The notes below the pieces were generated by a model that did not search any database, was not told where the DNA came from, and saw only the letters and a list, made by a program, of their open reading frames with translations. DNA of 64,000 bases from the NCBI GenBank assembly GCA_002189035.1, contig NEEC01000014.1, positions 1,242,501-1,306,500 on the forward strand, written 5' to 3'. Made by a program: the position numbers and the translations under genes. Shown piece by piece: positions 1-64,000 of this stretch (within the stretch, counting starts at the first letter, position 1; each line of letters starts with the position of its first letter). This stretch comes from Utricularia gibba (Eukaryota; Streptophyta; Magnoliopsida; Lamiales; Lentibulariaceae).

Positions 1-173
1 TTAAAGCATGTGGAAACGATGCACTCCTGATATTTTTGTGGATAGATCATACTGTGAAAATTGAATAGCGCAAGGAGGCTAGCAATCTGGATAATAAGCT
101 CTGAACATATAAAGACATGCAAGAAATGAAATGTTTCAATGCCAGTGTTTCCAGGAAGTAAAATAAAACTGAC

Positions 174-2174
174 CTAATGAATCGTCAGTGACGTCTGTGA
201 ACTGGAAACTGAAGGGAAAGATGGCATTATATGGCTGAAATTTTCACAAGAAAGTATGGATAAGAAAATGTAGATATAAATCAAAAGCGGAATCTGAATC
301 ACATAAGAGGAAAAAAAAACATACGGGGTTGGACAAGGCCTTTGAAGGAGTGTCATCAACCAAAACTGTATTGGTTTCATCATAGTCTCCTTTCTCCCAG
401 GGAAGATCAGGGTCATACATGTTCCACAATTTTTTAAGTTGTTTTAAGAGAAGTGGCTTGCTCTTTTTCTCAACCATGAAAAAGCCTGAATCCGTACAAT
501 GTGAATGATCCTGAAAAGAAAAAAAGAAAAGGACCAATGCTTCAAATGATCACCTCAGGGATATCGTATATGCATCAAGATTATCACAAAAGATGGTTGG
601 AATCACTGTAACATTCATAAGATAAATACAGAATGTTATATTTAAGGATCACAATGATGATATAAGGGCACCCCCACAAGTGTGTTTTAAGTAGGCATAC
701 AATTTGACTTACCCAGGTAAATGCCAGCTTGCGTTTATCATCACCTAGGATAAAATCAACCATTGGCTCTATATTTCTTCTGCAGGCATTAATTAAGAAA
801 CATTACAATTAAGTAATAAAATCATGGGAGTTCGAGGCAAGCATTCAAGCATACTTGGTTCTCGATGTCCAGATGCCAACTGTAAAATTCTCAAAGCAGA
901 ACTTCAGAAAATCGTGGCAGTGAGGCCTCATAAAAACTGCAAAAAAAAATGGATGTAAGCTAGGCCACAGAGAATCAATTAGAATTTTATGAAGTTTATT
1001 TACCTGCTTTTCTATTTATTATTTCATCAAAGTCATAGTCATATGGTATGTATGAAAGAATAGCAACAAGTAAGCCGTTTACATCAAGAACAAGAAGCTT
1101 TTTCCTAGAAGAGCAAGAGGAATCCCCAATAACGGCAGCATTTCCAGTCCCAGACATGCCTTGAAAAGTAGAGTCTGTCAAACCCTCTGTACTTTTCATG
1201 GAAATATCAGCATCCATGGCCATAAATCTGTCTGCGTGATATGAGGGAATATCCCCACACAATGAATCATCATGAGCGAACTCTCGTTCTTCACCACAAT
1301 CAGAAGGTTCTTCATTGTTTGTTGAAACAAAATTAATTACCGATGGGAGCTCCTCCGTGTCCAGATGGTGGGAACAACTGATACTGCATTCATTGCTGGA
1401 TGTTGTTACAATGAGTTCATGGCCATCTATTGTCGTATGTTCCAAATTATCCATTGCACCATCTGAAGTCATGCGGTCTTGCTTCTTTGGTGTAAGCATA
1501 TCCATCTCATTTTTTTCGTTCCTTCTATTTGACTCTGCAACCAGCCCATAATCATTATTTTGAGATGACTCGTCGAAGGCTGAATTGCATCCAAGAGCTT
1601 TATGCAGCAGCTGTTTTTCAGAAATCTCACTATATAATCCACTTTCAGAAGTCCTTATGGTCATGTGAACATCTTCATTACAGTGGTGCGCTTCTACTAC
1701 GAGCAATGAACTGTTCTTAAGATCAGCAAAACTTTCAGCCACATGTAGCTCAGAGGGTTCTGGATTTGACATTTTAAGCCTCTTCTCCCTATGAACCAAA
1801 CAAGGATCCTCATCTTCTTCAAGAATTTGACTAAGCCTCGAAATGGAATCACTTCTGTCATCAATCAACGAACCTTGTCTACTATCAGCATCAAACTGAA
1901 CCATGGATAGATCATCCTGTTCGGGATTTAACATTTTCAGCCTTTTCCCCTCCTCATTCAAACATGGATCCTCACCCACTTCAAGAACTTGATTAATCTC
2001 AGAAGGGAATTCATTTTTCTGTAAAAGGATACCATCCTCAGAGCTCTTGCAAACCTTAACGACAGGTTGATCACTTTCTGTCGCTGAACTGGGCATGCCA
2101 CAGTCAGAAAGATAATCAGGGCTAGTGCCTCTAGTGTAGGCTGAACCAGAACTTGCCTTACGCTCTCCGGTCAT
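174..2174 (-). CDS. FCP1/NIF-homology domain protein (HAD-like), partial at left edge
   Basis: Five exons can be read on the minus strand: 1004-2174, 855-936, 713-779, 325-510 and 174-234, all with GT/AG borders and compatible phases. The reading starts at the ATG at 2174. The first ~370 residues are acidic, serine-rich and unlike any domain I recognise. They are followed by a C-terminal FCP1 homology (NLI-interacting factor) domain: KKLLVLDVNGLLVAIL, then RPHCHDFLKFCFENFTVGIW, then TNTVLVDDTPSKAL. In family phosphatases the first motif is DxDx(T/V). Here it is DVNG, so the nucleophile Asp is kept but the second Asp is Asn, and phosphatase activity is doubtful. The expected end of the domain (usually a GxGG-type segment) is not found in bases 1-173, so the gene continues off the window. 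The family assignment is firm; the function is not. Confidence 0.82.
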
Positions 2175-3354
2175 ATCACATACTCATAGAAGCATATATC
2201 TGATATAGTATACACTAAAGAGACCACTGTTAGCGAATACATTTCAGAAGCAAAACGATTGATAACATTTAGTAAAGTTGAAAAAGGACTGCCTCATAAC
2301 TCATTTCCTTGAAAAAGCCACCCCTTTTCAATATCAAAGGATCCCAAAAAGAAAATACCGACAGCAAAGGTCGTCGCCCATCCTCTACACTCCCAACACT
2401 ACAAATGATGCAGTCGCCATATACAGCGACAACCCAATAATACTTGATGGCGTGAAATGGATACAAAAAGAGTCACCGCAAGAAAATAAAAAACACCCAG
2501 AACAAAAGATCCCGGCAATGAGAAACGAGAATTAGTCCGCCGCGCTTCGGCACACTCTCGCCGAGAGTTCAAAATGCAAGTCGAAGAGACAGCCGAAGCT
2601 TCTGGCCGGAAAGACTTCGATTTCCTAAATCGCGTACAGTGTACTGGTTTTCTTGGGGCGAAGGGGTTTCACAAGTTCGAGGTTGTTGTCGTCCCCGAAA
2701 GGGCCATTTTCACACTTTCGAGCATTTTACGACAAAATTGGTACAGTGTATATAATGCATTAATCTCTAAACTCATATCGTTTAATAATTTTTTAAAAAT
2801 AATAATTAGTTAATTAAAAAAATAATTTGTTTAGAAAAATTCACTTAGTAGTTACTTTTTGCTAAAAATTACTATGTTAATAGTAATATATGGATAGATT
2901 GACATAAGAATATGTGAATGGAATCAAATATATTTGGTTGGTAAATCGTAAATATGATGAAAAATGTTTTATTTATATGCAAATATTATTTTTTAATGCA
3001 AATGAAACATGCATATTTAAATAATTAAAAACATCTACCCAACATATACTAACAATTAATCTATTACTAAATTTAAAATTCAATAAAAAATTATTTACAT
3101 TATCAAAAAATTTAATGGAATATATGTCTTTTGAAAACTTAAAAATAGTGCTAAATTAATTTTTTTTCTATGACGATACACGTAACAGGATGATAATGCA
3201 CACATTCAAACTTCAAAGGTTCAAATTACCTCGGTGACCGCTCCCCAACTTCTGCTTATCCCCTTTTCCTTGTCGGATTCGTCTTCATTCTTCATTTGGC
3301 GGAATGGTGATGGGTTTGATCTCCTTAGTTGTATATTGGAGCTGAATCTGGGGA
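2175..3354. other. Spacer between FCP1-like 5' end and SOUL gene 3' end
   Basis: 2175-2700 is moderately GC-rich and probably holds the leader and promoter of the FCP1-like gene, possibly with a leader intron. 2750-3200 is strongly AT-rich with no coding signal. 3200-3354 is the 3' UTR side of the SOUL gene. The short open frames here have no recognisable product. Confidence 0.6.
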
Positions 3355-5183
3355 TTAATCATCTAGAGAGAACTCTTCAAGCCATATAAGAACTTCATTC
3401 CTCTGCAAGCATTACCACAACACACAGAAAAGAATAGGTAAGGGTACTGAAAACATATGAAGGACTGATGCTAATCCCAACTCGTTTCTTACCATTACAA
3501 AGCTCCATGTCCGCCCTGGATCGTTGTACCGAGCAAGTAAGCATCCTGGTCTGGGGTTAAGACCGTCTCTGATAATGTTAGAACGCAGAGCTTTCTCTTT
3601 TTCAATAACTACATCCTCATTTGTGGCTCCACTGAATTTCGAAACTGCAGCTACACCTCCTTCCACCCTCCTCAAGAGAATCTCTTCTTGATCTGGATTT
3701 GGCAAACTGAAGGAACCCATGTTCATGTTCAGGTGTCAATTGCGTATTTTTTAAGCTTATCAAACAGCAGCCTACCTGTTAATATCTTTTTCAGAAGGAA
3801 GAACAATTTGAATCGATACTTTGGAGAGATCCGGATTAAGTGATTGAGTAAATACTGGGGCAGTCATTTTCATCTTCTCTTTAGTGGAGTTCTTCCCAAA
3901 TATGTATCTACCAAAAGGTTCAAACTCAGCAGAAGTAAAGAATATAAAGATCATAGCTTCAGAATCTGTACCCAGCAACTGAGTTAAAGCCTCTTGACCC
4001 TGAGAGCTTGTCACTGGTTGTTTCAGCAATGACAAATGGCTCGTATCTTCTAACCTGGAGGATATAAATACTTCACACAATGCAAACCACATGAGTGTTT
4101 CAAGAGTTCAGATTCACTCTGGTAACCTCGTAGTTGGCAGTTCTCTTTAGAATTTGATATTTGGGCATTTCCAGTTCTGGAGTTTTGTAGAATTGCAGCT
4201 ACATATATCGAGAGAAAATTCCCAACTTCAGAGTAGATGAAGCAACACATGGAAAGCATAAAGTGCTTACAGTAATTTCTTATATCGAAGGCACAAAGAT
4301 AATTAAATCTCAGAATTTTCGCCAGATCCATACCTGCTTTACCAAATCCATTAAGGCTTCCAAAGAAAAGTAATCATTGTTCTGAACAGAATCCCAATAA
4401 TCCTGCGCCACGGGAATCACAACAAGCAAACTTTCACTAGATGTGCACAAATAAGGCTGCGTTATTTTAAGGGACGATGAGGGAAAAATTACCACATGGC
4501 TAGAGAATTTGTTAGTCTCTGGGTTAACTCCCATGACAGAGGTACCAGTGAATACCAATTCTGGTTTCCAAGGCAAAAGATAGAATCTCATCACCATTGA
4601 CCACCTTGTAGTTATCTCATGAGCCCCTGTCTAAAACACAATTCTCCTTCACTCAGTCAGCAAAACTTCACAACAACCTATCTTTGCTAAACGAAGGTTT
4701 CATCTTGTACTTTCAGTATCTCACTGGCTGATTTTATTCGACAAAAAACTGTAATCAAAGTGCTAACGAATGATAATGGCGTTTGAGTACTGAATACAGC
4801 AACGCACTTACTTGCTTCACCCAATGAAGTTGAAAATCAGGGTGGAAAAGGTTCTTCAACATCGCAATGTTAAAGAGGTAACCGCTGATGCTATCGTGTT
4901 TCGTTATCGGGTCCCTGAACTTCACGTCTTCATCGTACGCCGTCCGATCGATTCCTCGATCATCGAACAGGTGTGGAAGATCCTCGTAGAGGAAATCCAC
5001 CAGCTCTGTGTGTTTTGGCGGGCTATCCTTTTGCGCGACGCTTCGCACCCTAACCACGGAACGCGTAGTCTTCTTGATCGATACATTCATCAAAGGAACA
5101 CGATAAGACCGCGACAAGAAGAAGACGGGGGCTCCTTCGCCCGTCCGCCGGAATACGCCGGCAGTGAATTGTGAGGCAGCCAT
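3355..5183 (-). CDS. HBP5: SOUL haem-binding family protein, plastid type (DUF2358 + SOUL)
   Basis: Eight exons on the minus strand: 4812-5183, 4493-4630, 4334-4402, 4127-4198, 3972-4054, 3776-3907, 3493-3706 and 3355-3402. Together they encode 375 residues, close to the Arabidopsis At5g20140 product. The start is the ATG at 5183; an in-frame TTG further upstream is not a eukaryotic start. Residues 1-50 are basic and Ser/Arg-rich, as in a chloroplast transit peptide. Next comes a DUF2358 (NTF2-like) domain (ELVDFLYEDLPHLFDDRGID). The C-terminal SOUL domain contains MPKYQILKRTANYEVRRYEP, KEKMKMTAPVFTQ and WSFVMRNEVLIWLEEF. Family members bind tetrapyrroles and associate with plastoglobules. 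Long open frames in this area read through introns in the wrong frame and should not be used as the protein. Confidence 0.92.
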
Positions 5184-6864
5184 GACACCAGCAGACAACG
5201 CTCCATTTCATCTCTTCTTTTAATTCCTTTTTTTTTCAAAACAATTATCAAGAATTATGCCAACCAGAAAAATTAATTCAAAAATACAATATTTATGTTC
5301 ACCGCCTAATGTTTTTAATATTCGTTTAATAATTATCACATATCATTATTATTTATTTGAAACAATAATTAATTTTGAAGTTTTCCTATTATAAATAAAA
5401 CTATGTGATTACTTAATCTAAAATTTTATAATATTATATTTTTTAATAAATTCATTTCAATAAATAGCCTTTACAATCAAATTATTTGAAGCCAACAATA
5501 ATATATATATTTTTCATGTTTTTTATACGATACTATCTATTTTAATTATCTAAATTTATAATTTTACATTTATTCATTTATTCATTTTAAAGAAAAACTC
5601 TTATACAATAAGAAGATAATCTTTTTATTTAAATATTTTTTTTATTCATAATCGATATGAAATATTATTCTTACTAGACTTCTGTCTTTATATTTTACTT
5701 CATTTATCCACTCATTATCAATATTTTATTATTAGTATATATTTGTTTCAGATATTAAATTCTCATGATTTTATATTATTTTATTTTAATAAAAAGATAT
5801 TATATAAGATTATAATGATCTTTATATTCAATCTCATTCTCTTTTCCATTTACAATTCATGTATAATGTCATTATTAAACTTCTAATATTACATTTTATT
5901 ACACTTATCCAATTTTACATGCAAACTCTTTCATTAAATTTTATTATCAAGCTCCCCTCTCTTCCAATTTTAGAATCAATATATGGCCTTGCTTATCAAC
6001 CTTACCCTATTCCCCATGCTACATACCATAGGAGTTTTTACATTACTAAATTGATATTTGATGATCGAGATCTTGAAACTTTTAACATAATAGATTTACG
6101 ATTGATTCGAGATTTTCGTTATCTAGAAACATGATCAAACGAGCTTTTCATTACATTTGACGACATCAATTTGCGGAAGATTGCGCATTTGGAATGGTTT
6201 TGTTGATGCGTTCACTAGGAGTTGGAAGAATTGGCAATGGAGAGAGTGCAAAGAGTTGTTTAGAGCTGAAGGTCAAGAGGATGTAGTCGCGCGCACGGTA
6301 CGGCATCTGCGAACTGTGTGAAGTGTCGATGGAGGATGACGGAGTCTCGCACTGAATTGAAATTTAAAAAATATGCCCTAGGGTATAAAAAAAATGTCTA
6401 CCTGTAAAAGAAAATTCCAATACTGCCCTTCGTGCCTAGTCTTTTTTTTTTTTGTTGCTTCTGCAAGCTGTGATTGATGAATGATGAACTGTATTTTCTA
6501 CGAGTAATGACGCTGGATTTCTTCCTTCCATGGCGTAATTCTCACCGAGTCGAGAGAAGTTACCGTGTTTGAAGTTCGGGGCTGGGTTTTTTTTTGTATC
6601 TTGCGAATCGTTTTTTTTGTGGGTTTTCTTCGATCGCTTCCGTGGGAGATAAAGAAGCTGCTGAAAGGGAAATGGGAGCGGCTGAGTTGACATTTGAATC
6701 GTGATTTCTAAGAAATCCCGTCGATTAAACGCCAAGCTTCTGCCAAACATCAACCGGAACGAACCCATTTGGTGGAGATTACTCACCAGTTGCTTGCCTT
6801 TCCCAATTCCTGGATCTGGGTAGTGTTGTTGTTTTGGCGGCCCAGAACCGGGGAAACAGTTTCA
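5184..6864. other. AT-rich spacer with IRX14 promoter/leader
   Basis: 5220-6130 is very AT-rich and without coding signal. 6160-6330 is a short higher-GC block whose plus frame is coding-like (see findings). 6420-6864 is the probable promoter and leader of the IRX14 gene; the plus-frame extension upstream of 6865 is open but lacks family conservation. Confidence 0.55.
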
Positions 6865-8564
6865 ATGAAGCAGTTAACGGCGTTGCAACAGCAGGGACGC
6901 CGGAGCAACAGTTTCCGGGGCTTATCTCCTCAGCTGGACGCCGCGGTGGATGGGGCAGTTAAGTCTCCGTCGACAATTTTCTGGCTGGTTATCCATGTCC
7001 TCTGCTGCCTAATTAGCCTGGTACTTGGTTTCCGTTTTTCCCGTCTTGTTTTCTTTATCCTGGTTTCTAGTAATTCGTTCCCTCCCACGACTGTCTACAC
7101 CAATTTTCAAACATTACCGCCTTCCCCCGTAGTCACTTCCTCGCCTGGAGCCAACAGCTCTATCACTCGTGGTGCGAGTAGAGTAATGGTGGGTCGCCAC
7201 GGAATATTGATTAGGCCGTGGCCTCATCCAAATCCAGCCGAGATGATGAAAGCTCATAGAATAATGCAGCAGATTCAGATGGAGCAGAGATCGCAATATG
7301 GGATTAAGAATCCCAGAACTGTGATTGCTGTTACTCCAACTTATGTTCGAACCTTTCAAGCACTGCATCTTACCGGGGTGATGCACTCCTTGATGAATGT
7401 GCCGTATAATGTTATTTGGATCGTCGTTGAAGCTGGTGGAGCTAGCAATGAAACTGCTTCCCTGGTTGCAAAGTCAGCCCTGAACATTATTCACATCGGT
7501 TTTGAGGAGAAAATGCCACTTTTTTGGGAAGATCGGCATAGACATGAATCAAGAATGAGACTTCATGCTCTAAGGTACACTACCATTGGAAATGTATGTT
7601 TGTGCCTTTTCTCCTAGTTCCAATTGTGTTATAGTTTGAAGGTGTTTGCAATGTGCAGAATAGTGAGAGAGAAGCGATTAGACGGGCTCGTTGTGTTTGC
7701 TGATGACAGTAACATGCACAGTTTGGAGTTCTTTGATGAGATCCAGAGCACCAAGTGGATAGGTGCAGTTTCATTAGGAATCCTAGCTTTTCAAGGAGGG
7801 TTTGAAACCACAGGTTTACCAAAGATTCAGAATGAGGTTAATGACCAAAACAGCAAACAGAGATCGCAACTCCCTGTTCAGGGCCCTGCCTGCAATTCCT
7901 CCAACCACTATTCAGGATGGCACTCCTTCAATACTGAGCCTTTTGCAAATCGAACTGCAAGATATGTTGGTGACCTCGGCGCAGTTGTACCGAGAAAGAT
8001 GGAGTGGGCTAGTTTTGTATTGAACTCAAGGCTACTGTGGGAGGAAGCAGAGGATAAACCAGTGTGGGTGAAGGATTGGGAAGAATTTACAAGAAATGGA
8101 GAGAATGTGGAAGGTCCTATACATCTGTTGAGGGATACTTCAGTAGTTGAGCCCCTTGGGAGCTGCGGACGGAAAGTTCTGATCTGGTGGCTGCGTGTAG
8201 AGGCAAGGGCCGACAGCAAATTCCCTGCTCGGTTAGTCTTCTGCATCTTACACTTAGATGATGAAAGCCATTTTTTTCAGGAAACTGTTTGCTGATTCAT
8301 AGCTCAACTTATCATGTAATCATTCAAGTCCTGATTTTGCTTCAACACAGATGGATAGTCGACCACCCATTACCGATCACCGTCCCTGCAAAACGCACTC
8401 CATGGCCCGACACACCCCGGGAACTCCCATCTTCTTCAACCGAGAAAATGGAGTCCTCAGACCCTGTCATCATCTCTGCGAGTACCGAAAAGCACCCGAG
8501 AAAAAAACGCAGCTCCCGGGGCAGGAAGAAGCACATTCCCACTGCACATGCTGGAGATAACTGA
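6865..8564 (+). CDS. IRX14: IRX14-type xylan glycosyltransferase (GT43)
   Basis: Three exons (6865-7574, 7659-8231, 8351-8564) encode 498 residues; Arabidopsis IRX14 has about 525. The start is the ATG that gives MKQLTALQQQGRRSNSFRG, matching the conserved IRX14 N-terminus. A single signal anchor near residues 37-60 (IFWLVIHVLCCLISLVLGF) makes it a type II Golgi protein. The GT43 domain shows IAVTPTYVRTFQALHLTGVM, IWIVVEAGGASNET, the DxD-like metal site in VVFADDSNMHSLEFFDEIQ, and LVPLGSCGR-type and WWLRVEARADSKFP blocks near the end. The basic C-terminal tail (KHPRKKRSSRGRKKH) is typical of IRX14. The family acts with IRX9 and IRX10 to elongate the glucuronoxylan backbone of secondary walls. 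No frame problem is seen. Confidence 0.95.
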
Positions 8565-9114
8565 AGCCTGAGCATCACTTCTCCCAGGACAAAGCAGCAA
8601 GCAGCAACCCCATCTCCAACACGAAACCAAGGCTGTGATTTGTGATCTTTCTCACAGGCCGTATCCTGCTACTGCTGCTTACACAAGAATGAGTTTACAT
8701 GCCTTAGCAGATTGATTCAGTTAGTTCCCTTGTCATCCATGAGATGGAAATAGCTAAGCTTTTCTTCATTTGCTGCTTTCTGGATGCTTGCTGCCGCATC
8801 TTTTGCCCAGTTTACCTTCTGCAACGCTGCAGTTGATGGTGTGGATTCTCAGTGATTGTTCTGAATTTTAGAAAATGAAATGTATGATAATTTTATGCCT
8901 TTTTTATGGATAATAAATTTGAATTTATTCGTAATTAAATAATTACTATTTTTGAGTTGTTTGGTTTGGTGTGTGAAGCGTGCAGAAATAGAAAAGGTTG
9001 TTACCTTTACAGGGAGAGTGGGAATTCCGGCCGCGAAGCACAAGCGAAAAAGGACCAGTCTTTGGTTCATTCATTTGGTCATCGGGAAAATAGCAGCAGC
9101 GCCGGAGTTCAGGA
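8565..9114. other. IRX14 3' UTR and DUF247 gene promoter
   Basis: The stretch begins with IRX14 3' UTR-like sequence to about 8870. A short AT-rich run (8870-8950) follows, then the probable leader of the DUF247 gene. No gene recognised. Confidence 0.5.
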
Positions 9115-10638
9115 ATGGTGGCGGTTTTCAATAAAGAGCTAGTCAGCTGGTATCTCCTGGCCCTCAAGGTAAACGAAGTCGCCGCAGGGACCGGGCGTCA
9201 GGTTCAGAACTCGGATCCCAACTCGGAGAACGCGATCGTAGCCCCTGAAGTTCCAATCGCTGCCACGCCGGAGCCGGACTGGGTGATCGCCATAAGGGAT
9301 AAGCTGAATCAGGCCGGGTACGAGGAGGATGCCGCCGCGTGGGGGAAGCTCTGCATTTACAGGATCCCTAAAGGTCTTCGCGACAACGAAGACAAAACCT
9401 ATATCCCTCAGACGGTGTCCTTAGGGCCGTACCATCACGGCAAGAAACGGCTGCGGAGTATGGACGCCCACAAATGGCGAGCTGTCCATCACGTGCTGAG
9501 GAGGACTGATCAAGAAATCGGCGTTTATCTCGACGCGATGAAGGAACTGGAAGAAAAAGCTAGGGCTTGCTACGAAGGCCCGATTTCACTCAGCAGCAGC
9601 GAGTTCGTGGAAATGATGGTTGTCGATGGATGCTTCATTCTGGAGCTATTTCGTGGGGCTGCCGGCGGATTCACTAATCTGGGATACTCGAGAAGTGACC
9701 CTGTTTTCGCGATGCGTGGGGTTATGCATTCGATTCAAAGAGATATGATCATGCTCGAGAATCAGATTCCTCTGTTCGTTCTTGAGAAGCTGAATGCAAT
9801 CCAGATTAAGAACCCCGATCGCACAGGGGATGTGTCAAGGCTGGCACTGAACTTTTTCGATCCCCTGATTCCTACAGACGAGGCATTGATAACAAAGAGT
9901 GGCAGCAAGTCATCAGTTGCACCAGACACCGTTTTTGATCCACTGACAGATCAAGGAGGGCTGCACTGCTTAGATGTATTCCGAAGAAGCCTTTTAGCAT
10001 CCAGACAAGGAGCGAAACCAACACCCCGGATTTGGATAAGCCGGTGGTCACAAACGCATCGGGTTGTCGATAAACGGAGACAGCAGCTGATCCACAATGT
10101 CTCAGAGCTGAAGGAGGGAGGAATCAAGTTTGAAAGAAGAAAGACAGACAGGTTTTGGGACATAGAGTTCAAGAATGGAGTGCTCAAGATCCCTCGTCTT
10201 CTGATTCATGATGGGACCAAGTCTCTGTTCCTCAATCTCATCGCCTTCGAACAATGTCACCTGGATTGCACAAACCAAATCACGAGCTATGTGATCTTCA
10301 TGGACAACCTGATCGACTCTGCAGCAGATGTGAGCTACTTGCACTACTGTGGGATCGTTGAGAATTGGCTGGGTAGTGATTCTGATGTTGCGGATCTGTT
10401 TAACCGTCTCTCAGACGAAGTTGTCTTCGACATAAACGACGGCTCCCTTTCGAGGCTATCGGAGGAAGTAAACAACTACTACGACAACAAATGGAATACA
10501 TGGAGAGCCACACTGTGCCACAAGTACTTCGACAATCCCTGGTCTGTCATTTCCTTCATCGCTGCGCTTGTCCTGCTTCTGTTAACGGTGGCGCAGACGC
10601 TCTACGCTGCTTATGCTTACTACCGGCCACCATCTTGA
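9115..10638 (+). CDS. DUF247 / UPF0481 family membrane protein
   Basis: A single exon encodes 507 residues from the ATG at 9115. The family signature is clear: LCIYRIPKGLRDNEDKTYIP, QTVSLGPYHHGKKRLRSMDA, FVEMMVVDGCFILELFR, RDMIMLENQIPLFVLEKL, LKIPRLLIHDGTKSLFLNL and AFEQCH. One hydrophobic segment near residues 478-500 (VISFIAALVLLLLTVAQTLY) precedes a short tail, which is the usual C-terminal anchor of UPF0481 proteins. The family is plant-specific and intronless in most members. Its biochemical function is unknown for this clade; some grass members are linked to self-incompatibility, but nothing here implies that role. The ~55 residues before the domain are poorly conserved, so a downstream start is possible. 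Confidence 0.93.
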   Translation: MVAVFNKELVSWYLLALKVNEVAAGTGRQVQNSDPNSENAIVAPEVPIAATPEPDWVIAIRDKLNQAGYEEDAAAWGKLCIYRIPKGLRDNEDKTYIPQTVSLGPYHHGKKRLRSMDAHKWRAVHHVLRRTDQEIGVYLDAMKELEEKARACYEGPISLSSSEFVEMMVVDGCFILELFRGAAGGFTNLGYSRSDPVFAMRGVMHSIQRDMIMLENQIPLFVLEKLNAIQIKNPDRTGDVSRLALNFFDPLIPTDEALITKSGSKSSVAPDTVFDPLTDQGGLHCLDVFRRSLLASRQGAKPTPRIWISRWSQTHRVVDKRRQQLIHNVSELKEGGIKFERRKTDRFWDIEFKNGVLKIPRLLIHDGTKSLFLNLIAFEQCHLDCTNQITSYVIFMDNLIDSAADVSYLHYCGIVENWLGSDSDVADLFNRLSDEVVFDINDGSLSRLSEEVNNYYDNKWNTWRATLCHKYFDNPWSVISFIAALVLLLLTVAQTLYAAYAYYRPPS

Positions 10639-12195
10639 GCTCGGAATCCAGCAACCAGCATATTGTAAGATCCGTATTTTTGTCTGATCTATTGGGAATG
10701 TGCAAGATTCAAGAATGGAGTAAACAGCATGCTTCAGGCTGAGTTTTGATGCTGCAGAGGTTGTCTTCAGCACAAGCTCAAGATCCCTCCTTTCTTACAG
10801 GGAGCCGTAATGTAATGATCTTGCGAAGGTTTCAGATTTGGTCTTCTCGTTTTAGCAGCTCCGATGTTTCATTTGCCTTCTTTGGTGTGCTGTTATTACT
10901 CGGATTCAGCTTCTGTACAAATTTAAATAAGTTATTTTTTATTCTTATCCTGTAAGTTAAAATTTAATAAAGAAGTTATCCAATAACATGATTGACCCCC
11001 CAGATTTGTCCTTTTCGGACACGGCGCTCCTGGACCAACTATCCACGGACACGGCTCCGTACCGCGCCTCCATCATCGTAAACCCTACTACCGTGTAAGA
11101 ATATCCCTAAGAAATGATTATTTAGAAAATTAGCCAAATTGTCATTTTCAGTATTAATTTTTTATATTAATATGTGAGAGATAAATAATTATATCCATCA
11201 AACAGTGATAATTCATATTTATTATAATTTATTATTTCGAAACTCATTCCAAATCCGTTGTTTTGAATTATATAATTTCACATTGTTTCGTACTAAAAGT
11301 TTGTTTATTTATGACTCTACTTCAAATTAAGTACTTTTTAAATAATTTTTGTTTTTTTTGAAACAGAAATATTAAATGCTTCAATTTTTTTTGAAGTAAT
11401 TTCATACCTGTTATTTTTAGCTTTTTAAACACTTTTTTTGAAATGTTTTTAATGAAGCGGAAATAAACATACCTTAAATCATTCTCTAAAACATAAGCAA
11501 CACAAATCATTTGATTTTACACATTGGAATCAAGATTAGATATGGATATTTTCTACGGGTAATGATCACTTGTTTTTCTAAGTAGACTACTAGAATTTAC
11601 AAAAAAAAAATATTTTAAAATTATTTGCAAAATGTAGAATACAAAAAAAAGAAGGTTAATTCTTTTTGTGTTCTGGTATAAATTTTAATATTATTTGGTG
11701 TGGATAAACGAGAGCCGCAGGTTTTCAGGGTGGGAAAAATTGCCGGCATGATTGAGGTGTGACGAAGCTCCACGTCGTTCCGAGGCGATCCCATCGCCAG
11801 CTGTCGGCTGCGCTCGCCTTGCTGACGATGTTGACATCCTCAACTCATCATTGTCTCTGTGATTGTTCCGTTTCGGCATTCTATTTTCCGCCATTGAGAT
11901 GAATTCAGTCTGTCTATACATACGTTGTACATGAGCCCAACGCCGATCGATCTTCCCTGGGCAACGAATCAGTAACATTCCCGCATTTTTTTTTGCTCAG
12001 ATTTGGGATTTGTTGTTGATGTTGAGAATTTGAGTTCTGGGATTGCGAGGAAGAAAATACGGGACGTACCTGGGTTGTGAGATTCTTGCTTTCTTTTGAA
12101 GGTTTGAGGTAGCCCTAAGCTTCATGGGTTTGAAGTTTTTTTTTTTTTTTTTCCGATGTGGGTTTCTGAGGAATGTTTGTGTTGCAGATCGAAAA
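10639..12195. other. Spacer between DUF247 and BTB-TAZ genes
   Basis: DUF247 3' UTR to about 10980. A small GC-rich island at 10981-11100 carries a 36-codon frame (see findings). 11100-11700 is AT-rich with no coding signal. 11700-12195 is the promoter and leader of the BTB-TAZ gene. A poly-T/poly-pyrimidine tract at 12137-12154 precedes a good acceptor (TGTTGCAG, ending 12187), so a leader intron is likely and the upstream ATG at 12124 is probably intronic. Confidence 0.55.
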
Positions 12196-13643
12196 ATGGA
12201 CTCCGGAGAAAGCCCAGAATTTCCATCGATTGCGGAGAAAGCATTGGAGTTCATTCCTCCCCCACCTCCTCCATTTCCCAAATATTCAACCCATCAATCC
12301 AGAAGCATCAGGGGATCCAGCAGATCATATGATTCTTCAATGGATCGTTTGTTTGATGAAGGGTATAGAGCCGATGTTTCCATTCTTACAGAAGGGGAGG
12401 AGTTTTGTATGCACACGCTCCTATTCTCGTATGTTCCTCAACGAAGCTGTTGTTTCATGAAAAATTTAAGCCTCCTGCTCATGATTGTGTCATTGCAGGG
12501 TAATGCTTCCCCCGTATTCAAGGCAATGCTGAAGAAATTGCATGGTGGGGGAGGAAGGAAGAAGCCACGGTCGATCCCCATAGTCGGAGTTCCAGCGGAG
12601 GCTGTCCGGATATTCATCCGGCTTTTGTATTCTTCAAGGTACAAAATCATCATCTCCTGATCTGCTAAATGAAGAAATGCCTTAACTGTTAGAGCCTGTG
12701 TTGTTCAGCTATGAAGAAGAAAAAATGAAGGAAAATGTTCTTCCATTGTTGGTGCTATCACATGCTTATGCTGTGCCTGAGCTAAAGCGATTCGCAGAAT
12801 ACTGGATTGAGAAGAGATATATCACTACGGAGAATGTTATTGACATCTTTCAGCTTGCTTTGCTGTGTGATGCTCCTCGCCTGGGCCTCGTTTGCCATCG
12901 GTTTGCCATGTCGAATTTCAAGGCTGTCTCGACCTCAGAAGGTTGGAGAGACATGAAACAGAGCCATCCTGTGCTAGAGAAAGAGATTCTGGATTCCATC
13001 AAGCTTGAGGAGGCTGTAAGTGCTTTCATCATTCACCAAACAAACACTGGCTCCCAGGGAGTAGCCAAGATCAACTGACATTGCTGTTGATCCTTACCAA
13101 CAGAGAAACAAGGAGAGGACAAGGAAGAGGGAGGAGAGGAAAGTGTACATGCAGCTCTACGATGCCATGGAAGCTCTTGTTCATATATGCAATGAGGGAT
13201 GTCGAACAATCCGCCCCTATGACAAGATTCCTCGGCACAATCAATCTCCCTGTGAATATGGAGCTTGCAAGGGGCTTGAGACGCTCATACGCCACTTCGC
13301 TCGATGCAATATGCGAGGAGTGCGAGGCCCCGGTGGGTGTCTACGCTGCAAGAGAATTTGGCAAATCCTGGAATTCCACTCTATGCTATGTGCAAATCCA
13401 GATTCCTGCAAGGTTCCCTTGTGCAGGTCATCTCATTGCTCTTCTTCATTCCCAGGAACAGATCAAGTGTCGTCATCTTTACCCACTTCTAAAACTTCCG
13501 CCTTCTTTGTCTCTTTCAGAAGCTACAGACAGGGAAGAGAGAAACGCAGCAAGAAGGATGAAATGCTGTGGAGAGTTTTGGTGAAGAAAACGGTGCGATC
13601 AAAGAGCATTACAGGCGCCCCATTCTTCTCATTGGGAGTCTAG
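12196..13643 (+). CDS. BTB/POZ-TAZ domain protein (BT family), one apparent -1 frameshift
   Basis: Five exons: 12196-12428, 12499-12638, 12709-13015, 13104-13426 and 13520-13643. They give about 375 residues if one base missing near 12499 is allowed for. The N-terminal half is a BTB/POZ domain (DEGYRADVSILTEGEEFCMH, ASPVFKAML, VPAEAVRIFIRLLYSS). It is followed by a BACK-like helical part (NVIDIFQLALLCDAPRLGL) and a C-terminal TAZ zinc finger with its Cys/His set (HICNEGCRTI, ACKGLETLIRHFARC, GGCLRCKRIWQILEFHSMLC). A calmodulin-binding-like end follows (KRSKKDEMLWRVLVKK). Arabidopsis BT1-BT5 are CUL3 adaptors and transcriptional scaffolds in gametophyte development and in nitrate, sugar and hormone responses. 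The first intron (12429-12498, 70 nt) has good borders, but its removal leaves the frame off by one (see findings). Confidence 0.9.
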
Positions 13644-14056
13644 TAGTATTCAAGAAATGCTCCATTTTGTATGAGTTTTTTTCCACGAGATTGCTTCTGT
13701 TGTAATGATTGATCAGATGAGAAAGAAAGCCGATATCTTGTCATTTAACAAGAACACACCCTCTTCCCAAATGCACGTTGAAAGAACAGGAAAAAGAAAC
13801 TTGTAATGCAAACGCTTGTGTTCATATATGTATTAACTGTGATGGGAAAAGAATGTAGACATCTGGAGGAAAAGCAACAGGTGTAGAGGAATCTCCAGGA
13901 CTAGATGATCAATACAAGCGATGCACAACTTCAAAAAAATGGAATATAAGCAGCTTCTGCTGCATCAAACACAAGCAAACATATACGGTTATGAGATGAA
14001 CAGGACAAAAAAAGAACTAACCCCATCTTCTTCACCTTCTTGTTCATGTATCTTAT
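13644..14056. other. Convergent 3' ends of BTB-TAZ and PMT genes
   Basis: The interval between two converging genes holds the two 3' UTRs. Nothing else is recognisable. Confidence 0.5.
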
Positions 14057-17000
14057 TCAGATGGCGTACGTAACGGTTTCTGTTTCTGTTGGTCGCCACG
14101 TCGTTTTCTGGGCACACAGCAATCCTTCCTTATCCTTGGAGTATGTCATAGTGATTGTCCACTGCATAGATTTGAATATGCTCTCCAGTTCGGTGATCAG
14201 CTCGGCGGAGTCACGAATGATGATGCTGCCTTCTGGTCTCAAAATCCGGTCAACTTCTGAAACAAGGGCCATGAAATTGCACCTGTTGCACAAAGACGTG
14301 ATAAGCGGAGTTGCAAAAAGGACTCTGGCCAGTGTTTTGGCATCCATGAAGCATTAGAGTTAGCTACACTTACTTCTTCTTGATCCTGGAGAATAGATGA
14401 TCAGCATGGAGCAGATCATAGGATCTCGGATATGTGCTGAAAGACTCGCACCAGTCATGATAAATTCCGAATAAACCTCGTTCGTAGATCACAGGAAGTG
14501 TATCTGGAGCATCTATGGATACAACATTCAAAACCCACAACTTCAAATCTTTCAGAGCGGCTGCCAATCTGCAAGAACAGAGCACTCGGTCAGGGTTACC
14601 TCTGTGCTGGATATCAAAAGCTTACAAAATGGGAGATTTCTAGACCAGTTTTTACACAGCTTACCCTCCATAGACAGCTCTCATGTCCATCACATTTCTC
14701 ACTGTAGACCAGTTTATTCCGAGTCCACTTTTATAAGAATTTTCAACGACACGCTTCCAGTGCTCGTAATCAGCAACGAAGTCTTCCGGAGCTGGTTTTC
14801 CATAAACACCAATATCAGAGCTTGATAACCAGTAGGGCGCCTTCTCCACCCTGGCAGGCCACATCTCTGGCCATTGAAATCCTCGTTCCGTTGCAGCAAC
14901 AGGTACCTTGTGCATGCATGCTTGTAGAGGCACATTCCTGCCATATCAAGATGGTAGCATTTAAACCATACGTATATAATGAAAATAGAAAATACTAATA
15001 ATCCAAGCCATGAGAGAAGCACTTACCATGCAGCACTTGGATCATCAGAATCCTGACATAGAGGGGGTTCATTTTTGGATCTTTGTTCATAGCACTCATT
15101 CGTGGTAGGCTTTTTATATATAGCAATTCCCACATTGTTGATTGTGTCCTTGGTTATTGAGATAACCTCCCAACACATTGCCTTGGTCAACTTCTTCATG
15201 GCTGTCAAAATTTTAGCAGTTTGAGTACAGCTTATACAGTTAAATAGGAGTTAATTAATGATTTTTCTTGCAAGAAAAACAGGAAGAAGCATACCTTGCC
15301 AAATCTCTACATCTTCTGGAAGTTTCTGATAAATTGGAGTAGCAGACCAAACAAAGAAACCACCCGGACGTAGTAAACGGTTCAGCTCCAACAGTAGCTT
15401 ACCACCTGCGAAATATCATGTTCATGTAGCCGAACCTCATGTACAACACAAAGGAAGTGAGGGGTGTTCGGGTGCTTTGAAAAAAATGAAATGAGTGTAC
15501 TACCTTCAATATGCCAAGGCACTCTGCAGCGTGCACAGTGGACGATATCAAACACCCTCCCAGGATAAGGAAGCCTGAGTGTGCCCATAACAGCGGATAT
15601 TGCAGGGATACCGCGTTCAAGGGCAAACTGAACTTGGGCCTCATGTTCATCTTTAGGAGCTAAAGACATTGCCAACACATCCCTGTCAAACAGAAAACCC
15701 CCAAAGCTAGCCACACCACAACCAACGTCCAATATGACACGGGAACGCTTCCCCCAGGCGACTTCAGAAACAGACTGTAGAAAAAAAAATCTAGACATGT
15801 TAACAATTTGGCAAACAACATTGCCCAAAAAATACTATAGAATGCTGGTAAAAAAATGAGGCAGTACTCTTAATCTGAAGTGCAAGAAAATACATATAAT
15901 AAGAATAAAAACACGCTATTTCATCACGACCAAGAATACATAAACATGAAACACAAATCAAGTTATGACAGTAGTCTGACCATACTAGAAGAAGAGATAT
16001 ATCTGGTATTACCTGTTGTATAAAGTCAATGTAATGCAAAGCACCATGCTTAAACTGGGTCCCACCACCAGGGAAAGTCAGGTATTCACCACTAACTTTA
16101 ACCCAATTTTGGTGACCTTTAACCTCAGCAAGCTTGGTATGAGGAACATTGCTGTACCATACCTGTGAAAGTAGTAGAATTCAGTTAAAACAGAATACAA
16201 AAACACCCAAATTTAATTTTGGTTCCTAAACTACCTTTTCCCGGCTTGTAGGCCATGGTATGGATCGCTGATATCCTTCAGGAAGAGGAACAAGGCACGT
16301 TGGAGGCTCTTCAGGACAGTGCCTTTCCCTGTGCTCATAGTGCTTAGTTGTTGGAAGATTTCGAATTGCCTCCAAATTATCAAGGCATGGGATGTAATCT
16401 GTCCCAGCAGTGGTATTGCAAACTTTCCATGTATAAATATTCTGGTTTTCAGATTCAGATGCCTGCTGGACTTCCTTTTCTTTTTTTGACTCAGTTGCCT
16501 GTGTCGGAAATGATCCCTTTTGTGTTGTGGGTTCATCTGAAAGCTCTGTCTGAGGCCCAGAAGGAAATACGTCATCTGACTTTACATCTTTCTCAGAACC
16601 CTGATCCGATTTGTCATCTTCACTGTTTTCTGTCTTCTCTTCTATCTGATCTTCTCCCTTTTCACCATCTCCATTCACCACCTGAGATTTCTCGTTGTCT
16701 TTGTCTTCCTCCCTACTTTCCGTCTCATCCTTTGAGACATCCTCTTTTTCTTCTTCATTTGTTTTTTTATCATCATCTGTATTCACCAAGTCCTTGTCCA
16801 CAGAAGTTTCTTCAGACGGGGTATCTTTACCTTCCTCGTTCAAGCTTACATTATTATCGCCTTTGGTAGCATCTTCAGGTAAATCACCAGGACTGTCCTC
16901 AAATTGCTTCTTGCTTTCTTCCTTGCTCACATCACTTGCACCCCCAGCATTTTCACTAGTAACAGGTGTGTTCACATCATCCTTGACCTCGCCCGGAGCT

Positions 17001-17143
17001 TTCAAATTTGGAACCGGGTTCACAGATGATGCTGACAGCAGCCACACCGCAAGTAGACAGACACCCACGAAAACTGACACTAGGATTGAAGAACATAAGT
17101 TGGATGATTTCCGGCCATCAACTCTTGAGTACTTTCCTGCCAT
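14057..17143 (-). CDS. Probable Golgi methyltransferase, PMT24/25/26 clade (DUF248)
   Basis: Eight exons on the minus strand (16235-17143, 16013-16162, 15504-15774, 15295-15405, 15027-15201, 14665-14937, 14374-14568, 14057-14282) encode 769 residues, almost the length of Arabidopsis PMT24. A short cytosolic tail and one signal anchor ([20 protein letters not shown]) are followed by a ~200-residue acidic Glu/Asp/Lys/Ser-rich stalk typical of this clade. The methyltransferase domain includes [20 protein letters not shown] (SAM motif I), [49 protein letters not shown] and [11 protein letters not shown]. The family is thought to methylate cell-wall pectin (QUA2/TSD2 relatives). A leader intron is likely: a donor on the minus strand lies near 17630 and an acceptor near 17187. 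Confidence 0.95.
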
Positions 17144-19175
17144 GATATCCTTAATATTTGATTAGCAGCTCGAGGTTCTTCTGGTACACCTACACAAAAA
17201 AGCAAAAATCATCTGAATCAAACATCAACATATATGTAACAACTATGAGATTCAGAATGAAATAAAAGCTCAATCTTCAAATAATGATAAAACCATTGAG
17301 TTAAAGGGCAACAGATGAGCAAAACAAGTTGATCCCATCAACAATCCACCAAATGCACTTAAGACAGCTACTAGCCAGAAGTTCGATCACTTTCTACGTT
17401 AAAACAAACATTCCTTCTTAACTACGACAATTGAACAGCTGAGATCTAAGGAATATCGCAACCAAGAAAGACACTACCATCATAACCAATAAACAAAAGT
17501 AACAAACGAGCAAGAAACATCCACACATACATTAAAAAGAAGAGTCACCACTAGATCTCTCCACACCCACTTCACGAACTGAAAATAACCACTCCCAAAA
17601 CCTCAACTTTCGCAAATCTTCCTCACCTTGGCAGATCTAAAGCACCCCCTCCCCAGCCCCAATCATCGGCTCATTTTCTGGGTATATTCCCAGTGTCGGT
17701 CGTACAAAGAGACAGCCGCACCCCTAATCCCAAGCCCTGTGGCCTATGCAAATGCGCGTCTGGAATTGAATATATATATATAATAGATTACACCCGGGAT
17801 CAGCTTGCTGGATTGACGGTGAGTAATAAAGGTGACAAAGACTCTACAGCTTCCAAACCCCAGGTAATTATATCCTTCTTACTGCAAATAAAAGAACCCC
17901 AAGTTGGGGGTAGAACGCCGTGAAGTTCCACCGCCACAGCGCCGCCGAGTAAATGAGGTAAAACAGAAGAATCAAGCAAGACCGAGAGAAGAAAACTAAC
18001 CAACCAACTTTTTTCCTAAAAATTTTATTCAAATAATTGATAACTAAAAATCACAGTTAAATTTCAAAATAATTAAAACCACATCAAATAATCTTTATAT
18101 TAAATAATGTAATGATAAAAATGGTGCAAAGTCAAATTTGACCGTTGGGATCAGTACATTTTTCGTACGTCACCACCCTATTCGACCGCTCAGCTCCAAC
18201 AACCTCCCTACTCCTTGGTCCAATATCCCATGGTTAGAGAGTATATGAAAAAAACTGAAAATCATACATATCTATGTTTTATACTTTTGGCCGTATCGGG
18301 TACGCATACTAGTACACTGCTATTATTAAAAAAAATAAATCAGTGTTTCTAAAAATTTTTGAAACTTGTTTTTATTTTTTAAAATTATTTTAGAAAAATA
18401 AAAATAAGAAATAAAAGTAAATAATTTCTTTTCTAAAAATAAATTTTGTAGTATAATTTTAAAAATATTTTTAATATAATTACGTTTACAATTAAAATTG
18501 TTTTGAAATAAAATTATTTTTATTTTTGAAAAATATAAATATGTTTTTAAAATTTTCTAAAACACTGTTTAAATTATTTATATTGTTCATTATTCCACCG
18601 ATTATCATCCATCTCTTGATTTTGCTTATTTATTACTATTGTATTGCTATTCTTTTTTAGTAATACTTTTTGGGTTATTATTACTTATCAACAATTTAAG
18701 TAAATTGAAAATACACTTCTAATTTCTAAATAAATTTATCTTAATAGTATATTTTTAAATTTATCATATCCATATTTGTATTCGTATTCATACAATGACA
18801 TACGCATATCCATGGTTTGTAGAAAAAAAATGATGACTCAATGTATAAATTTTTGTTTCAATATGTGAGATAAAATTGGCGGTAATCACTTTTCTAAATG
18901 ATCTGCCTAAAAGCAAAGAAAAAAGATTTATATCTTGTGAATTAGTTAAATTTAATAAACTTGTTTTTCAATATATTTACAATAATGTTTAAAAAGGAAT
19001 TGTGAACAAGGGTGAGGCTGAACATGTACACTATGGAGAAGGATAGTATTGCTGTAGATTAATGGTGTACGGATGCAACTTCCTTCATTTGATTTTCCAG
19101 AGCAATATGCAATTTCTGTATGCAGTCCAGATCATGGAAAGTATCATCAGCAATGAACATATTTGTAGCATTTTT
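17144..19175. other. PMT leader/promoter and AT-rich spacer with an inverted-repeat element
   Basis: 17144-18000 is likely the leader intron, leader exon and promoter of the PMT gene, with a short TA microsatellite at 17770-17782. 18000-19020 is AT-rich and carries the foldback element annotated separately. 19020-19175 is the 3' UTR of the PPR gene. No further gene is seen. Confidence 0.55.
18341..18567. mobile_element. Putative MITE, copy 1 (CAGTG-ended foldback)
   Basis: A 227-bp AT-rich element starts with CAGTGTTTCTAAAAATTTTT. Its other end, read in reverse complement, is CAGTGTTTTAGAAAATTTTA. The first 8 bases are identical and about 20 of 25 match. There is no coding capacity. CAGTG ends are common in hAT-type non-autonomous elements. 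No clear target-site duplication is seen. A related copy lies at about 61426-61629. Confidence 0.55.
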
Positions 19176-20753
19176 CTACACAATTTGACTGAAGCCTGCT
19201 TCTTTCTCCATATTCATTTCCAGTAGGCGCCTTCTTATCTGGTTGGCCTCTTCCCATTTTCCCAGAGCTTTGTACATATTGGATAGTGTGACATATCTTC
19301 CTGGGTTCCCAGGGTCAAGATCAAGCAGAATTTTTGCAGCTTTTTCAGCAATTTCCAAGTTTCCATGGACACAGCATGAACCAAAAAGTGCACCCCACAT
19401 TCCCTTATGGTTTGAGCCACATTCAGCTCTTTCAATCACTTCCAAAGCTTCTTGAAGCCGGTTTTTGCGCCCAAGAAAGTCAACCACAATAGCGTAATGA
19501 GCTGCTCTAGGGGCCAGACTGAACTCATTCTTCATCATATCAAGATACTTCAGGCCTCCACAGTCTAAGCCAGAGTGGCGGCAAGCTGATAACACTCCGA
19601 TAAAAGTTACCTCATCAGGTCGAACCTGTGCTTGTAGCATCTTCTGAAAGACAGCTAAAGATTGCTCACCATCCCCATTTTGAGCAAAACCAACTATTAT
19701 AGAATTCCAAGTTATGATGTCTTTCCTCTGGAGCTTTTTAAATAACTTCAGTGAGGATAGCATGTCTCCGCATTTGCTGTACATATCAATAAGGGCATTA
19801 ACAACAGATGCATTATCAAATACACTATTATCTGTGATTCTAATTATGTGACAATGGATTTGCTTCCCCAAGGTGATGTAAGCTAAATCAGCACAAGCGC
19901 TTAATATACTTACATAAGTAGCTTCATTTGCAGTAACACCTTCTTCTTGCATTTTAACAAAAGCAGGCAAAGCTCTCTCCCCTGCTTTGTTTTGTACGAA
20001 ACCAGCTATCAATGTAGTCCAGGAAACCACATTTTTAAAGGGAATTTGATCAAAAACCCGGCATGCATCTTCTATCTTCGACGCATTAATATATGCAACC
20101 AACATCGAATTCCATGATACAACATCTTTATCATCAGTATGACTAAAAATATGACAAGCTGTAGCATCGTATCCACATTTTCCATAAGCATCGACAAAAG
20201 CGTTGCAGACTACCACATTGAAATCCAAGCCTAAAACAATAGCAACCCCGTGTATCTGCCGCACCAACTCCAAAAAACCCATGTTTGCACAAGCGTTGGC
20301 CAGACCAACAACCGTGTACTCATCCATCAACACACCATCTTTACCACCCTCATTCATTTTCCTAAACTCGTTCAAAGCCTCCCTATAAAGCGCATTTCGA
20401 CACAAGGCAGAAATCATGGTATTATAGCTAACAAAATTTGGTTCAGGGATTTCATCGAACAGGCGGCGAGCATGTCCTAACCGGCCCGCTTCACAGTACC
20501 CATTCACCATGGTATTCCAAGAATAAGTATTCTTCCACTTAATAACATCAAAGACTTTTTCTGCACAAGAAATTGAAGCGCATTTGGAGTACATTTCTAT
20601 CAATCTGTTGGCTAAAAATGTGTCAAGAATCAAGGCAGTTTTGATGAGGAAGGAGTGGATAACTCTCCCTAGCTTGACATTCCTTGTCTTGATAGAGTCA
20701 CAGAATGCATTCGCTGCCACCGCCGTTACCTCATCGCCCGGCAGCCACCTCAT
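19176..20753 (-). CDS. Pentatricopeptide repeat protein, PLS class, E subgroup
   Basis: A single exon encodes 525 residues from the ATG at 20753. About ten P, L and S repeats run through the protein, with typical lines such as NTYSWNTMVNGYCEAGRLGH, KNVVSWTTLIAGFVQNKAGE, VVNALIDMYSKCGDMLSSLK and DIITWNSIIVGFAQNGDGEQ. The C-terminus has an E motif (MWGALFGSCCVHGNLEIAEK, DLDPGNPGRYVTLSNMYKAL) and stops at GFSQIV, without a DYW deaminase domain. Such proteins bind organellar transcripts and usually take part in C-to-U editing together with a DYW partner. The organelle cannot be told from this sequence because the N-terminus is short and not clearly a targeting peptide. No orthologue is named with confidence. 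Confidence 0.93.
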   Translation of the reverse strand: MRWLPGDEVTAVAANAFCDSIKTRNVKLGRVIHSFLIKTALILDTFLANRLIEMYSKCASISCAEKVFDVIKWKNTYSWNTMVNGYCEAGRLGHARRLFDEIPEPNFVSYNTMISALCRNALYREALNEFRKMNEGGKDGVLMDEYTVVGLANACANMGFLELVRQIHGVAIVLGLDFNVVVCNAFVDAYGKCGYDATACHIFSHTDDKDVVSWNSMLVAYINASKIEDACRVFDQIPFKNVVSWTTLIAGFVQNKAGERALPAFVKMQEEGVTANEATYVSILSACADLAYITLGKQIHCHIIRITDNSVFDNASVVNALIDMYSKCGDMLSSLKLFKKLQRKDIITWNSIIVGFAQNGDGEQSLAVFQKMLQAQVRPDEVTFIGVLSACRHSGLDCGGLKYLDMMKNEFSLAPRAAHYAIVVDFLGRKNRLQEALEVIERAECGSNHKGMWGALFGSCCVHGNLEIAEKAAKILLDLDPGNPGRYVTLSNMYKALGKWEEANQIRRRLLEMNMEKEAGFSQIV

Positions 20754-21425
20754 GTATTGCGGAGAAGATGACCGATAAAAAATGGGTTTACCTTCCGGGA
20801 TATCATTAAGGAGCGAAATGGCAATTACGAAAATAATGTGAAGATGAGGGTCTTTTTCTAGAGAAGGTCGATTCTACAGTTCTACATTATTCTTTTTTAT
20901 TATAGAAAAAGATAAAGTCTTTTTCCCTCCTCTTCTACTCTCGGAGCTGAAGCATAGGGTTTATCCTACGGTGCCGGTGGAAGAGCAAGGTAATGTATCC
21001 AACGTAATCCTCGACTGTATGCGTTTTCAGAACTTGGGGTTTCACTAATTTTGAGGATACGAACGGAAAAATGTTCTTCGATTTTGTGTTGAAGTCAGTG
21101 AAACTCCAGAGTTCGAACAGTTTTCTTTTTTCCCGAAAATTTCCCGATTTGGTGGTCTTTTTCTCCTTGTGAATGGTGGTTTTGGTACCGATTGTTCAGT
21201 GTTTCAGACTTATCGGGTTATGAATTGCTCGAAATAACCAGATCACGATTTCGATAATTCTTAGCCCAACTGGGGAGCTGGGTTCATGATTTGTGGTTTA
21301 CTGTGTAACTTGTGTGTGGCCGAAATATCTTTGTGAAATCAGTGGTTTCTTTCAAGAGCTGGAGAGTGCTAATTGTGGGGTAAATGTTTCGGAAGTTTAA
21401 CCTAAGTTTGGCATTTTTAGGCAAC
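20754..21425. other. Bidirectional promoter region and NRP leader with intron
   Basis: This is the divergent interval between the PPR gene (minus) and the NRP gene (plus). The NRP leader exon ends at about 20989 (GAGCAAG|GTAATG). A leader intron runs 20990-21420 and ends TTTTTAG, five bases before the ATG. An open frame from 21384 lies inside this intron and is not used. Confidence 0.6.
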
Positions 21426-22624
21426 ATGGAGAGTATGCACAGCTTTTGGCAGTTGGGAGACGAGCTTCGTGGACAATCGAAAGCCTCTGATGATCAGCAG
21501 TGGTGGGTGGCAGCTTCGAAATTGGCTGAGCAGACCAGATCAAAGCAAGCGCGGAGATTCAACATAGATCTCTCAAAGGGGCCAGAACCCTGGAGGGATA
21601 ATGTTGGATTTCAGGAAGATGATAAATTGGATATCCCTGCATTCAACATGCTAAACATGGAAGCTAAGTATAACGAGAATGTACCCAAAATTCCTCCCAG
21701 AAATGGCGTTCGTGGTATCACTCCTTATCAAAATCCCAGCATGGGAAACCTGGGAAACATCGCTGGAGCCAAATACATGATGAACCAGATGAAGGAGATC
21801 AACAACAATACCAACAAGGAAGACAACTCTAGCGCGAGCTGCAATGGCGCTGAAAAAAGGTTCAAGACACTGCCAGCTGCAGAAACTCTCCCCAGGAACG
21901 AGACTCTTGGTGGGTATATCTTTGTGTGCAACAATGATACAATGCAAGAGGATCTGAAAAGACAGTTGTTCGGTAGGCTTGCTTCAAGGCTTTCCCACTA
22001 GCTTCCTCAGTTAAGTTACTTTTGTGGCTAATTATGCCTTCGTTCATTTCTTATCCCCAGGTTTGCCCCCAAGATACAGAGACTCAGTGAGGGCTATAAC
22101 ACCTGGATTGCCTCTGTTTCTCTACAATTACACCACTCACCAGTTGCATGGTATTTTTGAGGTATGCTACAAGGTCCCGATATTCCCAGATAGCAAATCC
22201 TAGTTGGTTTGTCTAAGCTTTTTCTTGCTCAGGCAACCACATTTGGAGGCTCCAACATTGATCCCACTGCATGGGAAGACAAGAAGTGCAAAGGTGAATC
22301 CAGGTTCCCTGCTCAGGTAAACATCTCAAATGCCAACCTCTACATTATGCTATATATAACGCCCGCTGACTGAGTGCATGTTTCGATTTTTCTAGGTTAG
22401 AATTCGTGTACGGAAGCTGTGTAAGCCTCTGGAGGAAGACGCATTCAGGCCGGTTTTGCATCACTACGATGGCCCCAAGTTCCGCTTAGAGCTCTCCATA
22501 CCAGAGGTCTGCAGTAGTTCGTAGTTCAAGATAGCTATCTCTGCCTCTATACAGTTCACTCTAATTTCTGTCTGCGTTGCAGACCCTGGACTTGCTTGAT
22601 CTCTGTGAGCAAGGTGATGCCTGA
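21426..22624 (+). CDS. NRP: DCD-domain protein, N-rich protein (NRP/B2) type
   Basis: Five exons (21426-21972, 22061-22161, 22233-22316, 22396-22506, 22583-22624) encode 294 residues. The N-terminal part starts MESMHSFWQLGDELRGQSKA and includes a short Asn-rich stretch (MKEINNNTNKEDNSS). The C-terminal ~130 residues form a DCD (development and cell death) domain: ETLGGYIFVCNNDTMQEDLK, LFGLPPRYRDSVRAITPGLP, LFLYNYTTHQLHGIFEATTF, GGSNIDPTAWEDKKCKGESR, FPAQVRIRVRKLCKPLEEDA. Soybean NRPs relay ER and osmotic stress to cell-death signalling, and Arabidopsis NRP is stress-induced. The ATG chosen lies just after the leader-intron acceptor. A second in-frame ATG lies three codons downstream. Confidence 0.94.
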
Positions 22625-22994
22625 AAACTGTCTGCTGGATGGGGTGTCTGTCAACAAAACCCACTACTACTACATTTCAAGATACTGTGTGTTGTTGTAC
22701 GTGCTTTGCTTTCCATGGAGCGCAAGCTTGGGAATCGGGAGTGGAGAACCCGGTAGAGTAGGATGGGATGAGAAGAGACAGAAATAAAGGTATTGTATGT
22801 GAGAAGATGGATGGAATATCTAAGAATTTTCACCACGCTGTTTGCTTGTAAGGAAGACCGGTGAGAGCACTTGACCTCTCTATAGGGCTTGTTGTTGCTG
22901 CCTTGCGATTACCTTAAAGGAGCCGCCTGTTAATTGCTACACATCTTTCTGGGTTTGATCATGTGCCAAACGGGGAGAATTCAACACGGACATG
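22625..22994. other. Convergent 3' ends of NRP and UKL genes
   Basis: The two 3' UTRs abut in this interval. No other feature is supported. Confidence 0.5.
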
Positions 22995-25900
22995 TCAATC
23001 ATCGGTACCGAAGTATCGATCACCGAATTCTCCCAGCCCAGGGATCACTCGAGATGCTGCATTCAGACCCACGTCGATTTCCGAGGTGACGATTTTGAGT
23101 GATGGGAAGCGCTGACACACACGGTGTATTCCCTCGGGAGCCTGCGCAGAAAGGTGAGAAATAATGAACAAGGAAGCATATGCATTCTTACGGGCTGGCC
23201 TACACTCGCACACGCACCCACATTAAGGTCTAAATGCTGCTTGGACTACTACAATAGGATATGAACAAACGGTCTTGAAAAACTGACTAAATAGAACCGT
23301 GCTTCTACTCATCGAGTTATCTTTCTTGCAAAGACTGGAAATTTTAAGGCGAGGCGGGACTTACAGAAATGAGGTTCAGGAATATGATGTGCTGCTCTGG
23401 TACTCCCTTCTGTACGAGTAGCTCGATTGCTTGGTTAGCAGAGTTACCTGGGAAAACAGTTTCAGGTGATATCTAAGAATTGATGAGATAAAATATCAAC
23501 AAGGAACTCTAGCTTTGCAATCATCTACCAGTAGCAAGAACTGGGTCCAGGAGAAGAACATGGCGCTCGGATATATCCCTAGGAAGTTTCTCATATATAA
23601 GCTGCAAGAACCACATCAACAAATGTCGTTCCACGTGACAGCATTCGAACTCGAAACAAATGCGGTTGTGAAAAATTAGCAGACCTGCTGCCCATTATCA
23701 CCATCACGGTGTATCAAAATTTTGCCTATTTTGATCCCTTTGCAGCAGGCACGAAGTGCATTTTCCATGCTTTCACCACTATAAGAAAAGATAGAATAGG
23801 AATCATCATCACAAAAAATTAAATAGTTTTGAAAGCAATCAAGCTAATGCAATTAGAAAATGCATTTCATAATAGTCAATCAGTAACATCATATGATTAG
23901 TTACCTTCGAACAATCGAAACCCCGCACAATTTCTTGCAAAAATCAACACCACTATAAATACAACCTGTATTTGAAATTCACACAGCGTAAAAGTTGAAA
24001 AAATAATTGCGTATTAAACCAAAACAATTAGGTGAGCAATTATGTATGGTATACCAGTAGGAGTGACAATCCGCTTCTCGCTGAAGGGCAAGTGTCCAAG
24101 ACCATCCTCCACCACCTAGAACAAAATGAGTCTAAATTACAATTTTTTTTTTATGTGCAGTTACAATGATGGAAATTTCAACTTTGAAAGGTTTGATAGC
24201 TCACCAGGCGAATGAGCCTATCTGAATAGAAGACAAAATCATGTTTTGAGATTTCTCTGTCCCGAATAAGGGTGTGCATTCCCCGTATCTGCAATGCCAC
24301 ATTACGCATACAAAAAATGAAGCGCTCATTGAAATCAACTGAACAATCATACAAACATCAGCATTCTAGGTTTTTATCAAGGTACAAGCCAGAACGAGCA
24401 GAAGCTGAAAATATGATATGATAACTTGAAGGGGAACCTGAAAAGTAGACTGAATAACATAGACATTGGAATATATTTTGCACAGGTCATGCTGCCCAAG
24501 CTTCGTGCAGATATGCTGGACAATCAAATCAATTGCAACATGGTTGTCACCCCCCCGAGGTATGATAACATCGGCAAACTTTTTGGAAGGCAGAACAAAG
24601 TCATCAAATGCTGGCTTCACAAACTTTGCATACTGCATGAGAAGATTATATTTACAAAGAAAGTTATTAACAGAAAATCACCACATGTCCTTCTTGGCCG
24701 TCTTAAACAAGTAACTTCCTACAGTCAAGTCAGTAGATGCTTGCCTGCTCTAAGACTGAATTAATGTCCCTACCCCTCTCAACTGTGTCACGCCTTATTC
24801 TACGGGCAAGCCTCACATCAGCATCTAAACAAAGCAATTAGTATGGGCGAAGTGATTTCCACCAGGATATATAGTAGAAGATACAATAAGTGCAGGACCA
24901 CTTTAGTACCTGCATCAACAAAAATCTTCATATTCATTAAGTCACGTACACGCTGATCATGGAACACAAGGATCCCTTCCAATATGATAACATCAGACGG
25001 ATTCACCTAGAAGAATAAGTTATCAGAGGATTGAGAGTCTTTATCCTTTGTTAGATACAAACACAAGAACCTAGGACGTAGCCTACCATCCATAAAATAA
25101 AAACTGGAATGTGGCCTTTAAGATCTAATATTCAACTGCGTACCTGACGGAAGCTATCTGTAGATCTTTGATGCTTCTTAAAGTCATATATTGGAACATG
25201 GACAGATTGACCAGACTTTAGAGTTTCAACACATTCAAGAAGCTGCTCCGTGTCAAATGCATCTGCAATAAATGTATGATTGAGTATAAGCTAAATAATG
25301 GTATTTATAACGTTACCAAATTACCTGGGTGGTCGAAATTGTATTCATGCACCCTCTGCAGTTCCTCCTCTGTCAAACCTCGGTAAAAGGAGTCCTCAGA
25401 AACACAAACAAATAAACAAGAACACCTAAGTACGCAAGTGAGATCACGACTTACTGAAACTTTTTATGTAACAAACCAATTACTCAAGATATTGGAATCA
25501 GGAATGGTTCTTAAGGGTATAATTCGACAATAGAATTCACGATGTGTACTAGTGTGAACTACCAATGGCATTACAAGAAACATGTACTCTTGTCATCTTG
25601 GCGAAATGCAGGGCATAAGAACTTCACGAGGATGATTAACAGAATCAAACACTAGGCTGCTGCTTGATTCTTTAATTTTGTTTCAATACGAGGGGCACAT
25701 TTAGTAGAAACGAAAACCTGATTAACCAGCACAACACGATGATCATGAAGCTGCTGAATGATCATGTCGCACACTGTCGTCTTTCCGGAAGCGGTTCCCC
25801 CAGAAACCCCTACTCCAGATTAAATAAAAGGTAAGAACAAGCAAAAGCAATCACGAAATCCATAAATTTCATTAATCCCGAAGCAGAATAGCACATCTGT

Positions 25901-26116
25901 ATCACCAATTACAAACGGCTGCTTCGGCGCTGATGCGGTGGCTGTCGCGGAGTCCTGCACGACAGAAAAAGAGCGAGTCGGAGTGACGGCGGGAGAGGCC
26001 CGCGGAGATGGCGTAGGAGCAAGCACATCACGAAGGCCGTCGAGGCGGAGACCGGAGAAGTGTGGGCCGGACGCCGCTTCCATGACGTAGTCTATCGCGG
26101 TCGTTTCGTCCGGCAT
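22995..26116 (-). CDS. UKL: Uridine kinase / uracil phosphoribosyltransferase-like protein
   Basis: Fourteen exons on the minus strand encode 488 residues: 25906-26116, 25718-25809, 25325-25394, 25144-25262, 24910-25006, 24745-24824, 24438-24632, 24205-24288, 24055-24115, 23905-23965, 23685-23778, 23529-23601, 23365-23447, 22995-23141. The N-terminus ([20 protein letters not shown]) is that of plant UKL1/UKL2. The kinase half has a P-loop [13 protein letters not shown] and the [11 protein letters not shown] and [20 protein letters not shown] segments. The C-terminal UPRT-like half has [20 protein letters not shown], the PRPP-site-like [20 protein letters not shown], and a [12 protein letters not shown] end. 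It belongs to pyrimidine salvage; whether plant UKLs have UPRT activity is disputed. The intron after exon 6 has a GC donor (GAGCAG|GCAAGC). Confidence 0.95.
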
Positions 26117-26336
26117 AATCGCCTCTTGTGCCGGAGTTCAATCTGCGGAGAATCTGTTGGGAAACTGCTTTCGCTTTCCGGCGAGTGTCGTAAAGCTTCT
26201 TTCCTGTGGGTGCGGAATTTTTTCTTTTGGCTCTTTCCATATTTCCTCTTTTTATATAAAAGGCATCGTATCTCATCTCATCCCAGATTCAAATATTCTC
26301 AATAAAAAAAAAAAAAAACTATATGCATTTCTTCAG
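26117..26336. other. UKL leader/promoter abutting the At3g27210-like 3' end
   Basis: A short same-strand gap holds the UKL leader and promoter and the upstream gene's 3' UTR. A poly-A run of about 14 lies near 26306-26319. Confidence 0.5.
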
Positions 26337-27826
26337 TTAAACCACCAACCGAGCAGGGCTCATCTTCTTCCTCCTCCCGTTCATGCTCCGGCTCGGAATC
26401 AGCATCGGAATACAGCATTGTGCGGTCTTGGGTTCCTTCTCCTCGCCATTCATCTCTTTGATGGGAGTTCTTCCATCACTGCTCCTGGAATCGTCGTCAC
26501 GAAGATCAGGAGCTCCTCCGCCCTCCCCATTTGCAGCCTTTTGAGGTTCAGAGGAAGGTAACTCCATGTAGGACTCATCACCACCTAAGCTTTCCCTGAA
26601 CAACTCAGAGAGTCTCTTCTTTCTGCTCTCTGATGGAGAGGGTTCAGGTGTGTTCTCATCATTTGGTGGCAGCAGGATTGAGGGCCTGATCGCAGTTGGC
26701 TGTGATGGATGGAAGCTGTGGTGCACCGGGGTACTGCCGCAAGATGGAGTAAGATCTGCAATCCAATAGAAATTTGTATCTTCTTCATCGGTGAAAGGGA
26801 GTAGTTTACACCAAGTCTAGGAAGTGTTTCTTACCACCATTGACGCTATAGAAATCATTTTCACAATCGGAGTCCAGCCATGGCTGTGAATCAAAGAAAG
26901 CTTCATCTTTACTACCTGCAGACAAGCAGAAAACAAATCAGAACAGCTCGCTCTTTTTGATGCAAAATCAAAGCTCCCCCATCTCCATTTCTGATAGAAG
27001 CAACGCATACAAATGAGCAGGTAGCATTGAATACGAGTAGATCATAATCATTGAACTTTTATCCAACAGTCAAACGCAGGAATTAAAGCCACAGCAGCGT
27101 TGGCCATAAACACAGCATTTGATAAAAGAAGAGGAATCTTCATACTAAAAACTCAATGAGATGATTAATACGGCAACAACGATGTGGGTGGTGTCTACAC
27201 AGAGCTATGGTCACCTAGGACCTACATAAACAGAGAAGGATAGGATTTCAGAACCATTCCCCTTGGCAGTATCGATAATTATTTGAGATCAAACGATGAA
27301 CATACACAGAACTCCACCGTTAACAAATGGAAAAGGTACTTGTATCATACAAAATGTGATGAGCTCTGGTGTCTGCGGAAGAACAGGGGATAAAGAAAGG
27401 AAAGGGAAATATGAGATGGGCTGAAAGGATTTTTTTTTTCTGCGTCAGTTGAAAAGGACAAGTCACAAGGCCAGTCATTTGAATTGGTTACAGTTGACAG
27501 AACTCCACAACAAAGAAACTTCATCACAGTACAACGGGGCGAAACAGTTTCAGGATATCCAGATCCCCAGAAGAACGAAGTTCCAAAAAGACGAAAATCA
27601 CATCAACCCTTTTTCCCAACAGAAACCAAGCAATCACAAACCAAATACAAAACAAAAACGACGCACCTCCACCGTGAAACCCAGAATAACTTAAAGGCAC
27701 GCCAGTATCCACAGTGTCCACACCGTTAACAGCATCGGGTTCTTCTTTCACCAATAGCTCGTCCTCCTTTCCCCCGATCTTCACTGATGGTTCCATGGCC
27801 TTATGAAAAGAGACACATGAACCCAT
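26337..27826 (-). CDS. At3g27210-like protein with predicted N-myristoylation site
   Basis: Three exons on the minus strand (27667-27826, 26835-26915, 26337-26755) encode 219 residues. The start MGSCVSFHKAMEPSVKIGGK gives Gly2-Ser3-Cys4, a classic N-myristoylation plus palmitoylation context, as in the Arabidopsis relative. The middle contains DSQPWLDSDCENDFYSVNGD. Conserved blocks follow: TPVHHSFHPSQPTAIRPSIL, LPPNDENTPEPSPSESRKKR and LSELFRESLGGDES. The end is Cys/Arg-rich (QCCIPMLIPSRSMNGRRKKM). The family is plant-specific and uncharacterised; a plasma-membrane location is inferred from the N-terminus. Another in-frame ATG lies ten codons upstream of the chosen start. I prefer the MGSC start because it restores the family N-terminus. 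Confidence 0.88.
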
Positions 27827-29672
27827 CTTCTCCAAAAAAAAACACCTTTTTTTCAAATCCTAATCATCACATACTATCCAAAATTCCCTCAAAAATCCAC
27901 TTCAAAACTCAGACCCTTTCAAGAACAAGGAAAGGAGAGGAATCCGGAGAGAAAACGGAAGACTACAGTGGCAGCGAGAAACCGGAGAGGCGAGCAGGCG
28001 TAGGGGCCCCTGCATATGCGTTACGCTTCTCGTGTGGATTTAAATGAAGAATGCGTTCCGAGGAGTTCCGTTAACAACGTCATTCATAGACATTTATTAC
28101 TCCTTTTATTTCATTAATGATACTTAAAATTATATTATATAATAAATATCTTATCTTGCAACCAATCATCCCTCGTCGCTGTCACGATATTCTATTTAAT
28201 TTGGACTTATCATATATTTTTGTTTTTTTCTAGATTTTTTTCTTGGTGTCGGCAAAATTTTTATTAAAATAATATTATCATAATAAATTTAAAAAATAAT
28301 AATTGACTCTAATTACGCATGAGAAAGAACAGCAGCCCTAATTGACTCCATTCTAATGCCGCGCTGGACCACCGTCGGAACCTCAATTTTCGTAACTGTA
28401 ATAATATTTTTAAAAAATATATCTAAATATAAATTTTAATTAATAATTATTTTGAAATATTAAATGAATAAACAATCTATTATTACGAATTTAAACCATG
28501 AATTTATATTGATTATTCTAAATTAAATTCTTAAAATAAACATTAATAGGGATATATTGAGTAACATTTATTAATCATGGAGTCAGTAAAAATTAATATC
28601 TAAAGATATTAGCATAAGTACATCTTTCAAGTTCCAAGTGTTCATCCCAAGACTGGCTTTCATGGCTCAATGAGATCAACTTGAAACTAAATTTGAATCA
28701 ATATATTATGTGAAATGAGATATTGTAATATTTTTATCATACTCAAGAGAATAGTATATCCTTAAGATCATAAGACCATCATTCAAGTTTCCAAGTATTA
28801 TTAGACGTCCGACTTTTTATGTTTCATCATGATCAGTTCATAACGAGCTACGAAACGATATAATATGTAATGTGATAATGATACTATAATGCAATTATGC
28901 TTCATCATTTTTATTTTGATACTTTTTATGTTTGAAGTAATTTCATTCATATTTAAAATATTTTATTAAAACTTCACTGATAATGATGATATCCGTGATA
29001 TTAATTTAATGTTTTCGGATAATATTTTGGATTTTCGTGGGGCACTTGATGGGGATTGTTGGGCCGGGTTGGTTCTATGCCCTATCCATTTTAAGGGCTT
29101 ATGACCCGATTAGGCCCCTCATTTACCCGATAATTGTGCATTAATTCCACAATTTCTATAAAAAGAAATATTTTATTTTGGTTTTAAATGAAAAATAATA
29201 TTTTTTAAATGATTACAGGGCATTTATTTAGTTTCCTATCGAATTTAAAAGTAATTTTAATCTAGAAAAAGTAAGGAATTCATGACTCTAATTTTTTTAT
29301 TCCGATTATTAGGGTTTTAGACTGATTAATTTAAAACCAATTTAATTACCATAATTTCATGATCAGTGGTGGATTAGCAGCTCTTACCTTCTTTTAAATT
29401 CGACCCATTTATGGCAAAATGTCGGCCCACTTAAAGTTTACTACTCTGAACTGGGCTTATTCGTTCTACGGCGACGAACTGGATCTTCTTATTTTGGGCA
29501 TTGGTTTAAAATACAGTTGGGCCTTTAGAAAATGAACGTGGCGTACATTTGGCGGATCTGACAACGGCGGCCGGTTTGATCTGGAGGATTCGTTGATTCG
29601 ATGCCGGAGATGGCTCTTCTTTGAGCTCCGGAAGTTGAATCAGAAGTTTCGAAGTTGGGTGTTGGTGCGGAA
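27827..29672. other. Spacer upstream of TPLATE
   Basis: 27827-28050 is the leader and promoter of the At3g27210-like gene. 28080-29400 is AT-rich with no coding signal or clear repeat. 29400-29672 is the promoter and leader of TPLATE. Confidence 0.55.
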
Positions 29673-32600
29673 ATGGATATACTATTTGCTCAGATCCAAG
29701 CTGACTTGCGCTCCAATGACGCGCTCCGGCAATCTAGCGCGTTGCTTCTGGGGTTGCAACAATCCGCCGCAGGTCATGATATCTCAAGTATCGTAAAATC
29801 AGCTGTGGAAGAGATTGTTGCCTCCCCTGCGTCGGCCGTTTCCAAGAAACTTGCATTCGATCTGATCCGCTCCACACGCCTGACGCCTGATCTATGGGAG
29901 AAGGTGTGTGTTGGCATTCGTAATGATCTCGATTTCCCCGATCCTGAAGTGACTGCCGCCGCGATCTCAATCCTAGCCGCTATTCCGTCGCACCGTCTCG
30001 GGAAGCTTATCAGTGAGTGCAATAAGGAGATCACAGCTTGTTTCGATTCTGCAAGTGATAAACTTCGTTACTCGATAACGGAGACACTTGGTTGCATACT
30101 TGCACGAGATGATCTCGTGACGCTGTGCGAGAACAATATCAACTTGGTTGATCGAGTCTCCAATTGGTGGAATCGGATTGCTAGGAATATGCTTGACAAA
30201 TCGGATGCTGTGTCGACGGTGGCGTTTGAATCTGTCGGGAGACTTTTCCAGGAATTTGAATCCAAGAAAATGAGCCGTCTTGCTGGGGATAAATTAGTTG
30301 GCACAGAGAATTCTGTAGCGATTCGTTCAAAATGGATATCGTTGATGATTGATTTTGTATGGAAGAATCGAAATCAGCTGATGGATCGATCACTGATACT
30401 GTCATTGGAGGAATTGAGAGCAACTGTGTACCCTTTGGTGTATGCAGCTAAGGCTGTTGCTTCAGGTACTATTGATGTGATTAGGAAGCTATCATTATCA
30501 TCAAACAGTAGGAGTAGTAGCGCATCATCAGATGCGGGAAATGCAGAGAGTTTTGCTGGAGTATCGGATGTGGTTTCACATTTTGCACAATTTTTAGTCT
30601 CTTCGTTAAATCCTTCGCTGACATTTGAAGTCGGTATAAATTTGCTTTATTTGGCTGACGTTCCCGGTGGGAAGCCTGAGTGGGCTTCCACTTCCATCAT
30701 TGCAATCCTCACTCTTTGGGACAGACAGGAGTATTCTTCTGCCAGAGAGAGCATTGTTAGAGCCGTGGTGAATAATTTGCATCTCGTTGACTTAAGTATG
30801 CAGGTATCTACGTCTTGCTTGTTCTGCAGTTTTGAATTTCATGATAATATCAGATAGTGTATTCACGCATGCACACAAGTACTTATGTCAGTTAATATTT
30901 TGAGGGTTATTCATTGTCTGAAATATTCAACAAGTTCCAACCTGTTTCTACGATGTCACGTGTAAGATGGTTTCTGCAGGCGTCACTTTTCAAAAGGCTT
31001 CTAATCATGGTCAGAAACTTGAGAGCTGAATCCGACCGGATGCATGCTTTGGCTTGCATCTGCCGCACTGCACTTTGTGTTGATCTTTTTGCAAAGGAAA
31101 GTGTACGTCGAGGTCAAAAACCTCTCCTAGGGACCAACATTGCTTCGCTCTTTGAAGATGTTTTAATAAAGGATGACCTTAACAGTGTTGTTAGTAAGAG
31201 TTTGTTTAGAGAAGAACTGGTTGCCATGCTTGTAGAAAGCTGCTTTCAATTGTCTTTGCCTTTGCCTGAACAAAAGAGATCAGGCATGGAGAGTAGGGTG
31301 ATTGGAGCCTTAACTTATGGAGCTGGTTATGGTGCACTGAATTGGACAGAACCAGCTCTGGAAGTCGTTGAAGTGTGTAGGCCCTGCGTTAAGTGGGATT
31401 GTGATGGCCGAACATATGCTATTGATTGCTATCTGAAGTTGCTTGTCAGACTTTGCCATATATACGATACCAGAGGTGGTGTCAAAAGTGTTAAGGATGG
31501 TGCTTCTCAGGATCAGATATTGAATGAAACTAGATTGCGGAATTTGCAGCTTGAGCTTGTCAAAAATCTTCGAGAGGTTAGTGATGACCTCCCTTTCTAT
31601 TTTCTTTTGCTTCTTTTTTTTTTCTTCTTTTGTTAATCACCACTCATACTTTTTTGCACTCACCGTTGTGAAGAGGCTGATGTGTTGAGATATTTTATTT
31701 TGTCCATCTGACCCGAGGCTGTTATAATTCATTGGCGTTGCATAATATTCATATTTGACAGGTGAGCACTCCCAGAATCGTAAGTCGTTTGCTCTGGGCT
31801 ATATCAGAGCATATTGATCTGGAAGGACTCGATCCCCTTCTTCAAGATGACCCAGAGGATCCATTAAACATTATTATTTCAAATATTCATAAGATTCTCT
31901 TCAACATAGACACATCACCAAATTCTACAAATCGGCTTCAAGATGTTCAAACAGCTCTTCTTTGTGCACAACGCGTGGGATCCCGTAATGCCAGGGCTGG
32001 GTTGTTGCTGATTAGTGAACTTGAGGACTTGAGGAGCAATTCTTCTGCTGATTCAGTCCATAAGCACCAATGCCGTTACATAATTCAGAGAATTAAGTAC
32101 GTCTCTGCTCATCCTCATGACAGGTAAAGATTTCTCCTCTAACTTTTTAATGAGATGATATGAAAAAGAAGTGTCCAAATGACTATGTTTGAAATCGAGT
32201 CGCCTACCTGGAAAGGTGGCCACCAGTTTAATTAATTTAGTTTATATGGTCTCTTAGGCCATTAAACATAGGACTTTCACTGACATTGTTCTTCACTGAG
32301 CCTTTTCTAGATGGGCTGGAGTAAGCGAAGCCAGTGGAGACTACCCTTTTAGCCACCACAAATTAACAGTTCAGTTCTATGATGCGTCTGCTGCTCAGGA
32401 CCGAAAACTAGAGGGGCTGGTGCATAAGGCTGTTCTAGAACTCTGGAGACCGGACCCCAATGAACTAACTCAGTTGTTGATTAAAGGTGCGGATTCAAGT
32501 ATTGTCAAGGTTCCACCCTCAGCAATCACCATGTCAGGTAGCAGTGATCCGTGCTATGTGGAAGCTTACCATTTAGCCGATCCAAGTGATGGAAAAATTA

Positions 32601-34150
32601 CTCTGCATCTGAAGGTGAAACACTCTGTCGTTAATACAGATGAATATTATGTTCTACTGTTTCTCTTCTTCAATGGCTTTATGCTGCTTCAAGTTTTAAT
32701 CTACTCTTCTTCTGTGCACATGGACTTGCTTTAACTGATTTTCGACAAATTAACAATAGCTTACATGTTTTCAGGTACTGAATCTTACTGAAATTGAGCT
32801 TAACCGTGTGGATATTCGAGTGGGAATTTCTGGAGGCTTGTACTTTATGAATGGGTCTTCTCAAGCTGTAAGGCAGCTGAATGATCTCAATTCACAGGTC
32901 GGGTTGTAAATTGGAATTCTTGTTATATGCCCTGCTTCGTGATTCATTTATCTCGTCTAAAAAATATAACTGCGATGATGCTGTATTCTTCAGGAACCAG
33001 TCATGTGCAGTGTTACAGTTGGCGTGTCTCATTTTGAGAGATGCAAATTATGGATCCAGGTTCTCTACTATCCATTTTATGGCAGTGGTGCACCTGCGCG
33101 TTATGAAGTAGAGTATTCTGGAGATGATACTGTTGCTATAGGTCAAAAGAAAGGTTTGAGACCTGAAACTGGAGAGCCAGTCATCCTTAGATGTCAGCCA
33201 TACATAATTCCCCTTACTGCACTTCTTTTGCCTCATAAGATCTCCCCAGTCGAATACTTCCGTTTGTGGCCTAGTTTTCCCGCTATAGTCGAATGCACGG
33301 GTACATATACATATCAAGGGAGTGGCTTTAAGGCTACTGCCGCACAGCAGTATGGGGAATCTCCTTTCCTGAGTGGATTGAAATCCCTCTCTTCCAAACC
33401 TTTCCACAAAGTCTGCTCTCACATTATCAGGACCGTTGCTGGCTTTCAGGTTCGTCCTGAATTTTGCATCTAGCGGACCATATCTCGTGCTAATAGCTTA
33501 GGCTGTGCACCTATTCTGCCTTTGGCTCGTTAGTACTAGTGATCTTATTCTTGATATTCATTCCTTTTAATGATGCTGAATGTAGATATTATTTCACCCC
33601 GTCTTTATCTGAACCGTCTGCCTAATTCAAGAGACCTCTATGACAGATTTGCTATGTTGCAAAAACATGGTACGGAGGTTTCGTCGGCATGATGATTTTT
33701 GGTGCAAGTGAAGTGAGCAGAAATGTTGACCTCGGAGATGAGACGACAACCATGATTTGCAAGTTCGTCGTTCGAGCCTCGGACGAGTCCATCACCAAGG
33801 AAATTGGCTCAGATCTACAGGGCTGGATGGATGACCTTACTGATGGCACCATACAGTACATGCCCGAAGATGAAGTCAAATCTTCTGCTGCAGAACGCCT
33901 GAGAATCTCAATGGAACAAATCGCTCTGCTAAAGGCAGCCAGACCTCCTCCAAAATCCTCTAAAGACGAGAGTGAAGATGAGAACGAGAAAAACAGCACA
34001 GAGGTCAGTGTCGAAAATGGGGAGCACGAGAAGGGACCTTCAACATTGTTCGATTTGTCGCCGGAGGAAGTAGAACACCGTGCTCTTCAAGTTGCTGTCC
34101 TTCAGGAGTGGCATATGCTATACAAAGACAGGGCCACCAAGGTGAACTAA
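29673..34150 (+). CDS. TPLATE: TPLATE, core subunit of the TPLATE/TSET endocytic complex
   Basis: Seven exons (29673-30803, 30980-31576, 31762-32123, 32311-32614, 32775-32897, 32994-33449, 33647-34150) encode 1158 residues; Arabidopsis TPLATE has 1176. The ATG at 29673 gives MDILFAQIQADLRSNDALRQ, the conserved start; upstream open codons begin only at a TTG. The N-terminal half is an adaptin-like alpha-solenoid (SILAAIPSHRLGKLI, TFEVGINLLYLADVPGGKPE). The C-terminal half holds appendage-like beta domains (LTVQFYDASAAQDRKLEGLV, SVTVGVSHFERCKLWIQVLY, YVAKTWYGGFVGMMIFG) and an acidic tail. The protein scaffolds clathrin-mediated endocytosis at the plasma membrane and cell plate and is essential for pollen. 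It is usually single-copy, which makes it a good anchor for synteny. No frame defects are seen across 3477 coding bases. Confidence 0.97.
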
Positions 34151-34451
34151 CCTTCCCTCTTTTCAGTATTCAACTTTCCTGTAACACACACACTGATGCA
34201 TGATGCTGTAAAAATTTGTAGTTCTAGTTTGTCTTTAGTTTTGCATCCTTGTGGTTTCATGCCATGAAAATACTACGAATCCGAGTTTCGAGCTTTTTTG
34301 CATCCATTTTAAACTTGAACATTCACATGTTTATGTTGGTATAGGGAAATCCCTCCAAAGAGAGGTAAAAAGGCAATGCTATGGTTGTTATAAGGCACAG
34401 AACACTTATTGACATCCATCCATCACTGTACAGCAGAAGAAATGCCAGGTC
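34151..34451. other. Convergent 3' ends of TPLATE and LBD genes
   Basis: This interval holds the 3' UTRs of the two converging genes. No other feature is seen. Confidence 0.5.
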
Positions 34452-35003
34452 TTAGTTCAACCAACTGGACACATCGTAGTATGATGAAGAGGAAAATGAT
34501 CCTCCATTCTGTTCCGGGAAGTGCATTGCCGGAGTCACCGCCGGCGTCATGCTCATCGCAGGGTCGCTCCCAGCGGCCACAGCCGCGAAGGTGATGTCCG
34601 CGTGAACTCTGGCGAGTTGGCACTGAGCTGTGTATATCTGTTGCCGAAGAGAAGCCACCATCCCCACCACGCCGTACACCGGATCCATCACTCTATAGTA
34701 CGCCTCCTTGTACAAGGAGTCCGCTGCTTCACCACGAACACTCACCGGTAAGCCCTGTTTTAGCATCAACCAAAACTCGAATCCGGAATCGAAGATACGT
34801 CGGAAAAAATAGGTGGCTGATGGATCGATCACCTGGAGTATCTTGGCGACGTTGCTAGCGCCGTATATGCGGTGGACGTAGGCGAAACGGCGGGGGTCGT
34901 TGGCCGGAAAGTAGGGAGCGAATACACAATCGGAGGGGCATCGCCTCCTCAAATGCTTGCAAGCAGCACACCGACTGGAAGACGAAGAAGAAGAGGAATT
35001 CAT
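34452..35003 (-). CDS. LOB-domain (LBD/AS2-like) transcription factor, LBD23/24-like
   Basis: Two exons on the minus strand (34833-35003 and 34452-34754) encode 157 residues. After a poly-Ser start, the LOB domain shows the C block RCAACKHLRRRCPSDCVFAP (CX2CX6CX3C). Next come the GAS block (FAYVHRIYGASNVAKIL) and the DP(V)YG region (RVMDPVYGVVGMVASLRQQI) with a short coiled-coil-like stretch. The C-terminus is Ser/Tyr-rich. The intron (34755-34832, 78 nt) lies exactly where LBD genes carry theirs, right after KILQ. It is a multiple of three without stops, so an unspliced reading adds 26 residues that interrupt the domain. LBD proteins bind GCGGCG-type sites and control organ boundaries and lateral growth. 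The target of this member is unknown. Confidence 0.92.
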   Translation of the reverse strand: MNSSSSSSSSRCAACKHLRRRCPSDCVFAPYFPANDPRRFAYVHRIYGASNVAKILQVIDPSATYFFRRIFDSGFEFWLMLKQGLPVSVRGEAADSLYKEAYYRVMDPVYGVVGMVASLRQQIYTAQCQLARVHADITFAAVAAGSDPAMSMTPAVTPAMHFPEQNGGSFSSSSYYDVSSWLN

Positions 35004-35895
35004 TTACGGTGATCATATGGCACAAAGGAGATGAAGAATCTAGTTGCTGGATCTCAAGGCGGGAGGAATGGAATAAGAAGCGAGATTCATAACGGCTACT
35101 GATGCTCGAAATCCAGGCAATGCATTTGGAAAGTAGCCAAGATTTTGGTACTTGCGTTCCATCCTCACTAATCATTCCACTGATTTGTGTATGGTAATGG
35201 AATCTTTCACTTGCTGGTTATCAGATCTTTGCAACGGACTTACGCTGATTGGTTCTTCCTTGAAGGAGAAGGCGTGATATGATCCCATTTCCGGCCGTGT
35301 CTGGCTCCTCTGCTTTCCCCCCTGCCGCATCCCTCGCCGCCGGCCGGGAATCTTCGCGCAGAAGCTTCAAGCTGCTTGACTCACTTCCTCACGGTACGCC
35401 AGCGGCGAGTCTTCCCTTGATCCCAAATCACACACTTAATTTTTGGAATCACAACACCGTGCTCGCCCCCGCCACCTCGCAATGCGTCTTGTCATTATGG
35501 CTTGTCTGTTCTCGGTTCATCACGCCGCGTTTGCCTATCTGGTGCTATATTTGTACCTATTTCGCAACCCAATTCTTTGGAATTGTGATATATCCTTAGT
35601 TTCATCTGATGTTTTTCTCAAATGGGTTTTGGCTTCATCTGATGTTCTCGTTAGCAATTCCCTGGTGTACGTGCTTTTCTGTTCGTAGTTATGCTAATTG
35701 TTCCTCGTGTGTTTGGTAGTTTTGTTTCATTGCTTTTGCAGGGGGAAGGGTTGAAGTATTATAATTCATGGTAACTCACTCGCATTCAAGCAACTGTACG
35801 ATTGATAGATAAATCAACACTACATTGAAGGTGTGTGTACATATTTTTGCTTCATCTTCTTTCATCTCCGAAAAAATCATGAGCTTCTGGTTCGT
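35004..35895. other. LBD promoter and LHT 3' flank, with a weak open frame
   Basis: The LBD promoter and leader probably occupy 35004-35270. A plus-strand frame from 35279 (MIPFPAVSGSSAFPPAASLA) has a GC-rich first part, then drifts into AT-rich sequence without family resemblance. It could be a leader exon or a non-coding transcript; I do not call it a gene. 35700-35895 is the LHT 3' UTR side. Confidence 0.4.
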
Positions 35896-37908
35896 TTATG
35901 AATAGAAATGGTATGTCCTAGCGCTCATGATGATTTGCCTTAGACCTCCAATGGGCGCTATGATCATAATCATCACTCCGAGAACGATGCAAATCTGGAG
36001 TTCACCAGCACAACCATCAGCATTTGGAGATCTCAGTAAGTAAAGCGAAAGAGATTGGATTCATGAGCCATGCTTACCCAGTTGATGCACCAAGACAGAC
36101 TGAATCTCCTAGGCTTGTGGATGGCAAGCCACATGATGCAAGGAAGCTGTGTGAAGAAAGTTGAGTGCTTTCAGTTTTACTTGGACACCAGAGAAACAAA
36201 GCTATTGTTTTTTCAAAGTATGTGGTGTGCTTACGAAGTATGTTGTTGGAGCGAATGCAAAACCTCCAAAGAATCCCAGAAGGCCTCCGAAGAAGGGGAA
36301 GGTCATCCCAACGAACATTGTGAATGCTGGTATCAGAGAATACAGAGCCTTAGTGTTGTTTCAGAGATAGTGAAAGAGGCAGAAGTAGGTGAAAGAGGCA
36401 GAAGGCCAACTTACCGACATAAAGGTTCCTTGTGATGAAACGCAGGTACCAAGTTGGCTTGAACTTCAGTTTCTTCACCAGAGCAGACTCTATCATGTCG
36501 AAAACCGGCATGGCGTATATCTGAAATGAGGGGAAAATCCGGTCAGCTTTCTTGGATCCTTTACTGAAAGGGAGACTTTGATTGAGCTCTGCATTACCTG
36601 GTAGCTTCCTATGACATGAACCACCACAAATAAGTTGGCCATGACGATGAGCCAAACTGGTCTCCGTAAGCTGGTCAGAATGTTGTCTTCTACATCATTT
36701 CCGAACACCCAGTAGCCAATGAAGGCCACCGGGAAATAGCACAGAGCCACAACTATGTAAGCAACAATGACTCCCCGCCACATTGGAACCTTAGATGGCT
36801 TCTCCGGCGTAGACGGTATTGTCGCCTGTATCTCCAGAACGACGTTGTGGCCGGCGTATGCGAAGGCAACTTCCCCCAAGGCACTGAAGAAATTGAACAC
36901 TGTCCCTGCTGTTGTTGTCGCTTTGTATCCATACTCCACATTTGGCTGGACTCCCCTTTGCAGTGAAGCCGCCCAAGCAATCGTGGAGTAACTTCAGAGA
37001 TGGGAGACACTTGAGTGAGCTCAGAAATAGCAGCAATACATCAGAAGGAGCAAACTGTGATACTACCTCAACGACATGACGGCGGCGGCCAGGGAGACGC
37101 CGGAGATGGAGTTGAAGTTGGGGAGATGAGAGAGCACGAAGTGCACGGAAGCAAAGATCATGATGAAGTAAGTGAGCTTGATATCTTTACAGTCCCTGCA
37201 GAGCAGATTATGAACTTGCATCAGGGATCTCCCTCCGGTCACCATGTACACGATGTCCACCCCAACTTCGACGATGAGCTGCTGTGGAACGACGATGTAG
37301 AGGCCGAGTTTTTCACCAAAGGCGTACTGCCCCAGTTCGTGATACCGATCAAATCGTCTCCCCGGAACCATTTCGTGCATTTCAACCATCTGCCACAGGG
37401 TGTACAGAGTGATGATCCATGACAGCACCATAACTGTGACTCCAGGTCCCCTGCAGAAGTTCAGCAGAGACATTTAAGCTCCAGGTTCGCACTCCCCATT
37501 TCTCACTAACTGTTCATCTAATCCCTTTTCTTACCATCCCAGCTCAGACATGGCGTACGGGAGACTGAGAACTCCAGCTCCAACCATGGCGGTAACGTTG
37601 TGGAAAGCTGAGTACCACCATTTTGCGTTTCTTGCAGATGTGATTGGAAGCCATGCGTCTATTGCTTTCTGTTCCTCTGTTCGAGTGTCCACTGATCCCT
37701 GTCGGAAACCCGCTCTATGTCAGCCCTTACCAGCACAAAATCACAGAACAGGGAACTCCATAAAGCCCAAGGTGAAGAAGACGGGTCATCGGTAACTTCT
37801 ACAATAACCTTGTTCTCAAGATAGTTCCAGATTTTTTCATTTTGCAGGAAACAGAAGAGCAGAGGAGGGTCTTTTGGAGCTTACATTTTTGTAATCCACA
37901 GTTCCCAT
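35896..37908 (-). CDS. LHT: Lysine-histidine-type amino acid transporter (LHT, AAAP family)
   Basis: Eight exons on the minus strand (37885-37908, 37535-37698, 37067-37450, 36598-36991, 36415-36520, 36235-36326, 36146-36078 region, 35896-35994) encode 443 residues. The first exon encodes only MGTVDYKN. Conserved blocks are [120 protein letters not shown] and [20 protein letters not shown]. About ten to eleven hydrophobic segments are present, as expected for the family. LHT1-type carriers are proton-coupled, broad-specificity importers of amino acids at the plasma membrane of root epidermis and mesophyll. Which LHT paralogue this is cannot be settled here. Confidence 0.94.
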
Positions 37909-39714
37909 GGCGGCGCCCCGATGAACAAAACAGTGCAAGGTAACGACACAGTACCTCTTCTCTTATATGCTGCTTGCTCCGCTTATCCTTCCTCCCCAGA
38001 AGGTGATTATATGCAGCACAAAAGCGCGTTTCAAGCAGAACTGTCGATAGCAACAGCCAACAAGTACAAGAAATCCAGTAACGTGTATTTGCAGCCAGCC
38101 ACCTTAAAAGCAATGGGAAATGAAACCGAGTTTTTCAAACTCTCTCTAGTCAGTCAGCGGTCTTATTCCTAAAGAGCTCAACAACTCTTTTTTTTATTCA
38201 ATTTCTCGGTATTAAAAAAAAGACATAATTGGAATGGAATATTTTAAGAACTTTTAGATAAATTTAATCAAAAAAACCTTGTAAAAATTCAATCTTAATA
38301 ATATTTTTTTTGAATTTTTTATTTGTAATTAAATGAATTCCACCGACACAAAATAAATTAAAATATTCTTTTGATTAATATTGAATGGCCACAAAATTTT
38401 CGTTTTTTTTTTGGTGTGTGAAGAGTGGCGTGCGTTGAATTTGTCAAGAGAGAAGAAGAAGCAGGTTGCGTAACATAAGATGATGCATTGATTGCTAGTG
38501 CACAATATCAAATTCTCTTAATTAAAACATTATAATATTTAATAATTGTTTTTCTATTTTTGGATTATCCCGTGACTGTGTGTGTATCTGTGTGTGTTTT
38601 TCAACAAAACACGCGGCACTCGGAAAAACGCAAAAAAGGTAATTGAATGAGTGCAAAGGTTTTCCCATTGGTCTATGTTACTTTATTTATCCTTTTTTTT
38701 TTGTTATATTGGATTTAATTTAAACTCATGAATAAATCAGAAAATTGATTCATTTCATTTAATTATTTTTTAAAAAATATTTAAGATATAATTGAAAATT
38801 ATTAAATCTGTTTGAATTTATATAAATTTCATGATCTCAACATAATGAAATATATAAGTGCAAGTGCATAGATTTATTGATTTAACGGGTTCCGATACGA
38901 AAATTTCTTGATCTTAATAATTATTGATTAAAATAATTAAAAATTAAAAAAATCAAATAAAATTAAAAAATCAAGTTATTAAAAATCAAAATTCAAACTA
39001 AATAACATTAAATTATGGATTATCGGTACAGGATGAATTAAACATAGTTTATAATATAAAATTCTTAATTCACTATAAATGAGGGAATTAACTGTACGGA
39101 TAATCAATTTTATAAATGAAGTGCGAAAAGTCAACCAGGCACTCATGTTTGGAAGTCGGCAGGAAATGAGCCGTTAGTTGCGTTTTCCACTTGATGACGT
39201 GGATCATGCACGACACGTATCACTTAGCACTACAGCATTACGCGGCTGCGTAACGTTGACCAACAACTCCAGTCAACGGGGTGGGTTTGACTTTAATTAC
39301 TAAAAAAGACTGCGAGTCATTTATTTATTATTATAAATGGTTTTTAACTTGAAATGATAAAAAAAAATCCCTTAAAAAATGAGTAATAATATTTAGTTGA
39401 TGGGATTATAATAAAAAAACAATTAAATTTATTTAAATTTAGATAAATAAATTCTACTTCTTTATTAGTTTGAAAAAAAATTTCTTAACTTGCGAATTAA
39501 TTATTATTATTGTAATAGAAGAGTTACAGGGGTAAGGTGTCTTTGGAAGTTTTAGAAGGGGAAGTAGCCAAGGGGGGAAAAGTAATTCTTGGAAATTTTG
39601 TGGGGCTTCTTGAAATTTCGGGTATCTCGGAGGGCTGTTAGTTTTAAAAAAAACATTGGAACTGGAAAATTGAAATTCGATCCACCAATGGTTTGCTTCT
39701 AGGCTCCGCCTGCA
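37909..39714. other. AT-rich spacer with LHT and AUG6 promoters
   Basis: 37909-38180 is the probable LHT leader and promoter. 38180-39110 is AT-rich with no coding signal. 39130-39295 is GC-richer and holds a cluster of W-box and ACGT cores (see findings). 39300-39714 is the proximal promoter and leader of AUG6. Confidence 0.5.
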
Positions 39715-43374
<3,660 letters not shown>

Positions 43375-45308
43375 TCCCGGAACAACAATGCGCGGGCGCC
43401 TTCTCTGAAAAGCACATGGGACTGCTACTTGCGCCTGCAATTTCATTACTCGGAGGCAAGCATTCATTTTTGTCTTGGAGTCACAAAAAAGAAAAAAAAA
43501 AGTTTTATTTCGAATTATTTATTTTTTGTAAATTCATATAAAAAATCATAAATTATTCCAAACCTGAACTTGTGTACATAATTTACCACAGTAGCTGCAA
43601 CATTAATTTATATGTTACAACTTGTTGCTTGTGGGTGGTGACATGATCGACTTTACAATTAAAAACATTAAAATATAAGAAAATGGAAATTATAATGTTA
43701 TTTAATATTATAAAAATAATGTAAATTAATTATCATTATCTCATGTTAGAATTTTGGATTTGATAAATAAAATGAATTTTTGGTTAAATTGTAATAATTC
43801 ATATTTTCTTTATAAGATATTATTCATTATGATTATTTAATTTTTACGATTTTACTTTTAATCTTTTGAAAAAAAAACATTTATGCAAAATTAAAGAATA
43901 TTTTTTATATAAAATTTTCCTCTATTTCATCCATAATGTATATGGAATTCACCTAAGTTACTTACACCTTAGTATTTTTTTTGAAATATTTTATTTTGAA
44001 ATTTTAAAACATTGTCACAATCACAATCCTTATCCGTTCAATTTGGAGCCGTTTTCTGAAAAAGAAAAGGAAAAAATGTCAAATTGCGTGGACAAGTGCA
44101 TGAAAACGAAAAGGGAAATTATCTTATTAAATTTATTTTTGTATTATTATTATTTTTTAAAATTTGATTCTCAATCATTTATAAGGTTGTCGTCCTTAAT
44201 ACATATGGAATGTTGTTTTGTTTGATGATTTTGTATTTATTCAGACATAAAAAAAAATATGAAATAAAAAATGAAATATTATTTAAAAAAAAAAAAAAAA
44301 AAGAAGAAGAAACGTTGTTGGAAAATGTTTGATTCACCGTACTGTGGTGCATGTGCAGAGGAAAAAAATGGGGAGCTTTCTGGAAATAAAATGGATTGTA
44401 AGATGCTTCCAAGTGGAGTTGGAATTTCCACCTTCGGTATGAAACTGAAAGGGGAGGGAGTAAGTAAGAAGAGGTCCAAGGAATTTAATTCAAACCTGAT
44501 AAGATCCTTAAGCCGGTCGTAGATCATTACCCATCATTGTTGATTTCTTGCTTTTTTTTTTCCTCCTTTTCGAGGTGGGGGGCCTTTTCGCTGGGAGACT
44601 AGCGCGAGCGACGCGTAAAAGTGAAATCTTGCTTGATTTCTGGGCCTTACTGCTCGTGTCCGCCATGTATACGTGCGTGTGTAAGGTCGGTTTTTTTAGC
44701 TTCATCTGATGAGGTGTTTCGGGTCTTGTTTACGGATTTTGGTATTTTGATGCTTTTGATGGGTGATGTTCTGTGGAAGAATTTTATGGGATTTTAGATC
44801 GCTCCCAGATCTTTGAAATACGTTAGTGGATTTGTGGGAATCTGTTTTTTCCCTTCCCTCTAGACATGGGAAGTTGCTGTAAGCAAATTCCTATTGAGAG
44901 GGGCCAGGTGCCCTTGTGCTATTGGACGATTTCCTAGCATTTTGCGTTCAATTCGTACAATCGTCATGTGCACGAGGTTGTTCATAAGTGTATGATTTTC
45001 ATTCTAGCACCCTTAATTCTTTCTTGCAAAAGTGTCTTAAGCCTTAAATACTTGCTTAATCAGAAGTAAATTGTTAGGTGTTAACTGCAAAAAGTGCTTG
45101 TCTTTAATGGGAAAAGTTTGTGCCTCTGCAGTACTTCGTGTACTGTATATTACTCCTGTTCTTAATGTGCCGTTTTACTTCTTATTGTGGTATCCAGGAT
45201 CTTTTATTGAGATTTCATGCAGAGGTGCAACAGCAATGAGCCTACATTCGACAGTGTTATCTGTTGTTACGTTCACTTGATGGAACAGTTCTCCATTCCC
45301 AGTTCTCA
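43375..45308. other. Spacer with the long leader of the PP2A B' gene
   Basis: 43375-44280 is the AUG6 3' flank and AT-rich spacer. An A-run lies at about 44285-44302. 44320-44740 is GC-richer, with a CpG-containing stretch near 44600, and probably includes the transcription start and first leader exon of the PP2A gene. 44740-45300 reads as leader intron or leader. No separate gene is recognised. Confidence 0.5.
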
Positions 45309-46885
45309 ATGATGATAAAAAATATTCTTAATAAAATCCCTCGGAAGCAAGCCAAGGCGGCAGAGAATCATGATGGAGCATCATTTTCTAAGGCAGAAGC
45401 TACTTTGCGAAGCAGCTCTGTTTCAGCTTCCCAGTCCAGCAGTTGGAGTGGTGGTGCTCCTAATGGGACGTATGGTGTAAATGGGGTCATGCAACAGCCT
45501 CTTGATGCCAAGGCAGATGGGATCCCACGGCCTATGCCATATCAGGCCCTTCCAAGTTTCAATGATGTACCGAATTCCGAGAAGCAAAACTTATTTCTCA
45601 GAAAGTTGAGCATGTGTTGTGTGGTATTTGATTTCACTGATCCCTCTAAGAATTCCAAAGAGAAAGACATTAAGCGGCAGACATTGTGGAAGTGGTTGAC
45701 TATGTTGCCTCCCCAAATGGTAAATTCAGTGAGATTGAGATGCAAGAGGTCATAAGAATGGTATCTGTAAATTTGTTCAGGGCATTGATCACGCAGCCCC
45801 GTGAGAATAAAGTCTTGCAAGGTTTTGATATGGAAGAAGAGGAGCCACTGATAGATCCCTCCTGGCCCCATCTGCATATTGTCTATGAATGCCTTCTAAA
45901 GTTTGTGATTTCTCCTGAGACAGATGCAAAGTTGGCAAAGCGCTACATTGATCATTCCTTCATTATCAAGTTCTTGGATCTTTTTGATTCAGAAGACCCT
46001 AGAGAAAGGGAGTATTTAAAAACTATCCTACACCGGATATATGGAAAGTTCATGGTTCATCGTCCATTCATCAGAAAAGCGGTGAACAATATTTTCTACC
46101 GGTTTATTTTCGAAACTGAAAAACACAGTGGGATTGCAGAGCTTCTGGAAATCTTGGGAAGCATTATAAATGGATTTGCTCTTCCCTTGAAGGAAGAGCA
46201 CAAGCTTTTTCTTGTGCGTGCCCTCATCCCCCTGCACAAACCCAAGTGCCTGTCATTGTACCATCAGCAGCTAACTTATTGCATCACCCAATTTGTTGAG
46301 AAAGACTGCAAGCTTGCTGATACTGTCATAAGGGGGTTACTGAAGTATTGGCCGGTTACAAGCAGTACCAAGGAAGTTATGTTCATAGGTGAGATTGAGG
46401 AAGTGCTTGAATCTACTCAGCTGCCTGAGTTCCAGCGCTGTATGGTTCCTTTATTTCGTCAGATTTCTAGATGTCTCCGCAGTTCACATTTTCAGGTTTC
46501 ATTAGCATTTAGCTACTTTATGGTTTTCCTCAATCAGCACCTCTGTAGATACTCATGTTAGTTCATATTACAGGTGGCTGAGAGGGCTCTTCTTTTATGG
46601 AACAATGATCATGTTGTGAGCCTCATCAAACAAAACCGTAAAGCTATACTGCCAATCATCTTCCATTCATTAGAGAAAAATGCTGGAAGTCATTGGAATC
46701 AAGCAGTCCAAAGTTTAACACTTAATGTTCGTAAGATCTTCTCTGATGCTGATCCACAGCTGTTTGGTGACTGCTTGCATAAATTCCAACAAGATGAGGC
46801 ACATGAACATGAGACCAGGACGAAGCGTGAGGCAACGTGGAGACGCCTGGAGGAAATGGCCACTGTTACGGCCTCGAATTTCTGA
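45309..46885 (+). CDS. PP2A regulatory subunit B' (B56), one apparent -1 frameshift
   Basis: Two exons (45309-46495, 46574-46885) give about 499 residues once one base missing near 45686 is allowed for. The ATG pair at 45309 gives [16 protein letters not shown], like the gamma/zeta-type plant B' start. A Ser-rich linker follows. The B56 HEAT-like domain then reads [133 protein letters not shown] and [12 protein letters not shown]. It targets the PP2A holoenzyme to substrates in brassinosteroid, defence and metabolic signalling. The two halves are in different frames in this sequence, but codon conservation is intact on both sides. Confidence 0.92.
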
Positions 46886-47674
46886 TGGAGGAATGAAGCC
46901 TTACCAGGTTGTTGCAGCTCTAGAGTGAACTATCATCTTTAGCTTGGAGGTGGATCAGTAGGAACTCATATGTATCTTGGCGATTTGCCTTCATGAACTC
47001 CTCCATAGAGCTGGAGGATTCTCCAACCTCTTTCTGATGCATTAACATGCTTCAAGAAGTGGTGAACTGTGAAGTTTGCTAATTCCTGGATCCGGGAATT
47101 GATGAATCTATTCAATCCACCTTGTTTCTTTTTTTCTTTCTTTTTTCTTTTCTCTTTTGTTCTGAAGTGCACTGAACGATCAAGATCCCCTTTTTTTTAT
47201 TTGCTGTTTCATCTCATTTGCTCGTCTTTATAGTCATGTAGCAAAATTGCTTACTGTATGTATGTTACTTTGTTCCTTTGATCTCATCTCTGTGTGGCTG
47301 TGCTCTTGTTATAAGATGCATTCATGTGGAATGGATTTGCACCAAGATTTGTTTTAGTGATATTATATGGAACGTTGAAATAAGTGGTATTTCACTTTTG
47401 ACTAAAAGCATAGTTAATTACAGAAAAGGTGCTTTCTTCACTCTGGATCCTCATAGGATATTGATTTTATTGAGGTAAGAATACAAAAGAGACCTTCCAT
47501 CCTTGTGATCTGTCTGTCTACAAATATGCTACCTAAATTGCAAGCATCACGCATATCAGGGAGTCCCTAAGGGCAAAAGGTAATGAAAGAAGTCAATGTA
47601 GCATTTTTTGTCAATGAGCACAGCTTTTCTGTGCAGTGATTCTGCTCTTCCTGAGTTGCTTTCTCATTTAGGCT
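46886..47674. other. Convergent 3' flanks of PP2A B' and RING genes
   Basis: PP2A 3' UTR to about 47300, then sequence without coding signal, then the RING gene 3' UTR. Nothing else is supported. Confidence 0.5.
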
Positions 47675-48953
47675 TTAAGCTCTTCTAGCCACCCGTGTAG
47701 CTCTATGATCAGAGGCCCCCCTTTCTCGGAAAGCTTCCAAGAATTCTTCCCTTTGCAGTCTGAACGCCAATGCAGCGTCCTCATCTTGATCAGGTAACTC
47801 TGTTCTTACTCTACTCCTCACAGCTGCAGTAGTTTGCCTTCTGATGCGACGATGGAGTCTTCTCTCTTCACCACTGCTTTCCTGTCCTGGACTACTTAAG
47901 CTTGCAATGAATCTGCTGCGTGTAACTCTTGGGGAGATGGAGCTTTTTCATTTGCGTCGGAGGCCAGAGTGCTTGCTTTTCTAGCTTCAACTTCTTGAGG
48001 AAACAGCAACTGAATGGTGTTCCATAGAACAGTGTTCACCGTGCAGTATCTCCCATTGCTAACAAGTTCAATGGAAAGTCAGATTCTCAGCTATAATAAG
48101 CATGGGTGCACGCATCTGTCTTGTATACCTGATAAGATTTCTGCACTTGGGGCATTTTTTCCCACATTTATCAGCAGCAGAGTGCAGGCATTTTCTGCAG
48201 AAACTGGAGAAGAATCACAGGAGCAAAACTGATTCACAAGCATGCTTGAGATCTTCCAAACTGTATAGCTTCAACTAAACTTCTACCTGTGCCCACATGG
48301 AGTCGTGCTCGGCTCGTAACAAATCTCCAAACAAATCTGCCAAACAATACAGCATCAGACACTCTGCAGTTGACATCTGGGATAAAAGAAGATGAAAGGT
48401 TTGGAAATGCAGTTCCTACAGCACAAGAGAGCTCCTCCCTCAGCCTATCTATGCATGGAATTGCAGGAGCATCAACCCTTTTGTTGAGATTCACTTCAAC
48501 GTCCCCTCCCTTCCCCGGCAAATTCTTCGTTTCTCCTATGGAACCGGTCTTCTCATTTCTATCCTCAAGCTCTGTTATACCATGAGATCAGATGAGATAC
48601 ATAATCATGGCGACAACAGGCATCATGCTTACTGTACCTTGCTTCGGTTCCGGTTTATCTTCATCTAGATGGATAACTGATACGGATATGGGGACCGAGC
48701 TTCTTCCCTGAGCCCTACGCTTCCTGCAATGAGACGGCCTAGAAATCTCAATCGCCGAATCCGTTTCATAGTATCAGAGACAAATCAATTCACCAACCGA
48801 ATGAAGAACGATTGTAATCGAACCTTCTCGAATCTGAGGGCGGAGTTCTCTGGCCATGCGTATCGGATCTCTTCTTGCTCTTTAGCAATCGTTCGGGGTA
48901 TCCTCGACGACGAACGCCGCAACCATAAGCGCCTCTTCGTCCCACCCCGCCAT
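47675..48953 (-). CDS. C3HC4 RING-finger protein (probable E3 ubiquitin ligase), two apparent -1 frameshifts
   Basis: Six exons on the minus strand: 48824-48953, 48638-48723, 48420-48571, 48287-48336, 48129-48203 and 47675-48058. They encode about 292 residues after allowing for one missing base near 48895 and one near 47931. The start MAGWDEEALMVAAFVVEDTP is conserved-looking. A basic nuclear-type stretch (RKRRAQGRSSVPIS) follows. The RING finger is spread over three small exons and reads CAICLEICYEPSTTPCGHSF, CRKCLHSAADKCGKKCPKCR. After it comes NGRYCTVNTVLWNTIQLLFP and a basic tail with EDAALAFRLQREEFLEAF. The RING plus the following segment resembles plant RING proteins of unknown substrate. 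An in-frame upstream ATG at 49076 would add 41 residues. Confidence 0.82.
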
Positions 48954-49539
48954 TGCAGCAACCGATCGAAACCTCGGACTGAACAAAAATTCATCTCTTC
49001 CCACATTTTTCGGCGTATTCGGTTCTTTTCCAGACTTGTTCCCCGGTGCTTCACTCGCATCTCCCGATTTCGTCATCGAAGAATTTCAAGGTTCGGAAGG
49101 GACGAGAATTGCAGGGACCAACGGTCGAATTCCAGTTTCTGGTATTTTGAATGTTCGTGCTCCCAACGGCTAGTTGGAGTTCGTTTATTTAAACCTTTCA
49201 TTTTTTTTCATCGGATTTTTTAATATATATATTTGTTATCAAGCAGCAAGACGAAGGCCACCACACCAGCAGAAGCCTAAACCACACAAGATTCATAATT
49301 CCTTTAAACTTGCAGCTCCAAGTTGGAAACAATAGTTCTTCACTACAGAATCCGATGTTCCGATCGTTCACCGGAGCTCGTAAACTCTCGAATCAAGACG
49401 ATCTCAGATGGAAGTTAAAGAGATTCAATCTAGAAAAGAGAATACCATTATTAGGATTGGATGCAGGAGCCAGGAAGATGGTTTGGAAGAGGAGGAGAGT
49501 GGCAGATGCCCGCAGTTTATTATCAATCTCCACCTCCCA
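48954..49539. other. RING gene leader/promoter and SDH2 3' flank
   Basis: 48954-49200 is GC-rich and probably leader and promoter of the RING gene. 49200-49240 is a short TA-rich tract. 49240-49539 is the 3' flank of SDH2. Plus-strand open frames here and over the SDH2 exon are shadows. Confidence 0.5.
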
Positions 49540-50732
49540 TTATGTTGTAAGCTCGAGTTTCTTGATGTTGGCGATGTGCAGTCCAGGATTCAGGCCCTTG
49601 GGACAAGCGCTAGCACAATTCAAGATGGTGTGGCATCGGTACAGCTTGAATTCATCGTTCACAGCATCCAGACGCTCCCTTCTGTACTCATCGCGGCTAT
49701 CCATTATCCATCTGCAACATTGAAAGTGATGAGGAAGTAGCATGTCAACAACAACTCAAAGGGTTTATGCAACCAAGCTCTCTGTTCGTGGAACACAAAA
49801 AAGGACAGAGTGAGTTAACATTACATGCATCTCAACAGAATGAACTCAGCAGATGTTTTACCTTCAGAAGAAACAGCATAAGAATGATTTCCTAAGCATT
49901 TCATGTGTCGCTTGAAGTGTATATAAGAAGCAGAAAGACTTAGTTTCACATTTTTCAATCTAACAACGAAGTAGTGACATCATAGAGACAATGCGAATTC
50001 CCGTTTAAGTTGCAACAATCCACAGGTACAAAGCACAGAAAAAGTGGAGGGATTTGGGGAATGATACCTATTCGCATGAAGAAGAGCAGCTGGGCCTAGG
50101 TAAGATTCAGGATTCCACCAGTAACTAGGGCAAGAAGTGCTACAACAAGAGCACAAAATGCACTCATACATTCCATCAAGCTTCTTCCGATCCTCCTTAC
50201 TCTGTCGATTCTCCTTCCCCGGCTCCTCTGGAGGACTCTTCCTCTTCAACCACGGCTCAATTGACTTGTACTGGTTATAAAAATTAGTCATATCCACGAC
50301 CAGGTCCTTGATCACGTACATATGGGGAAGAGGAGAAATCATAGACGTCCCGCCGGAGGATATTTTCGTTAAACACGCTAATCCATTACTGCCGTCAATG
50401 TTCATCGCACAGGAGCCGCAGATTCCCTCTCGACATGACCGACGGAAGGTCAAAGTTGGATCGATCTCGTTCTTTATTTTGATCAGAGCATCGAGAATCA
50501 TCGGACCACAGTCCTTGAGATCAATCTCATAACTCTGTAGCTCCGGCTTATGAGGCGAATCCGGATTCCATCGGTAGATCTGGAAAACCTTGGGCGACGC
50601 CGCGGCCTTCGCCTTGGGCTCCACTTGCTGCGCCGCTGCTTCAGAAGCATGTGGCCTTGAAATAACTGCCCTCGCCGCTGGTAGCAACGACGGAGACCTG
50701 GAAATCGCTCGCCGGAGTATTCCAGACGCCAT
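49540..50732 (-). CDS. SDH2: Succinate dehydrogenase iron-sulphur subunit, mitochondrial
   Basis: Two exons on the minus strand (50068-50732 and 49540-49711) encode 278 residues. The N-terminus ([20 protein letters not shown]) is an Arg/Ser-rich mitochondrial presequence. All three cluster motifs are intact: 2Fe-2S ligands in [20 protein letters not shown], 4Fe-4S ligands in [18 protein letters not shown], and 3Fe-4S ligands in [20 protein letters not shown]. The product is the electron-transfer subunit of complex II, passing electrons from SDH1 flavin to ubiquinone at the inner membrane. The second exon begins at the conserved [10 protein letters not shown]. The long first-exon frame that runs on past 50068 is intronic. 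Confidence 0.96.
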
Positions 50733-52237
50733 TTTTCTTCAGTAGAGAGAACGCCGACGCCTATCTAAAACACTTCCATTCTTTCAATAATATTATATAT
50801 AATTTTTATTTATATGTTTATGATTATATAGAAATGGCCGGTCGAACCCACGGCGGAGGGGTTGAACCGGTTCACTTCCTCCGGCGGGAAGAAGGCGGAG
50901 GTGCCGGCTAAGCCCATGCTTCCTCAACATTCCGATGCATCCTTTCATCAGGGGATTCTTAATGGAGGTAATCCCATGTAAAGAGATCCATGTTCTGTGA
51001 AGATCATCGAAATGCAGTCTGCATCAACCACCCAACAACTCAATTTACAGAAGCACCTCCTCGCCCCATAGTTTCCTATGCCTTCTGCAGACATGATGCC
51101 GACAGGGAGGCGGCCAGAGATGGCCTAAACAGCAACCGGTGCTGACATATCACCATCTGTGTGAAGGTCTCCATCATCCCCATTCAAGGTTAGATCTAAA
51201 TTCAAAGCACTAGCACTAGTAAACTCATTCACGGGCATAAGCTTTGCAAAGGGTTCTCCCATTGGTAAAAAGGGCAACAAGAATCCTTGCTGCAAGTACC
51301 TTTTCATCTGCAATGGATCCAGTTCTACTGTCTGCAACTGGGCTGTATATTCTCAAATATTCAGCAGAAAGAGTGTAATCACAGACATCAATCTCCATCT
51401 TAACGTAGCATGTTCAAAGCCTCATTCAGCACATTATGGTAATCAATAAACGAGGAAGCAGATATCTACGGTGTGTTTGGTTGACAACGAGAATTCAGAT
51501 GAACCCAGGTTGGTGAACGCACATTCCAAACTCTCATCAATGAAGCTCATTTCAAACCTAAAACGTAAAACTGCCCAAGGAAAGGTTGAAATGGAAGACA
51601 TCGCAACCGAAATGGGGAGAAAGATTCCGGAGGCAGTCGACGGAATTTTCCAGACACGGGTTCTGAGCGGCAAACCTGAAAACCCAAAATCCTCGCTCCA
51701 CGTTCCACAGTCCTCATCAGTCATCTCATTGTCGGCTCGTCCGATCGATGAAACCTAGTAAATCATTTTTTCTGTTGTTTAGTGGTAATGAATGAAAAAA
51801 AAAAGGAAGTTATCGTAGGTGGCTGACCAGACCGGCGTAATAAAGAATCCGTCACCTGTTCGCTGATCAACTCCCACCCAAAATACCGACTCCGCAGACG
51901 GCGACGCCACTTCAATTCCTCAACGGCCTCACTGATTGATGCGGACCCTATCTTCTTTATGACCCCAGATTTACTCTTAAGTACGGGGGAAGAACAAAAA
52001 CCAAATACTGTGCATTCAACCGTAGAGTTTTTGCGATTTCGAGTTTGATGTAAATCAGTAAAACTGTAAAAAAACATCAAATTTACTTGATGCATCGATT
52101 TTTGAGTCGGAAAAATACGGTAATGGCTACTGGCTGGGCTGGGCGCCTGGGTTCTGGTATGCATTTATTAATAGGCAAAGTGTGAGCTGCTAAAATTGTG
52201 CTGCGAAGTGGAGAAGGAAACTGGGTCTCCTTCACGA
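50733..52237. other. Interval between SDH2 and KCR1 with unresolved open frames
   Basis: 50733-50960 is the SDH2 leader and promoter. 51125-52164 holds several open frames on the minus strand, listed separately as a possible unresolved gene. 52165-52237 is the KCR1 leader. KCR1 and any gene read from 52164 leftward would share a very short divergent promoter. Confidence 0.4.
51125..51337 (-). CDS. Possible terminal exon of an unrecognised gene
   Basis: A minus-strand frame ends in a stop at 51125 and reads VELDPLQMKRYLQQGFLLPF, LPMGEPFAKLMPVNEF, then an acidic end. A plausible acceptor (ATACAG) precedes it near 51350. Residue composition is protein-like, but I recognise no family. Two upstream minus-strand frames (about 51443-51724 and 51763-52164, the latter with KKIGSASISEAVEELKWRRR) might be other exons of the same gene, though I could not join them with consistent splice phases. 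Given the deletion errors elsewhere in this sequence, a broken frame is possible here too. Confidence 0.3.
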   Translation of the reverse strand: MQTVELDPLQMKRYLQQGFLLPFLPMGEPFAKLMPVNEFTSASALNLDLTLNGDDGDLHTDGDMSAPVAV

Positions 52238-53391
52238 ATGGCGGAATGCGTCTTGGAGCAGCTGAAATCTTATCCCACATGGCTTCTCCTCCTCGCCATC
52301 CTTGGTTCCTTCTCCATCCTTAAGCATTCTCTCACTCTTCTCAAATGGATTTACATCACTTTCCTCCGCCCTGGGAAAAATCTCAAAAAATACGGATCTT
52401 GGGCGGTGGTCACCGGCCCTACAGATGGCATCGGAAAGGGCTTCGCCTTTCAGCTGGCGAAAAAGGGTCTCAATTTGGTTCTAGTCGGCGGAGCCCGGAA
52501 AAGCTAAAGGATGTTTCCGATTCGATTAAGTCCAAAAACGGATCGACCCAGATCAAGACCGTGGTGGTAGATTTTTCCGGCGATTTGGACGACGGCGTTT
52601 CGAGAATCAAGGAATCAATTGATGGGCTAGATGTTGGGGTTTTGATTAACAACGTCGGGATGTCGTATCCTTATGCCAGATTCCTGCATGAGGTGGACGA
52701 TAAGCTGCTCAACGATCTAATCAAGATTAACATTGAGGGCACAACCAAAGTTACGGCGGCGGTTTTACCTGGAATGGTGAACAGGAAAAAGGGGGCAATC
52801 GTGAATATCGGGTCTGGCGCAGCAACAATTCTCCCCTCAGATCCCCTTTATGCCGTCTACGCTGCAACCAAAGCGTGAGTAACATTGGGTCATCTTTTTA
52901 TCGTGCTCCGGTGCTTATCTCCAGGAAAAAAAAAAGTATTTCTTTGTTGCTAGCAATCAGATTCGGATTTGCTGTTGTGCTTCAGGTACTTGGATCAGTT
53001 CTCCAGATGCCTCTACGTTGAGTACAAGAAGAGTGGGATTGATGTGCAGTGCCAGGTTCCTTCTACAATAGAACTGAAGCTCTTGAAAGAGAGGGCTTTT
53101 GAGGTCTAACACTTGGTTGATTTGCACCATGTGCAGGTTCCATTATATGTTGCAACGAAGATGGCTTCGATCAGACGCTCCTCCTTGCTGGTTCCATCGC
53201 CCGATGGCTATGCGCGCGCAGCCCTGCGATGGATTGGATACGAGCCTCGCTGCACGCCTTACTGGCCGCATTCGATTGTGTGGGTGCTGTTCAATTCCCT
53301 GCCAGCATCAGCCGTCGATGCTTGGCGCCTGAGCTACAATCTGGCAATAAGGAAAAAGGGGCAACTCAAGGATGCCAGGAAGAAGGAATGA
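52238..53391 (+). CDS. KCR1: Very-long-chain 3-oxoacyl-CoA reductase, one apparent -1 frameshift
   Basis: Three exons (52238-52874, 52986-53055, 53137-53391) give about 320 residues once one base missing near 52489 is allowed for; Arabidopsis KCR1 has 318. A membrane anchor near residues 13-40 ([20 protein letters not shown]) precedes the short-chain dehydrogenase fold. That fold shows the cofactor motif [36 protein letters not shown], the catalytic Ser in [12 protein letters not shown], and the YxxxK pair in [30 protein letters not shown]-like and VPLYVATKM blocks and a lysine-rich ER-retrieval end (RKKE) follow. The enzyme reduces 3-oxoacyl-CoA in the ER fatty-acid elongase that supplies wax, sphingolipid and seed-oil precursors. 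The frame break lies between LVLVG and [10 protein letters not shown]. Confidence 0.94.
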
Positions 53392-53835
53392 AAATTCTCC
53401 ATTTCAGTGTGGCTGCTCTACTTTTCAAGTCTGTTTGCTACAGTTCATGTTAGATGATGGCTTCTTTACTTGGTTCTTGCTTTCTAAGGTGAAGAACTTG
53501 TTTGTTGTTCACCTGAAATATTCAGTTTAGAGACTTCTTGTTCGCAGAACACAGAGTTCCATTAATGAAAAAGAGTAAGCTTTGGAACTAAACACTACAA
53601 AAAACCCCTCAGAACAGATTAGAAAGATGATCGACATAACCAACAGACTGATGATGCCTTCATTTGTTTGCAGAAAAGAAATACACCAACTGACGTAAAG
53701 AACAGAATGTAAGCCCACAAAGCGACGGCCTTTGGTCACTTTCTGATACAAATTTACAACTGGTTACACCTCACACTGAACCTGCCGAGATATGAACTGA
53801 TCCTTGTCCTCCAAATCCAAAACGGGGCCAAATCA
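53392..53835. other. Convergent 3' flanks of KCR1 and the small conserved gene
   Basis: This interval holds the 3' UTRs of two converging genes. No further feature is seen. Confidence 0.5.
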
Positions 53836-54477
53836 TCAGGACTGATGAAGCAAACCTTCCAAATACATGTTGAGAAAGTACCTTCCGGTTGACAGTACAT
53901 CCAGTCTCTTCTCGCTCGGCTCGTACTTCCCTCTTCGTAGCTGATACCGGTGTGTTACTGCAGATATAGTATACGGTTGGCCTTCTATTGTCACGCTCTC
54001 CCCACATTGCAGGTTCTGTCAAGGCAATCCATCAGAAAGGTAACTAACAAGGTCCCAAGTATGATGACTATGCGGCCAATGGAATCCGATTACTCTACAG
54101 GTAGATAACCTCCAAAGAACGCATCTTTACATGAAAACATAAACACCCAAGACTTGCAAATCCAAATTAACAAAAACCTAGTTCAAATACCAAATATCGA
54201 TTTGTTCTGATTTATGCAGGGAAGAAAGTCGGATCTTACAGGGGGGAAGCATCGGGTGCCGAGGTTCTTGGGCGGTGGGGTGATCTCGATCACTTTGTAA
54301 GGGATTTGCTTTCTTTATCCCTTTTTCTGCACAGAATCGCTGGCGGAAACGGGGAGTGCTGCTGCAATCGGAATCAAAATCTCTTCAGCAAACCAGCAAG
54401 ATGAGAAGCTTCAGACTTCAAAATCTACCTTCCGCAACGCGGAAAACCCGCAGACTGATGTCGCCATTGCTCAATCC
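53836..54477 (-). CDS. Small conserved plant protein of unknown function, 5' part unresolved
   Basis: The last exon (53836-54015) encodes NLQCGESVTIEGQPYTISAV, THRYQLRRGKYEPSEKRLDV, LSTGRYFLNMYLEGLLHQS. It joins in phase to an exon ending at 54240 that reads QIPYKVIEITPPPKNLGTRC, FPP. The strong regularity suggests a conserved protein, and I recall similar short plant proteins of unknown function, probably plastid-targeted. The 5' end is unclear. An ATG at 54477 (MATSVCGFSALRK) with a good donor at 54429 is a likely first exon. However, the frame before KQIPYK contains a TAA at 54315-54317, and the phase of the candidate acceptor near 54361 does not match. Either a base is missing here too, a weak acceptor right before CAAATC is used, or the gene is damaged. 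Confidence 0.6.
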
Positions 54478-54689
54478 GTTGTTGCACGACGCCGGATTCC
54501 TGGCCCCCGGATCACCGGATATTTTTTCTCGTTCGCCCGTTGCCATCCACAAGTTTGAATATATATAATTCGTACAAGAGAAAAATGCTCAAAAAAAACA
54601 ATTTTTCTGTGCCAACATTTTCAGGAAAGAAACAGACAAAAAGAAGCACACAAACTTGAAGACAGTCAAGTTGCAATTGTTGCATTTTC
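54478..54689. other. Short gap between the small conserved gene and RH47 3' end
   Basis: The gap holds the likely promoter of the small gene and the 3' UTR of RH47, on the same strand. Confidence 0.45.
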
Positions 54690-56315
54690 TTAATCTTTCA
54701 CTAGAACCAACTTTCCCTCCACAAACTCGCAACATTGGACGGCTACCCCAAGCTGTTTCTGCATCTTCTTCACTACAAAAACTTCTGGTTCTTCGCATAT
54801 GGTGAGAACTGTACCCTTGCGGCCAAGGCGTCCTGTGCGGCCGGCTCGGTGGGCGTAGTGAGTTGAATCAGTAGGAAGCTCGAGGTTAACCACAAGATCA
54901 CATTCTGCAATATCCAGCCCTCTGGCAGAAAGTTCATTGGTCACTAACACCCTTATATCGCCATTCCTGAACTTCTTCAGGATGGTCGACCTTGCGAGCT
55001 TGTTAAGATCGCCATGCAGCTCTGCAGCATTCAGTCCACGAGCTTCCAACTTGAAGACAGCATCTTTTAACTGTCTGTTGTGGTTCATGAATGCTATTAC
55101 ACACTTTGCATCAAGCGCATGTATGCATCTTCTAAGTGTGTCCACCTTGTGCTGTATTCTTGTCAAGGTGTAGTAGTGTGTGATAGAAGGCGGTAGGCTC
55201 TGAACTGGAGGATTCTGCGTCCCCATGTTTGCAGCGACATCAGAGCTGGTTGATGTTTCTGGCTGGTTCACCGGAGAGGGAACCCGGATGGAGTCAAGTG
55301 GAGTAATGTTGTTCGCTTGAATGAGAAGAGGATCACGACCCCAACTTCTTGCAGCTCGCATCACGGAAAATGGAACTGTTGCAGAAACCATTATCATCTG
55401 ACGCTGAGCTCGATTAGCCTGAGCACCATTGACCAGACCACCTGCACTAGATCTTCGACCAACATGCTCCAGTATACGATGCATATCCTCCCTAAAATTG
55501 AAAGCCAAAAGTTCATCCACCTCATCCAGCACAAGAAACTGACATCCATGTGTGTGAAGCTTCCCAGCTCTGTTAATCTCTGCAATCCGTCCAGGAGTTC
55601 CAACAACAATAACAGGCTTATTCTTCTTGATTGCATCTTCCTGCCTCGACTTGTTTGCACCTCCAACAAGTTGTTGCACCATTCTCTTATGTGTAGGTCC
55701 AAGTAGCTTCTCAACTTCCCTTACAATCTGCATCCCAAGCTCTCTAGACGGTGCTACTACCACAGCTTGTATATCCGTTTTGACACTAGCTTCATTATTC
55801 CCCTTAAAAGGACCAATCTTGGAGAGTATGGGGAGTAGGTAAGCCAGTGTTTTCCCAGAACCTGTATACGACTGAATAACAACATCATGATCCTTGAGGA
55901 CCACGGGAATGGCAGCAGCCTGAACATCAGTTGGAGTATTAAAACCTTCGGACTCCAACCTCTCAACCAACAATGGAGGAATATTAAGCTCAGAAAAAGA
56001 TTTCGCAGCAAATGGTGCTAATCCCAGTGCATCAACTTTGTCCTCACCTATTACTTTGGCTTCCCTTCTTCTCGTTTCCCCAGTTGACGAAATCCTCGGT
56101 TTCAACTTGCATTTTTCAACGCCACGAATAAGCTGGACGTCAGCCTCCGTGCCAAGACTTGCAAGAGAAAGCGGACCATTCTGATAGCACACCTTACGGA
56201 AGAACCGCGTTCTGCTGCAATGTGGAGCTAGAAGCGAAACTCCATAGCGTTTCCCCAACGATACACTACAACGAAGAAAGCACCTGCTTGAAGCCAAATT
56301 AGACATAGCATCCAA
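54690..56315 (-). CDS. RH47: DEAD-box RNA helicase RH47-like, organellar
   Basis: A single exon encodes 541 residues from the ATG at 56315. A ~100-residue basic leader, likely an organelle-targeting peptide, precedes the helicase core. Motifs in order: Q-motif region SFSELNIPPLLVERLESEGF, I YTGSGKT, Ia PSRELG, Ib TPGRI, II DEVD (VLDEVDELLAFNFREDMH), III SAT, IV IAFMNHNRQL, V LSARGLDI, VI HRAGRTGRLG. Motif II reads DEVD rather than DEAD, as I recall for this clade. Arabidopsis RH47 (ISE1) is mitochondrial and its loss alters plasmodesmata and embryo development. The intronless structure and the DEVDELL-NFRED block support this assignment over plastid RH58 and RH39. Confidence 0.88.
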   Translation of the reverse strand: MDAMSNLASSRCFLRCSVSLGKRYGVSLLAPHCSRTRFFRKVCYQNGPLSLASLGTEADVQLIRGVEKCKLKPRISSTGETRRREAKVIGEDKVDALGLAPFAAKSFSELNIPPLLVERLESEGFNTPTDVQAAAIPVVLKDHDVVIQSYTGSGKTLAYLLPILSKIGPFKGNNEASVKTDIQAVVVAPSRELGMQIVREVEKLLGPTHKRMVQQLVGGANKSRQEDAIKKNKPVIVVGTPGRIAEINRAGKLHTHGCQFLVLDEVDELLAFNFREDMHRILEHVGRRSSAGGLVNGAQANRAQRQMIMVSATVPFSVMRAARSWGRDPLLIQANNITPLDSIRVPSPVNQPETSTSSDVAANMGTQNPPVQSLPPSITHYYTLTRIQHKVDTLRRCIHALDAKCVIAFMNHNRQLKDAVFKLEARGLNAAELHGDLNKLARSTILKKFRNGDIRVLVTNELSARGLDIAECDLVVNLELPTDSTHYAHRAGRTGRLGRKGTVLTICEEPEVFVVKKMQKQLGVAVQCCEFVEGKLVLVKD

Positions 56316-59254
56316 TTCCTCCTAACTGGGCTCTTAATCTCCGCACTGGCGATATGTTTCTACACGGTCGGCCTTCTATCTGCTCCCCACACTCCGTCAA
56401 CACAATCCACTCACACCGAGTAACATGATACGAACACTGAAATAGGGATACTACTCCAGTATAATGCAGATAACAGCATCACACTACGACCTTGCAGCCA
56501 ACAGAAAAGAAGATAACTTCCAAGGAAAACACCTTTACACGAAAACCCAACCGCTATAGATTTTCAAAGACGGAGTAAAGCGATTAGGGCAACGGAATCG
56601 AATCTTACCGGAGGAAGCAGAGAGTCCCTGGGTTCTTCGGCGGAGTCATATAATATCCATGAATTTTTTCCTTTTCACTTATAATCACCATTTTTTTAAA
56701 CAAAATAATTAAAAATACAACGTCATTATATAAACATTTTCAAACGCAAATTCAACAAATTAGGTAATTTTTAAAATATTTTTTGAAAATAGATCTATAT
56801 AGATTTAATACAAAAATATTTAAAAAGCCCATTAAATGAGCCGTAGGCCATCTTTATCAATTAACAAACTGGTTGTTCTCCTCAGCGTCATGGGGTCTCT
56901 GCAGAGGAACTACATTTACAGCTGCAACTTATTCCTCAGAAAGGAAGCCGAACTACGCTTCCCGAGTGGCAAGCAATACCTTCCTAGAATCCTCGACCGT
57001 CTGAGAAGGGATCCTATCACTCCTCACTGCCTGATCTTGAAGAAAAACCAGGGGCAGTGAAGAGGGTGCTTTCTGCTGCAGAAGTCTCTTGTGGGGGCAT
57101 CTTCGTGCCTCTAGAGGAGACATTGGATTGCGTCTTCTGGCACTGGGATGAGCCCCTGGTTCGGAGCGTCGGCTATTTTGGGAACATTGGTGATGTGCAG
57201 GTAGGGGACGAGGATGGAAGGAGGTACGGTGGGTGGTTTTGGATGAGTAGGGAGGGGGAGCATGGGTTCTGTCGTGCTTGCAGATGATGTCAAGGCTGGT
57301 GACTGCATCGGGCTTCGTTGGAATCCTGCATGCAAAAGCTTTAGTTAAGAGTCTTTTCTGTCGAACAAAAGTAGTTGCAGAAAGAAGGATGAAGTATCAC
57401 CATTTTTGTTTACAACTATAAAGGCATCACAGATCCTTAATCCAAAATCTAACACAACTCCAACCGTCATATCGTGTCTTTGTTCATCCGCACCATTATC
57501 TGACTTTGTTATGCTTCCACTATCTGAGCAACAACAGACATCCATATTAGCACAGTTCACGTAAACCAAAGAACATCACACGAACTCCACCAAATTGGGA
57601 GAAACAGAGGTAGCTTCAGATTATAACACATAAAAGGTTTTAGTCGAGGGATCGATGTTGACATTCAAATGTGTGTTATCCCCTACTCAAGTAAAATGAG
57701 AGCAAGCACATCGGGTAGGAAGCACTCTGCCATCAGAAGGGAGGGATATGTAGACAGATAATTTATCTCACTGTTCCATGCATTACAGGGAACTCAAAGC
57801 CCTTGCGCAGTTTCCCAAACATCATATGGCAGACAACAACATCAAGCAGGACATCCATAACAAAACTCAAAGGACATAAGTAACACGAATCCTGCCAAAC
57901 ACCCTCAAGATGCATCGAAGTTGGAAATCATATAAGAAAATGCTTCTTCTTTCACAACAAATCATTAAAAAGCAAAACATTGTAATTTATAGTAACAAAT
58001 ATAAAGCGCTTGAAATCAGAACCACCACATAAAGACGGCTTCTTTACATTCCACATAAGTGTCAAATAAAATGGTTCGGTGTCAACGCAGGGCAGCAGTC
58101 TAAAAGTGGTACAACCTTCAAGCTAACAGTTAAATCTTGGCGCAAGCAGTTTACTACAAGGTTCCAGAGTCAACCATTTACTCAAAGGAATCACGCCCAA
58201 GACAACAACGCACGTACTACAGCTTCATTATCACGCATAGATCAGAGCTGAAACGGCCTTTATCGACCCCGTGGGACTCCAACCCACACAGGGATTTGAT
58301 ATTTGAGGAACTACCATTTGCAGTCACCCAACTCAACGGATTGAAAATCCAGTTTCAAGACATCCACTAAACTGAGAAACTGTAATAGGACACGGCATTT
58401 TGTTTGAATGAAAACGATTCCCAAACGCATAAATCCGTCACTCCCCCTCCACAATTAGTACATTAAACCGAGAATCGGCATCGGGAAATGAAACCCCTCA
58501 TCGTCGCCGGCTCCACAATTTCCAGAAATGATGCAAAACTACCAGAAACAAACTAAACGCGCATAGGGCTCCTTTTACAGTATTGACGGCGTCGGAATCT
58601 TTAGGGCACCCGGCCCAAACCGGCACTCAGCCCATTTACAATTATTAAACATTCCATTTTTTTAATATACATAAACAATATATTATTTTACGAAATTAAA
58701 TCACACACAACACTACCTTACTCTAAAACCCAATGCAGACTTTTAATTTCATATAAATGAAATTAAACCAAGCCCTTATTAATTTTTAACAACACAACTT
58801 GAACTCCTGCTTAAGTCAAAATCTTTCGATTCGAGTACCCAACCCTAATTCCGACCCTCCAACAACCCCTTAAGTCAAAATCTTAAGGATATGTGGTACA
58901 TTGTCTTGGAAAAAAATCAATTTTGAAGTGATTCAAATTCGACCTCAAAGTCTTTTTATAAAAATTATTGAATTGAATTCGATAAATCATGGGTATGAGT
59001 TGAATCCATAGTACGTACTCAATGATTGTGATGCATCTAGTTTAGGGTTGGATTGGGAGACGTAAAGCATGCTTAGGACACCGTGGGCTTGTTATATGCA
59101 GAAAGTGATTAGTGGATGACGTGCGGCCCTAATTAAGGTGCTTAACAGACATAAGATGGGGATTAGGAAGTGGTTAGGTCAAAAGCACATCTTTTTTGAC
59201 GTGAAAATTAATGATTTAACACAAGTGATTCCTTATTTGTATTACGGGGTTAGG

Positions 59255-59263
59255 TCTATAAAG
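59255..59263 (+). promoter_or_regulatory. TATA box of the MYB gene
   Basis: TCTATAAAG lies about 108 bases upstream of the MYB ATG at 59367. A pyrimidine-rich leader with a CT/TCTC microsatellite follows (about 59307-59346), a common arrangement in plant promoters. Confidence 0.6.
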
Positions 59264-59306
59264 AGTTCCCACACTCTGCATTATCTTCTTCTTCTTCATC
59301 CCACCT

Positions 59307-59346
59307 TTTTCCCCCTTTCTCTCTCCCTCTCTGTCTCTCTCTCTGT
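59307..59346. repeat. CT-rich microsatellite in the MYB leader
   Basis: An imperfect (CT)n / TCTC tract lies directly in the presumed 5' UTR between the TATA box and the start codon. Confidence 0.7.
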
Positions 59347-59366
59347 AGCTAGGATTCTTGGTGGCC

Positions 59367-61193
59367 ATGGAAAGCAAATCGACAAACAAATCTGGGGACG
59401 TGGAGGTGCGGAAGGGGCCGTGGACGATGGAGGAAGATATGATTCTGATGAACTACATCGCGCACCATGGGGAGGGAGTTTGGAACAACCTCGCTCGAGC
59501 AGCAGGTAACTTTGTTCTTCCTGTGTCGTGATCTGTGTTTTTGTTTTCTTGTGTGTGGAAAACCCTAATCTAAGAAAACCCTAGTGGATGGACTTGAAAG
59601 AAAAACCCTAAACGCAGAGGTGTAAGTGTTTGGTAGGGCTTAAGCGCACCGGGAAGAGCTGCAGATTGCGATGGCTGAACTACCTCCGGCCGGATGTTCG
59701 CCGGGGAAACATCACGCCGGAGGAGCAGCATTTGATCATGGAGCTCCATGCCAAGTGGGGAAACAGGTAACACTTATTACAGTTTTTTGCTCGAATATGG
59801 TTCGAAATGAGACGTACATGCGTAATACCAACCCTTCACAAAAAGGGACAAGCTCCAAGAATAGCAAGATAGCAGTAAAGCAAGAAAAAAACCATCATAT
59901 GCACAACACATGAATATTAACATTAGCCTACCTCTTGCTGTCTCCCCCAAAATAACCTGGTTTTCATCTTCCCTGTAAAACAGTAAATTCTCGCTCTGTA
60001 ACTCACCCTAAAGCTCTGATCTTTTGGTCTGAGCAAGAAGGGCGGTTTCGGAATACACAAAAAGTCAAGGGTATCACTAGGAAAATGGAGGAGTATCCAA
60101 AGAAATGGGGTTGAGGGGATAGAGTTTTTCTATATCGGGAAGAACCCCTTTGCAAAGAGTCACATGCACAACTCTTCTTTAACTCGAAACAGAAGCCTCC
60201 AGTTGCCTCTTTGGTATTATGAACAAGACGTCTGCCTTACTACTTGTCTCTTCGTCTTTCGTAATCACCTACTTAACCTTAATTAATCACTAATAGGATC
60301 ACAAACATCTTCACCAAAAAGAAAAAAGAGAAACAAGTACCTTTTCCATTTCCCCTCAGATAAAAGAAACCCCAAGTCTGCAGTTTTCTTTCCCCATATA
60401 CAGACACCAGTAAGTACCTGGAAACAGAGTGATTTCCATGGGCAGCTTCGAAAACACTGCACTAATAGCCTTTACCATGAGTCTTAGATGGAAAAAGGGG
60501 CAGGATTAACCTGAGTTGGAAACCGTACTAAACCTGCAAAACCAGCAAAGGATGTGGGAAACTCAATTTTTTTTTTCAGAGAAAGTGGGAAACTGAAAAC
60601 TGGGCATCGGAGAATCGAACTTTGTTGCAGAGAAAAGGAGTAGGGGATTAGATTTTGGAGAACCTGAGTTCCGTATGTGTGTGTTATATATGTGTGTGCA
60701 GATGCCATCGCTGTGGATTTCCAGCCACACCACGTGGTGCTTTCATCCACATTGAAAACGTGCTGAAATGACTTCAATGCAAATACTTTTTCATTTATTT
60801 GTTAGATATAGAGCCCCTGCCTATTATAAATTCCCACCCAGTTGCACTGTGAAGCTGTTGTTCTTGAATTTCTTCGCAAGGTGGTCGAAGATCGCGAAGC
60901 ACCTCCCGGGGAGAACCGACAACGAGATAAAGAACTTCTGGAGGACCCGCATCCAGAAGCACATGAAGCAGGCGGAGCTCACCGGTGCCGCTCTGAATAA
61001 CCAGGCCAGCACCAGCACCCTCTCCGGCGGCGCCCCCGCCGAACTCCCCATCCTGGAGACGTACTCCCCGACGTCCTACACCGGGAGCGTCGGGGCGGCG
61101 TTCCCGGAGGGCCAGTTCCCCATCGACTCCTCGGAGGAGCAGCTCTGGAGCATGGACGATTTCTGGTCCATGAACCTCCTCAACGGGGACTGA
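59367..61193 (+). CDS. R2R3-MYB transcription factor, subgroup 19 (MYB21/24/57-like)
   Basis: Three exons (59367-59505, 59637-59766, 60881-61193) encode 193 residues. R2 begins [20 protein letters not shown] and ends [21 protein letters not shown]3 begins [20 protein letters not shown] and continues [32 protein letters not shown]. The intron positions are the canonical ones for R2R3 genes; the second intron is long (1,114 bp). The C-terminus [16 protein letters not shown] is the subgroup-19 activation motif. In Arabidopsis, MYB21, MYB24 and MYB57 are jasmonate-responsive factors that drive stamen filament growth, petal growth and floral volatile or flavonol output, and are held by JAZ proteins. 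The short leader with TATA box fits a tissue-regulated gene. Orthology to one of the three is not resolved. Confidence 0.94.
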
Positions 61194-63049
61194 AAGTACG
61201 GAGAAATGGAGCAAAAGTGTGTTGATTTGGGGGTGAGGAATTTGACTGCCTATGTCCAATGTTGTTTACCTTATCTATTATCTCCTACATACATGAATTT
61301 ACATAATATATTGGACAATAATGTGCATATGGAATGATAAAGTGTGTTTGATCATATACTACTTACTAGGTTTTTCCCCTTTTCTAAATGACTCTTTTTT
61401 AATCATCCTAAAAATAATTTTAAATGGTATTCTGAAAAATTTTTAAAATCTATTTTTACTTTTCAAAAGTAAAAATAGTTTTGTTTTAGAATACTTTTAA
61501 TCATAAAAGTAATTCTATTAAAAACATTTTTAAAATTATAATTATAAAGTAAAGTTATTTTTGGAAAATGAATGAGTTGATTACTATTATTTTTTATTTC
61601 TACGATTTTAAAAATTTTTCATAACACTGTTTTAATCATGCAATTTGGATCGAACCCATGATGTTAAAACATTGATTTGATCATGTCTTTTTGTTGTGTG
61701 GTTGGAGTTTTCTAGCGTGATGTTAGAATTAGGATGCGTGGAACCACCACATGGATGGATGCCAAGAATAATCAAGAGGAAGAAGACGGCACGTGGAAGG
61801 GTGTGGCATGCGAGTATTGGCAAATTCCGCCATTCCCTTTCTGGGTAAACTTCTACTTGTGTACATGAGAGATTGGGGGCCGTGCCTAACTCCGAGCCAC
61901 CCCGTGCCTAACTCCGGACCACTTGCCCATTCTCCCATTCCTCCATACGGAGTATAGTCCTCTTCCTTGTAACCCTAGGTCGGGACTCCAAACGCGTATC
62001 CGACTCTATTTGCTTTCATTTTTTTCAAAAACTATTTTTAGAGAAATGATTCTAATAAAACATAATTTATGTTTCCATAGTTTTTTTAAATTTTTTTTTT
62101 ATTTTTTTGTGTTATCAGAGTAGCCTTAAGCAAATAGTATTATATCGAAAAATTAAAATTAAATGATAAAGTATATAATAAATTATAAATTATTGATTAT
62201 TGATTGAACTTAATCTTTTCTAATATGAATTATGTATTTAAACTTCATATGTAATTTATCGATCCATATAATCTGTAATTTTAACGTTATCTTATTAAAC
62301 TATTGGAGTTGAGCAAGGGATGTGTAAGCAACGTTATTGAATGGATAAAAAAATAATGAAAAAGGTTAGAATGGTGGAAGAATGGGGCCCACATGTGTGT
62401 TATAGCGCACATGTTTGTTGTGGGCTAGAAAAGGGCACGTGAAAGTAACCTAAATCACATGGCCAGGTCGGGAACAAGAATCGATTGATTCCATGAATAT
62501 TTTTGCCCATTTCACGGATGCATCCGAGTGGATCCACTATTGAGCCTGTGTTGCTTTTCGCTGTCGGGTTGAGCTGGGGATGGGGAAGATGATCCATCAT
62601 CTCCATTTCACTTTCAGGATCTGACCAACTGCCTCCGTCACTGTTTCAATACAACCATGGAAAAGCTATACGCCTTTTCAGCCTGCTACAAGAAATTCAA
62701 TGGTGCGTTTTAAGCTCATGTCACCCCAATTGGCTGGCCTTCCTGGATGGGTTTGGGCAGACCAGGCCCAATTTTGAGAGCCCAGGAGGATCTGGAACGA
62801 TCTCATCGAAACGACGTCGTATCGTTGACCTACTGCTTCCTCCACGTTGCCCTGCCCTATTCTTCTCTATTGGGTTTGAGCGAGATGTCTGAGCCAAAAG
62901 CAGGAGAAACCAGGCGGGAACCCGAGGATCGCGCATCCGGAGCAGCGGCTTCTACAATTCTGTAGTGCGTTTCAACAGGTTTTTTTTTTTTAATTAGGTG
63001 AGGAGCTCTCTCACGATCCCTTCTCTGTGTACATCCGAAGAACTGTGCA
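61194..63049. other. AT-rich spacer between MYB and SNL6-like genes
   Basis: MYB 3' UTR to about 61370, then AT-rich sequence with the second inverted-repeat element. A direct duplication of about 20 bp lies at 61880-61922. 62040-62340 is AT-rich. 62700-63049 is GC-richer and is the 3' flank of the SNL6-like gene. No gene is supported. Confidence 0.5.
61426..61629. mobile_element. Putative MITE, copy 2
   Basis: A ~204-bp AT-rich element has an 18-base perfect inverted repeat (61433-61450 against 61604-61621). Its right end in reverse complement reads CAGTGTTATGAAAAATTTTT, closely like the ends of the element at 18341-18567. The left terminus has decayed. TTTTAA occurs at both flanks and may be the target duplication. 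It has no coding capacity. Confidence 0.5.
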
Positions 63050-63783
63050 TCATTGTTCACTTTGGTTGCACCGTTCGGTTCTGACCATGAGCTGAACGAG
63101 CCTCGAGTTCGATAACCGAAATCGACGCTGTCTGCTAGAAGATGCGGCGGCGCCGGTCACGCGTTCCATGTCCATGCCGGTCTCCTGGGCCAGTCGACGA
63201 ATCCCGTCCTCGCTCTCGACAACCCTGTCGAAGCAAATGTACCTGCCGGATGCAGATTTCTTCATTCCCTCGAACACGGAAACCTGAGCTTTTGCTAAAC
63301 GGTCGATGTCCACTGTGGCGAGTAGTCCGCGCGGTACATCTCCCCGACTCCCTTGAGGTACGCGATGGTGGCCGTGGGATTCTTGAGGCAGAAATCCCTG
63401 CCGGTGATCAGCCCGGGGCATATCGCCGCTAGCTTCAGTCCAGTTCGCTTGGCGATCTCGAATGCGGCTTTCTCGGCTCGTAGCTTCCCCAGAGCATACC
63501 ACAGCTGCTCACGCATTGAGGACTTTCAACAAACATGTCCCAGGCGTCACAAGGGAAGGAAGCATTCGAATCTGCCTACCTTTTTGTCGATGCAGAGAGA
63601 CTCGTCGCTCCAGCACTTGTGATCAATGAGGCCCGGGGCGTCTCCAAGAGGGCTGTCCTCGTCGCCTTGCCAGATGCACGTCACCAGAGAAGACGTGAGG
63701 ACACAATTCCTAACAGAAGATGACATCCCACACGCCTTCATTACGTTTTCACATGCCTTCACTTCAACATCCACCATGCTTTT
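63050..63783 (-). CDS. Cinnamoyl-CoA reductase-like SNL6 (extended SDR), partial, one apparent -1 frameshift
   Basis: Two 3' exons are visible on the minus strand (63580-63783 and 63050-63504); earlier exons lie beyond the right edge. The visible exons read SMVDVEVKACENVMKACGMS, SSVRNCVLTSSLVTCIWQGD, INHxCWSDESLC-type HKCWSDESLCIDKK, then LWYALGKLRAEKAAFEIAKR, TGLKLAAICPGLITGRDF, NPTATIAYLKGVGEMYR, GLLATVDIDRLAKAQVSVFE and ASGRYICFDRVVESEDGIRR. The sequence matches the CCR/DFR-like SNL6 clade of NADP-dependent reductases. The usual YxxxK appears as WYALGK, so Tyr and Lys are kept. The Rossmann glycine motif must lie off the window. A base missing near 63327 separates GEMYRA from LLATVDIDR. 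The biological substrate is unknown; rice SNL6 affects lignin and defence. Confidence 0.87.
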
Positions 63784-64000
63784 CTGCACAAAAAAGAAAC
63801 CATCTACTAAGAATGTCGTCTGAAACCAAATAACTCACTTCCATAAGCGGCAATCATCTAACTAACAGGTATTGATGTTCGAATTTCCTAGGAATGTAAG
63901 AAGATCAGATGGGCATAATGACATCTCTGGGGCGATGGGTTACAGGAAAAGCAAGGAAAGTTTTTTTTAGGCCACCACAGAATCCGGGACCAATCCAATT
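63784..64000. other. Intron of the SNL6-like gene up to the right edge
   Basis: The sequence upstream of the 63783 acceptor has no frame matching the expected preceding exon, so it is probably intron. The window ends before the next exon can be recognised. Confidence 0.45.

What the first reader, a model, noticed from the sequence alone, without database searches (positions are those of the whole stretch)
12499..63328. Recurrent one-base losses in short homopolymers across six conserved genes
Seven sites (near 12499, 39843, 45686, 47931, 48895, 52489, 63327) each lack exactly one base. Family conservation resumes immediately in the next frame, and every site is explained by shortening a run of 2-5 identical bases by one. 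All are deletions, none an insertion or nonsense change, and codon conservation on both sides shows no decay. This is the signature of residual long-read or homopolymer error, not of six independent pseudogenes. An automatic annotation would split or truncate these genes and report false pseudogenes.
Basis: partly seen in the sequence, partly recalled or inferred. Interest (0 to 1): 0.72.

Follow-up and report, generated by a model that had tools for sequence, protein, structure and literature searches.

The report
Homopolymer deletion errors in plant assembly
Seven apparent gene breaks in this stretch of a small plant genome are almost certainly sequencing-assembly errors (one letter lost from short runs, mostly of G or C), and the same error is scattered through the whole assembly, so many listed 'broken' genes are probably intact in the living plant.

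Summary
Seven one-base losses break six conserved plant genes (BTB-TAZ, HAUS6, PP2A B'/B56, a RING protein hit twice, a KCR-type reductase, a CCR-like reductase). Six coordinates are exact. The first is misplaced: 12499 is an ordinary splice acceptor, and the break lies at about 12403-12408.

The pattern is assembly-wide. In intron-poor families (GRAS, HSP70, UDPGT), 22 of 25 close frame breaks are of the minus-one class, about one per 3-4 kb of coding DNA, as in the window (7 in about 25 kb). Every break whose lost base could be assigned lies in a G or C run (18 of 18; G/C runs are 46% of coding runs). One 2.9-kb locus assembled twice differs by two single G losses and one substitution, and one loss splits a GRAS gene. 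Homeologs on C409 are intact at the two sites checked, and the broken B56 copy shows full purifying selection (dN/dS 0.06).

Size and N50 fit the PacBio HGAP assembly of Utricularia gibba; the literature reports residual HGAP/Quiver indels mainly in G or C homopolymers. No reads were available for direct proof.

The parts
12403..12408 (+). Site 1: one-base loss in TTTTG of exon 1 of a BTB/POZ-TAZ gene (exon 1 ends at 12428; intron 12429-12498; exon 2 from 12499). The base lost is ambiguous (T or G).
   Evidence: joined frame gives BTB 2-106 at 44.0 bits against 33-106 at 31.8 bits unjoined
39840..39843 (+). Site 2: one G lost from a G run in exon 1 of HAUS6
   Evidence: homeolog C409:1622150-1622365 intact, run one G longer
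45684..45688 (+). Site 3: one G lost (ATTGTGG; the homeolog has ATTGGTGG) in the PP2A B' (B56) gene
   Evidence: Pfam B56 continuous when joined
47931..47934 (-). Site 4: one-base loss at a GGGG (CCCC on the coding strand) run in the 3' part of a RING-finger gene (the adjoining A run is not excluded)
48895..48898 (-). Site 5: one-base loss at a GGGG (CCCC on the coding strand) run in exon 1 of the same RING-finger gene
52487..52490 (+). Site 6: one C or G lost (GTCGGCGGAGC) in a very-long-chain 3-oxoacyl-CoA reductase (KCR-type SDR) gene
   Evidence: a related gene at C375:3071700-3072060 has no break here
63327..63328 (-). Site 7: one-base loss, most simply a G (coding strand), in a cinnamoyl-CoA-reductase-like gene
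12429..12498 (+). Ordinary 70-base GT..AG intron; its acceptor was mistaken for site 1

Best explanation
The seven breaks are consensus errors of a long-read-only assembly, in which the polisher dropped one base from a short run, mostly G or C. The genes are intact in the plant. The same error occurs through the whole assembly at roughly one per 3-4 kb of coding DNA in the families sampled. Shown here: the breaks, their one-base class, the G/C-run bias, the genome-wide occurrence, a discrepancy of the same kind between two assembled copies of one locus, and intact constraint of the B56 copy. Inferred: that the reads carry the missing base, and that the source is the PacBio HGAP/Quiver assembly of Utricularia gibba.
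For: (1) Each of the seven sites needs exactly one extra base and conservation resumes at once. (2) GRAS, HSP70 and UDPGT genes in the same genome show 25 close frame breaks, 22 of the minus-one class (p about 8e-5 against equal classes, treating breaks as independent); one of the three exceptions is two single G losses about 30 bases apart. (3) Base-level inspection: all 18 assignable losses are in G or C runs, background 46% of runs (p about 1e-6). (4) The same 2.9-kb locus on C412 and on the 38-kb contig C316 is 99.9% identical; C316 has two single-G losses and one substitution, and one loss splits a 615-aa GRAS frame. (5) B56: window against homeolog dN/dS 0.058, low on both sides of the break; 6 against 7 branch-specific amino-acid changes; no second-position changes on the window branch. 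(6) 100.09 Mb, N50 about 3.4 Mb and a 6.82-Mb contig match the U. gibba HGAP assembly. (7) A P6-C4/HGAP/Quiver assembly left 205 indels, nearly all in G or C homopolymers (PMC4832174).
Against: No reads or RNA data could be examined. The C316/C412 differences could be allelic. One HSP70 break is present in both copies of another duplicated stretch (C304 and C241), as a real frameshift would be, though a context-dependent error would also repeat. Site 1 is most simply a T loss. Species and assembly method are inferred from assembly statistics.
Confidence: 0.94

Rival explanations
1. Real, recent pseudogenes: after whole-genome duplication one copy of each gene is being lost (fractionation), and the intact homeologs on C409 carry the function.
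For: A homeologous block exists on C409:about 1.600-1.625 Mb, with HAUS6 and B56 copies intact at these sites.
Against: Every break is a one-base loss with no other decay seen. B56 evolves at the same constrained rate as its intact homeolog. No close second copy was found for the BTB-TAZ and RING genes, and only distant relatives (39% or less) for the CCR-like gene. The same breaks affect GRAS and HSP70 genes genome-wide at a rate that would disable a large share of genes.
Confidence: 0.03
2. A real mutational process in this plant line: single-base loss in G/C runs, for example from a repair defect.
For: Same direction and same context at many unlinked loci.
Against: Repair defects would be expected to hit the longer and commoner A/T runs and to give insertions too. 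So many simultaneous losses in conserved genes are hard to reconcile with a viable plant.
Confidence: 0.02
3. Translational frameshifting or unusual introns restore the frame, so that the breaks are real but harmless.
For: None beyond the conserved downstream frames.
Against: No shared slippery site was evident among the sites (not tested systematically); sites 2-7 have no room for an intron at the break; homeologs or related genes encode the same stretch without a break.
Confidence: 0.01

Closest known systems
Residual indels of PacBio HGAP/Quiver assemblies in G or C homopolymers (Streptomyces albus SM254, PMC4832174)
   Same: One-base indels concentrated in G or C runs after Quiver polishing; they break reading frames.
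   Different: Known there from Illumina polishing; here inferred from conservation, and in a plant genome.
Quiver frameshifts at a guanine homopolymer of Xanthomonas tal genes (PMC4853030)
   Same: Frameshifts at G runs caused by the consensus step; most vanished on re-polishing with better-matched data.
   Different: There one nine-base run; here many shorter runs at unlinked loci.
Post-duplication gene fractionation in Utricularia
   Same: Duplicated blocks with one broken copy each.
   Different: No decay beyond one base; genes without a close copy are also hit.

Membership tests
Long-read homopolymer consensus error | Single-base losses within or beside homopolymer runs | tested here: met
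   Seven window sites and about a dozen GRAS/P450 sites
Long-read homopolymer consensus error | Context bias typical of the platform (G/C runs for PacBio Quiver) | tested here: met
   18 of 18 assignable losses; background 46%; literature PMC4832174
Long-read homopolymer consensus error | Spread over the assembly and not restricted to a few redundant genes | tested here: met
   GRAS, HSP70, UDPGT searches
Long-read homopolymer consensus error | Separately assembled copies of one locus disagree at such runs | tested here: met
   C412 against C316; allelic difference not excluded; the C304/C241 pair shares one break
Long-read homopolymer consensus error | Accurate reads carry the extra base | not testable with these tools
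   No reads are held
Pseudogene | Relaxed selection or further disabling changes | tested here: not met
   B56 dN/dS 0.058, equal branch rates; no other lesions seen in the broken genes. Selection tested for B56 only.
Pseudogene | Functional redundancy (intact second copy) | tested here: inconclusive
   Intact at the site for HAUS6 and B56; no close copy found for BTB-TAZ, RING or CCR-like

The most novel reading that the evidence does not exclude
The sequenced plant line really carries a genome-wide wave of very recent single-base losses in G/C runs, a mutator-like state tolerated through duplicated genes or clonal growth.
Probability: 0.02. Interest if true: 0.8.

Novelty: not a real feature. 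Interest (0 to 1): 0.15.

Why it matters
Gene-loss and gene-family claims based on this assembly will count false pseudogenes, especially in GC-rich intron-poor families such as GRAS, unless it is re-polished with accurate reads. Biologically the genes themselves are ordinary.

Tried and rejected
An ab initio coding model with frameshift and intron states fused neighbouring genes and was too weak, so I did not use its counts. I first thought frameshifts were rarer elsewhere, because the B56 and P450 lists looked clean; those loci favour intact genes, and the near-complete GRAS and HSP70 lists corrected this. I suspected a shared biological cause for six GRAS breaks at one profile position: DNA showed one ordinary short intron (C4) and otherwise single-base losses in C or G runs. 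One candidate break (L030) could not be confirmed and was left out. A ceiling on G/C run length (none of 8 or more in 315 kb) is suggestive but was not used, for lack of a reference.

Full report
What was checked. The window is C98:1242501-1306500 of a 100.09-Mb, 516-contig plant genome, in the middle of a 3.15-Mb contig, so the breaks are not a contig-end effect. Frame translations around the seven sites show the frame changes. Sites 2-7 are at the printed positions. Site 1 is not: 12499 is the first base of exon 2 after a 70-base GT..AG intron, and the frame change is in exon 1 at 12403-12408. Joining the frames there gives a BTB domain over profile positions 2-106 (44.0 bits), against 33-106 (31.8 bits) when read straight through. 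Sites 4 and 5 are both in one minus-strand RING-finger gene, so there are seven sites in six genes.

Homology at the sites. B56 is matched at profile 1-51 in one frame and 47-325 in the next, and is continuous at 467.7 bits when joined. The reductase at 52.2-53.4 kb behaves the same way. The CCR-like gene matches solved cinnamoyl-CoA reductases across the break. HAUS6 (named from memory of the family) has an intact copy on C409 that covers the break, 97% identical in protein to the joined query. DNA alignment to the C409 homeologs shows one G fewer in the window at sites 2 and 3.

Is the window special? No. In the GRAS family, 16 close frame breaks occur in 48 kb of matches, 13 of them of the minus-one class; in HSP70, 7 in 28 kb, all minus-one; in UDPGT, 2 of 2. 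The window has 7 in about 25 kb of conserved coding DNA (a hand-curated estimate). Of 25 breaks 22 are minus-one (p about 8e-5 against equal classes), and one of the other three is two separate single-G losses. The C304 and C241 HSP70 breaks are one locus assembled twice, so strictly there are 24 independent loci.

Context. Where the lost base can be assigned, it is in a G or C run in 18 of 18 cases: four in the window (sites 2, 3, 5, 6), ten in GRAS, two in P450 and two in the C316/C412 pair. G/C runs are 46% of coding runs of two or more, giving p about 1e-6. The remaining sites are ambiguous; site 1 is most simply a T loss.

Same locus, two assemblies. C412:852900-855800 and C316:30527-33427 are 99.9% identical. 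The small contig lacks one G in a run of five and one G in a run of four, and has one substitution; the second loss splits a 615-aa GRAS frame into pieces of 229 and 412 aa. An allelic origin is not excluded. Another duplicated pair (C304 and C241) shares one HSP70 break, as either a systematic error or a real change would.

Selection. Window B56 against its C409 homeolog: dS 0.494, dN 0.029, dN/dS 0.058; left of the break 0.02, right 0.06. Branch-specific amino-acid changes are 6 (window) and 7 (homeolog), and the window branch has no second-codon-position change. The 'broken' copy has been under full constraint. This was tested for B56 only.

Identity of the genome. Total size, contig N50 of about 3.4 Mb (from contig lengths seen) and a 6.82-Mb contig agree with the Utricularia gibba PacBio HGAP assembly (88x, N50 3.4 Mb, PMC5793159; Unitig_8 of 6.8 Mb, PMC8333044). 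This is an inference from assembly statistics. The original genome paper was not held.

Known error type. A P6-C4 HGAP assembly polished with Quiver to QV above 50 still had 205 indels, nearly all in G or C homopolymers (PMC4832174). Quiver frameshifts at a G run in Xanthomonas largely disappeared on re-polishing (PMC4853030).

Verdict. The feature is a known kind of artefact spread over the assembly. Direct proof needs reads.

Noticed in passing
window 39.7-56.4 kb and C409:about 1.600-1.625 Mb (minus strand): Homeologous duplicate block: HAUS6, B56, the SDHB region and further segments in the same order, about 73-85% DNA identity; B56 dS about 0.5.
   Followed up: partly
C316 (38 kb) against C412:about 0.85 Mb; C241 against C304:about 2.236 Mb; C376 against C413:about 5.406 Mb; C5 against C413:16 kb: Small contigs that repeat parts of large ones almost exactly: redundant or allelic contigs that could serve as an internal error gauge. 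Only the first pair was read at base level; the others rest on equal match scores.
   Followed up: partly
GRAS genes at C375:1928019, C142:1759661, C1:4158406, C2:1407997, C244:1855140: Five GRAS genes break at nearly the same profile position, in or near the stretch for Gly-Gly-Pro-Pro, which is encoded by C/G runs; a hot spot of the error.
   Followed up: yes
C304:2236266 and C241:17791: An HSP70 frame break present in both copies of a duplicated stretch; either a repeated context error or a real change.
   Followed up: no
window, C98 and other sampled stretches (315 kb): No G or C run of 8 or more, while A/T runs reach 23; may reflect collapse of long G/C runs, but no reference for comparison.
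   Followed up: no
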